The position numbers and the translations under genes are program-made. The notes beneath the pieces were generated by a model. The model saw nothing but the letters and a program-made list of their open reading frames with translations. It did no database searches and had not been told where the DNA came from. A DNA stretch of 40,109 bases from Alkalibacillus filiformis (GTDB lineage Bacteria; Bacillota; Bacilli; Bacillales; Alkalibacillaceae), in assembly GCF_030814115.1 (NCBI RefSeq), contig NZ_JAUSUP010000015.1:1-40109 (forward strand), given 5' to 3'. Numbering within the stretch: the first letter of the stretch is position 1; the number at the start of each line of letters is the position of its first letter. Positions 1 through 40,109 of this stretch are shown here, in pieces.

Positions 1-89
1 TATAATATGGAGGGAAATGATAAAAAATTGAGCAATTTTGAGTCACAGCTAGGTGAATTGTTTTGTGTCCAGTTTAAGGGGGCCTAGCC

Positions 90-302
90 GTGAGCGCCGA
101 TAAAATATCGTGAGCGCTGATAAGTTAGCCTGAGCGCCGATAAATTGGCTTGAGCGCTGATAAAATGTGAGAGCTGAAAAGTTGCGAGCGCCAAAAAAGA
201 TACAACAAACGCCAAATAATTTTCATGAGCGCCAGAAAAGGTCACCCGAGCGCCAAATTAATCTCGCGAGTGCCAAATAAAATCCCACAAACGCCAAAAT
301 AA
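90..302 (+). repeat. Array 1: 20-21 bp tandem intergenic repeats (11 degenerate units)
   Basis: GAGCGC-type cores start at 92, 112, 132 and 152, a decayed one is at 171, and more follow at 186, 207, 227, 248, 268 and 289. Spacing is 20-21 bp except around the decayed unit. The first four units read TGAGCGCYGATAA, alternating C and T at the Y; later units read GAGCGCCAAAtAA. Stop codons and a period not divisible by three make it non-coding. It sits just beyond the ASCH-gene terminator. Array 2 carries the same units in the same order. Function unknown. Confidence 0.85.
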
Positions 303-305
303 ATC

Positions 306-333
306 TCCCCTCAGCTCACATCAGCTAAGGGGA
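306..333 (-). terminator. Intrinsic terminator of the ASCH-domain gene
   Basis: The stem pairs TCCCCT plus AGCT (306-316) with AGCT plus AGGGGA (323-333) around the loop CACATC, with one mismatch. Read on the minus strand it follows the ASCH stop codon by a few bases and ends in a T-rich stretch (GATTTATTTT). Confidence 0.75.
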
Positions 334-338
334 TTATT

Positions 339-806
339 TTACTCTTTATATAGTAATTCAAACTGCTCGCAGACAACGGGTAAGTCGTCTTCAAATTCTT
401 CGTTAATCGTTTCTAACTCTTTTGTGAAAAAGTCAACGTGAGCATCATGCCAATATTCATAGCTTTTGTCACCTTCGCCTTCTTTTTCAGCGAATTCTTC
501 TGGTACGGCTAGGAAAGGAATGATATCTAAGTCTGTCGTGCGTGTGACAGCTTCAGGGTTACCGTTCCAGTCTGTAATCACGTTGAATTCACCTTCAGTT
601 GGAAGTGGTGCATCTTCTACTTCATACATTCTATATAATGAGCAAGTCGCTGTTTTATCGCCTGACTTAACTAAGTCTAACAGCTCACGCGCTTGGTCTT
701 CGTTTGAGCCAAATGCCCAACTAGTGTACGGCGTATTTTCATCCGCTAACTGTGGGTTCTCTTGAACAAATTTATGCCAAAAGTTTTTCACTAAATCTTC
801 ATTCAT
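339..806 (-). CDS. ASCH domain-containing protein
   Basis: The 155-residue protein is soluble, acidic and has no signal peptide. The block around residues 29-75 (SWAFGSNEDQARELLDLV, then SGDKTATCSL) and the later TDWNGNPEAVTRT and EFELLYKE stretches match the bacterial ASCH family of about 150 residues. ASCH domains have a PUA-like fold and are associated with RNA or modified nucleosides; some relatives act as nucleoside amidohydrolases or RNases, but this subfamily is uncharacterised. The ATG is preceded by GGAGG at normal spacing. It appears monocistronic, with its own terminator directly downstream. A precise substrate cannot be inferred. Confidence 0.8.
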   Translation of the reverse strand: MNEDLVKNFWHKFVQENPQLADENTPYTSWAFGSNEDQARELLDLVKSGDKTATCSLYRMYEVEDAPLPTEGEFNVITDWNGNPEAVTRTTDLDIIPFLAVPEEFAEKEGEGDKSYEYWHDAHVDFFTKELETINEEFEDDLPVVCEQFELLYKE

Positions 807-943
807 TTTAATACCTCCGAGTGTTCATGTATGATACGTTAATTATTAGCATAGCATGATTTTAGTATATTAACAGTATTTTGATTAAAGTTTAACTTTT
901 CTTAAAGATTTTTGCGAATTTCATGTTAAAAGGAGGAGAAACA

Positions 944-1324
944 TTGAACTATAGTAAAACGTTATTAAGGTTGTCTGCGATCTTTGCAGCTGTTGGTGCG
1001 TTTATCGGTTCGCATATGGCTGGTTCAGGCGGTTATGAATTTCAGACGCTTCACGCGCACATTTTATTAGTCGGTTGGTTAACGTTATTTGCGTGGGCAA
1101 TCTTTTACAAAGTATATGATCCATCTCCATCACTCTTAACGACATCTCATGTTTGGACAGGCATTATCGGTGCATTTGGCTTAACGATTGGTATGTGGCT
1201 TTATTACGTTCGCCCATTCCCGTTGCCAGATTTGTTTGTCACTTTATTCTTTGTGATCGGCGGGACGATCTTATTAATTAGTTTCTTCTTATTTGTCCTC
1301 GTAGCGTTTCGAAAAGTGGATTAA
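944..1324 (+). CDS. Small membrane protein resembling a fragment of cytochrome oxidase subunit I
   Basis: The protein has about 126 residues with four predicted membrane segments. I chose the TTG at 944 because AGGAGG lies at 931-936; the upstream in-frame ATG at 923 would place that ribosome binding site inside the gene. The second helix carries LHAHILLVGWLTLFAWAIFY, with an H-x-H motif like that of a family of short Bacillaceae proteins usually annotated as cytochrome-c-oxidase-like. These resemble the heme-ligand region of oxidase subunit I but are too short to be an oxidase. The role is unknown; heme or metal binding is only a guess. A GGGCTTGGTT hairpin follows the stop. Confidence 0.6.
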   Translation: MNYSKTLLRLSAIFAAVGAFIGSHMAGSGGYEFQTLHAHILLVGWLTLFAWAIFYKVYDPSPSLLTTSHVWTGIIGAFGLTIGMWLYYVRPFPLPDLFVTLFFVIGGTILLISFFLFVLVAFRKVD

Positions 1325-1333
1325 ACTCTTGTT

Positions 1334-1357
1334 GGGCTTGGTTGCGAAACCAAGCCC
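1334..1357 (+). terminator. Terminator after the small membrane protein gene
   Basis: GGGCTTGGTT (1334-1343) pairs perfectly with AACCAAGCCC (1348-1357). It lies 10 bp after the stop codon and is followed by a weak T-rich tail. Confidence 0.7.
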
Positions 1358-1517
1358 TTAGCTTTATATTACTAGAGTTGCCGATTCTTTCTATTATTTC
1401 AAGCTTAATCGGACTGCTTTTTACACATGAGATTGATTAACATTTATATGGTAAAATAAGTTAAAGAACGTTATTAAACTAATGTAAGCAGAAAAGTGAA
1501 TAATAAGGAGGTTGATC

Positions 1518-1889
1518 ATGAATTTCAAGTTATTTATTTCTTTTTTAGCTATTTTTTTATTAGTGGGTTGTATGAATAACGAATCTACATTCTCATATGA
1601 ATATGAACTAAATTCTATTGAAGAAGAAGATCACGATGAAGTTCAAAAGTGGATAAATAAACCAAACCAAACACCGACACGAACCTATCAAGTTAATGAT
1701 GAGATTAACAACCGCCACTATATTTATGGTCATTCCAAGACATACAGCGCAGTTGATGTAGAAGAAAATGATGGTACAATCACTTTAACTTTTTCAAATG
1801 AAAAACAAGCCACTTCAGAGCAAGATGCCCTTGTAAAAATAAAAATAAACCCTAAATCGATTGATTCAGTAGTTCTTAAAACTAAGTAA
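1518..1889 (+). CDS. Putative lipoprotein of unknown function
   Basis: The protein has about 123 residues. The ATG at 1518 follows AAGGAGG (1505-1511) with 6 bp spacing; an in-frame TTG at 1512 abuts that site and is unlikely. Residues 1-18 form a lipoprotein signal ending in the lipobox LVGC, so Cys18 would be lipidated and the rest exported to the outer face of the membrane. The mature part is charged and predicted mostly beta. I do not recognise the family. A second small membrane-protein gene follows with a 46-bp gap, so the two may be co-transcribed. Confidence 0.65.
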   Translation: MNFKLFISFLAIFLLVGCMNNESTFSYEYELNSIEEEDHDEVQKWINKPNQTPTRTYQVNDEINNRHYIYGHSKTYSAVDVEENDGTITLTFSNEKQATSEQDALVKIKINPKSIDSVVLKTK

Positions 1890-1935
1890 CGAATGTGCTA
1901 TGTTCAGTGTTTAGCAAATTAAGGAGGAGTAGTAC

Positions 1936-2205
1936 ATGGAAAATACACTCCAATACAAGATTTTGAAACCTTATATAAAGGTATTATTGTTAATCTTAAC
2001 AATTTTATCAACGTGTTTAGTCATTTGGGTAGGCTTTACTGGTAGAGAGTCTATATTACCGTTTTTATTAACTTTAACACTGTTTTTTTCTATAAGTAAT
2101 TTAATGCTTATTGATGAAAATCCGAATAGAAAGAAGTTTTATAGGGCTTTATTTTTTGTATTATGTTTGTCAGTTGTATTGGCATTTGCAAGCTTATTCG
2201 TTTGA
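1936..2205 (+). CDS. Small hydrophobic membrane protein (unknown)
   Basis: The 89-residue protein has about three hydrophobic segments (roughly residues 14-33, 40-57 and 68-88). A strong AAGGAGGAG lies upstream of the ATG. It resembles the many short Bacillus membrane proteins of unknown role (DUF3953-like at best). It probably forms a two-gene unit with the lipoprotein gene upstream. No catalytic motif is visible. Confidence 0.55.
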   Translation: MENTLQYKILKPYIKVLLLILTILSTCLVIWVGFTGRESILPFLLTLTLFFSISNLMLIDENPNRKKFYRALFFVLCLSVVLAFASLFV

Positions 2206-2243
2206 GTAAAATGACTTGTTCTTCTATTAATGAGGCGTTATTT

Positions 2244-2279
2244 AATGAGCATCAAATTGCATGCAATTCAACGCTCATT
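2244..2279. terminator. Bidirectional hairpin between convergent genes
   Basis: AATGAGC (2244-2250) pairs with GCTCATT (2273-2279), and an inner AATTGC/GCAATT extends the palindrome. A T-run follows on the plus strand. It lies between the small membrane-protein gene (+) and the rRNA methyltransferase gene (-). Confidence 0.6.
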
Positions 2280-2320
2280 TTATACTACAATTTTGTTGTT
2301 TGTGCTCCAAAACTGGTGCG

Positions 2321-3157
2321 TTACTTTTTCCCAACGAGTATTTCTAAGTCTAGCGTGATTGGTTCTACAAAATTAATGCTGCTTAAATCTATGCCTTGAG
2401 TCAATGGCGTCATTTGAATTAAATCGTGAAACTGACCTTCTGTTAATGTTACTTCGTCATACACGTTTTCGCGGTGTGTTAGATGAAAAAATTGCTTAAA
2501 ACGTGCCACCGTCTCTTCATTTGAATATCCTTCTTGATTAGTACCTGCAAAAATTTGCTCGCGTAATTCTTTTAAATAATTTGGACCAGGAACGACTTTT
2601 ATAACGATTCCACTATCTTTTATTAATCGGGTGAATTCTTGATAGTTTGATGGCGATAAAATGTTAATGATCGCATCGAACGCCTTGTCGGTAAAAGGTG
2701 TATTAGCCAAATCGCCGACGATCCATTGGGCATTTTCATAAGTTTTGGCGGCTGTTTGAATGCCTTCTTTGGCAATGTCTACTCCAACACCAAGTTGGTG
2801 ATCAACCGTATCTAGTATTTGAGCTAAGTGAGAGCCTTCTCCACATCCAGCATCTAATAAAAAATCTGTGTTTCTACTTTGCAATAATGATTCAATTTGT
2901 ATCATAAGTTGATTGTAGAAACCTGATTGAATCAATCGTTGGCGTGCTTCAAACAATGACTGGTCGTATTGGGTCTTCTTCGACTGTTGTACCATATTGA
3001 TATACCCTTGCTTAGCCAAGTCGAACATATGACGATTTTGGCAAGTGAGCTTTGAATCGTCTGCTGACATCGTTTCGTGGCAGACCGGGCATTGGAAGAG
3101 ATCAATATGTTTTTCGATCCGGTTCATCGCAAGCTCTTTTTTACTTAACTTCTTCAA
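2321..3157 (-). CDS. rlmA: RlmA-type 23S rRNA (guanine-N1)-methyltransferase
   Basis: The protein has about 278 residues from the TTG start at 3157, which has GGAG 8 bp upstream; a longer reading frame to 3217 would add a hydrophobic N-terminus atypical of the family. Residues near the N-terminus form a zinc knuckle (FQCPVC, then LTCQNRHMFD), followed by a class I SAM-dependent methyltransferase domain with motif I LLDAGCGEGS and motif IV region INILSPSN. RlmA enzymes methylate N1 of G745 or G748 in helix 35 of 23S rRNA; the G748 type gives resistance to mycinosyl macrolides. Which of the two bases is used cannot be told here. Confidence 0.8.
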   Translation of the reverse strand: MKKLSKKELAMNRIEKHIDLFQCPVCHETMSADDSKLTCQNRHMFDLAKQGYINMVQQSKKTQYDQSLFEARQRLIQSGFYNQLMIQIESLLQSRNTDFLLDAGCGEGSHLAQILDTVDHQLGVGVDIAKEGIQTAAKTYENAQWIVGDLANTPFTDKAFDAIINILSPSNYQEFTRLIKDSGIVIKVVPGPNYLKELREQIFAGTNQEGYSNEETVARFKQFFHLTHRENVYDEVTLTEGQFHDLIQMTPLTQGIDLSSINFVEPITLDLEILVGKK

Positions 3158-3331
3158 TTGTTTCACTCCAATAAAACATACTGCCAATAGAATAACGTGA
3201 AAGAGTATAAAAGTCACTTATGATTGTCATATTATTTAATCTTTAGAAATAGTATGTGAACCTATATAATGTTAATTAAACGAATTACCGTGTTAAAGTT
3301 TTATATTTTATCACGTTCGGGAGGATTTAAA

Positions 3332-4648
3332 ATGTCAGAGCAGATTAAGCAACAAGTAAAAGCGTTTTATGATCGGTTAATGAACGATTATGATGTTAAC
3401 AATAGTCATTCTGGTATTGATGGAGAACGTGTAGCTAAACGTTTAACCGCTTTAGCCGAGCTTGGCATGACAGAAGATGGGGGTTGTCGACGGGTCTCCT
3501 TTTCACAAGAAGAAAAGCGAGCGAAGGAGCTTGTGAAGCAGTGGATGGAAGAAGATGGCCTAGCAGTAACGGTTGATGGGGCTGGAAATGTTTTCGGTCG
3601 AGTAGAAGGAAAGGTCGACGGGCCAGTGGTTATGTCAGGTTCTCACTTAGATAGTGTGATGCACGGCGGACATTTTGACGGACCACTAGGTGTCATTAGC
3701 GCTTTAGAGGTGGCGTCAGCTTGGAGAGATACAGATGAAAAACCTCATATCCCTTATGAAGTCGTTGTGTTTACTGATGAAGAAGGGGCACGATTTAATG
3801 GTGGCCTTTTAGGTAGTCAATCTGTAGTAGGTGAGTTAGACCTTGAAGAAGAGAAAAAGCGTGTAGACTTTAATGGTACACCTTTTGAAGACGTGTTGGC
3901 TAATGTTGATTTAACACCAGAAGGCTTTATTGAAGCTAAGCGTGATCTATCTCAAGTTAAAGCGTTTGTCGAAGTGCACATTGAACAAGGAAAACAGTTA
4001 GAGAAGCGAAATCTACCAGTTGGCGTTGTAACAGGTATTGCTGGTCCTACATGGCTTAAAGTATCTTTTAAAGGTGTAGCTGGTCATGCGGGGAATACGC
4101 CAATGAATGACCGAACTGATGCGTTAGTTGCAGCAAGTGAATTTGTCACGAACGTAAAAGACTTCCCAGTGCAAGTGAGCGAGTCAGGGGTTGCAACAGT
4201 AGGGAAGTTAGAAGTCGAGCCTAATGGTGTTAACGTCATACCTGGTGAAGTAACGTTGACGGTCGATATTCGTGACATTAAAGAAGAATGGAAAAATGAG
4301 ATCACTAGTCGTATTAAAGAATATGCGAAAACTGTAAGTGAACAACATGGAACAGCTGTTGAGATAGAAGAGAATATGAATGTATCACCTGTTCAAGTAC
4401 CGGACAAAATGCAACAGCAGGCAGGTGAAGCCGTACAAGAAACACTCGGTTTAGAACCATTTTATTTACCGAGTGGAGCAGGACATGATGCAATGATTTT
4501 AGGGAGATATGTCCCAATGGCGATGTTGTTTACACAAAGTTTAGACGGTGTTAGCCATAACCCGAAAGAATGGTCTTCGTTAAATGATTGTGTGCAAACC
4601 ATCTACGTTCTGAAGCGGTTTGTTGAAAAGATTGGAGAAGAATCATAA
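3332..4648 (+). CDS. M20-family amidohydrolase (N-carbamoyl-L-amino acid hydrolase / allantoate amidohydrolase type)
   Basis: The protein has about 438 residues from the ATG at 3332, which has GGGAGGA just upstream; an in-frame ATG at 3269 lacks a ribosome binding site. Metal ligands of the bimetal M20 amidase subfamily are visible: GSHLDSV (His105), HFDGPLG (Asp116), FTDEEGARF (Glu150/151), EVHIEQG and the late GAGHDAM. A dimerisation domain lies between about residues 210 and 330. The family hydrolyses N-carbamoyl-amino acids, ureidoglycolate or allantoate with release of CO2 and ammonia. No purine or pyrimidine degradation genes are adjacent, so the substrate is undetermined. Confidence 0.85.
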   Translation: MSEQIKQQVKAFYDRLMNDYDVNNSHSGIDGERVAKRLTALAELGMTEDGGCRRVSFSQEEKRAKELVKQWMEEDGLAVTVDGAGNVFGRVEGKVDGPVVMSGSHLDSVMHGGHFDGPLGVISALEVASAWRDTDEKPHIPYEVVVFTDEEGARFNGGLLGSQSVVGELDLEEEKKRVDFNGTPFEDVLANVDLTPEGFIEAKRDLSQVKAFVEVHIEQGKQLEKRNLPVGVVTGIAGPTWLKVSFKGVAGHAGNTPMNDRTDALVAASEFVTNVKDFPVQVSESGVATVGKLEVEPNGVNVIPGEVTLTVDIRDIKEEWKNEITSRIKEYAKTVSEQHGTAVEIEENMNVSPVQVPDKMQQQAGEAVQETLGLEPFYLPSGAGHDAMILGRYVPMAMLFTQSLDGVSHNPKEWSSLNDCVQTIYVLKRFVEKIGEES

Positions 4649-4708
4649 GTGACTTGCTCCTTCATTATTTTGTAAAACTATATTGGTTAACGGATGTCTC
4701 TTAATCTG

Positions 4709-4737
4709 TTAAAATTAATACTTGTGCAAACTATAAT
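4709..4737 (+). promoter_or_regulatory. Promoter of queF
   Basis: A consensus -10 TATAAT lies at 4732-4737, with a weak -35 TTAAAA at 4709-4714 (17-bp spacer). The predicted start site at about 4744 coincides with the beginning of the riboswitch, so the leader would be only about 45 nt long. Confidence 0.55.
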
Positions 4738-4742
4738 AGAAT

Positions 4743-4780
4743 AGCAGTTCGCGAAATCCTGCTTAATCAAAACTAAGGAG
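4743..4780 (+). ncRNA. preQ1-I riboswitch (translational type)
   Basis: Stem P1 is AGCAG (4743-4747) with CTGCT (4759-4763). Its loop is TTCGCGAAATCC, followed by the A-rich tail TAATCAAAACTAAGG that closes the H-type pseudoknot. The tail contains the Shine-Dalgarno AAGGAG (4775-4780), so ligand binding would bury the ribosome binding site of queF. This matches the class I preQ1 aptamer layout known from Bacillus and Thermoanaerobacter; the short loop resembles the latter. No separate terminator is present, so control should be translational. Confidence 0.85.
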
Positions 4781-4791
4781 AGATGATTATT

Positions 4792-5199
4792 ATGTCAGAG
4801 AATTATTATTTACCAAGGTCAGGCCCAATGCCAAGACCTGATAGTGTTAAAGAGGGTCGTGAAATCCTTAAAGATGAAGCGTTTGTAGCGCCGAATGTAC
4901 AAACGATTACATTCAAGGCGTTAGAATTTACAGCAGTATGTCCCAAGACTGGTCAACCTGACTTCGGTCAAGTTGAAATCACATATACACCGAACGAAAA
5001 GTGTATTGAGTCAAAGTCACTTAAGTTCTATTTATGGTCTTATCGTGACGAAGGTGCTTACTGTGAATCGCTAGCAGCACAGATCGCTGATGACTTCGTT
5101 TATGCGATTGATCCTTTAAACGTTGAAGTGACAGTCTATCAGTCAGCTCGTGGTGGTATTGAGTTGACAACGAAAGCTGTGCGTAACCGTGACGAGTAA
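4792..5199 (+). CDS. queF: NADPH-dependent 7-cyano-7-deazaguanine reductase QueF
   Basis: The 135-residue protein is the size of short (unimodular) QueF. It reduces preQ0 to preQ1 in queuosine tRNA modification. The catalytic cysteine is Cys50 in FTAVCPKTGQPDFG, followed by the NADPH-binding region ESKSLKFYLWSYRDEG. The start is ambiguous: ATG 4783 lies only 2 bp after AAGGAG and ATG 4792 lies 11 bp after it; I prefer 4792 (MSENYYLPRSG). The gene is headed by a preQ1-I riboswitch, giving product feedback, and its last 11 bp overlap the following transporter gene, implying translational coupling. Confidence 0.93.
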   Translation: MSENYYLPRSGPMPRPDSVKEGREILKDEAFVAPNVQTITFKALEFTAVCPKTGQPDFGQVEITYTPNEKCIESKSLKFYLWSYRDEGAYCESLAAQIADDFVYAIDPLNVEVTVYQSARGGIELTTKAVRNRDE

Positions 5200-5839
5200 A
5201 GAACAAAAGCTCATATTTTTAAATGTGATCTTTGCGACATCACTCGTTATTGCTAACGTATTAGCTGGTAAACTAGTCGCATTTAGTGAAAACTTCGTTG
5301 TACCAGCTGCAGTTGTTGTCTATGCTGTGACATTCCTAATTACCGACATCGTTCACGAAGAGTATGGTAAGAAACAGGCTAAACAAACCATTATATTCGG
5401 TTTTGCTGCACAAATTTTCGCAAGTATTATGATTTATTTAGGGTATCTGTTACCAGTTGCCCCGTTTGCACAAGAATCACAAGCAGCATACGAAGAATTA
5501 CTTGGTCAAAATGCCCGTTTCGTATTAGCGTCAGCAGCAGCGTATTTAACATCACAGTTTGTTGACGTCTATATTTTCGCAGCTGTTAAAAAGATGACGA
5601 AAAATCGATTGAAGTGGTTGAGAAACAACTTAAGTACAGCAACTTCACAGTTTTTTGACACGTCGATCTTTATTACGATCGCGTTTATTGGTACAGTACC
5701 TAACATTTGGGTGATGATTGTTAGCCAATATGTTATCAAACTGGCCATTGCTGTAATCGATACACCGTTATTCTATTTATTTACGCGAAAACACAGACGA
5801 GAACAAGCACAACAAGAAGAACATCAACAGTCTGCCTAG
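5189..5839 (+). CDS. yhhQ: Queuosine precursor transporter (YhhQ/VUT family)
   Basis: The 216-residue protein has about six membrane helices. The stretches FATSLVIANVLAGKLV, YAVTFLITDIVHEEYGK and the late QYVIKLAIAVIDTPLFYL are typical of the VUT/YhhQ family, which imports queuosine precursors (preQ0, preQ1 or queuine). It starts with GTG inside the end of queF (11-bp overlap), so it shares the preQ1-controlled transcript. Synthesis and salvage of the same intermediate are thus regulated together. The C-terminus is a hydrophilic glutamine-rich tail. Confidence 0.88.
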   Translation: MTSKEQKLIFLNVIFATSLVIANVLAGKLVAFSENFVVPAAVVVYAVTFLITDIVHEEYGKKQAKQTIIFGFAAQIFASIMIYLGYLLPVAPFAQESQAAYEELLGQNARFVLASAAAYLTSQFVDVYIFAAVKKMTKNRLKWLRNNLSTATSQFFDTSIFITIAFIGTVPNIWVMIVSQYVIKLAIAVIDTPLFYLFTRKHRREQAQQEEHQQSA

Positions 5840-5862
5840 TCTTTCTAGGTAGGCTGTTTTTT
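5828..5862 (+). terminator. Terminator of the queF operon
   Basis: A 12-bp stem formed by CAGTCTGCCTAG (5828-5839) and CTAGGTAGGCTG (5845-5856) is followed by TTTTTT. The stop codon of the transporter gene lies inside the left arm. Confidence 0.9.
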
Positions 5863-5892
5863 GTAGTTAGGAGGAGGGCCGGGACTTTGAAA

Positions 5893-5931
5893 ACGAAAAA
5901 ACCGCCCAACTAGGGGGTTAGTTGGACGGTT
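5893..5931 (-). terminator. Terminator of the MFS transporter gene at 6057
   Basis: On the minus strand AACCGTCCAACT pairs with AGTTGGGCGGTT and is followed by TTTTTTCG. The gap to the MFS stop codon is about 125 bp. Confidence 0.85.
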
Positions 5932-6056
5932 ACGACGTTCTATATTCAATATTTAAGGGAAGGTTCACACAAGCAATCTCTTGCTTACAATCTAATCATA
6001 CTACTTACTACTAAAAATGTCTGTGAATGGACTGTGAATATTTGGTTAAGAAATTG

Positions 6057-7274
6057 TTAATTTCCACTCGCTTCCTTTAATTCTTCCTCGCCTTGCTCCT
6101 GTTCTTGCTCGATCCGTTTTTGTAACTTGCCTAAGACAAAGATTGAAACGTAAGGAATGAGTAATAGAATAATTAATAGACCAAATAACGTCATCATCGG
6201 GAAGTGGTCGGCAATTAAACCACCGAACAACGGCCCAACCATCCGTCCACCCGTTCCAACACTATTAATAATTCCTTGATAAAATCCTTCTCTACCTTTA
6301 GGTGCTAGACTGGCTGCAATAGTTGGTACCGCTGGCCAGACGAGCATTTCACCGAGTGTTAAAATAACCATTCCTGTGGCAAAATCTAAAAACGTTTCAG
6401 CTTGAAGTAAGTAAGAAAACGAAATAATAAAAATCGTATTACCGAGTAAAATTTGGACTTTCGGTGATGTGATGTATTTTGTGACGATTTTAATTAAAGG
6501 CTGACCACTAATGATCAGTAACCCGTTAATCACCCAAATCCACGTATATTGATCGACTGGAATACCGAGTTCGATTGTATACGTTGCGATTGTCGACTGC
6601 CATTGCACGTAAGCGACCCAAGCGATGAAAAATCCGATACTTAAAATGATTAAAGCGACAAACGATTTTCTGTTATGAATTTTGAACCCTTGGCTGGCCA
6701 CTGTCGAATATTTACTCGTGTCTGTCTTTTTCCCTAACGGTTTGAACGTGAAAAAGACGAGGAAGTAAAAGGCTGAGAACAAAATCGCATTAGACAGAAA
6801 GGCATATGAGAACGAATACGATGCGACAAGTCCACCAGTTGCTGTACCAACAGCGACACCGATATTTTGTGCGACATAAATAGCGTTAAACGGACGGCGG
6901 CCACCTTCTGGCCAGACAGAAGCAGCCAAAGCATACATCGCTGGGACGACAACCCCTGTTCCGAACCCGATACAGACGAGTAATATTGCATAAGGAATCA
7001 GCGAATGGAACATTGATAGAGTAATCGCCGATAGAATGGTTACAGCTCCACCTAAAAGGATCGTTCGATAACCACCGAGTTTATCAAACAGCGTACCACC
7101 AACTAAGTTACCAATAATGGCAGCCCCTTGATTTAAAAATAAGATGACACCAGCAAACGCTAATGTCGTCCCTAATTCATAGTGCATATAAATCATATTT
7201 AACGGCCATAAAAACGAAGCGGCCGTAACATTAATCGCCATTGCTAGAATGAGTAGCCAGATTTGTTTAGGCAT
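6057..7274 (-). CDS. MFS transporter, 12 helices, drug-efflux-like
   Basis: The 405-residue protein has two six-helix halves joined by a loop after about residue 180 (KPLGKKTDTSKYS). The family signature between helices 2 and 3 reads GGTLFDKLGGYRTILLGG. It resembles Bacillus YttB-like major facilitator proteins of unassigned substrate. The C-terminal tail is very acidic (EQEQEQGEEELKEASGN). It lies just downstream of the guanidine-exporter pair on the same strand, and the stop of ykkD is only 12 bp from its start, so read-through from the guanidine-controlled transcript is possible. It has its own AAGAAGG ribosome binding site. Confidence 0.8.
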   Translation of the reverse strand: MPKQIWLLILAMAINVTAASFLWPLNMIYMHYELGTTLAFAGVILFLNQGAAIIGNLVGGTLFDKLGGYRTILLGGAVTILSAITLSMFHSLIPYAILLVCIGFGTGVVVPAMYALAASVWPEGGRRPFNAIYVAQNIGVAVGTATGGLVASYSFSYAFLSNAILFSAFYFLVFFTFKPLGKKTDTSKYSTVASQGFKIHNRKSFVALIILSIGFFIAWVAYVQWQSTIATYTIELGIPVDQYTWIWVINGLLIISGQPLIKIVTKYITSPKVQILLGNTIFIISFSYLLQAETFLDFATGMVILTLGEMLVWPAVPTIAASLAPKGREGFYQGIINSVGTGGRMVGPLFGGLIADHFPMMTLFGLLIILLLIPYVSIFVLGKLQKRIEQEQEQGEEELKEASGN

Positions 7275-7286
7275 TGTGACACCTTC

Positions 7287-7601
7287 TTACGTAATTAACT
7301 TCAATCCAATTGTAGCCGAGATAATGCAAAAAATAAACAATATTCTAAGTCTTGTAGCAGGTTCATTAAAAAAGACTATCCCCATAATCGCACTCCCTGC
7401 AGCACCAATTCCAGTCCAGATCGCATATGCGACACTCATTGTGATTTCATTCATGGAATACGAAAGCAACACAAAGCTAATCGAAAACATAATAATCATG
7501 AACGCTACAGACTTCCGATTTTTGTATTTATTGATAAAGTTAATGCCTAAAACACCAAGCATTTCAAACGATCCTGCTATGATTAAAGCTGTCCAATACA
7601 T
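7287..7601 (-). CDS. ykkD: SMR-family guanidinium exporter subunit (YkkD-like)
   Basis: The 104-residue protein has four membrane helices. Small multidrug resistance hallmarks are visible: the conserved Glu13 in the first helix (IAGSFEMLGV), then AYAIWTGIGAAGSAIMGIVFFNEPAT. Its ATG overlaps the stop of the partner gene as TAATG. Paired SMR genes under a guanidine-I riboswitch encode a heterodimeric guanidinium/proton antiporter, as for B. subtilis YkkCD. The riboswitch upstream of the pair makes this assignment much firmer than homology to multidrug EmrE would. Confidence 0.9.
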   Translation of the reverse strand: MYWTALIIAGSFEMLGVLGINFINKYKNRKSVAFMIIMFSISFVLLSYSMNEITMSVAYAIWTGIGAAGSAIMGIVFFNEPATRLRILFIFCIISATIGLKLIT

Positions 7602-7930
7602 TAAGCATCACTTCCTTCTTCTGTTACGTACTTAAGTCCAATAATTCCGAGTAAAAGAAGCGAAATAAGCACGACTTTTAAGACCATAAAAGGCTCGTTA
7701 AAAAAGACTATGTCAACAACGACCGTTCCAGTTGTTCCAAGTCCAGCAAATACAGCATAAACCGTTCCTACTGGTAACTTTTGTGCTGCTAGTACTAAGA
7801 AGAAGAAACTTAAAAAGATGGCGACGACTGTACCGGCCCATGTCATCCAATTATAGGCATGGCTCAGGCCAACGACCCAAAACACTTCAAAGAAAGCCCC
7901 AAGAAACACTTTAAACCAATCAGAATTCAT
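7601..7930 (-). CDS. ykkC: SMR-family guanidinium exporter subunit (YkkC-like)
   Basis: The protein has about 109 residues when begun at the ATG at 7930 (MNSDWFKVFLGAFFEV), which has GGAGG 8 bp upstream; the longer in-frame start at 7984 would lie inside the riboswitch terminator. Four helices, Glu14 (GAFFEVFWV) and AVFAGLGTTGTVVVDIVFFNEP match the longer partner of the paired SMR exporters. Its start lies about 30 bp after the riboswitch terminator. It probably works only as a heterodimer with the overlapping YkkD-like gene. Confidence 0.9.
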   Translation of the reverse strand: MNSDWFKVFLGAFFEVFWVVGLSHAYNWMTWAGTVVAIFLSFFFLVLAAQKLPVGTVYAVFAGLGTTGTVVVDIVFFNEPFMVLKVVLISLLLLGIIGLKYVTEEGSDA

Positions 7931-7957
7931 ATGACGAACCTCCGAAGTTAAACCAAT

Positions 7958-8086
7958 ATAAAAGCCCAGAAGATGAATGAACATCTCCCGGGCTTTTATC
8001 CCTCCGTGTCACAGCATTTGCTATGTGTTTTCTCTCGGACCTGACCAACAGTTGTTGCGGAACCCTAGAAAACTAAAGGTGTGTGT
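7958..8086 (-). ncRNA. Guanidine-I (ykkC-yxkD) riboswitch with terminator
   Basis: Minus-strand hallmarks appear in order: CTAGGGTTCCG, TGGTCAGGTCCGAGAG, ACACGGAGGGATAAAAG, then CCCGGGAGA. The last part forms a transcription terminator, AAAAGCCC...GGGCTTTT (7959-7998), with a T-rich tail before the ykkC ribosome binding site. These are the conserved blocks of the ykkC class that binds guanidinium and relieves termination. It controls the ykkC-ykkD pair and possibly the MFS gene beyond. Confidence 0.95.
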
Positions 8087-8263
8087 GGTTTTAATTAATA
8101 ATTGTTCAGTTCATATTCTAACACGAGTATAAGTTATTTGCTATGTCGAAAGGGTGTATTTTAAAGAACGAAAACAGATGAAGGCGCGTTGTCCCCATTA
8201 ACTTTTAATTTATGATAGAATTTATAGGGTGTAAGATTTAGAGAGAAAAATGGGGGAGCAGAC

Positions 8264-9061
8264 ATGAATCAACTGCGTCAGTGGAGTTCGCAAATAGTTG
8301 AACATAGAGCCTTTCAACCGACTATTATAACGTTGATTGTCATTAATGCGATCATCGTCGGTTTAGAAAGTTACCGTGGTTTATATGATGCATACGGTGA
8401 TTGGTTTATTAGGATCGATACAATAATTCTAACGATTTTTGCGTTAGAGATTGTTATAAAGTTAATAGCAGCTAGGCCAACGACCAACTTCTTTAAAGAT
8501 GGTTGGAACGTTTTTGACTTTTTAATTGTAGCAAGTAGCTTTATTTTTATGGGTTCACCTTTTGTTACGGTACTACGTATTTTACGTGTCATTCGTGTAT
8601 TCCGTACGATTTCCATGATTCCATCGCTTAAGAAAATTGTTAACGCGTTAATTATGACACTGCCATCGCTAGGGACGATCTTAATTTTATTAAGTATTAT
8701 GTTTTACGTCTTTAGTGTTATGGGGACGTTCTTATTTAGAGATGTCGCACCAGAGTATTTTGGTAACCTACAATTAACATTGTTAAGTTTATTCCAAATT
8801 ATAACGCTCGAATCTTGGGCGAGTAATATTATGCGACCGATTCAAGACGAGTTCTGGTGGTCGTGGATTTATTTTGTCACGTTTATTTTAGCAGGTGTAT
8901 TTATTGTGCTGAACTTATTCGTCGGTGTCATCGTGAACAACTTTGAGAAGATTGAAAAGATGGAGAATGATGAACTGCCTGAAGGTGACGATCTTCAAGA
9001 TGAAGTGTATTTATTAAGGCAAGAAATTAAAGAGTTGAAAGATGCAGTTAAAGAGAAGTAA
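8264..9061 (+). CDS. Voltage-gated sodium channel, NaChBac/NavBac family
   Basis: The 265-residue protein has a single six-helix domain. S4 carries four arginines at three-residue spacing (Arg105, 108, 111, 114 in VLRILRVIRVFR). The pore loop has the selectivity filter TLESWAS (181-187), identical to that of B. halodurans NaChBac. S6 (about 205-228) is followed by an acidic neck and a C-terminal coiled coil (about 243-263) of the type that holds the tetramer together. In alkaliphiles these channels admit Na+ to support pH homeostasis and Na+-driven motility. GGGGGAG precedes the ATG, and a strong terminator follows. Confidence 0.95.
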   Translation: MNQLRQWSSQIVEHRAFQPTIITLIVINAIIVGLESYRGLYDAYGDWFIRIDTIILTIFALEIVIKLIAARPTTNFFKDGWNVFDFLIVASSFIFMGSPFVTVLRILRVIRVFRTISMIPSLKKIVNALIMTLPSLGTILILLSIMFYVFSVMGTFLFRDVAPEYFGNLQLTLLSLFQIITLESWASNIMRPIQDEFWWSWIYFVTFILAGVFIVLNLFVGVIVNNFEKIEKMENDELPEGDDLQDEVYLLRQEIKELKDAVKEK

Positions 9062-9066
9062 TATAA

Positions 9067-9098
9067 TCGCCGGATTGAGTTGCAATCCGGCGAATTTT
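9067..9098 (+). terminator. Terminator of the sodium channel gene
   Basis: TCGCCGGATTG (9067-9077) pairs with CAATCCGGCGA (9083-9093), followed by ATTTTT. Its 3' arm plus T-tract (TCCGGCGAATTTTT) closely resembles the unit of the array that begins about 60 bp later. Confidence 0.92.
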
Positions 9099-9150
9099 TA
9101 GTGTGAACGTGCGGGCAGTTCTTCGGTCGATTAGGTGGTAAAATATGTAT

Positions 9151-9290
9151 TATCAGCGATTTTTAAATTTTTCCGGCGAAATTTTTGATATTCCGGCGAA
9201 AATCTCATTTTTCCGGCGAACGTCAGGCATAATTAGGCGAAAATCTCTAAAATTAAGCGAACGCCTGAAAAATCAAGCGTTCGCCTAATT
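9151..9290. repeat. Array 3: exact 20-bp-period repeats, different core from arrays 1 and 2
   Basis: GCGA-type cores sit at exact 20-bp steps: CAGCGAT near 9155, CGGCGAA at 9174, 9194 and 9214, AGGCGAA near 9235, AAGCGAA near 9255 and AAGCGTT near 9275. Units read TTCCGGCGAAAATCTCATTT with A/T-rich tails. The first intact units copy the arm of the preceding terminator. The last two units are inverted halves forming a hairpin that abuts the stop codon of the coat gene. Non-coding. Confidence 0.85.
9256..9285 (-). terminator. Terminator-like hairpin of the coat protein gene, built from array units
   Basis: On the minus strand GGCGAACGC and GCGTTCGCT form a stem around a loop of about 12 nt, followed by TAATTTT. 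The two arms are adjacent 20-bp units of array 3 in inverted form, so the terminator and the repeat array are the same DNA. Confidence 0.6.
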
Positions 9291-9291
9291 G

Positions 9292-9912
9292 TTAATGTTG
9301 CTGTTGTTGCTGAGTCACTGGTGCGTAGCTATTTAATAGCTGAGTCATCGTTTGATCGTCAAACTGCGGCACTTGGTAATAGCTCTTATCGTTTTGGTAT
9401 AAGAAAATTTCGTAAGCCATTTCAGAGAAGTTGGCTACGCTATCTTGTAGAACACGACGCATAACAGGGTTTGTTGCTTCTAAAGCAGCGGTTGTCGCCC
9501 CTGTTGCACAAGCTTTTAAATGACCTAGCATGAAGCTTGAATAACATTGGTCATTTAATTGCTGAGGGTTTTGTTCTGGCTGTTTCGGCTGGCTCGGTTG
9601 CATACCATAAGTGACGTCGTTTGAGATCTCCATGTTGTATAACGTTGTTGGTTGAGTTGGTTTTTGACCTGATTGATATGCATCAACCATTGTGTTATAC
9701 GTTTGGCTTAAATAGTTATATTGGTTTGTTAAAATCCCTTGTAATTGCTGACATTGAATATTTTGTTCATACATTTTATAGTGCTCCATCGCACCAATTA
9801 CAGTTGAGATTGCTTCGTGAGCGTCAAAAATCGCATGAGCACCATGGCTTTTATCTTTCGGTAATGATTCAGATTGTTTCATTTGGCTGTTTGGGTTTTG
9901 TTGTTGTTGCAT
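9292..9912 (-). CDS. CotF-domain spore coat protein
   Basis: The 206-residue protein is rich in glutamine and asparagine. Coat F domain features are seen in two halves: an N-terminal helical segment (HAIFDAHEAISTVIGAMEHYKMYEQ) and a C-terminal segment (YSSFMLGHLKACATGATTAALEA...RRVLQDSVANFSEMAYEIFLYQND...YYQVPQFDDQT). A Q/P-rich linker separates them (about residues 84-116), and poly-glutamine runs cap both ends. CotF proteins belong to the spore coat. The gene supports a sporulating host. AAGGAGG precedes the ATG. Expression from a mother-cell promoter is expected but not identified. Confidence 0.85.
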   Translation of the reverse strand: MQQQQNPNSQMKQSESLPKDKSHGAHAIFDAHEAISTVIGAMEHYKMYEQNIQCQQLQGILTNQYNYLSQTYNTMVDAYQSGQKPTQPTTLYNMEISNDVTYGMQPSQPKQPEQNPQQLNDQCYSSFMLGHLKACATGATTAALEATNPVMRRVLQDSVANFSEMAYEIFLYQNDKSYYQVPQFDDQTMTQLLNSYAPVTQQQQQH

Positions 9913-9979
9913 AAAAATCCTCCTTGTAGTCTGTTCTACAGTTTTAGGTTGGATTATTTAAGCTTGATTATGCATGAGT

Positions 9980-10011
9980 AAAATAAAAAGGCCCCACCAA
10001 AAAGTGGAGCC
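9980..10011 (-). terminator. Terminator of the yrrT-luxS-mccA-mccB operon
   Basis: Minus strand: GGCTCCAC pairs with GTGGGGCC (10011-10004 with 9997-9990), followed by TTTTTATTTT. It lies 9 bp after the mccB stop codon. Confidence 0.88.
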
Positions 10012-10019
10012 AACAAAAG

Positions 10020-11153
10020 TTATCCTAATGCATGTTTTAAATCAGCAATTAAATCTTCTTTGTCTTCGATCCCAACTGATACACGTATTAATCCATCGGT
10101 AATGCCAAGTTCTAGACGACGTTCGCGAGGAATAGAAGCGTGTGTCATTTTGGCTGGTACTGAAATTAAGCTTTCAACAGCACCTAAGCTTTCGGCTAAT
10201 GTAAAATATCGCACTTTGCTCAGCAGTTCATTTGCTTTTTCTTCAGAGCCAACATCAAACGAAAGCATCGCACCAAAGCCTGAGCATTGTTTTTTTGCAA
10301 TGTCATAGCCTGAATGGTCCTCTAAACCAGGGTAATATATTTTTTCAACAATGGGATGGTCTTTTAAAAATTCTATAACTGCTTGAGTATTTACCTCATG
10401 CTCTTCCATACGAATTCCTAATGTCTTAATTCCGCGCATAAGTAACCATGAATCATGTGGCCCTAAAATGGCACCTGATGAGTTCTGAATGTAGTGTAAG
10501 TCTTCACCTAACTGATCATCGTTAACGACGACTAAGCCAGCGACAACGTCACTATGGCCACCTAAATATTTCGTTGCACTATGAAGGACGATGTCAGCTC
10601 CATGTTTAATCGGATTTTGGAAATATGGTGTCGTAAACGTATTATCGACAATCATAAGTAAATCATGCTCTTTTGCATAGTTTGAGACAGCTTCTAAATC
10701 AGTCACTTTAAGTAACGGATTAGTTGGTGTCTCAATGAAAATAGCTTTCGTATTGTCTTGCAGCGCACCTTCAATTTGACTCAAATCGCTCGTATCAACA
10801 AATGTTGAACTAATGCCTAAACGATTCATCACGTTTGTCATGATACGATACGTTCCTCCGTAAACGTCATCGGTGAAAATGACGTGATCGCCACTATTCA
10901 AAAGCATCATCGTTGAAGTAATTGCAGCCATGCCTGATCCAAAAGCAAAGCCACGTGTTCCACCTTCAATGTCTTTAATAAGCTCTTCTAAAGCATGACG
11001 TGTTGGGTTACCTGTACGTGAATATTCATATCCAGAATGCTGTCCAGGTGCTTCTTGTTGATATGTGCTCACTTGGTAAATCGGTGTTGAAACAGCACCC
11101 GTTTCTTTGTCACCAAAAATACCACCATGAATGAGCTGTGTTTTTTTACGCAT
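10020..11153 (-). CDS. mccB: Cystathionine gamma-lyase MccB (reverse transsulfuration)
   Basis: The 377-residue protein starts at the ATG overlapping the mccA stop (TAATG), with GGGAG 5 bp upstream. It is a PLP-dependent Cys/Met metabolism enzyme: YSRTGNPTRHALE, FGSGMAAITS, VDNTFTTPYFQNP, and PLP-lysine Lys195 in HSATKYLGGHSD. In B. subtilis MccB splits cystathionine to cysteine, 2-oxobutyrate and ammonia and can also release H2S. Being last in an operon with mccA and luxS fits this lyase role better than cystathionine gamma-synthase, although the two cannot be separated by motif alone. Confidence 0.9.
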   Translation of the reverse strand: MRKKTQLIHGGIFGDKETGAVSTPIYQVSTYQQEAPGQHSGYEYSRTGNPTRHALEELIKDIEGGTRGFAFGSGMAAITSTMMLLNSGDHVIFTDDVYGGTYRIMTNVMNRLGISSTFVDTSDLSQIEGALQDNTKAIFIETPTNPLLKVTDLEAVSNYAKEHDLLMIVDNTFTTPYFQNPIKHGADIVLHSATKYLGGHSDVVAGLVVVNDDQLGEDLHYIQNSSGAILGPHDSWLLMRGIKTLGIRMEEHEVNTQAVIEFLKDHPIVEKIYYPGLEDHSGYDIAKKQCSGFGAMLSFDVGSEEKANELLSKVRYFTLAESLGAVESLISVPAKMTHASIPRERRLELGITDGLIRVSVGIEDKEDLIADLKHALG

Positions 11154-12079
11154 TATGACTCCCATCCTTCATAAATGTTTTGACTTAAGTATCGTTCGCT
11201 ACTATCCGGAAACACCGTGACGATGTGACTTCCTTTTTCGGCTACTTCAGCTTCTTCAATCGCAGCCTGAAAAGCAGCGCCAGAAGAGCTTGCCACGAGC
11301 AAACCTTCTTTCATAGCGATTTCTTTCATTCGTTTAAAAGCGATCTCATCAGTAATCGTATGAACCGCATCAAAGAGACGTTCTTCCATATAATCGGGTA
11401 TAAACTCCATGCCAATTCCTTCTGTCGCATGAGGTCCTGGTTCACCGCCGTTTAAAATCGATCCTTCTGGTTCAACGATGACTGTTTTAATCGATTCATT
11501 TTGTTCTTTTAAATATTTTGCCGTTCCTTGAAAAGTTCCACCAGTACCAGCACCGGCGACAAACACGTCAATTCGTCCATCGAGATCACGGAAAAGCTCT
11601 GGACCTAACGTTTTGTAATACGTATTAGGGTTCGCTGGATTTGCGAATTGGGCAGGGGAGAAGGCATCATCTGTTTCAGCGACTAACTCATCTGCCTTTT
11701 CAATCGCACCTTTCATTCCTAACTCAGTTGGCGTATTAATGACTGTTGCGCCTAATGCTCGCATTAATGTCTGCTTCTCTAGGCTGAACTTTTGTGGAAC
11801 GACAAAGATTACATTAAACCCTTGATTAATCGCAGCTAATGCAAGGCCAATTCCAGTGTTTCCAGCAGTAGGTTCAATAATCGTTCCGCCAGACTTAAGT
11901 ACGCCTTTGTTCAAAGCATCATCTAAAAGCTCTATTCCTAGACGGTCTTTCACACTACCGCCAGGGTTCATAAATTCTAATTTCGCAAATAGCCGACATT
12001 GATTCGGAATGTGAACGTTTGTTAGTTCAATTAAAGGAGTGTTGCCGACTAAATCTTGCACGCGACTAACGTAATTCAT
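11153..12079 (-). CDS. mccA: O-acetylserine-dependent cystathionine beta-synthase MccA
   Basis: The 308-residue protein is a fold-type II PLP enzyme. Lys44 in NPGGSVKDR binds PLP, and EPTAGNTGIG binds substrate. In CysK-type O-acetylserine sulfhydrylases this loop reads TSGNTG; the TAGNTG form, as here, is found in the MccA/cystathionine beta-synthase branch. It condenses homocysteine with O-acetylserine. The start is the ATG 2 bp after luxS, with an upstream purine-rich GGAGAGGA inside luxS. The stop overlaps mccB. Compare the paralogous cysK at 19820, which has TSGNTG. The enzyme is the first step of methionine-to-cysteine conversion. Confidence 0.9.
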   Translation of the reverse strand: MNYVSRVQDLVGNTPLIELTNVHIPNQCRLFAKLEFMNPGGSVKDRLGIELLDDALNKGVLKSGGTIIEPTAGNTGIGLALAAINQGFNVIFVVPQKFSLEKQTLMRALGATVINTPTELGMKGAIEKADELVAETDDAFSPAQFANPANPNTYYKTLGPELFRDLDGRIDVFVAGAGTGGTFQGTAKYLKEQNESIKTVIVEPEGSILNGGEPGPHATEGIGMEFIPDYMEERLFDAVHTITDEIAFKRMKEIAMKEGLLVASSSGAAFQAAIEEAEVAEKGSHIVTVFPDSSERYLSQNIYEGWES

Positions 12080-12081
12080 GC

Positions 12082-12555
12082 CTAAGCTTCCTCTCCAAAC
12101 ACATCTTTCCATTCGTCTTGACGATCTAAAATTTCTTGCGCGATCTGTTTAGCACCTTCTAAGCTATGGTTTGCAGCCCAACCGCACTGGACTTCGTTAC
12201 AAGCAGGTACTTCATCAGCTTCTAACACGTCTTGGAACGTATTTTCTAACGCACTTAAAATTTCGTCGTAGTCGTCATGGTTTAAAACAGCTAAATAAAA
12301 TCCTGTTTGGCAACCCATCGGACCAACATCAATGACATTGTCTAAATGGTTGCGAATCTTCTCGGCCATTAAGTGTTCAATAGAATGTAGGGCATCCATT
12401 TCCATATGCTCTTGATTTGGTTGTTTAAAGCGAATGTCATACTTATGAATCTTATCCCCATTTTGTCCTTCTGTGATCCCAACTAAGCGTACATATGGTG
12501 CTCTAACCTTTGTGTGGTCTAAGTTAAAACTTTCAACGTTCATTTTTTCCGTCAT
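12082..12555 (-). CDS. luxS: S-ribosylhomocysteine lyase LuxS
   Basis: The 157-residue protein has the HxxEH metal site HSIEHL (His57, Glu60, His61), the catalytic-cysteine block [11 protein letters not shown] (Cys82) and the third metal ligand in the late EVQCGW. LuxS cleaves S-ribosylhomocysteine into homocysteine and DPD, the precursor of autoinducer AI-2. AAAGGAGGAG precedes the ATG. It sits between yrrT and mccA, the place where B. subtilis has the nucleosidase gene mtnN, so its homocysteine feeds directly into MccA. No nucleosidase gene is present in this operon. Confidence 0.96.
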
Positions 12556-12611
12556 AATTAAACTCCTCCTTTAAAGTACTGAATATTCTATCTATTTATA
12601 TGATAACGCAA

Positions 12612-13247
12612 TTAGTTCTTTTTAGCATGCGTTATCCAAACGAAATCATTAAGCTTCTTAAACTGAACTTGATACCCCGTCTCATGTAGCATTTGCTTCA
12701 TTCTAGGAACGGTTGTGTAATACTCACGGTTTAAATCCTCTGCAAGCTCATAAAATTGCTTTGCCTTTGCCGTATTAATCATATCTTCATGTGCTTGTTC
12801 ATTAACAAACATCGTATCAGCGAAAATGATCTCACCAGACTCACTTAGTAGTGAATGATACAACTCAAAGGCTCGCTTTTTCTCGTCGTCTGTTAAGTGA
12901 TGAAAAGCATAAGAACTAATGATGGTATCCACCTTACCTAACTTTGGAAAATTTAAAAAGTCACCATCGTGGATCGAAAGGTAGGGGAATCGTCTTTCGG
13001 CAACGAGACGCATTTTTCTATTAGGTTCAACGGCAACTAGTTCAACGTCTTTTTGTAAAACTTTTTCTGTTAAGTTGCCAGTGCCAATACCGAATTCGAT
13101 TGTTATGCCGTTAGTCCTTTTAGAGACTTCTTCGAGAATGTCGTCGTAATTTTCGAAGACGGCTTTATATTGCTCATTTTTGCCTTGTACGGTCGTATCA
13201 TACGAATCTGCCCACTCATCAAATATATGCATAAATTCACGACCCAT
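12612..13247 (-). CDS. yrrT: YrrT-type SAM-dependent methyltransferase
   Basis: The 211-residue protein starts at the ATG at 13247 (MGREFMHIFDEWADSYD), with GAGGTGG 5 bp upstream; an in-frame GTG at 13256 would include that site. It has the class I methyltransferase motif EFGIGTGNLTE and the acidic VAVEPNRKMR. It matches the B. subtilis YrrT family, which always heads the mccAB operon. Its substrate is unknown; production of S-adenosylhomocysteine would explain the link to LuxS and MccAB. The gene is the first of four, with a clear promoter and dyad upstream. Confidence 0.88.
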   Translation of the reverse strand: MGREFMHIFDEWADSYDTTVQGKNEQYKAVFENYDDILEEVSKRTNGITIEFGIGTGNLTEKVLQKDVELVAVEPNRKMRLVAERRFPYLSIHDGDFLNFPKLGKVDTIISSYAFHHLTDDEKKRAFELYHSLLSESGEIIFADTMFVNEQAHEDMINTAKAKQFYELAEDLNREYYTTVPRMKQMLHETGYQVQFKKLNDFVWITHAKKN

Positions 13248-13270
13248 GTCGTCCACCTCTTATTGTTTAT

Positions 13271-13297
13271 TTAACCTACCTGTTTAGTAGGGATTAA
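13271..13297. promoter_or_regulatory. Dyad operator candidate upstream of yrrT
   Basis: CCTAC (13275-13279) and GTAGG (13287-13291) form an inverted repeat flanked on both sides by TTAA. It lies just downstream of the -10, where a repressor would block transcription. In B. subtilis this operon is repressed by CymR; the site may be its counterpart, but I could not verify the motif. Confidence 0.45.
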
Positions 13298-13301
13298 AAA
13301 G

Positions 13302-13331
13302 ATTATACCATAGCATATGTTTTAAACGCAA
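13302..13331 (-). promoter_or_regulatory. Promoter of the yrrT operon
   Basis: On the minus strand the -35 is TTGCGT (13331-13326) and the -10 is TATAAT (13307-13302), with an 18-bp spacer. The dyad at 13271-13297 begins a few bases downstream. Confidence 0.65.
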
Positions 13332-13365
13332 AAAGTGAGAGCCTATTTGTAGAGGTTAGGAGGGA

Positions 13366-13400
13366 ATAAAAAAGAAAGCCCATATGAAATGGACTTTCTT
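13366..13400 (-). terminator. Terminator of pdxK
   Basis: AAGAAAG plus CCAT (13372-13383) pairs with ATGG plus CTTTCTT (13389-13400), with one mismatch. The minus-strand reading ends in a T-run (plus-strand A-run at 13367-13373). Confidence 0.75.
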
Positions 13401-13498
13401 GCTGCAATTATATAGTCTTCGTGTCGTAATATTTTCTCCCTCGCGGAAAATAGGGTCAAACGGACGAGGTTGAGGAAAATAAAAGCCTTTAAACACGT

Positions 13499-14311
13499 TT
13501 ATCGCTGTAATGTTGTTGCATCACGGTTAGCGAATTGGTTAACCGGACCAACGTATTCATTTAGTTTCCAAGATTGCTTGATGGCATTAGTAATAAATTG
13601 CTTAGCAAATCGAACAGCTTCTTCAGGTGATTGACCTTTTACAATCGATGCTGTGACAGCTGATGCGAATGTACAGCCAGCACCGTGATTGTATGGAGTG
13701 TCGATGACGTCATTTTCGATCGTGATCATGTCACCGCCGTTATAAAAAACGTCAATGGCTTTGTCACCTTCAACTTCAGAGCCACCTTTAACGATGACAT
13801 TTTTCGCACCTAAGTCGTAAATACGCTTAGCAGCTTCTTTCATTTCATCAACCGTCGTGATGTTGTGCATCTCCGCTAGTTGACCTGCTTCAAATAAGTT
13901 AGGCGTTGCAATAAGTGCTTTTGGAACGAGAAGTTCGCGTAAAGCTTTCGCATTTTCAGGATATAAAGGTTCATCTTGCCCTTTACAAGCTAAAACAGGA
14001 TCAACAACAGCATCCAAGTTATATTTTTCAATAGTGTCAGCTGCTAGTTGAATAATTTCTGTCGTTGGTAGCATGCCTGTTTTCATAATATCGACACCGA
14101 CACCATCAAGAATAGTAGAAACTTGTGCTTTTACCGTATTAATTTCCATAGGATAAACATCATGAGCCCAACTGTTGTTAGGGTTTTGAGCGACGATTGT
14201 TGTTAAAGCCGTCATTCCGTAAACGCCTAATTCTTGATAAGTTTTCAAGTCAGCCTGTATACCAGCACCACCACTTGTATCTGAACCAGCTAGTACAAAA
14301 ACCTTTTTCAT
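13499..14311 (-). CDS. pdxK: Pyridoxine/pyridoxal/pyridoxamine kinase PdxK (ThiD-like)
   Basis: The 270-residue protein is a ribokinase-fold enzyme: LAGSDTSGGAGIQADLKTYQ at the N-terminus and DTPYNHGAGCTFASAVTA for the anion hole and catalytic loop. The C-terminal NEYVGPVNQFANRD matches B. subtilis PdxK rather than ThiD of the thiamine pathway. It phosphorylates vitamin B6 vitamers to supply PLP. The two families are very close, so an HMP kinase activity cannot be excluded. The gene lies 70 bp after an MFS gene on the same strand and may share its transcript. Many PLP enzymes are encoded nearby. Confidence 0.85.
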   Translation of the reverse strand: MKKVFVLAGSDTSGGAGIQADLKTYQELGVYGMTALTTIVAQNPNNSWAHDVYPMEINTVKAQVSTILDGVGVDIMKTGMLPTTEIIQLAADTIEKYNLDAVVDPVLACKGQDEPLYPENAKALRELLVPKALIATPNLFEAGQLAEMHNITTVDEMKEAAKRIYDLGAKNVIVKGGSEVEGDKAIDVFYNGGDMITIENDVIDTPYNHGAGCTFASAVTASIVKGQSPEEAVRFAKQFITNAIKQSWKLNEYVGPVNQFANRDATTLQR

Positions 14312-14381
14312 TGGTGAGACCTCACTTTCGTATTTTACTCCATAAGCATTCTATCGTTAATTTAGTCATTTGCCAATCTCT

Positions 14382-15635
14382 TTAATTCGATGTATTGGCA
14401 GAGCCTTTACTTAATACTGTCTTGTCTGCTTCAGTTGATTCTGATTCTTTCCACTTAGTAATAAGTAAGGCGATCCCTGAGGCTAATAAAAGCGCACTTG
14501 TAACATAGAATACAGAACCTATTCCATAGTAACCAGCGACAATGCCACCCATTACAGGACCAATGACGTTACCTAAAAACCTTAAGCTTGTATTGTAACC
14601 TAAAACCTCACCTTGAATAGCAATCGGTGCACTTTGGCGAATGTAAGCCATTCTAATTGGAATAATACCACCCAATGTAACACCGAGTAAGAAACGTAAA
14701 ATAACGAGCTGCCACACTTCTGTAACCATACCACCAGGGAAGTAGACAATCGCAGCTAATATGACGAGCAGTATTAAAATCTTGTCATAACCGACCTTGT
14801 CAGCAATAATTCCCCACCGCCGGGTCATCAACAAGTTTCCTAACCCAGTAATCGAAAAGGCGATACCAGATATTAATGCTAAGTTAGCAGGTCCGTTTAA
14901 TTCTGCTACATATAAAGCTAAGATCGGTTGAATCGAGAAGTGAGCAATTTGTACGAACATCGAGATGATCAGTACCATTAATAACATCGGATGGCGTACG
15001 ATATGTTGAAGCACTTCTTTTTTCGAGTAATATTCTTTATCATCTTTTTCTGCAGGTAATCTAACTTCTTTAACACCAATGGAAACGAGAATGGCTGCAA
15101 TGAAAAGAGCAACCGCTGTATATTGAAACGCTTCAGCAAAACCAATCCAATCTGCTAAAACACCACCTAATAGTGGTCCCATTAATGTTCCGGTTACAGT
15201 ACCTGTCTGTAAAGTTCCTAGTATACGGCCGGATATATTCTTAGGTGTCTGGGTTGATATGAGAGCTTGTGAAGTTGATATGAAGCCGGCGAAAATACCC
15301 ATTAAGAGTCTTAAAATAAAAAGTTGAATAACTGAATTGACATACCCCATCGTAAAAACACTGATCGCTAGTCCAAATCCCATCGCGACTAGGATCGGTT
15401 TTCGTCCGAAACGGTCACCAATTCGTCCCCAAATAGGCGAGAAAATAATAGCTGTTAAAAATGTAATAGCAAACGTCCAGCCTGCCCATGTTGTCACATA
15501 TTCTTTTGAAAAGTCTCCAAATGTTTCAATATAAAGTGACAAAAATGGCATAACCATCGTCATGCTACCAGCTATAAAAAAGTTGGCAAACCACATGATT
15601 GCCAGATTGCGTTTTGCGAGTCGTTCGTGGTCCAA
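14382..15635 (-). CDS. MFS multidrug-type efflux transporter
   Basis: The 417-residue protein has twelve helices. The MFS motif A is clear in GRIGDRFGRKPILVAMG, and the drug/H+ antiporter motif C-like stretch is TLMGPLLGGVLADWIG. A repeat of the arrangement appears in the second half (FLGNVIGPVMGGIVAGYYG). It resembles Bacillus YitG/MdtG-type pumps. The start is a TTG with AAGGG 6 bp upstream; no better start is available. The substrate is unknown. Confidence 0.82.
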   Translation of the reverse strand: MDHERLAKRNLAIMWFANFFIAGSMTMVMPFLSLYIETFGDFSKEYVTTWAGWTFAITFLTAIIFSPIWGRIGDRFGRKPILVAMGFGLAISVFTMGYVNSVIQLFILRLLMGIFAGFISTSQALISTQTPKNISGRILGTLQTGTVTGTLMGPLLGGVLADWIGFAEAFQYTAVALFIAAILVSIGVKEVRLPAEKDDKEYYSKKEVLQHIVRHPMLLMVLIISMFVQIAHFSIQPILALYVAELNGPANLALISGIAFSITGLGNLLMTRRWGIIADKVGYDKILILLVILAAIVYFPGGMVTEVWQLVILRFLLGVTLGGIIPIRMAYIRQSAPIAIQGEVLGYNTSLRFLGNVIGPVMGGIVAGYYGIGSVFYVTSALLLASGIALLITKWKESESTEADKTVLSKGSANTSN

Positions 15636-15685
15636 ATCGTACCCTTCTTTCTAATATTTCGTATTACGATTATTTCGGCAGTCTA

Positions 15686-15714
15686 AATATAACAAAAAAC
15701 TATATGGTTGTCGA
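15686..15714 (-). promoter_or_regulatory. Promoter of the MFS gene at 14382
   Basis: On the minus strand the -35 is TCGACA (15714-15709) and the -10 is TATATT (15691-15686), with a 17-bp spacer. Each matches the consensus at 5 of 6 positions. No gene is seen in the rest of the gap (15636-15871). Confidence 0.6.
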
Positions 15715-15808
15715 GGTTACTGTTCAAAAACGAAGGGGGAGAAGGGGGGAGAACGCTAGCCATAGCAATGACTTGTACAATTTCAGAAAATTTATTAGCT
15801 GTATAATA

Positions 15809-15848
15809 AAAAATCCCAACTCCTATTATCACAACGGAATTGGGATTT
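15809..15848 (-). terminator. Terminator of the iron ABC transporter operon
   Basis: On the minus strand AAATCCCAATTC pairs with the later AGTTGGGATTTTTT around a loop of about 14 nt, ending in a T-run. It lies about 25 bp beyond the ATPase stop codon. Confidence 0.85.
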
Positions 15849-15871
15849 CATACATTATATATCATTAACTA

Positions 15872-16609
15872 TTAGACACGAGAAAGGACACGAGGCTTAA
15901 CAGGCATACGATCAGCGAAGTTACAGTCTGTGCCAAGAATTTCTTGTGCAGTACCAATTTGAGCAACTTCACCTTCACGTAAAACGACAATGCGATCAGC
16001 TAAAGCTTGTGAATCATCTTGGTCGTGGGTTACAAAAATTGATGTAACGCCAGTTGACTTAATAATACGTCTTAGTTCTTCACGAATACGAATTTGTAAG
16101 TCGGCATCCAAGTTACTAAATGGTTCATCAAATAGTAACAACTTCGGCTTAGGAGCCAATGCTCTCGCAAGGGCAACACGTTGTTGTTGACCACCACTTA
16201 ATTCAAATGGATAACGTTTACGGTAATCTTCTAAGTTTACAAGCTCAAGCACTTCACCGACACGGTTTTTCTTATCTTTACGCGACCACTTTTGAAGACC
16301 GAACTTAATGTTATCTTCAACCGTCATGTGAGGGAAGAGGGCATAATCTTGAAACACCATGCCAACTCCACGCTTTTCTGGTTGTGTAAAGGTTGAATTA
16401 CTGCACATGCAATGGTCGCCAACCATAATGTTTCCGTTCGTTGGCATATCTAAGCCAGCAATTAAACGCAAGATCGTACTCTTACCACTACCTGATTCAC
16501 CAAGAATCGAAATAATTTCACCTTGATCAATCGTTAAGTTGAAGTCATTGATTGTATTGTCCTTTGCATTCGGGTATTTAAAAGCTAAATTTCGAATATG
16601 AACAAACAT
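15872..16609 (-). CDS. fbpC: Iron(III) ABC transporter ATPase (FbpC/SfuC type)
   Basis: The 245-residue protein has Walker A GESGSGKST (37-44), Q-loop MVFQDYALFP, signature LSGGQQQR, Walker B LLLFDEP and H-loop FVTHDQ. It powers the adjacent permease. FbpC proteins are usually about 340-350 residues because of a C-terminal TOBE regulatory region; that region is missing here and the protein ends soon after the ATPase core. It begins 6 bp after the permease stop, so the two are co-translated. Confidence 0.88.
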   Translation of the reverse strand: MFVHIRNLAFKYPNAKDNTINDFNLTIDQGEIISILGESGSGKSTILRLIAGLDMPTNGNIMVGDHCMCSNSTFTQPEKRGVGMVFQDYALFPHMTVEDNIKFGLQKWSRKDKKNRVGEVLELVNLEDYRKRYPFELSGGQQQRVALARALAPKPKLLLFDEPFSNLDADLQIRIREELRRIIKSTGVTSIFVTHDQDDSQALADRIVVLREGEVAQIGTAQEILGTDCNFADRMPVKPRVLSRV

Positions 16610-16615
16610 AACTCA

Positions 16616-18250
16616 TTACTCCTTTTCTAAGACGTGATGAAACACATAAATCGCAATACCACTGACTAAAATAATAAAGATTGAAGGGATCGCGGCCTGT
16701 TGGATCATTTCATCTACAGCATATTGATAAGCCTTAGTCGCTAACGTGTCAAAGTTAAACGGACGTAAGATTAACGTTAATGGCAATTCTTTCATAATAT
16801 CGATGAAAGCTAAAATAAAGCCACCAAAAATCGCGCCGCGGATTAATTTCATATCCACTTTAAAGAATGACTTAGTTACACTCATACCGAGCATACGTGA
16901 TGCTTCGGTAAAGTTCGTGCCAATCCGGTCAAAGCCAGATTCAATCGAGTTGTACCCGACCGCTAAATAACGAATGACGTAAGCAAAGACTAGCATAAAC
17001 AAGCTTGTGCTTATGAGTAATGTCGGCTCTAAACCAAGCCATTCATAAAAGCCAAATAATTGGCGGTCTAAAGCGGTGAAAAGTGTTACAACACCGACTG
17101 CAATAACGGCACCAGGTATAGAATAACCTAAAATCGTGATTTTTGGAAAGGTTTTGGCTAACATACCTCGGTTTAAGCGTGCGAAATTACTAATAACAAC
17201 GGCCATAACGACAATAATAGTTGAAGCGATAAATGCCACGCTCACAGAGTTCCAAATGAGCTGCCAAAAATCGATAGAGAAAAATTGCTCATAAGTCATT
17301 GTTGCCCAATAAATTAATTGAATGACCGGTATAATGAAACCGATTGAAAAGATGAACATACAAAAGCCAAAAGCATACCATTTTTTTGGTCCTTCAAGCT
17401 TAACAGGCTGTAGCAATTTTACTTTCGTTGTTGTGAAACTAAATTGACGCCTGCCACGAGCAATTCTTTCTATTACTAGTATACCAAGAACAATGACCAT
17501 TAATGTACCGGAAAGTTTTACTGCCGATTGTAAGTCACCCATGCCAAACCAAGTTTGGAAAATGGCTGTCGTAAAGGTTTGAATGCCATAGTAACTTACG
17601 ACACCGTAGTCATTGAGAACTTCAAGGATAACTAAACTAACACCTGCAATAATCGCTGCTCGTGAGATCGGAAGAACAACACGGAAATAAATCCGCCATG
17701 AGCTACTTCCTAAAATACGAGCATTTTCCACAAGGGCTGTCGACTGACGCGCCAAAAACGCCTTCGTAATAGTATATACATAAGGGAATAAAAATATGGT
17801 TAAAATAAAGATTGCACCAGGCATGTTCATAATGTTGAAATACTGCTGATTTACAGTAACATCAAACTGATTTCTGAGTGATGTTTGAATGACACCGGTA
17901 TAATTTAGTATGCCATGATAAGTATAGGCACCTATATATGGGGGAATAGCTAAAGGTAGAATCATTCCCCATTGGAAAAATCGGCGCATCGGGAAATCAT
18001 ATGCCGATATAATCCAAGCTAAACTTGTGCCGATAAACAAGGTCAAAATACCTACGAAGAACACAAGGATTAGCGTGTTTTGTATATAATTTTGTAACAT
18101 ATATTCGCGTATATGAAGCCAATTTTCATTTGGTTCTGCGAAAAACTGTACGATGATTGAAAGGTTGGGTAATAATACGAGTAAGACAAATATTACGCTT
18201 AATACGGTCCATAAATTCATCGTTGTTTTAAGAGATCTAAACCATTTCAA
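16616..18250 (-). CDS. fbpB: Iron(III) ABC transporter permease (FbpB/SfuB type)
   Basis: The 544-residue protein is a fused double permease with about twelve helices. Each half has an EAA loop for ATPase contact: ENARILGSSSWRIYFRVVLP in the first and EASRMLGMSVTKSFFKVDM in the second. This double-domain layout is typical of ferric-ion importers of the Fbp/Sfu/Fut family. A hairpin separates it from the upstream binding-protein gene, and it overlaps no other gene. Fur boxes upstream of the binding protein control the whole unit. Confidence 0.9.
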   Translation of the reverse strand: MKWFRSLKTTMNLWTVLSVIFVLLVLLPNLSIIVQFFAEPNENWLHIREYMLQNYIQNTLILVFFVGILTLFIGTSLAWIISAYDFPMRRFFQWGMILPLAIPPYIGAYTYHGILNYTGVIQTSLRNQFDVTVNQQYFNIMNMPGAIFILTIFLFPYVYTITKAFLARQSTALVENARILGSSSWRIYFRVVLPISRAAIIAGVSLVILEVLNDYGVVSYYGIQTFTTAIFQTWFGMGDLQSAVKLSGTLMVIVLGILVIERIARGRRQFSFTTTKVKLLQPVKLEGPKKWYAFGFCMFIFSIGFIIPVIQLIYWATMTYEQFFSIDFWQLIWNSVSVAFIASTIIVVMAVVISNFARLNRGMLAKTFPKITILGYSIPGAVIAVGVVTLFTALDRQLFGFYEWLGLEPTLLISTSLFMLVFAYVIRYLAVGYNSIESGFDRIGTNFTEASRMLGMSVTKSFFKVDMKLIRGAIFGGFILAFIDIMKELPLTLILRPFNFDTLATKAYQYAVDEMIQQAAIPSIFIILVSGIAIYVFHHVLEKE

Positions 18251-18320
18251 AAAGACACGCCCTTTACTAACTAAGCAACCTTTCCTATCATACTAAAAAT
18301 ATAACTAAAACAAAAGGCAT

Positions 18321-18349
18321 AATACCGCCCCAAATACTGGGACGGTATT
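18321..18349 (-). terminator. Intra-operon hairpin between binding protein and permease
   Basis: AATACCG-CCCCA pairs with TGGGA-CGGTATT with one mismatch. It lies between the binding-protein stop (18391) and the permease start (18250), and the minus-strand tail is only weakly T-rich. It probably acts as a leaky terminator or 3' stabiliser giving more binding protein than permease. Confidence 0.6.
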
Positions 18350-18390
18350 AATTTTTAGTTTTTGTTCACATTCAGTTTTTCAATGGTGAT

Positions 18391-19482
18391 TTACTCAAAG
18401 CCTACTTCATTGAAAATGCGTGTCGCCTCAGCACTGTTTTCACCTAAAATTGAAAGGTTGATTTCTTGTGTATCGAATTCGCCCCACTCTTGGATCGTTG
18501 AATCTGCTTCAACATTAGGGTTTACAGGGTACTCATAATTCGCAGCTGCGAAAATCTCCTGAACTTCCTCAGTCGTTAAATACTCAATTAATTTAACTGC
18601 ATTTTCAGGGTTTGGAGCGTTTCCCGCTAGGCCAACACCACTGACGTTAACGTGTGTACCTGTTGTTTCTTGGTTAGGGAAGAAAATACCTAACTGCTCT
18701 GCAACGTTCACTTCTTCTTCATCAGGTGAATTTAACATACCACCTAAGTAGTAAGTGTTCATAATCGCTACGTCACCTTCGCCTGCAACGACAGCACGTG
18801 CTTGGTCACGGTCGCCGCCTTGTGGTGAACGAGCTAGATTATCATGAATACCTTGTGCCCAGTCTTTTGCTTCCTCGCGTCCATGTAAGTCAATAAATGA
18901 AGCAAGTAATGATTGGTTATAAACGTTTTCTGATGAACGCATTAACACGCGGCCTTCCCATTCAGGTTCTGTTAAAGCTTCATACGTTGATAGTTCTTCA
19001 GGGTCAACACGGTCTTTATGGTAAGCAATAATACGTGCGCGTTGAGTTAAGCCAACCCATTCACTGTCACGATCGCGCATATTTTCTGGAACATTTTCAT
19101 TTAGAACTTCACTTTCAATTGATTGCAATAATCCTTCTTCTTTAGCGCGGTGTAAACGACCAGCGTCAGCTGTGTAGAATAAGTCAGCTTCAGATGCTTC
19201 ACCTTCACGGTTCATACGCTCAATTAACTCATCTGCACTCCCGTTAATGATGTTTACTTCGATTCCTGTTTCTTCAGTAAAATCAGCATAGATTTCATCG
19301 TCGATATCGTAGTGACGGCTTGTGTAAATGTTCACTTCACCAGCTTCCTCATCACCTTGACCAGTTGTGCCCTCAGGCTGTTCTTCGTTTTGTGGTTCTT
19401 CATCTCCGCCACCACAAGCGGCTAAGATGACGGCTGTTATTAGTAATGCCATCATCATGAATAAATGCTTTTTGTTAAACAT
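18391..19482 (-). CDS. fbpA: Iron(III)-binding lipoprotein (FbpA/FutA family)
   Basis: The 363-residue protein starts at the ATG at 19482 (MFNKKHLFMMM), with AAAGGGAG upstream; the longer frame to 19572 would cross the Fur boxes. A lipoprotein signal ends at Cys23 (ILAACG), followed by an acidic glycine-rich linker. Class 1-type ferric-binding features include VNIYTSRHYDIDDE at the mature N-terminus, FYTADAGRL, and the tyrosine pair in MNTYYLGGML that ligates iron in this family. It delivers Fe3+ (free or weakly chelated) to the permease. The operon order is fbpA-fbpB-fbpC. Confidence 0.92.
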   Translation of the reverse strand: MFNKKHLFMMMALLITAVILAACGGGDEEPQNEEQPEGTTGQGDEEAGEVNIYTSRHYDIDDEIYADFTEETGIEVNIINGSADELIERMNREGEASEADLFYTADAGRLHRAKEEGLLQSIESEVLNENVPENMRDRDSEWVGLTQRARIIAYHKDRVDPEELSTYEALTEPEWEGRVLMRSSENVYNQSLLASFIDLHGREEAKDWAQGIHDNLARSPQGGDRDQARAVVAGEGDVAIMNTYYLGGMLNSPDEEEVNVAEQLGIFFPNQETTGTHVNVSGVGLAGNAPNPENAVKLIEYLTTEEVQEIFAAANYEYPVNPNVEADSTIQEWGEFDTQEINLSILGENSAEATRIFNEVGFE

Positions 19483-19520
19483 GTTTGAAACTCCCTTTCT
19501 ATGTAAACTTTTTATTTTGT

Positions 19521-19535
19521 TGAGAATGATTATCA
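19521..19535. promoter_or_regulatory. Fur box 1
   Basis: TGAGAATGATTATCA matches the Bacillus 7-1-7 Fur consensus TGATAATnATTATCA with one mismatch. It lies just downstream of the -10 of the iron operon promoter. Confidence 0.9.
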
Positions 19536-19549
19536 ACCTCACACATTCT

Positions 19550-19577
19550 ATTTTACTGATAATCATTCTCAAGTCAA
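19550..19577 (-). promoter_or_regulatory. Promoter of the iron operon
   Basis: On the minus strand the -35 is TTGACT (19577-19572) and the -10 is TAAAAT (19555-19550), with a 16-bp spacer. Fur box 2 fills the spacer and box 1 covers the start region. Confidence 0.6.
19557..19571. promoter_or_regulatory. Fur box 2
   Basis: TGATAATCATTCTCA matches the 7-1-7 consensus with one mismatch and is the exact reverse complement of box 1. It overlaps the promoter spacer between -35 and -10, so Fe-Fur binding would exclude RNA polymerase. Confidence 0.92.
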
Positions 19578-19622
19578 TTACTTTTTGATAAAAAGTTTAG
19601 TTTTTTTATCAAAAAAGCTAAA

Positions 19623-19654
19623 AACAGCTTGCCATTATAGTATGGCAAGCTGTT
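19623..19654 (-). terminator. Terminator of cysK, beyond repeat array 2
   Basis: AACAGCTTGCCA (19623-19634) pairs perfectly with TGGCAAGCTGTT (19643-19654). On the minus strand it is followed by TTTTAGCTTTTTT. Because the array lies between the cysK stop and this hairpin, the array is transcribed in the cysK 3' untranslated region. Confidence 0.85.
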
Positions 19655-19683
19655 AGGGGATTAATGCTGATTACTTTTATTCG

Positions 19684-19822
19684 TTTTTGGCGCTTGAGTG
19701 GGATTACTTGGCGTTCATGAGAATTTATTGGCGCTCAAGCAAAAATATCAGCGTTCACGATAAATTATCGGCGCTCACGCGAATTTATCAGCGTTCACGT
19801 GAAATTATCAGCGCTCAATTTA
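19684..19822 (-). repeat. Array 2: 20-bp tandem repeats in the cysK 3' region (7 units)
   Basis: Plus-strand GCGYTCA cores start at 19711, 19731, 19751, 19771, 19791 and 19811, exactly 20 bp apart, with a degenerate one at 19690. On the minus strand units read TGAGCGCYGATAAATT and alternate GAGCGC with GAACGC, giving a 40-bp dimer. From the cysK end outward, units change from GCYGATAA to GCCAA type and end in AATCCCAC, as in array 1. The cysK stop codon lies within the first unit. Confidence 0.88.
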
Positions 19823-20749
19823 AAAATCAAACAAGTCACCAGATAGGTAGCGTTCACCTGAGTCAGGAATGATTGCGACAACAACTTCACCTGGTTGTTT
19901 ACGCTTAGCGACTTCAATAGCCGCATAGCATGAGGCACCTGCAGATGTTCCGACTAAAATGCCTTCTTCACGAGCGAGGCGACGTGCGATATCGTAAGCT
20001 TGATCGTCTTCAATACGGAAGATCTCGTCATATATTTCTTGGTTTAAAATATCAGGAATAAAGCCAGGGCTTGTTCCGACTAGTTTGTGTTTACCTGGTT
20101 TCCCGCCTGATAAAACGGGGCTTCCAGCTGGTTCAACAACGTGAACGGACATATCCTCATATACTTTCTTTAATTCTTCACCCGTTCCAGTAATAGTACC
20201 GCCTGTTCCTGCTGTCGCGACAAAAGCTGAAAGTGGCTTGTCAATTTGCTCCATCGCTTCAACGATTTCTTTTGCTGTTGTGTGACGGTGAGCATCAGAG
20301 TTAGCTTCATTTTCAAACTGCATTGGCATGAAGCTATTCGGAATTTCATCCATTAGCTCTTTAGCACGACGAATGGCACCTGGCATTTTCTCATCGCCTG
20401 GTGTTAACTCTACTTTTGCGCCATATGCTTGTAATAGGTTAATTCTTTCTTTCGTCATCGTATCGGGCATCACGAGAATCGCTTTATATCCACGAGCAGC
20501 TGCATTCATCGCAAGTCCAATGCCCGTATTCCCGCTTGTTGGCTCAATAATGGTGGAGCCTTCTTTAAGAAGGCCAGCGTTTTCAGCTTCTACCATCATA
20601 TTGTAAGCTGCACGGTCTTTTACACTACCACTTGGGTTATAAAATTCTAATTTCAAATAAATGTCAGCGCCGTTAGCTGGATTTAGCTTGTTCAGTTTCA
20701 CTAACGGAGTGTCACCAATTAATTCTGCGATATTGTTTACAACACGCAT
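19820..20749 (-). CDS. cysK: Cysteine synthase (O-acetylserine sulfhydrylase)
   Basis: The 309-residue protein starts at the ATG at 20749 (MRVVNNIAELIG), with AAGG about 10 bp upstream. PLP-lysine is Lys44 in NPSGSVKDR; the substrate loop is EPTSGNTGIG and the phosphate-binding loop is TAGTGGTITG. It makes cysteine from O-acetylserine and sulfide. It is paralogous to mccA at 11153 but has the TSGNTG loop of true CysK. A dyad ACCAATTGGT lies upstream between about 20791 and 20800; its role is unknown. Its transcript would carry array 2. Confidence 0.93.
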   Translation of the reverse strand: MRVVNNIAELIGDTPLVKLNKLNPANGADIYLKLEFYNPSGSVKDRAAYNMMVEAENAGLLKEGSTIIEPTSGNTGIGLAMNAAARGYKAILVMPDTMTKERINLLQAYGAKVELTPGDEKMPGAIRRAKELMDEIPNSFMPMQFENEANSDAHRHTTAKEIVEAMEQIDKPLSAFVATAGTGGTITGTGEELKKVYEDMSVHVVEPAGSPVLSGGKPGKHKLVGTSPGFIPDILNQEIYDEIFRIEDDQAYDIARRLAREEGILVGTSAGASCYAAIEVAKRKQPGEVVVAIIPDSGERYLSGDLFDF

Positions 20750-20911
20750 CTTTGTCACATCCTTCGTTAATCTAAAATCCATTCCCTAGTTTACCAATTG
20801 GTTTTAACTAAATTCAACAAATGAATATGAGATCCTTATATTTATTTTATCACAATTTCATTTTATACATTTGTCATATGTTAAGATAAAAGAAAAAAGG
20901 AGCGTTTCATC

Positions 20912-21739
20912 ATGACTTTTGAGAATGAGAAGGGGATCCATACTGATTTTAAAGATCGAATGACTTATGGCGATTATTTAGATTTAGATTCAATTTTAAA
21001 TAGTCAAAATAGGCTTTCTGATCATCACGATGAAATGTTGTTTATCATTATTCACCAAGTAAGTGAGCTCTGGATGAAGTTAACGTTGCATGAGTTACAA
21101 GCTGCGATTAATGCTATTCAAGAAGAGTCGTATCAGCCAGCGTTTAAAATGTTAGCGCGCGTTTCAAGTATTCAAAACCAAATTATTAAAGCTTGGGATG
21201 TTTTATCAACGATGACCCCAAGTGAATATTTAGGTTTCCGCGATCAGTTAGGTAATGCTTCAGGCTTTCAATCTTACCAATATCGGATGGTCGAGTTTGC
21301 GTTAGGCTATAAAACACCATATGTCATTAAAATCTATGAAAAAGAACCTGAACTACAAAAGCAACTGATTGAAGCATACGAAGCACCAGGACTTTATGAC
21401 GTTGCGATTCAAGCACTAGCAAAAGAAGGCTTTGAGATTGATGAAGACGTGTTAAACCGCGATTTAACCAAAACTTATGAAGTTAATGAAAGTGTTGAAC
21501 AAGCTTGGATTGAAGTGTATAAAGACACAGAGCGTTATTGGCATCTTTATCAATTAGCTGAAAAGTTAATTGACATTGAAGACTGGATGCAGCAGTGGCG
21601 CTTCCGTCATATGAAAACGGTCGAACGAATCATCGGACATAAACAAGGGACAGGTGGATCATCAGGTGTCGGTTACTTAAAGCAAGTGTTAGACCATTAC
21701 TTCTTCCCTGAATTGTGGAATGTGAGATCAAGGCTTTAA
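20912..21739 (+). CDS. kynA: Tryptophan 2,3-dioxygenase KynA
   Basis: The 275-residue protein is of usual bacterial length. Substrate-binding [13 protein letters not shown] has His48; [13 protein letters not shown] is the conserved central motif; the heme ligand is His233 in [19 protein letters not shown], followed by the [11 protein letters not shown] loop. It opens the indole ring of tryptophan to N-formylkynurenine, the first step of the kynurenine route. AAAGGAG precedes the ATG. The next two steps are encoded 1-3 kb away on the opposite strand and face it, so it is not in one operon with them. Confidence 0.96.
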
Positions 21740-21774
21740 TAAATCGCACAACACTATAAAACTTCCTAATTAGC

Positions 21775-21800
21775 ACGTGAATGCTCATTTCAATTCACGT
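21775..21800 (+). terminator. Terminator of kynA
   Basis: ACGTGAAT (21775-21782) pairs with ATTCACGT (21793-21800), followed by ATTTTGTTTT. It lies about 35 bp after the kynA stop. Confidence 0.7.
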
Positions 21801-21856
21801 ATTTTGTTTTATTTAACCAAAGGTGATCGATTAAGTGCAAAGGGAGGGGGGCTAAA

Positions 21857-22057
21857 ATGGTTATACAATCTAATATGTCACCAATTGCTATTGTTGAAGT
21901 TTGGTCAGAGGCAGAAGAAGTCTTCAGTAAATACAATATTCCTATTAGCAGGCACGCCTTAGAAACTTTAGTAAAAACGGAATCTCTACCATCGCTACTT
22001 CAAGAGTTAAATTCTATTGTTGGAAGTTCTAGTGAGACTTGTATAGAAGGTGGCTGA
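21857..22057 (+). CDS. Small protein with a ScdA-N/DUF1858-like domain
   Basis: The 66-residue protein is preceded by GGGAGGGGGG. The first half, MSPIAIVEVWSEAEEVFSKY, follows the pattern of the short helical domain at the N-terminus of ScdA/RIC proteins and of DUF1858 proteins (hydrophobic-x-V-x(6)-E-x-F-x-K-Y). The usual cysteine pair after that segment is absent; the only cysteine is near the C-terminus (ETCIEGG). It could bind metal or partner with a di-iron or redox protein, but this is a guess. A broken coding fragment follows directly. Confidence 0.5.
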   Translation: MVIQSNMSPIAIVEVWSEAEEVFSKYNIPISRHALETLVKTESLPSLLQELNSIVGSSSETCIEGG

Positions 22058-22060
22058 CAA

Positions 22061-22166
22061 ATGCCTTCCAAAAAGGAGTAGGTTACTCCTATTAAATAAC
22101 GAGGCATTAGTTGAAGAAGTTTCAGAATGGAAAGAGGTTTGGACAAAAGGGATAGAGTGTGGTTAA
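22061..22166 (+). pseudogene. Possible remnant of a gene downstream of the ScdA-N-like protein
   Basis: After the small gene an ATG at 22061 begins a frame that stops after six codons (MPSKKE). A shifted frame from about 22092 reads LNNEALVEEVSEWKEVWTKG and ends at a stop at 22164-22166; its composition looks like real protein. I could not identify the family. It may be a decayed gene once coupled to the gene upstream, truncated near the repeat element that follows. Chance is not excluded. Confidence 0.25.
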
Positions 22167-22208
22167 AACACGAATATTTAACAGTTCATCATAGTTGAGC
22201 AGGCACTT

Positions 22209-22460
22209 AGCGGAATCAAAATGCGTAGACTCCTGTGGGAGCAAAGGCCAGGGTGAGACCCCGGGGATGCACCTGCGTCTTCTAGATAAGCTTCGAAGCA
22301 GGCTTCCTCGGTGCAAAGCACAAGAAGATTACTCGAAGTAGTAGCTTGGCTCACCAGCCGCCCCGGCAAAGAAAACACTGCGACAAACAACCTTAGGGAG
22401 TTTGAGCAGATGTTGCACTTGTGCCCTGCGGGTGAAAGCGAAGCATTTTGATGGAGCGGA
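22209..22460. mobile_element. MITE-like Bacillaceae intergenic repeat with terminal inverted repeats
   Basis: A perfect 10-bp inverted repeat, ATCAAAATGC (22215-22224) and GCATTTTGAT (22443-22452), bounds the element, and AGCGGA occurs outside each end in direct orientation. The interior has the characteristic GTAGACTCCTGTGGGAG, GTGAGACCCC, GGCTCACCAGCCGCC and GAAAGCGAAGC blocks that I recognise from a repeat scattered through Bacillus-type genomes. It is much GC-richer than its surroundings, highly structured and non-coding. The middle (about 22270-22430) looks expanded. Only one copy is in the window. Confidence 0.65.
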
Positions 22461-22470
22461 TAATAGATAA

Positions 22471-22507
22471 ACCCGAACGAAGTCAAAATGTGATTTCGTT
22501 CGGGTTT
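22471..22507. terminator. Bidirectional terminator downstream of kynB
   Basis: ACCCGAACGAA (22471-22481) pairs with TTCGTTCGGGT (22495-22505), and A/T runs flank both sides. It ends the kynU-kynB transcript on the minus strand. Confidence 0.78.
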
Positions 22508-22555
22508 TGTGTATTGACATTTAGTTTCGTCTCAGTCTCTTTCATGTTCTATATT

Positions 22556-23173
22556 TTATTTCGTCTCTAATATAGCACGTACTGGCGAGCCATCAGCGCC
22601 TTCAACCTTCAAGGGTAATGCGGTTAAGCGGTATTCACCAGCTTCAACCTCTTCTAAATTAAGCCCTTCTAAAATGTGAATGTTGTTAGCTTCAAAGGCA
22701 TGGTGCGCATCTAATGTTTTGCTTTCAAGCGGGTCGACAGAAGGTAGGTCCACGCCGATTAACTCGACACCATTTTCTCTAAAAAACTGACCTAAGCTAG
22801 GTTCCAAGATTGGAATCTCAGTTGGAAAGTATGAAGGGTCTTTCCAAGCTGATGTTTTTAAGATGACACGTCTAACATTCGATAGATCGACTAACTTCAA
22901 TTCATCCGGACTAATTCGCCCTTTAGTAGATACATCAACGACAAGAACGTCGCCAACATATAAATCTAACGGTAATTGATCGACCGTTAAGCCGCTATCA
23001 TTGAAATGATAGGGGGCATCGATATGAGTTGCGGTATGGCAACTCGTCGTGAACTGTCCGACATTGACAGAGCCTGTTTCGGCTTTTGACCATGACAATT
23101 CATATGAAAAGGGCGTATCACCTGGCCAAGTTGGTGTGTTTTGGTTTAACGTGCGAGAAATATCAATGATCAT
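22556..23173 (-). CDS. kynB: Kynurenine formamidase KynB
   Basis: The 205-residue cyclase-family protein has the metal motif HTATHIDAPYHF (His46, His50, Asp52, His56) and opens with the typical IDISRTLNQNTPTWPGD. It hydrolyses N-formylkynurenine to kynurenine and formate. It starts 10 bp after the kynU stop, and the kynU stop codon is part of its ribosome binding site (TAGGAGG), so translation is coupled. It is the last gene of a two-gene operon. Confidence 0.95.
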   Translation of the reverse strand: MIIDISRTLNQNTPTWPGDTPFSYELSWSKAETGSVNVGQFTTSCHTATHIDAPYHFNDSGLTVDQLPLDLYVGDVLVVDVSTKGRISPDELKLVDLSNVRRVILKTSAWKDPSYFPTEIPILEPSLGQFFRENGVELIGVDLPSVDPLESKTLDAHHAFEANNIHILEGLNLEEVEAGEYRLTALPLKVEGADGSPVRAILETK

Positions 23174-23183
23174 GCTAAGCCTC

Positions 23184-24458
23184 CTAAGCGATGACGTCGC
23201 GTTCGTTTTTATACTTTTTATATAGTTTGTTTTCCATAATTTCTTTTAATATAAGAACGGTGCGGTATACGTCATGATAAGTGACGTAAAACGCAACAGG
23301 TGCTAGTCTAATGACATTCGGTGAGCGGAAATCAGGTGTCACGTCGTAATCTTTGAGCGCTTTGCAAATGCTTGCTGCTTCATCATGTTCTAAGCAAACG
23401 TGCCCGCCACGGCGTTCATCTTCTTTAGGATTCCCTATTGTAAAGCCATACTCACCTAAATATTCTTCAACTAAATACATTAAGTATGCTGTTTTATGGA
23501 GCGATTTTTCTCTAATGTTTTCAATACCTGCTTCTTCAAATAGCTCTAACGACCCGATTAATGGTGCGACACTTAAGACGTGTGGTGTACCGATCTGATA
23601 AGCTCCTGCATCTTTAGCAGGTGTAAACGTATGCTCCATATCGAATTGCTTTTCCTTATCTGAACCGAACCAGCCTGTTAATCCTGGTGTCTTGCCAAAA
23701 TGGTTTTCATGTACGAAAAGGCCTGCTACCCCACCTGGGCCACTGTTGACATACTTATAATGGCACCAGTATGCAAAATCAACACCAGCATTATGAAAAT
23801 CATGTGGAATAACCCCGACAGAATGACACCCATCAAAGCCGATCGGAATACCACGCTCATGAGCTGCTTTCGTTAATTTTTCAATATTTAGTAACTGTCC
23901 GCTACGGTATAGGACAGTTGGTAAAACAACGAGTGCGACATCGTCAGTCATCGCTGCAATGATGTCATCTTCTTCAATTGTGCGACCGTCACGACTCTGT
24001 ACACGGATCAGGTGTTCGTCTGGGTCATACCCGTGCAGTTTTAACTGGCTCTGTAAGGCATAAATGTCTGAAGGGAAGTTTAACTCATCAGCTAAAATTT
24101 TCATGCGACCTTCTTCTGGCTGGTAAAACGTGCTAACAAGTTGATGTAAGTTTGTCGTCGTAGAGCCTGTGACGATGACTTCTTCAGGTTTCCCGCCAAC
24201 TAAGGGTGCAATACGCTTGCCTAAGTCTTCAGATAAATAAAACCACGGGTGATCACCATTCATCCAGCCACCAATCGCATAATTCTTCCATGCTTCTGTC
24301 ACGTTATGTAACGATTGTTCAGCACGTTTAGACATTAGTCCGAGTGAGTTTCCGTCCATGTATATATGGTTGTCATTTAGATAAAATTCATCTTTAAAAT
24401 GTTTCAGTTCATCTTGTTCGTCAAGTTCGTGTGCGAATTGTTCATCTCGTTTAAACAA
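23184..24458 (-). CDS. kynU: Kynureninase KynU
   Basis: The 424-residue PLP enzyme has Lys235 in [12 protein letters not shown] as the cofactor lysine, and FDGCHSVGV supplies the aspartate that holds the pyridine ring. [12 protein letters not shown] near the N-terminus is family-typical. It cleaves kynurenine to anthranilate and alanine. The start is TTG with GGAGG 7 bp upstream. Together with KynA and KynB it forms the complete tryptophan-to-anthranilate pathway; no later NAD-forming genes of the kynurenine route are in the window. Confidence 0.95.
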
Positions 24459-24555
24459 AGCAATCCCTCCTTGTACTCAATATATCACAATTGAGGTCAT
24501 TCTGGACGATTTTCTGTTAAACTAAAATAAGATAAAAAAGCAGGAGGAGAAGTCA

Positions 24556-25110
24556 ATGAGAAAGCCGACAGATCGAACAGTGATGCATAGTTATCCAGGG
24601 ATGGTCGCCATCGTGACAGCGTCTTATAATGGACAAAATAACGTCATGTCAGCAGGGTGGCATTCTTATATTTCATTTGAACCGCCAATCTATGGCGTAG
24701 CGATTGGACATGAGCGCCATACATATGAGTTGATGAAACAATCAGGGCAGTTTGCGGTCCATTTTCTACCGATGGAAAAAGCGCAATTTATTCAACAAGC
24801 AGGCGTCTATTCGGGGTCTGATACCGATAAGTTTTTGTTAGGTGAAATGGAGTATGAGCGTGGCATTACAATTGATGCACCCATTTTAAAAGATGCTTAC
24901 GTTGCATATGAATGCCAAGTAATTGATGTAAATAAATATGGGGACCATGATTGGTTTGTTGGTGATATTACCCAATTTTATCGTGATGATGACTTGTTTC
25001 TAGACAATGGTTTACCTGATGATGAGAAGTTAACAATTCCACTTTACCTTGGACGTTCAACCTATACGACAACGGGTGAGCGACAAGAATATCGAGTACG
25101 TCGAGACTAA
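24556..25110 (+). CDS. Flavin reductase-like FMN-binding protein
   Basis: The 184-residue protein matches the flavin-reductase-like split-barrel family: AIVTASYNGQNNVMSAGW at the start, then ISFEPPIYGVAIG and FAVHFLPMEKA. Members reduce free flavin or are FMN-binding partners of flavin-dependent oxygenases. It is the first of a probable operon (22 bp to pabA) and is divergent from kynU. No oxygenase partner is adjacent. Whether it relates to aromatic (kynurenine or p-aminobenzoate) chemistry is unknown. Confidence 0.8.
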   Translation: MRKPTDRTVMHSYPGMVAIVTASYNGQNNVMSAGWHSYISFEPPIYGVAIGHERHTYELMKQSGQFAVHFLPMEKAQFIQQAGVYSGSDTDKFLLGEMEYERGITIDAPILKDAYVAYECQVIDVNKYGDHDWFVGDITQFYRDDDLFLDNGLPDDEKLTIPLYLGRSTYTTTGERQEYRVRRD

Positions 25111-25132
25111 CGAATGATGGCAGGGATGTAGC

Positions 25133-25720
25133 ATGATAGTCATGATCGATCATTATGATTCTTTTACATACAATTTAGTTGACTATTTTGAGCAGGTCGG
25201 TGTCGTCGTAAAAGTTGTAAAACACGACGAAATGACAGTTTCAGAGCTTAAACAGCTTAATCCAGAAGCAGTTGTGCTCTCGCCTGGACCAGGTAATCCG
25301 AGCGATGTTCCTCATAGTATTGAAATTTTACGAGCGGTACAAGGCGAAATACCTGTATTAGGGGTCTGTTTAGGCTTTCAAATTATCGTTCAAGCTTTTG
25401 GAGGTACAGTCGAAAAGGCTCATGCACCCATGCACGGAAAAGTCGAGTGGGTGACGCATGATCAAAAAGGGGTCTATTGCCATATAGACTCCCCAACAGC
25501 TGTTACACGTTATCACTCATTAATCGCTCGTAAAGAAAATTTACCCGATGTACTCGAGATCACAGGGCAGACTGATGATGATGAAGTGATGAGTGTTAGG
25601 CATAAATATTGGCCACTTGAAGCGGTACAGTTTCACCCTGAGGCGATCTTAACGACGTATGGCTTAAAAATGGTTGAAAACTTTGTAGTCGATAATCGTT
25701 TAACGAGGCAGGTGAGGTAA
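25133..25720 (+). CDS. pabA: Aminodeoxychorismate synthase glutaminase subunit PabA
   Basis: The 195-residue class I glutamine amidotransferase has the start MIVMIDHYDSFTYNLV, oxyanion motif LSPGPGNPSD, nucleophile in GVCLGFQ, and catalytic His/Glu in QFHPEAILT. It supplies ammonia to PabB. In many bacilli the same protein also serves anthranilate synthase (TrpG); here the neighbour is a PabB-PabC fusion, so folate p-aminobenzoate synthesis is the main role. The gap to the next gene is 2 bp. Confidence 0.9.
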   Translation: MIVMIDHYDSFTYNLVDYFEQVGVVVKVVKHDEMTVSELKQLNPEAVVLSPGPGNPSDVPHSIEILRAVQGEIPVLGVCLGFQIIVQAFGGTVEKAHAPMHGKVEWVTHDQKGVYCHIDSPTAVTRYHSLIARKENLPDVLEITGQTDDDEVMSVRHKYWPLEAVQFHPEAILTTYGLKMVENFVVDNRLTRQVR

Positions 25721-25722
25721 TA

Positions 25723-27459
25723 GTGAGTGATGTGAAGTTAACCTTTCAATTTAAACACCGTTGGCTTGAAAGTGAATCATTACATTTTCGGGAACCGATA
25801 GAAATTTTACAAGCTAATACAATTGAGGAAGTCGAACGAACGATTAAACAAGCTGAAACGTACGCGCAAAGAGGTTATTACGTCGGTGGTTTTGTTAGTT
25901 ATGAAGCGGCACAAGCCTTTTTACCTCATTTGCCTTTTCATAACGTTAAGGAGCTTCCTTACGTTTGGTTCGGTGTCTTTGAAAAGCCTGTTGAACAAGA
26001 GAGTGTTGTATCAAATGAAACGTTCTTTAGTACAAAGTGGAAGCCTGACACGAACAAACAAGCTTATGAACGAGCGATCCAAACGATTCATAATTTAATT
26101 TCTCAAGGGATTACCTATCAAGTTAATTATACGCTACGGCTTTTAGCAGATTTAGAAAATGTTGATTCACAAGCTTGGTACAACCAGCTCACTCAAGCTC
26201 AACAAGCGAATTATACGGCGCTCTTGCAAATTGGTTCGCATGATCTTTTATCAATCTCTCCGGAATTATTTTTCGCATCGAATGGACATACAATTGAAAC
26301 AAGACCGATGAAAGGCACGGTCCGAAGAGGATTAACAGTTGAAGAAGATGACAAGTTAAAGCTACAACTATCTGAATCGGCTAAAGACCGTGCTGAAAAT
26401 GTTATGATCGTCGACTTACTAAGAAATGACGTATCACAAGTTGCGAAAGCAGGAACAGTTAAGGTGCCAGAGTTATTTACGATTGAACATTATCCAACCG
26501 TTCATCAAATGACATCAACGGTGACAGCAGAATTGAAAGAGGATGTAGGCCTCGTTGAAATCTTTAAAGCCCTGTTTCCGTGCGGATCGATTACAGGTGC
26601 GCCGAAACAAAGCACGATGGAGCAAATCTATCATTTAGAAAATAGTCCTCGTGAGGTTTACTGTGGCGCTATAGGATTACTAACACCTAATGGTGAAGCG
26701 GTCTTTAACGTTCCGATACGTACTGTTTTATACAATAAGAAGACGAGTCGAGCAATTTATGGCGTTGGTGGTGGCATTACGTGGGATTCTTCTGCTGAAG
26801 GAGAGTATGAAGAAACGGTAGATAAAGCACGCGTTTTATATCGCAAAGCAAAGCCTTTTCAATTGCTGGAGTCCATGCTTTTAAAAGATGGGGTTATTGA
26901 ACTGGAACTTGAACATATAAACAGACTTAAACGGTCAGCAAACTACTTTAGTATAAACTTGAGTGATCAAGCCTTAACAGAAACGATCGTTCAAATTAAA
27001 GCGAATAACCAAGGTGAATACAAAGTACGTCTTCTAGTCGACCAACAAGGGCAAATCAATTATGAGTTACAACCGATTAATAATACGCCAAAGCAATTAC
27101 AAGTAGCGCTAGCTCATGAGCCAGTCGAACAAGACCAAGCTTTTTTATACCATAAAACAACGAATCGGTCAGTTTACAACGAACGAATTCGTGCAGAGGT
27201 TGATGAGACGTTGCTATGGCATGAAGAAGGGTTGATCACCGAGTTTACGACAGGAAATGTAGCTTACAAACTAAAAGGAAAATGGTATACACCACCGGTT
27301 AGAGACGGCTTGTTACCTGGAACTTATCGCGAGAGGTTGTTAAGAGAACAACAAATCACAGAGCGCAGTCTAGCAAAAGATGACCTAGCAACAGTTGATG
27401 AACTAGCCTTTTTAAATAGTGTTCGAGGGTGGAAAACAGTCCACTTGATTACTGAATAA
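25723..27459 (+). CDS. pabBC: PabB-PabC fusion: aminodeoxychorismate synthase component I and lyase
   Basis: The 578-residue protein starts with GTG 2 bp after pabA. Residues 1 to about 365 form a chorismate-binding domain: PMKGT (195-199, Lys197) is the PabB version of the motif that reads PIAGT in anthranilate synthases, and later GSITGAPKQ and GGGITWDS follow. Residues from about 375 form a PLP aminodeoxychorismate lyase domain with the lysine of FLYHKTTNR (Lys478), then EFTTGNVA and NSVRGW. The fusion converts chorismate to p-aminobenzoate, with ammonia from PabA. Confidence 0.9.
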   Translation: MSDVKLTFQFKHRWLESESLHFREPIEILQANTIEEVERTIKQAETYAQRGYYVGGFVSYEAAQAFLPHLPFHNVKELPYVWFGVFEKPVEQESVVSNETFFSTKWKPDTNKQAYERAIQTIHNLISQGITYQVNYTLRLLADLENVDSQAWYNQLTQAQQANYTALLQIGSHDLLSISPELFFASNGHTIETRPMKGTVRRGLTVEEDDKLKLQLSESAKDRAENVMIVDLLRNDVSQVAKAGTVKVPELFTIEHYPTVHQMTSTVTAELKEDVGLVEIFKALFPCGSITGAPKQSTMEQIYHLENSPREVYCGAIGLLTPNGEAVFNVPIRTVLYNKKTSRAIYGVGGGITWDSSAEGEYEETVDKARVLYRKAKPFQLLESMLLKDGVIELELEHINRLKRSANYFSINLSDQALTETIVQIKANNQGEYKVRLLVDQQGQINYELQPINNTPKQLQVALAHEPVEQDQAFLYHKTTNRSVYNERIRAEVDETLLWHEEGLITEFTTGNVAYKLKGKWYTPPVRDGLLPGTYRERLLREQQITERSLAKDDLATVDELAFLNSVRGWKTVHLITE

Positions 27460-27472
27460 AGGGGAATACAAA

Positions 27473-28426
27473 GTGAAAAAGAAATTACTCATCTTTTTAG
27501 GTAGTTTTTTCGTCGTTGTGCTCGTAGGGTTAGCTTTTGCGGGGAATTACTTTTACGATCAAGGGATTAAAAGAGGAACTGAAGTTGAGCTTCACCGTGA
27601 AGATGAAGCGGTTAATGTCGTTGCGACTGATGAGAGTCAAATGTTAATCGATGAAGCAAATGATTGGTATGATGAGCAAGATACCGAGATTGTTGAGATT
27701 ACGGCTTATGATGATTTGAACTTAGTCGCACAATTTATTGAGAGCGATTCTGATGAGCAGAAGGCAGTCATTTTAGCTCATGGCTTTAGAAATACGAGTG
27801 ATAATATGGGGAAGTTAGCTAAATTTTATTATGACAAAGGCTTTGATATTCTTATCCCTGATGCGCGAGGTCACGGTGAGAGTGAAGGGGATTATATTGG
27901 CTACGGTTGGCATGATCGCCATGATTATGTTGATTGGATTGATGTGTTAATAGAAGAGTATAGTGCTGAAGACATTATATTGCACGGGAATTCGATGGGA
28001 GCAGCGACCGTTCTTATGACAAGTGGTGAAGAGCTACCTAAACAGGTGAGAGGAATCATTGCCGATAGTGGCTATAGTTCAGTGAAAGATGAATTGGCTC
28101 ATCAGTTAAATCATATATATGGCTTACCAGCATTTCCATTGCTCGAGGTAACAAGTGTCGTGACGAATATACGCGCTGGTTACACATTAGGTAAAGCGTC
28201 TGCAATTGATCAAGTTAAGCAAAATGAACTTCCACTGTTTATTATTCATGGTGAAGATGATGACTTGGTGCCGACCGAAATGGCTTATGAAATTGCAGAA
28301 GCTACAGCCGGAGATTACGAATTGTGGATCGTACCTGGTGCCGGTCATACGAAAGTATTTGATAATGTAACCGAAGAGTTTTATGAGCGTGTTAGAAGTT
28401 TTATAAATACAGTATTAGTTGAATGA
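27473..28426 (+). CDS. Membrane-anchored alpha/beta hydrolase
   Basis: The 317-residue protein starts with GTG 13 bp after pabBC and behind AAAGGGGAA. Residues 5-24 form one hydrophobic anchor, so the enzyme should face outside. The nucleophile elbow is GNSMGA, preceded by the oxyanion region HGFRNTSDN and ARGHGESEG; the acid and base are in HGEDDDLVP and GAGHTK. It belongs to the serine hydrolase group of Bacillus YqkD-like proteins. The substrate is unknown, and a folate role is not implied by position alone. A strong terminator follows. Confidence 0.82.
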   Translation: MKKKLLIFLGSFFVVVLVGLAFAGNYFYDQGIKRGTEVELHREDEAVNVVATDESQMLIDEANDWYDEQDTEIVEITAYDDLNLVAQFIESDSDEQKAVILAHGFRNTSDNMGKLAKFYYDKGFDILIPDARGHGESEGDYIGYGWHDRHDYVDWIDVLIEEYSAEDIILHGNSMGAATVLMTSGEELPKQVRGIIADSGYSSVKDELAHQLNHIYGLPAFPLLEVTSVVTNIRAGYTLGKASAIDQVKQNELPLFIIHGEDDDLVPTEMAYEIAEATAGDYELWIVPGAGHTKVFDNVTEEFYERVRSFINTVLVE

Positions 28427-28429
28427 ATA

Positions 28430-28466
28430 AAAGGGTAAAGGATTATTTTTTGATCCTTTACCCTTT
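28430..28466. terminator. Terminator after the alpha/beta hydrolase gene
   Basis: AAAGGGTAAAGGAT (28430-28443) pairs perfectly with ATCCTTTACCCTTT (28453-28466). It separates convergent genes (hydrolase + and anti-sigma -) and could serve both. Confidence 0.85.
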
Positions 28467-28486
28467 CCTGTAGTCAAGTTAATTAA

Positions 28487-29554
28487 TTATTGAACTAATG
28501 GAATTTCGATTTGGTCAAGTTCATATGGCTCTTTAACTAATTCTAAGTCATTGTCTTCTGTGGTTGCATAGGTTGAAACTTCCGGGATGATGAAAATAGT
28601 TGATGCAACTTCATGTATGGAAGTAGTTGTGATTCGTGAAGTAATATTGTATTTGTTGTCCCCATACCCTGCGTTAGGTAACACGTTATATTCATTGCCT
28701 AAATTATCCGCCACTGTGTAGCGAATAGATACATATTCATCTTTTCCAAAAGCGTCTCGGCTAATGTTCTCGGTGAAATAGAAATTGGCGGCCACTGTAG
28801 TTGAGGTCATTTGATCCAGCTCTACTTCTATACCTTCTGAATAAGATTTGAGGTCAGTATATTCATAAGTGTCTTTTTCTGTAGCCTCTAAACTGAATTC
28901 GAATGACCAATCACCATCAACTGAATTTTCTTCTTCATAAAGTTGACTAATTGTGGAACTAACCCAATTCACATCAATTTCTTGTGAGACTTCACCCTCT
29001 AATAAGTAGTGAATATAGACCCCTGCGTATTTATTATCATTTATTTTTTCAGTCATAAACCTTCCAGGTGTATAGACCGTTTCATCTGCTTCTTCCATAC
29101 TTTCAATTACAAATCGCCCATCTAAAAATGGTGCATCACCTAAATCCTTCTCACTCTCAATCGTATAAGCAACCGTTACACTTTCTAAGTCGTAAACGGC
29201 ATCCGTCAATGTTACAGTGACACCATCACTTTCTTTGGATAAATCCAAATTTGTGCTGTGCTCATCATACTCTTCGAATACATATGTTTCTTCATCCACA
29301 AAAATTTCGTATATGTTACTTATAAGAGGTAAATTGGTAGCCAAAGCAGGATTCGCAAAACTGATGGCAACAATAAAAGTCATCACGGAGCTCAGTACAA
29401 TGGCAGCGGCTGGCACATTTTTTGACCACCGTTTTTTCTTATGTTTCATAGCTTTGTTTTTAATTCTTTCTTTTTCTAATTCGTTTACTTCCATCGGTTC
29501 TATTTCATGATCTTCTATTTTCAGTCGACTAAGTTGTTTGTATAGCATTTTCAT
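28487..29554 (-). CDS. Anti-sigma factor, DUF4179 type, single-pass membrane protein
   Basis: The 355-residue protein has a basic cytoplasmic N-terminus of about 45 residues, one membrane helix (about residues 48-72, VPAAAIVLSSVMTFIVAISF) and a large acidic beta-rich outer domain with the NLPLISNIYEIF pattern seen in DUF4179 proteins. These are membrane anti-sigma factors that hold an ECF sigma factor until an envelope signal. Its start overlaps the sigma-factor stop by 4 bp (ATGA), giving stoichiometric synthesis. The inducing signal is unknown. Confidence 0.85.
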   Translation of the reverse strand: MKMLYKQLSRLKIEDHEIEPMEVNELEKERIKNKAMKHKKKRWSKNVPAAAIVLSSVMTFIVAISFANPALATNLPLISNIYEIFVDEETYVFEEYDEHSTNLDLSKESDGVTVTLTDAVYDLESVTVAYTIESEKDLGDAPFLDGRFVIESMEEADETVYTPGRFMTEKINDNKYAGVYIHYLLEGEVSQEIDVNWVSSTISQLYEEENSVDGDWSFEFSLEATEKDTYEYTDLKSYSEGIEVELDQMTSTTVAANFYFTENISRDAFGKDEYVSIRYTVADNLGNEYNVLPNAGYGDNKYNITSRITTTSIHEVASTIFIIPEVSTYATTEDNDLELVKEPYELDQIEIPLVQ

Positions 29555-30105
29555 GAGTAAATCCCTCCTAAATGGAATTCTCTTAACTTCTTTTTTCCTC
29601 GATAAAGCCGATTATCAACAGAGGCTTTAGATAAACCAAGTTGGTTAGCAATATCATTATTTCGCATGTTTAAAAAGTACTTCATGGTGAAAATATCACG
29701 GTCAATCTCACCTAGTTGTTTCAAGACTTGATAGAGTTCTTCTGTTGTTTCCTTAGTTAAGTATTCTTTCTCAGCAGATATTACAGGTGTTTGTTGGTCA
29801 TCTATATTTAATAGGTTTGGATCTCGGTAAATTTTTCGTTGATAATCAATAGCCTTAAATTTAGCAATAGAACATAACCATTTCCGAAAGTCTTCTTGGT
29901 TACCTTTGAACTGTTTAGCATTTTCAAAGGCTCCTAGAAAGGTGTCACTAATACACTCTTCAATTAATTGACGGTCGTACTTAATCTTGAATGTGTTGTA
30001 TATAACCGCTTTGACAATCCCGATATACTCATCAATGACATATTCAAGAGCTGCTTCTTTCCCTCTTTTGAAGTGTTTAATAAAATTATCACTAGTAATT
30101 CTCAT
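29551..30105 (-). CDS. ECF-type RNA polymerase sigma factor
   Basis: The 184-residue protein has a region 2 segment (ECISDTFLGAFENAKQFKGNQ then KWLCSIAKFKAIDYQRK, about 50-95) and a region 4 helix-turn-helix (LGEIDRDIFTMKYFLNMRNN, ANQLGLSKASVDNRLYRGKK, about 130-175). The overlapping anti-sigma gene confirms an extracytoplasmic-function module. It should autoregulate, but I could not recognise an ECF promoter (AAC-type -35) upstream. GGAG precedes the ATG, and a 16-bp dyad lies just before it. Confidence 0.9.
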   Translation of the reverse strand: MRITSDNFIKHFKRGKEAALEYVIDEYIGIVKAVIYNTFKIKYDRQLIEECISDTFLGAFENAKQFKGNQEDFRKWLCSIAKFKAIDYQRKIYRDPNLLNIDDQQTPVISAEKEYLTKETTEELYQVLKQLGEIDRDIFTMKYFLNMRNNDIANQLGLSKASVDNRLYRGKKKLREFHLGGIYS

Positions 30106-30126
30106 ATTATTGAACTCCTTTTTAAT

Positions 30127-30142
30127 TGTAAGGACCCTTACA
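30127..30142. promoter_or_regulatory. 16-bp dyad upstream of the ECF sigma gene
   Basis: TGTAAGGACCCTTACA has 7-bp perfect inverted arms around a 2-bp centre. It is located a few bases before the sigma-factor ribosome binding site. It may be an operator or an mRNA hairpin; no factor can be named. Confidence 0.4.
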
Positions 30143-30204
30143 CTTACTACATCGTCTAGAAACTAAAAAATTCTCACATATTTTTGTATATGGATGGTAA
30201 ATAA

Positions 30205-30486
30205 ACAGATCATTTAACAAATGGTGGGAGAGCAATTCCGATCGTCTTAATTTTAAGTGGTGACGGAGAACTCGTTGGAAAATGGGGACCTCGAGCACCA
30301 GAAGTTCAACAACTCGTTGATGATTACAGAGATTCATTTCCACCAAAAGATGACCCTAATTTTGAAGCAAAGCAAAAAGAAATGATTCAAACATTAACGA
30401 AAAGGTATTCTGAAGACCCAACCTTATGGAATTATGTTTACGACAGCTTTAAAGAGACACTTCACAACATATCTATTAAGAAATAA
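30205..30486 (+). pseudogene. 5'-truncated thioredoxin-family gene
   Basis: An open frame without a usable start codon encodes about 93 residues, beginning TDHLTNGGRAIPIVLIL and containing ELVGKWGPRAPEVQQLV, then SFPPKDDPNFEAKQKE and SEDPTLWNYVYDSFKE. These blocks are the C-terminal half of a Bacillaceae thioredoxin-like protein of about 190 residues. The N-terminal half, with the CxxC-type active-site region, is gone: an in-frame stop occurs at 30202-30204 and unrelated sequence lies upstream. The remnant ends in TAA and lies directly behind the ECF sigma operon, suggesting that insertion of that operon cut it. Confidence 0.8.
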
Positions 30487-30574
30487 TCATCTCATACTAT
30501 TTTTGAGAATAGCCGTATTGTATAATAAAGCACAATAAAGAGTTTATGATTCTATAAAATAGTGAGGTGGCGCT

Positions 30575-31600
30575 ATGATCGATTTACGTAGTGATACAGT
30601 AACGAAACCGACTCAAGAGATGCGAGAAGCAAGTTTTCATGCTGAAGTTGGCGACGATGTATACGGTGAAGACCCGACCGTTCAGCTTTTAGAGGAAAAA
30701 GCAGCAAAAATGCTAGAGAAAGAAGCGGCGTTGTTTGTGACAAGTGGTGTGCAAGGCAACCAGATTGCCGTTTTAACGCATACGAACCCAGGTAATGAAG
30801 TGATTTTAGAGGAAGAGTCCCATTTATTTTATTATGAAGGGGCAGCGATCTCCGCATTTGCGGGTGTTCAACCGCGCACCGTAAAGGGAAATCGTGGGGC
30901 GATGCATCCAGCTGATGTTGAAGCGGCGATTCGCCCAGAGGACGTTCATTTACCTGAAACAGGTTTAGTTGTTTTAGAAAATACACACAACCGCGCTGGT
31001 GGAGCGGTTATTCCACTTGAAACGATGCGAGCGACTTATGATGTAGCTAATCGTCATGGCATTCCTGTTCATTTAGATGGTGCAAGACTATTCAATGCAG
31101 TCGCTGCGACAGGGATTTCGGCTAAAGAGTACGCTCAATGTACTGATACGGTACAAATTTGCCTTTCAAAGGGACTCGGTGCACCAGTTGGTTCGATCAT
31201 TGCTGGTTCACAAGAGTTTATTAACCATGCACGCAAATGGCGTAAACGTCTCGGTGGAGGCTTAAGACAAGTAGGTGTCGTTGCAGCTCCTGCTATGATT
31301 GCATTAACTGATATGTCTAAAAGACTTCACGAGGACCATGAGTTGGCTAAAGAAATCGAAGAAGGCATAAAAGAAGCTGGTTTTGAATTAGCTTACCCAG
31401 TTGAGACGAATATTGTTATTATGGATGTTGCCAAAACAGATATGAATGCAGAACAGATGGTAGAGAAGCTGGAAGAGGCCGGTATAAAAGCCGTTCCTTT
31501 TGGTCCAACCTTAGTTCGATTCGTCACACATTTTGACATTACAAAACAAGATATAAAAATTTTAAAAAAAGTCTTTAAATCTATGAAAAATGCGTTATAA
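30575..31600 (+). CDS. ltaA: Low-specificity L-threonine aldolase
   Basis: The 341-residue PLP enzyme opens with DLRSDTVTKPT; DVYGEDPTV follows; His84 in EESHLFYYEGGA-like context stacks on the cofactor (here ESHLFYYEGAA); the PLP-lysine is Lys199 in CLSKGLGAPVGS. It interconverts threonine or allo-threonine with glycine plus acetaldehyde. GAGGTGG precedes the ATG. The gene is monocistronic by its surroundings. Its stop codon overlaps a consensus -10 for a possible small RNA. Confidence 0.92.
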   Translation: MIDLRSDTVTKPTQEMREASFHAEVGDDVYGEDPTVQLLEEKAAKMLEKEAALFVTSGVQGNQIAVLTHTNPGNEVILEEESHLFYYEGAAISAFAGVQPRTVKGNRGAMHPADVEAAIRPEDVHLPETGLVVLENTHNRAGGAVIPLETMRATYDVANRHGIPVHLDGARLFNAVAATGISAKEYAQCTDTVQICLSKGLGAPVGSIIAGSQEFINHARKWRKRLGGGLRQVGVVAAPAMIALTDMSKRLHEDHELAKEIEEGIKEAGFELAYPVETNIVIMDVAKTDMNAEQMVEKLEEAGIKAVPFGPTLVRFVTHFDITKQDIKILKKVFKSMKNAL

Positions 31601-31607
31601 TAGTACT

Positions 31608-31728
31608 TGCGTAAGCGGTGGAGGATGTCTGAGTGTCTTCAGAAATGTTTGGGGAAACATTTCTATTGTTAGATTATTCTTTACTAAGTGTTAATCCTGG
31701 TTGATTCGAAATCAACCAGGAATTTTTT
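31608..31728 (+). ncRNA. Candidate small RNA or structured 3' UTR after ltaA
   Basis: A TATAAT at 31596-31601, overlapping the ltaA stop, with TTTAAA 16 bp upstream could start a transcript near 31608. The 120 bp that follow hold a perfect hairpin, AGAAATGTTT (31641-31650) with AAACATTTCT (31655-31664) and a GGGG loop, then a strong terminator. The exposed GGGG loop and GGAGGATG stretch could pair with other RNAs. It could equally be the ltaA 3' UTR. Confidence 0.35.
31695..31728 (+). terminator. Terminator downstream of ltaA
   Basis: TCCTGGTTGATT (31695-31706) pairs perfectly with AATCAACCAGGA (31710-31721), followed by ATTTTTTT. Confidence 0.93.
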
Positions 31729-31790
31729 TGTTTAATAGATGATTAGTTCAAGTTAATAGCATCATGATTAAAAATCATGTCAAATTGTGG

Positions 31791-31796
31791 TATAAT
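31791..31796 (+). promoter_or_regulatory. -10 element of the lytic transglycosylase promoter
   Basis: TATAAT preceded by TGTGG, with a weak -35 (TTAAAA) 17 bp upstream. It lies downstream of the in-frame ATG at 31764, which argues that the real start is the TTG at 31836. Confidence 0.55.
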
Positions 31797-31835
31797 TTAA
31801 ATAGATTTCGTCTTAAATATAATGAGGTGGACATA

Positions 31836-32429
31836 TTGATCGATTCACGTATGTTAGAAGTGTTAATGAACTATAGAAGGTCGGTTCAAAACACTCCTTT
31901 GCTTAACGATAACCAAAAACAAGAGCTTTCAGGAGCTTCTTTTGAAACGCTTTTTATGGATCAGTTAGGATTAAACAATAATCTAGCGACACATTTTGCT
32001 TCAGGTGAAAGTGAGCAGGGTGTTCAGTCGAGTATGCAAGTTGCTCCGGATTTAAACAATGATGATTCAAGCTTTAATGACATTATTGAAGATGTAGCGT
32101 CACGTTATAACATTGACACTGACTTAATTCGTTCTGTCATTCAAGTTGAGTCGGGCTTTAACCCGCAAGCTGTTAGTCATGCAGGTGCTCAAGGTCTCAT
32201 GCAGCTTATGCCAGCTACGGCCGAATCATTAGGTGTTCAAAATGTATTCGACCCAGCACAAAATATAGAAGGTGGCGCTCGCTACTTAAGAGATATGTTA
32301 GATCGATATAATGGAGATTCTGAGCTCGCACTAGCAGCCTATAACGCAGGCCCAGGGAATGTAGACTATTATGGTGGAGTACCGCCATTTGAAGAAACAC
32401 AAAACTATGTTAAACGAATTTTAGGTTAA
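31836..32429 (+). CDS. Lytic transglycosylase (SLT domain, YjbJ-like)
   Basis: The protein has about 197 residues from the TTG at 31836 (MIDSRMLEVLMNYRR), which has GAGGTGG 5 bp upstream; the longer ATG start at 31764 precedes the promoter. The C-terminal SLT domain (about 90-195) has the catalytic glutamate in VIQVESGFNPQAVS, then GLMQLMPATAESLG and AYNAGPGNVDYYGG. It cleaves peptidoglycan glycan strands with anhydro-muramic ends. No signal peptide is visible, as in B. subtilis YjbJ, so the export route is unclear. The N-terminal 80 residues are unstructured-looking. Confidence 0.88.
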   Translation: MIDSRMLEVLMNYRRSVQNTPLLNDNQKQELSGASFETLFMDQLGLNNNLATHFASGESEQGVQSSMQVAPDLNNDDSSFNDIIEDVASRYNIDTDLIRSVIQVESGFNPQAVSHAGAQGLMQLMPATAESLGVQNVFDPAQNIEGGARYLRDMLDRYNGDSELALAAYNAGPGNVDYYGGVPPFEETQNYVKRILG

Positions 32430-32430
32430 A

Positions 32431-32465
32431 AAAAGTTCAAGCGATTAATTCGCTTGAACTTTTTT
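32431..32465. terminator. Bidirectional terminator between convergent genes
   Basis: AGTTCAAGCG (32434-32443) pairs with CGCTTGAACT (32451-32460), with A-run before and T-run after. It serves the transglycosylase gene (+) and the methionine gamma-lyase gene (-). Confidence 0.93.
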
Positions 32466-32470
32466 ATTAA

Positions 32471-33646
32471 TTACATCTGATCTAAGCCTTGTTTTAAATC
32501 GTTCCAAATATCCTCCCATGCTTCTAAACCACATGACATGCGAATTAATGAATCTGTAATCCCCATACTTAGACGATTCTCTTCTGGTACAACAGCGTGT
32601 GTCATCGTCGCAGGATGTTGAATAATAGATTCTGCATCTCCTAAACTAACAGCTAGCTTAATAAATGATAAACGGTTTAAAAAGGCTTGTGCTTCTTCTT
32701 TACCACCTTCAACTTCAAAGGCAATTACACCAGCACCGAGTTTCATTTGTTTTTTAGCCACTTCATAATCTGGATTGTTTTTGTCGAATGGGTAGTGGAC
32801 ACTTTTGATTTTTGGATGTTGTTTTAACTGTTCAACGACTTTCTCTGCGTTAAGTGAGTGACGATCCATTCGAATAGGAAGCGTCTTGAGTCCTCTTAGT
32901 AATAACCAAGCATCAAATGGCGAAAGAATACCACCAATATCTTTTTGTGTCGTCATCGCAACTTCTGAAATAAAATCTTCTTTCCCGACTAATAAGCCAG
33001 CGACAATATCACCATGACCACCGATATATTTAGTGGCACTGTGAAGAACAATATCACAACCTAAATCGATTGGTCGCTGTAAGTAAGGTGATGAAAAAGT
33101 GTTGTCCACAACAACTGGAATGTTAAATTCCTTTGCTACACGTGCAACCATCTCTAAATCAATAATCTTCATCGTTGGATTAATCGGTGTCTCAACATAA
33201 ATTAATGACGTGTCGTCTTTAATTTGTTTGCGTAAAACATCCTCTGACTCCATTAAACTATAGTCAGACTGAATATTATATTTTTCTCTCATTAGTTCTA
33301 GTAAACCAAATGTACAACCGTAAAGCCCTTGAGAGCATAATATGTGATCATTTGCTTTCGTTAAGGCGATTAACGTTGCTGAAACAGCAGCCATCCCTGA
33401 AGAAAAGGCTAAACCAGCCTCAGCGTTTTCTAAATTTGCAATTCGCTCTTCTAAATGGCGAACAGTTGGGTTTCCTAAACGAGAATAAATAAAGCCATCG
33501 TCTTCTCCAGCAAAACGTTTTTCCCCTTGTTCAGCATTCGCGAATGTGTAAGTTGACGTTTGATAGATTGGCGTTGATAAACTATCGAAATGTTCTTTTG
33601 AGTCATAGCCGTGGTGAATAACATCAGTTTCAAATCTTTTCGTCAT
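32471..33646 (-). CDS. mdeA: Methionine gamma-lyase (PLP, Cys/Met metabolism family)
   Basis: The 391-residue protein starts at the ATG at 33646, with GAGGAGG 7 bp upstream. PLP-lysine is Lys206 in HSATKYIGGHGD. Cys111 in GLYGCTFGL corresponds to the active-site cysteine that distinguishes methionine gamma-lyase from cystathionine lyases and synthases, where this position is usually glycine or threonine (MccB here has VYGGTY). It would convert methionine to methanethiol, 2-oxobutyrate and ammonia. A cre-like site overlaps the promoter, fitting a catabolic enzyme. An alternative is O-acetylhomoserine sulfhydrylase. Confidence 0.8.
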   Translation of the reverse strand: MTKRFETDVIHHGYDSKEHFDSLSTPIYQTSTYTFANAEQGEKRFAGEDDGFIYSRLGNPTVRHLEERIANLENAEAGLAFSSGMAAVSATLIALTKANDHILCSQGLYGCTFGLLELMREKYNIQSDYSLMESEDVLRKQIKDDTSLIYVETPINPTMKIIDLEMVARVAKEFNIPVVVDNTFSSPYLQRPIDLGCDIVLHSATKYIGGHGDIVAGLLVGKEDFISEVAMTTQKDIGGILSPFDAWLLLRGLKTLPIRMDRHSLNAEKVVEQLKQHPKIKSVHYPFDKNNPDYEVAKKQMKLGAGVIAFEVEGGKEEAQAFLNRLSFIKLAVSLGDAESIIQHPATMTHAVVPEENRLSMGITDSLIRMSCGLEAWEDIWNDLKQGLDQM

Positions 33647-33677
33647 GAAATGTCCTCCTCTTACCCCTTTTTGTATC

Positions 33678-33683
33678 ATTGTA
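33678..33683 (-). promoter_or_regulatory. -10 element of the methionine gamma-lyase promoter
   Basis: TACAAT on the minus strand in the context TGTTACAATG. The -35 position, 17 bp upstream, falls within the cre site. Confidence 0.5.
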
Positions 33684-33692
33684 ACACAAAAC

Positions 33693-33708
33693 ATGAAAGC
33701 GCTTTCTG
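33693..33708. promoter_or_regulatory. Catabolite-responsive element (CcpA site) at the methionine gamma-lyase promoter
   Basis: ATGAAAGCGCTTTCTG fits the cre consensus WTGNAARCGNWWWCAW with deviations only at the last positions; GAAAGCGCTTTC is a perfect palindrome. Overlap with the -35 predicts repression by CcpA when preferred carbon is present. Confidence 0.8.
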
Positions 33709-33749
33709 AATTAGAGGAAAAATTTAAAAATTAACATTTAAGTAGGAAT

Positions 33750-33780
33750 GAAAAAAGTAGAGAGTCGGTTCCTCTCTACT
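33750..33780 (-). terminator. Terminator of rarD
   Basis: AGTAGAGAG (33756-33764) pairs with CTCTCTACT (33772-33780), followed on the minus strand by TTTTTTC. It starts one base after the rarD stop codon. Confidence 0.88.
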
Positions 33781-33781
33781 T

Positions 33782-34675
33782 TTAAACTTGAGATATTTGT
33801 TTTAATTGTTTTACGCGTTCATAGGTGTATAAGGTTAGACCGATCCAAATGAGGGTAAATGTAATAGCATGAACCGACGTAAACGGTTCGTTAAATAAGA
33901 ACACCCCTAATAAAAGCATGATCGTTGGCGCGATGTATTGTAAGAAGCCAACTAATGATAGTGGAATTCGTTTTGCACCTTGGGCAAATAATAATAACGG
34001 AATAGCCGTTGCAAGCCCTGTTCCGATTAATAAAACGCCCGTCCAAGACAGGCTCATGGCTCCAACTTGTACCCATTCCAGATGAATAATATAAATAAGC
34101 GCAACTGGTAAAACAATGACCGTTTCAATAGCTAGGCCGAATATTGCATTTAAGTTGACGATTTTTTTCAATAAGCCGTAAATAGCAAAAGACACAGCGA
34201 GCAATAAAGCAGCCCAAGGGACGTCACCAAAGTTATACGTCATATAGCCAACGCCAGTTAATGCAAGGACAATCGCAATCCATTGTAATTTTGAAAATCG
34301 TTCTTTTAGAAAAATAAAACCAAATAAGACGCTAATAAGTGGGTTTATATAATAACCGAGACTAGCATCTAACACACGATCAGAGTTAACTGCCCATATG
34401 TAGGTCACCCAGTTTATACTGATCACAATTGAAGCGGCCGCGATGCCTAGAGCTGTTCGCCAGTCAGTAAAAAGGGTGCGGCATTCTGTCATAAATAAGT
34501 GCCACCTACGAATGACGAATATGAATAGCATCATAAAAGCAAAAGACCATATGATTCTGTGGGCTAAAATTTCCCATGCTGGAACGTATTCAAGTATTTT
34601 CCAATAAAGAGGGAGAAACCCCCATAGTATGTAAGCGAATGTAGCATATAATGTGCCAACTTTTTCGTCGTTCAA
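33782..34675 (-). CDS. rarD: RarD, EamA-family drug/metabolite permease
   Basis: The 297-residue protein has ten helices in two EamA repeats. The N-terminal YATFAYILWGFLPLYWKIL and EILAHRIIWSF are diagnostic for RarD. It starts with TTG behind AAGGGGG. RarD was named for a chloramphenicol phenotype but the true substrate is unknown. It is transcribed alone toward the methionine gamma-lyase gene. Confidence 0.9.
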   Translation of the reverse strand: MNDEKVGTLYATFAYILWGFLPLYWKILEYVPAWEILAHRIIWSFAFMMLFIFVIRRWHLFMTECRTLFTDWRTALGIAAASIVISINWVTYIWAVNSDRVLDASLGYYINPLISVLFGFIFLKERFSKLQWIAIVLALTGVGYMTYNFGDVPWAALLLAVSFAIYGLLKKIVNLNAIFGLAIETVIVLPVALIYIIHLEWVQVGAMSLSWTGVLLIGTGLATAIPLLLFAQGAKRIPLSLVGFLQYIAPTIMLLLGVFLFNEPFTSVHAITFTLIWIGLTLYTYERVKQLKQISQV

Positions 34676-34825
34676 TCGATTTCCCCCTTTACTTCTCTAA
34701 AGCATGAATAACGTTTTTAAAATTTTACGACACCCGAAAGGTTTTTGCAATATGAAGTTAGAAACTTTTGAGTTGTTGTTCACTGTTATGTTAGATAAAC
34801 TAAAATTATAAGGAGGCCTTTAACT

Positions 34826-35116
34826 ATGGAAATACACGTAACAGAGCAAGCAGTAGACTGGTTTTTTGATGAAATGGACCTAGAGACAGGAGATGTGGTG
34901 AATTTCTTCCCTAAGTATGGAGGCACTTGTTCATTTCAAAAGGGCTTCTCGATTGGAATGGCAATCGGTAGCACAGCAGAGCCGGAGGTTGAAACGGAGA
35001 AAAAAGGGCTTAGCTTTCAAATTGATGAAAAAGACGTATGGTTCTTTGATGGAAAAGATTTATATATAGGCCTTAAAGACGGAGAAGTAGAATATTCAGA
35101 CGGACCAATTGAGTGA
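34826..35116 (+). CDS. HesB-like (YneR family) protein
   Basis: The 96-residue protein has an A-type iron-sulfur carrier fold, with MEIHVTEQAVDWFFDEMDL at the start and KYGGTCSFQKGFSIG in the middle. True IscA/SufA carriers have three cysteines, two near the C-terminus; here only one cysteine is present, so cluster binding of the usual type is unlikely. YneR-type proteins are uncharacterised. AAGGAGG precedes the ATG. The following unknown gene begins 14 bp later and is probably co-transcribed. Confidence 0.8.
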   Translation: MEIHVTEQAVDWFFDEMDLETGDVVNFFPKYGGTCSFQKGFSIGMAIGSTAEPEVETEKKGLSFQIDEKDVWFFDGKDLYIGLKDGEVEYSDGPIE

Positions 35117-35130
35117 AGAGGGGATTACGA

Positions 35131-35574
35131 ATGGGATGGACGAGAGAGGAAGCATTTGATTTTTTAAAAACAGTTTATACAGATGATGTCATGCAGCAAG
35201 AAAAACGGCGTGTTTTCAAACAGGTGAACCGTCAGTTGTATGAACGTCTTGATGACTTAGCTATTAATAACGCGTTATCCGAACAAGTCGAAAAGCAGTT
35301 AAAGCTCTTTAAAGACTTTACATTTATGCCTGGCGACAACATCTTTCAATCGATGCGCTACTTATTTTTATTAGCGCGAGGTGAGAAAGAAATAGATCGA
35401 CTAACGACGAGAAAACATTTAGACCGTGTTTATAACTCGTTATTTAAAGCAGCTGGCATGCAAAACCCGATTATTCCGGATCATTTTTGGGAAACGCCAA
35501 TTGGCATTGCCTGCCGTATTGCAGAAGACGGTGTTGAAGCGGTTTATCCAGTATTAGATGAAATGGTTGATTAA
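35131..35574 (+). CDS. Conserved-looking hypothetical protein, helical
   Basis: The 147-residue protein starts at the ATG at 35131, with GAGGGG upstream; a GTG at 35113 overlapping the previous gene is possible but less likely. It is predicted mostly helical, with no signal or membrane segment. Visible stretches are TREEAFDFLKTVYTDD, KDFTFMPGDNIFQSMRYLFLL and HFWETPIGIACRIAEDG. I do not recognise the family. Its composition matches its neighbours, so it looks like a resident gene. Confidence 0.6.
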   Translation: MGWTREEAFDFLKTVYTDDVMQQEKRRVFKQVNRQLYERLDDLAINNALSEQVEKQLKLFKDFTFMPGDNIFQSMRYLFLLARGEKEIDRLTTRKHLDRVYNSLFKAAGMQNPIIPDHFWETPIGIACRIAEDGVEAVYPVLDEMVD

Positions 35575-35605
35575 CACTTCCTTTATGAGGGAGTGTTTTA
35601 TTTTT
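35573..35605 (+). terminator. Terminator after the hypothetical gene
   Basis: AACACTTCC (35573-35581) pairs with GGGAGTGTT (35589-35597) including one G-T pair, followed by TTATTTTT. It overlaps the stop codon. Confidence 0.85.
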
Positions 35606-35710
35606 ATAAGGTGTTTTGATATAAATCGAAACAGTGTATTGATTAAAATAGAAAATAGTTGTAAACTTTCTTATAACAGGACATATAATGATAATCGAAA
35701 GGGTGTTTAG

Positions 35711-36718
35711 ATGGATGTTAAATATGATGTCGATAAGCAAATAATGGCTGATTTTATTGCTTTTGCATTTCGGGTTGCCAATTTAGGAAAAGGGGAGGAA
35801 GAAGAGAAATACAAAGCATTAATTCGAGAAAGTGAAGGGGAAAAGTGGATCGAGTCAATTCATCATAAATTATCGACTGACGAACTGAAAGAACTACAAG
35901 TATTTTTCCAAAAAGATAGTCATATCGCTATTTCGCTTATGCCGTATTGGTATAGTCAAAGTGCGCTTACTTCCATCGAGGCATTACTCGATTCAATACG
36001 TGCAGTAGATGAAACGCAGCTAGTTGAGTGGATGGTCAATACGAGCTTTGTAGATGATTCAGTTAAACAATTACCAGTAGAGAAAAGAATAAAGTCTTTA
36101 CCCATTCCAGAAGAAGAAAAGTGGAAGTTAATTTATTTCATTCAACAACCTAATGAAATAAAAGACCGATTATGTCAATTGTTACAACACCTCTATGATC
36201 AGCACTATGCCAATTTTGAATCATTAGTGTCGACTAAAATAAAAGAAAAAGTTGAACATTTTAACAATCAAAAGTACAACGAGTTTATTAAAGAAATGGC
36301 GTCGCAATATACGAATTGGGATGGAAATAAAAAGCTGGTTGTTATTCCTTCTTATTCGATGAGTGTTGGTTTTATAAGTTTTGATGAAGCAGATTTTAGC
36401 TTACTAGTTGTTGGTATAGAGAGGTTTGATCTTAGTCAAAAAATGCGTGATGAAAAAGAAGTATTAGAGCTCCTGAAAATCTTAACAGATGAGCGTCGGT
36501 TTAATATGTTAAGGCTTTTAAAGCAACGTGCGCATTATGGTTATGAAATAGCGCAAGAACTAGGTGTATCAAATTCAACGGTTTCACACCATTTAGCAAT
36601 ACTACTCAACCACGGTTTTGTTCAATCAAAACGAGACGAAAATAAAGTTTATTACGCAATTAACCAAGATGAAGTGAAATCGGTTATTAAAGAGTTAGAA
36701 GAGTTGTTTTTAACTTAA
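35711..36718 (+). CDS. Transcriptional regulator with C-terminal ArsR-type winged helix
   Basis: The 335-residue protein has a long helical N-terminal region (about 1-245) of unknown fold, then an ArsR-type DNA-binding domain (about 250-330): LTDERRFNMLRLLKQRAHYG, AQELGVSNSTVSHHLAILLN, GFVQSKRDENKVYYAI. The usual ArsR metal-binding cysteines are absent. The N-terminal part probably senses a ligand. It is followed after 15 bp by an MFS exporter gene, so it likely controls that pump and itself. The ribosome binding site is AAAGGGTG. Confidence 0.82.
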   Translation: MDVKYDVDKQIMADFIAFAFRVANLGKGEEEEKYKALIRESEGEKWIESIHHKLSTDELKELQVFFQKDSHIAISLMPYWYSQSALTSIEALLDSIRAVDETQLVEWMVNTSFVDDSVKQLPVEKRIKSLPIPEEEKWKLIYFIQQPNEIKDRLCQLLQHLYDQHYANFESLVSTKIKEKVEHFNNQKYNEFIKEMASQYTNWDGNKKLVVIPSYSMSVGFISFDEADFSLLVVGIERFDLSQKMRDEKEVLELLKILTDERRFNMLRLLKQRAHYGYEIAQELGVSNSTVSHHLAILLNHGFVQSKRDENKVYYAINQDEVKSVIKELEELFLT

Positions 36719-36733
36719 GAGAGGATGTAAGTC

Positions 36734-37972
36734 GTGACCAATAACACTGGGGAAAGTCGTTTATCGTTGTATCGGAATCGATCGTTTGTGTTGTACTTTT
36801 TCACTTTTTTGGCCTCAAGTTTAAGTGTTGCGTTCTTTTTATTTACGGTTAATTGGTATGTCGTTGATTACTTAAGGTTAGAAGCGATGCTAGGGTTTGT
36901 GTTTGTCGCAAGTTCTATTCCCAGGCTTTTGTTTATGTTAATCGGTGGTGCAATTGCTGATCGTGTCAATAAAGCGTCGATCATGTTGCTATCTGATTTC
37001 ACAAAGGCTGTTTTATTAATACTTGTTATCTGCCTGCTTGTTTTTGATTTAGTTTCAATATGGGTATTAGTAGGTTTAGCGTTTTTGTTTGGTCTTCTAG
37101 ATGCATTCTTTTGGCCAGCGAGTTCTTCGCTCTTTCCAAAATTAGTAGAAAGAGAGCAGCTAACTCGAGCAAACTCAATTGTTCACACGACACAGCGTTT
37201 TTCAGTTATTGTGGGTCCATTAATAGCTGGATTAATTATTGGGTTTGGTAGTTATGAGTTGATGTTTGGTCTTGTTAGTTTAATGCTTATGTTGGCTGCT
37301 GTAGTCGATTTATATTTAAGGAGAAGGGTTGGTTTGGACGAAGAAGAGAATGAAACACATCCTTCTGTTTGGCGATCGATAATGGATGGACTTCGCTATG
37401 TAAAGCAATCTCCCTTTTTATTAACTTTAATGTTAACTTCTGTCTCACTCAATTTATTTTTAAGTGGACCGTTGCAAATGGGGTTACCAATTTTCGCACG
37501 AAATGTGATTGGTGGCGGTGAGTTCACTTATAGTTTATTAAGTGGGGTATTAGGTGTCGGGATGTTAATAGGAGCGGTGATCGTTGGGGTTATTAATATA
37601 AATAGGCGGCGCGGACTTGTTTCACTTGTAAGTATCGTTGCACTTGGGGTATTTATGGTCATCTTTAGTTTAACAGGTGAATTATGGCTTAGCTTATTAG
37701 TCATTAGCTTAGTTGGTTTAACATTGTCTATCATAGATGTGCCAATACTCTCAGCTATTCAAGCGAACACGGATGAAGACTATATTGGAAGAATGATGAG
37801 TCTAATTTCTTTCGCATCTATGGGATTACTTCCTGTATCTTTTTTATTAACTTCACTATTTATTTCGTTAGGGTTTTCAATTGATCAAATTATTTTTGTT
37901 GCGTCATGCTGTTTATTAACGGTGGGGTTAATCGTCGTCACTTTTGCAAAATCGATCAGATATGTTGATTAA
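36734..37972 (+). CDS. MFS exporter of the EntS/MFS_3 type
   Basis: The 412-residue protein has twelve helices. It opens with SLYRNRSFVLYFFTFLASSLS, as in the MFS_3 group, and carries motif A IGGAIADRVNKASIMLLSD. Relatives export siderophores or macrolides. A central cytosolic loop (about residues 195-222) contains many acidic residues. The start is GTG with GAGAGG upstream. Its pairing with the ArsR-type gene suggests ligand-induced efflux; the substrate is unknown. Confidence 0.82.
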   Translation: MTNNTGESRLSLYRNRSFVLYFFTFLASSLSVAFFLFTVNWYVVDYLRLEAMLGFVFVASSIPRLLFMLIGGAIADRVNKASIMLLSDFTKAVLLILVICLLVFDLVSIWVLVGLAFLFGLLDAFFWPASSSLFPKLVEREQLTRANSIVHTTQRFSVIVGPLIAGLIIGFGSYELMFGLVSLMLMLAAVVDLYLRRRVGLDEEENETHPSVWRSIMDGLRYVKQSPFLLTLMLTSVSLNLFLSGPLQMGLPIFARNVIGGGEFTYSLLSGVLGVGMLIGAVIVGVININRRRGLVSLVSIVALGVFMVIFSLTGELWLSLLVISLVGLTLSIIDVPILSAIQANTDEDYIGRMMSLISFASMGLLPVSFLLTSLFISLGFSIDQIIFVASCCLLTVGLIVVTFAKSIRYVD

Positions 37973-38065
37973 TTTAGATACTTTCGTTAAAAACTATACA
38001 GTATAGCAGAACTAATATATAATAACAAAGGCAGGAAATTTTAGTTATAGAAATGGAGCGTTTTT

Positions 38066-39895
38066 ATGCAAGAGTACAAAGATATTCGTAATATCGCCAT
38101 TATTGCGCACGTTGACCATGGTAAGACAACGTTAGTAGACCAAATGTTACACTATTCTGGGACGTTTCGCGATAATGAAAACGTTGATGATCGTGCGATG
38201 GATACGGATGATTTAGAGAAAGAGCGCGGGATTACGATCCTTGCGAAAAATACAGCTATAAATTATGGTGATGCACGAATTAACATTTTAGATACGCCAG
38301 GCCACGCAGATTTTGGTGGCGAAGTAGAACGTATTATGAAAATGGTTGATGGTGTATTATTAGTCGTAGACGCATATGAAGGTTGTATGCCACAGACTCG
38401 TTTCGTGTTAAAGAAAGCATTAGAACAAAACTTAAAGCCAATGGTTGTTTTAAATAAAATTGATCGTCCGAATGCTCGTCCTGAAGAGGTTGTTGATGAA
38501 GTATTAGATCTATTTATCGAACTTGGGGCTGATGATGAGCAGTTAGAATTCCCAGTAGCCTATGCTTCAGCATTACAAGGAACATCAGGTTATGAAGCGG
38601 AAGATCAAAACGAAACGATGGATCCAATTTTCGAGAAAATTCTAGAGCATATTCCAGCACCGCAAAAACTTGTCGATGACCCATTACAATTCCAAGTCAC
38701 TTTACTTGATTACAACGATTACGTTGGTCGTATTGGTGTCGGTCGTGTATATCGCGGTAAAATGAAAGTCGGCGATCAAGTAGCTTTAATGAAGAAAGAT
38801 GGATCAGCTAAAAACCATCGTATTACAAAGTTATTCGGTTTTATCGGCTTAAAACGTGTCGAAATCGAAGAAGCTGAAGCGGGTGATATCGTTGCCGTTT
38901 CAGGTATGGAAGATTTAAACGTTGGTGAGACAGTGTGTGATGTTAATCATCATGATCCTCTTCCAATTCCGAGAATCGATGAGCCAACATTACAGATGAG
39001 GTTCGTTGTTAATAACAGTCCGTTTGCTGGTAAAGAAGGGGACTACATTACAGCGAGAAAAATTGAAGAGCGTCTATTAACTCAACTTGAAACAGATGTG
39101 AGTTTACGTGTTGAAGAAACTGAAACACCTGATGCATGGATCGTATCGGGTCGTGGTGAACTGCACTTATCAATTCTAATTGAAAATATGCGTCGTGAAG
39201 GATATGAGCTACAAATATCTAAACCTCAAGTAATTATTCAAGAAATTGATGGCGTGAAGTGTGAGCCGTATGAGCGTGTTCAAATTGATGTTCCAGAAGA
39301 TTACACAGGTCCTGTCATGGAGTCTTTAGGAGCACGCAAAGGTGAAATGCTCGATATGATTAACCACGGAAACGGCCAAGTGAGACTAGAATTCAAAGTA
39401 CCATCTCGTGGTCTAATTGGTTATTCAACCGAGTTTATGTCTCAAACACGCGGTTATGGAATTTTAAACCACTCATTTGATGCTTACGAGGCTGTTGCTC
39501 AAGGTTCAGTTGGTGGACGTCGTCAAGGTGTCTTAGTATCACAAGAAAAAGGTAAAGCAACGCCATATAGTATTATGGCACTTGAAGATCGTGGTGTTAT
39601 TTTCGTTGAACCTGGTACGGAAGTGTATGAAGGAATGATCGTCGGTGAGCATAATCGTGATAACGACTTAACAGTTAATATTACGAAAGAAAAAGCTTTA
39701 ACAAACGTTCGTTCAGCAACGAAAGATAATACCGTGACATTAAAAGGTACGCGTAAATTAACATTAGAAGAAGCGATTGAGTATTTAGATGATGATGAGT
39801 ATTGTGAAGTAACGCCTGAGTCAATTCGTTTGCGTAAAAAGATCTTAAACAAGAGTGAACGTGAACGCTCACAGAAAAAAACGAAGAACTTATAA
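38066..39895 (+). CDS. typA: Ribosome-associated GTPase TypA/BipA
   Basis: The 609-residue protein is of standard length. G1 is AHVDHGKT (14-21), G2 includes EKERGITI, G3 is DTPGHADF and G4 is NKID. Domain II and the EF-G-like domains III and V follow ([20 protein letters not shown], then [17 protein letters not shown]), plus the BipA-specific C-terminal domain ([16 protein letters not shown]). It binds the ribosome at the EF-G site and aids 50S assembly and stress growth. The ATG follows GGAG. A strong terminator lies directly downstream. Confidence 0.97.
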
Positions 39896-39900
39896 TGTTG

Positions 39901-39936
39901 AGAGCTATGAGGGTGAATGTCCTCATAGCTCTTTTT
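39901..39936 (+). terminator. Terminator of typA
   Basis: AGAGCTATGAGG (39901-39912) pairs perfectly with CCTCATAGCTCT (39921-39932), followed by TTTT. Array 4 begins 5 bp later. Confidence 0.95.
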
Positions 39937-39940
39937 ATGC

Positions 39941-40016
39941 TAGATGCTCATAAAGTGGTTCAAGATGCTCAAAGTAGAAGTCTAGATGCTCATAAAGTGG
40001 TTCAAGATGCTCAAAG
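39941..40016. repeat. Array 4: four 20-21 bp units in two 41-bp dimers
   Basis: AGATGCTCA starts at 39942, 39963, 39983 and 40004 (steps 21, 20, 21). The 35-bp block 39941-39975 is repeated without change at 39982-40016, a 41-bp period. The core differs from the other arrays but the monomer and dimer lengths are the same. Non-coding, and directly behind the typA terminator. Confidence 0.88.
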
Positions 40017-40072
40017 TGACGTTCTGTCAATATATTGGACATGTTTTTGCTCTCATAAGGCAAACTTTTAAT

Positions 40073-40100
40073 CCATATGAAAGAAGATGCTTTCATATGG
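40073..40100 (-). terminator. Hairpin near the window end, possible terminator of an outside minus-strand gene
   Basis: CCATATGAAAG (40073-40083) pairs perfectly with CTTTCATATGG (40090-40100) around AAGATG. A weak T-rich tail is present on the minus strand. The gene it serves would lie beyond the window. Confidence 0.45.
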
Positions 40101-40109
40101 AATCCTCAT

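Follow-up and report, generated by a model that had tools for sequence, protein, structure and literature searches.

The genome of Alkalibacillus filiformis carries many intergenic tandem arrays built to one design. A core of ~9–13 bp is repeated head to tail, and between the cores lies a filler of ~7–11 bp with nearly free sequence and nearly fixed length, so that successive cores stand about two helical turns apart on the same face of the DNA. The arrays follow either a stop codon or a terminator, and they frequently occupy the space between convergent genes. Judging from sequence, we regard it as about an even chance that they act at the level of DNA, as rows of sites bound by protein along one face of the helix; the copied unit is a dimer of 41 bp.

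Repeat tracts of the window

The window, i.e., the whole 40,109-bp stretch that was analyzed, is one contig of a 2.7-Mb draft genome; its CysK is 99% identical to CysK of two Alkalibacillus haloalkaliphilus strains. The four repeat tracts reported by the first-pass annotation were all recovered (Table 1). Tandem Repeats Finder assigned periods of 20/40 (85–166) and 41 (184–307) to tract 1, 20 (9167–9220) to tract 2, 20/40 (19710–19818) to tract 3 and 21 (39942–40013) to tract 4, while in an autocorrelation scan of the whole window the 15 best windows all fell inside these tracts, at lags of 20, 40, 41 or 42. The four tracts indeed hold three cores, as tracts 1 and 3 represent one family, A, on opposite strands, with the consensus GAGCGCYGATAAA. 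Tract 2 lies between convergent genes. A reading of the TAG at 85–87 as a gene stop was rejected, since it belongs to the insertion-sequence end.

Table 1. Features of the window linked to the repeat tracts.
Feature	Position	Strand	Remarks
IS right end	1–90	+	multi-copy insertion sequence (IS) that interrupts the tract 1 array (family A); 4-bp duplication TGAG in flanks
Tract 1	91–308	+	family A; type-1 units (GCYGATAA) from 91, type-2 units (GCCAAATAA) from ~186
Terminator-like hairpin	306–333		at end of tract 1
Terminator-like hairpin	9067–9093		after the gene at 8264–9061 (+)
Tract 2	9144–9291	-	family C, core TTTCGCCNNATTAT on minus strand; begins at stop of the gene at 9292–9912 (-)
Terminator	19623–19654	-	after the cysK 3' array
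Tract 3	19676–19816	-	family A, 7 units; begins 3 nt past cysK stop, ends before cysK terminator
Terminator-like hairpin with T run	39902–39937	+	after typA; read from sequence
Tract 4	39942–40016	+	family D (AGATGCTCATAAAG); directly past typA terminator; related arrays at the same place in genomes G002 and G003

Abundance in the genome

The repeats are real and extend far beyond the window. We sampled 21 stretches of the genome (440,109 bp including the window), in which 256 regions are intergenic. Of these, 9 had a score at lag 20 and 7 at lag 41, whereas Markov simulation gave 0.3 and 0, respectively; over all lags, 46 scored against 2.3. Twelve arrays of the two-turn class (20, 21 or 41 bp) add up to 1,908 bp, which corresponds to 0.43% of the 440-kb sample and 4.1% of its intergenic DNA. 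Within ORFs (1,558 pieces of 200 bp), scores were found at multiples of 3 alone and never at 20 or 41, by which coding repeats were rejected as the source. Chance origin was likewise rejected, on the basis of the simulated sequences and of the distant-taxon control described below.

The genome has five or more different cores. Besides A, C and D of the window, we distinguished family B (TATTCGGTAATAA) and a family with TCCGACAATTAT. Family A alone was parsed at 42 arrays, dispersed over dozens of chromosomal loci. Several contigs stop within arrays of identical units; arrays break short-read assemblies, so that their true length and number are underestimated.

Period classes and cores in related bacteria

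Family A itself is narrowly distributed. A pattern of paired units (up to 3 mismatches) matched this genome and two of five genus mates, while the 54 other genomes examined from the family and order gave no match. When 2 mismatches at most were allowed, the family A pattern also failed to match any of 118 further genomes from the phylum. Phages and plasmids gave no match to the one query array or one pattern used.

The period, in turn, recurs in relatives. At 80 named loci of Bacillaceae (569 regions), lags 21 and 52 scored 9 times each against 0 in simulated sequence; G001, G004 and G002 showed lags of 20/21/41/42, with 52 prevailing in G001, and G005 contributed two arrays. The same lags (21, 42 and 52) were found in samples of the family (17 stretches, 169 regions) and of the order (13 stretches, 158 regions). 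The excess of 20–21 bp periodicity in intergenic DNA that the first-pass annotation predicted is hence present over simulated sequence in the samples of both this genome and its relatives. The relatives carry a second period class, of 51–53 bp. A de-duplicated pool of the named loci, the other stretches and this genome, which includes at least one probable coding repeat (L132), holds 76 arrays in 1,390 regions: 41 two-turn arrays (20–21 bp and multiples), 23 five-turn arrays (51–53 bp) and 12 others with lags such as 36, 38, 43 and 87. Two-turn or five-turn periods therefore account for 64 of the 76 arrays in the Bacillaceae and order samples. Among 14 stretches (141 regions) from distant genomes of the class and phylum, we detected 7 arrays, none of which has a two- or five-turn period.

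Most lineages possess differing cores, and the claim of one unit length without one sequence holds in that periods cluster at two and five turns across genera. Yet, the cores are not unrelated in an absolute sense, as the sub-motifs GAGCGC, TTTCGC and TTCGGTAA recur: GAGCGC in an array of G006 (L159), TTTCGC in Piscibacillus, Rossellomorea and A. almallahensis, and TTCGGTAA in L180. A family of A. almallahensis/A. salilacus, ATTGTTAAACAAT, is palindromic.

Unit structure and copying

The family A unit consists of a 13-bp core and a 7–8-bp filler. Between adjacent units (20 arrays, 141 units), identity was 0.74–0.94 at most core columns and 0.28–0.46 in the filler, for arrays chosen by core score and with the anchor columns at 1.0 by construction; the weaker core columns are the Y column (0.61) and position 2 (0.54). 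Filler identity across arrays is similar, ~0.27–0.46. We observed the same contrast of core and filler in B, C and D, in one A. almallahensis family and in one G006 family, all of which were picked by lag or as gene-end matches and anchored on 2–4 bases. Freely varying columns exist within cores, e.g., column 5 of B, columns 5 and 7 of C and column 5 of D. An array of G013, with five noisy units, is too short for judging the contrast.

Steps between family A units measure 20 (414 cases), 21 (241), 19 (16) or 22 bp (5), with a mean of 20.35. A step of 21 follows another 21 only 15 times against 73 expected, and 5 times against ~15 expected in the 26 arrays with diverged lag-2 filler. Filler identity is 0.33 at a distance of one unit, 0.49 at two and 0.33 at three; this peak marks a 41-bp dimer as the copied unit, from which the alternation of 20 and 21 may partly be inherited. 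The variance of summed steps is 0.35, 0.69, 1.09 and 1.55 at 2, 4, 6 and 8 steps (0.58 to 2.31 for independent steps), and as it rises with distance, the phase is not strictly locked over long range. Of the two causes proposed earlier for the constant length, helical spacing thus gains from the rarity of 21 after 21 and loses from the loose long-range phase, while a fixed copying step is borne out in part, as the 41-bp dimer. Plain decaying duplication as the whole story was rejected, since adjacent filler is near random, cores are kept and units two steps apart are most alike.

Family A units also follow an order within arrays. Where an array has two or more units of both types (44 arrays), the type-1 units (GCYGATAAA) come before the type-2 units (GCCAAATAA) in all but one, L045, in which the order is reversed; in 36 of the other 43, the two types do not mix at all.

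Evolution of arrays at gene ends

For 31 of the 42 family A arrays of this genome, we found an array beside matching flanks at the G002 or G003 loci examined; the remaining 11 allowed no judgement. At one and the same locus, close species differ in unit number and filler, as after cysK, where three close genomes with kept flanks have 7, 4 and 13 units. In 74 aligned orthologous units from 17 pairs, a set chosen for filler divergence of 30% or less, 66 of 962 core sites (6.9%) and 86 of 518 filler sites (16.6%) differ; in all 223 aligned units, poor alignments included, 12% of core and 35% of filler sites do.

The main rival of the binding row is a selfish or mutational satellite, in which slippage, repair or some enzyme multiplies steps of ~41 or 52 bp and the core is needed for copying and not by the cell; the arrays would persist at gene ends as places where insertions are nearly harmless. 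The dimeric copied unit, the variable unit number at cysK, the contigs ending in identical units and the permissiveness of 3' regions are in keeping with such a process. Plain slippage, however, would treat core and filler the same, which does not agree with near-random adjacent filler beside kept cores. Neither is the avoidance of other period lengths (12 of 76 arrays) explained, and a search for PF01797 indicates that a Y1/REP-type transposase is absent from the genome. We consider a selfish process that requires the core possible, though rather doubtful.

The genes glpD, typA and lipA have arrays at their 3' ends in this genome. Outside the haloalkaliphilus group, arrays with other cores were found at the 3' ends of glpD (6 of 14 loci), typA (2 of 14) and lipA (2 of 11). 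This gives 10 of 39 loci of relatives, not all independent, as G004 and G005 share one glpD family; with four second copies, which have no array, the loci number 43. The baseline in relatives is 23 of 499 gene ends, or 7 of 113 where a terminator was detected. At 78 further cysK 3' ends outside the haloalkaliphilus group there was no recurrence, the only hits being one marginal two-turn match (L061) and four five-turn arrays (L127, L129, L137 and L138). Given the cysK result, recurrence at the same gene ends is not established, and the evidence for it across genera is suggestive.

Position relative to genes and terminators

With gene ends taken from a simple longest-ORF caller, 18 of the 41 two-turn arrays lie in convergent, 17 in tandem and 6 in divergent regions, against 284, 743 and 363 of the 1,390 background regions. 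They are over-represented between convergent genes and under-represented in divergent regions; thus, their frequencies upstream and downstream of genes are unequal in these samples. In tandem regions, 13 of 17 are closer to the upstream stop than to the downstream start. The assertion that arrays never adjoin a promoter survives as this bias and fails as a rule, given the 6 arrays in regions called divergent. For the 23 five-turn arrays (7 convergent, 10 tandem, 6 divergent), a preference for 3' positions is not evident.

A sense gene lies upstream of 58 of the 79 merged family A arrays in three genomes; of these 58 arrays, 22 begin within 15 nt of the gene's stop, 35 at 26–130 nt and one at 543. 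In tandem regions, family A is sense in 29 cases and antisense in 11, while family B occurs in both orientations. A crude search placed a terminator within 140 bp of 28 of the 79 arrays, a lower bound as it misses some plain terminators; a terminator lies between gene and array in 23 and downstream of the array in 8. The earlier statement that each tract adjoins a terminator is true of the four window tracts; for the class as a whole it is not established, the family A count of 28 being that lower bound.

The proximity to stop codons and the excess of sense arrays would fit an RNA-level 3' UTR element, i.e., a transcribed array that binds a protein or protects the message. Family A folds slightly better than shuffled sequence (mean z -1.6), which points the same way. 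Over the two-turn class, folding is mixed (mean z ~ -1, both signs, 13 of 41 arrays below -2), by which a common RNA structure was rejected, and an Rfam scan of the window matched none of the tracts, its only hit being a guanidine-I riboswitch elsewhere in the window. The arrays located past a terminator, together with the two orientations of family B, argue for DNA and not RNA. We therefore find an RNA-level element very improbable, and RNA is unlikely as the common agent. Hairpins are common among the five-turn arrays (z below -2 in 15 of 23), and as these arrays also lack a clear 3' bias, the two-turn and five-turn arrays may be separate things.

The enrichment between convergent genes could also be expected of landing sites for gyrase or another topoisomerase, a Bacillaceae counterpart of BIME-2 placed where convergent ends gather positive supercoils; BIME-2 is reported to bind gyrase in the accessible part of one account (PMC2817692). 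Yet, the enzyme is conserved, whereas the cores change within one genus, and we hold this reading to be improbable.

An insertion sequence in the arrays

Of the insertion sequence whose right end opens the window, this genome contains 13 ends, 7 right and 6 left, each of them at a contig end; no right end was found in G002 or G003. All 13 ends adjoin array units, of three core families: 5 right and 5 left in family A (L301 with a single core on its side), one right in family B, and one right and one left in the TCCGAC family. Three left/right pairs share 4-bp duplications (TGAG, CGAG and TTGT), and two more were matched from the remaining flanks (GTGT and TCAC). The G002 arrays L211 and L220, orthologous to IS-bearing arrays, contain no IS end. 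For 7 of 7 insertions to fall in arrays, the probability is ~2e-10 under random insertion in intergenic DNA.

The insertion sites lie at or just before a CG within the core. The element may recognize a short motif, the DNA shape or a bound protein, of which the short motif is the dull alternative. The assembly shows none of the element's interior, and an IS3 transposase profile gave only two sub-cut-off pieces, at C3. According to the available part of the source, IS1397 and others insert into REP elements (PMC1525189); here, by contrast, one element accepts differing cores.

A proposed role of the arrays

A row of proteins along one side of the DNA would need just such units, with filler free in sequence and nearly fixed in length, cores that are kept and a step of two turns. 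In the mechanism that we propose, one protein, or several, would bind the cores side by side as a row, and the binding row would keep the core under selection; at gene ends, the row may act as an architectural or transcription-insulating element, and the recognized word would change between lineages. For this reading speak the contrast of core and filler, the position bias, the order of blocks and the 13 of 13 IS ends. Against it stand the freely varying core columns, the loose long-range phase and cysK without recurrence, and, taken together, these sequence features leave the matter near balance. The arrays could also lie where they do through neutral tolerance at gene ends. No candidate binder gene was found beside three arrays in regions called divergent.

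More tentatively, the arrays may belong to a satellite system of Bacillaceae, in which two- or five-turn arrays at gene ends have their own cores in each lineage, re-coded chromosome-wide by a co-evolving binder, and in which the IS targets any core. If so, a large bacterial group would mark its gene ends by phased binding arrays, with the spacing conserved and not the word. One physical rule would then cover STAR and other intergenic repeats of Gram-positive bacteria that still lack an explanation, and the old question of their role would become testable.

Comparison with known repeat systems

By their sequence organization, the arrays appear to be a variant of the repeats interspersed between genes, and their regularity at the level of the class is new to the literature searched; that literature, which covered few subscription papers, yielded no description of two-turn core/filler arrays in Bacillaceae. 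CRISPR loci have repeats and spacers each longer than ~20 bp and cas genes, and this identity was rejected on unit sizes (core ~13 bp, filler 7–8 bp). Minisatellites (VNTRs) resemble the arrays in their tandem units and in copy numbers that differ between strains. In a decaying minisatellite, differences spread evenly over the unit and neighbours are most alike; the arrays exhibit neither trait. Iterons, direct repeats of about two helical turns, share the unit length, and are confined to a single replication origin beside a rep gene. In contrast, the arrays are dispersed over dozens of chromosomal loci at gene ends, with only the core conserved.

The nearest known kinds are the BIME and STAR elements, STAR being the closer in type, and the arrays fully match the definition of neither. 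REP/BIME elements, as far as the accessible parts of the sources describe them, are palindromic, alternate in orientation within BIMEs and are associated with a Y1 (RAYT) transposase (PMC2817692, PMC1525189). Binding of gyrase or IHF is a further trait of REP/BIME elements. Like the arrays, they form many extragenic, often convergent copies and serve as targets of insertion sequences, IS1397 and others (PMC2817692, PMC1525189); the 13 IS ends in arrays correspond to this trait. The arrays differ in palindromy, with only the 6-bp AGCGCT in A and weak outer arms in B, and in their head-to-tail units. The Y1 transposase domain (PF01797) had no match in the 97.9%-complete draft and matched in 5 of 14 control genomes; its absence led us to reject a REP/RAYT identity.

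STAR elements of Staphylococcus have, in the part of the report available, one 14-bp core, T(G/A/T)TGTTG(G/T)GGCCC(C/A), and units of ~50 nt (PMC3532100). The likeness lies in the short core, the distinct spacers, the many intergenic tandem loci, the species-differing locations and the variable copy number (same source, in part), and the 42 family A arrays are similarly interspersed with spacers that differ between loci. The array cores do not fit the STAR core, however, and the steps of family A are far from ~50 nt; here, many cores exist, and adjacent filler is near random. The five-turn arrays of the relatives (51–53 bp) are closer to STAR in length.

Insertions and Contig Ends within Arrays

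We found at least seven insertions of one insertion sequence, every one of them located within an array, and the arrays hit belong to three core families. The target duplications are 4 bp; no transposase of this element was found in the assembly. Arrays of identical units also lie at contig termini, namely C16 and C23 of the source genome and C16, C21, C22 and C23 of its relative G002; as contigs stop within such arrays, drafts built from short reads make the arrays look shorter than they are.

Outlying Arrays and Relatives

Within family A, to which tracts 1 and 3 of the window belong, a single array (L045 of G002, 1283-1600) carries type-2 units ahead of type-1 units. Outside the genus, one lone family A core, GGCGCTGATAAA, is positioned directly 3' of the typA terminator (L265 of G011), a gene end which bears arrays elsewhere. 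In the window, the guanidine-I riboswitch is directly followed downstream by two short ORFs (7601-7984 and 7287-7601) on the same minus strand.

Location of the features

Feature	Location	Strand or genome
Guanidine-I riboswitch	window 7983-8079	-
Insertion sequence ends	window 1-90; loci L298-L310	
Five-turn array	L143 17911-18436	G001
Five-turn array	L140 9415-9861	G001
Further five-turn arrays in relatives	L137, L138, L186, L177 and others	

The five-turn arrays of relatives (51-53 bp) frequently combine inverted arms with stable folds (z < -2 against shuffled sequence in 15 of 23), and may represent a second class or one resembling the STAR intergenic repeats of Staphylococcus.
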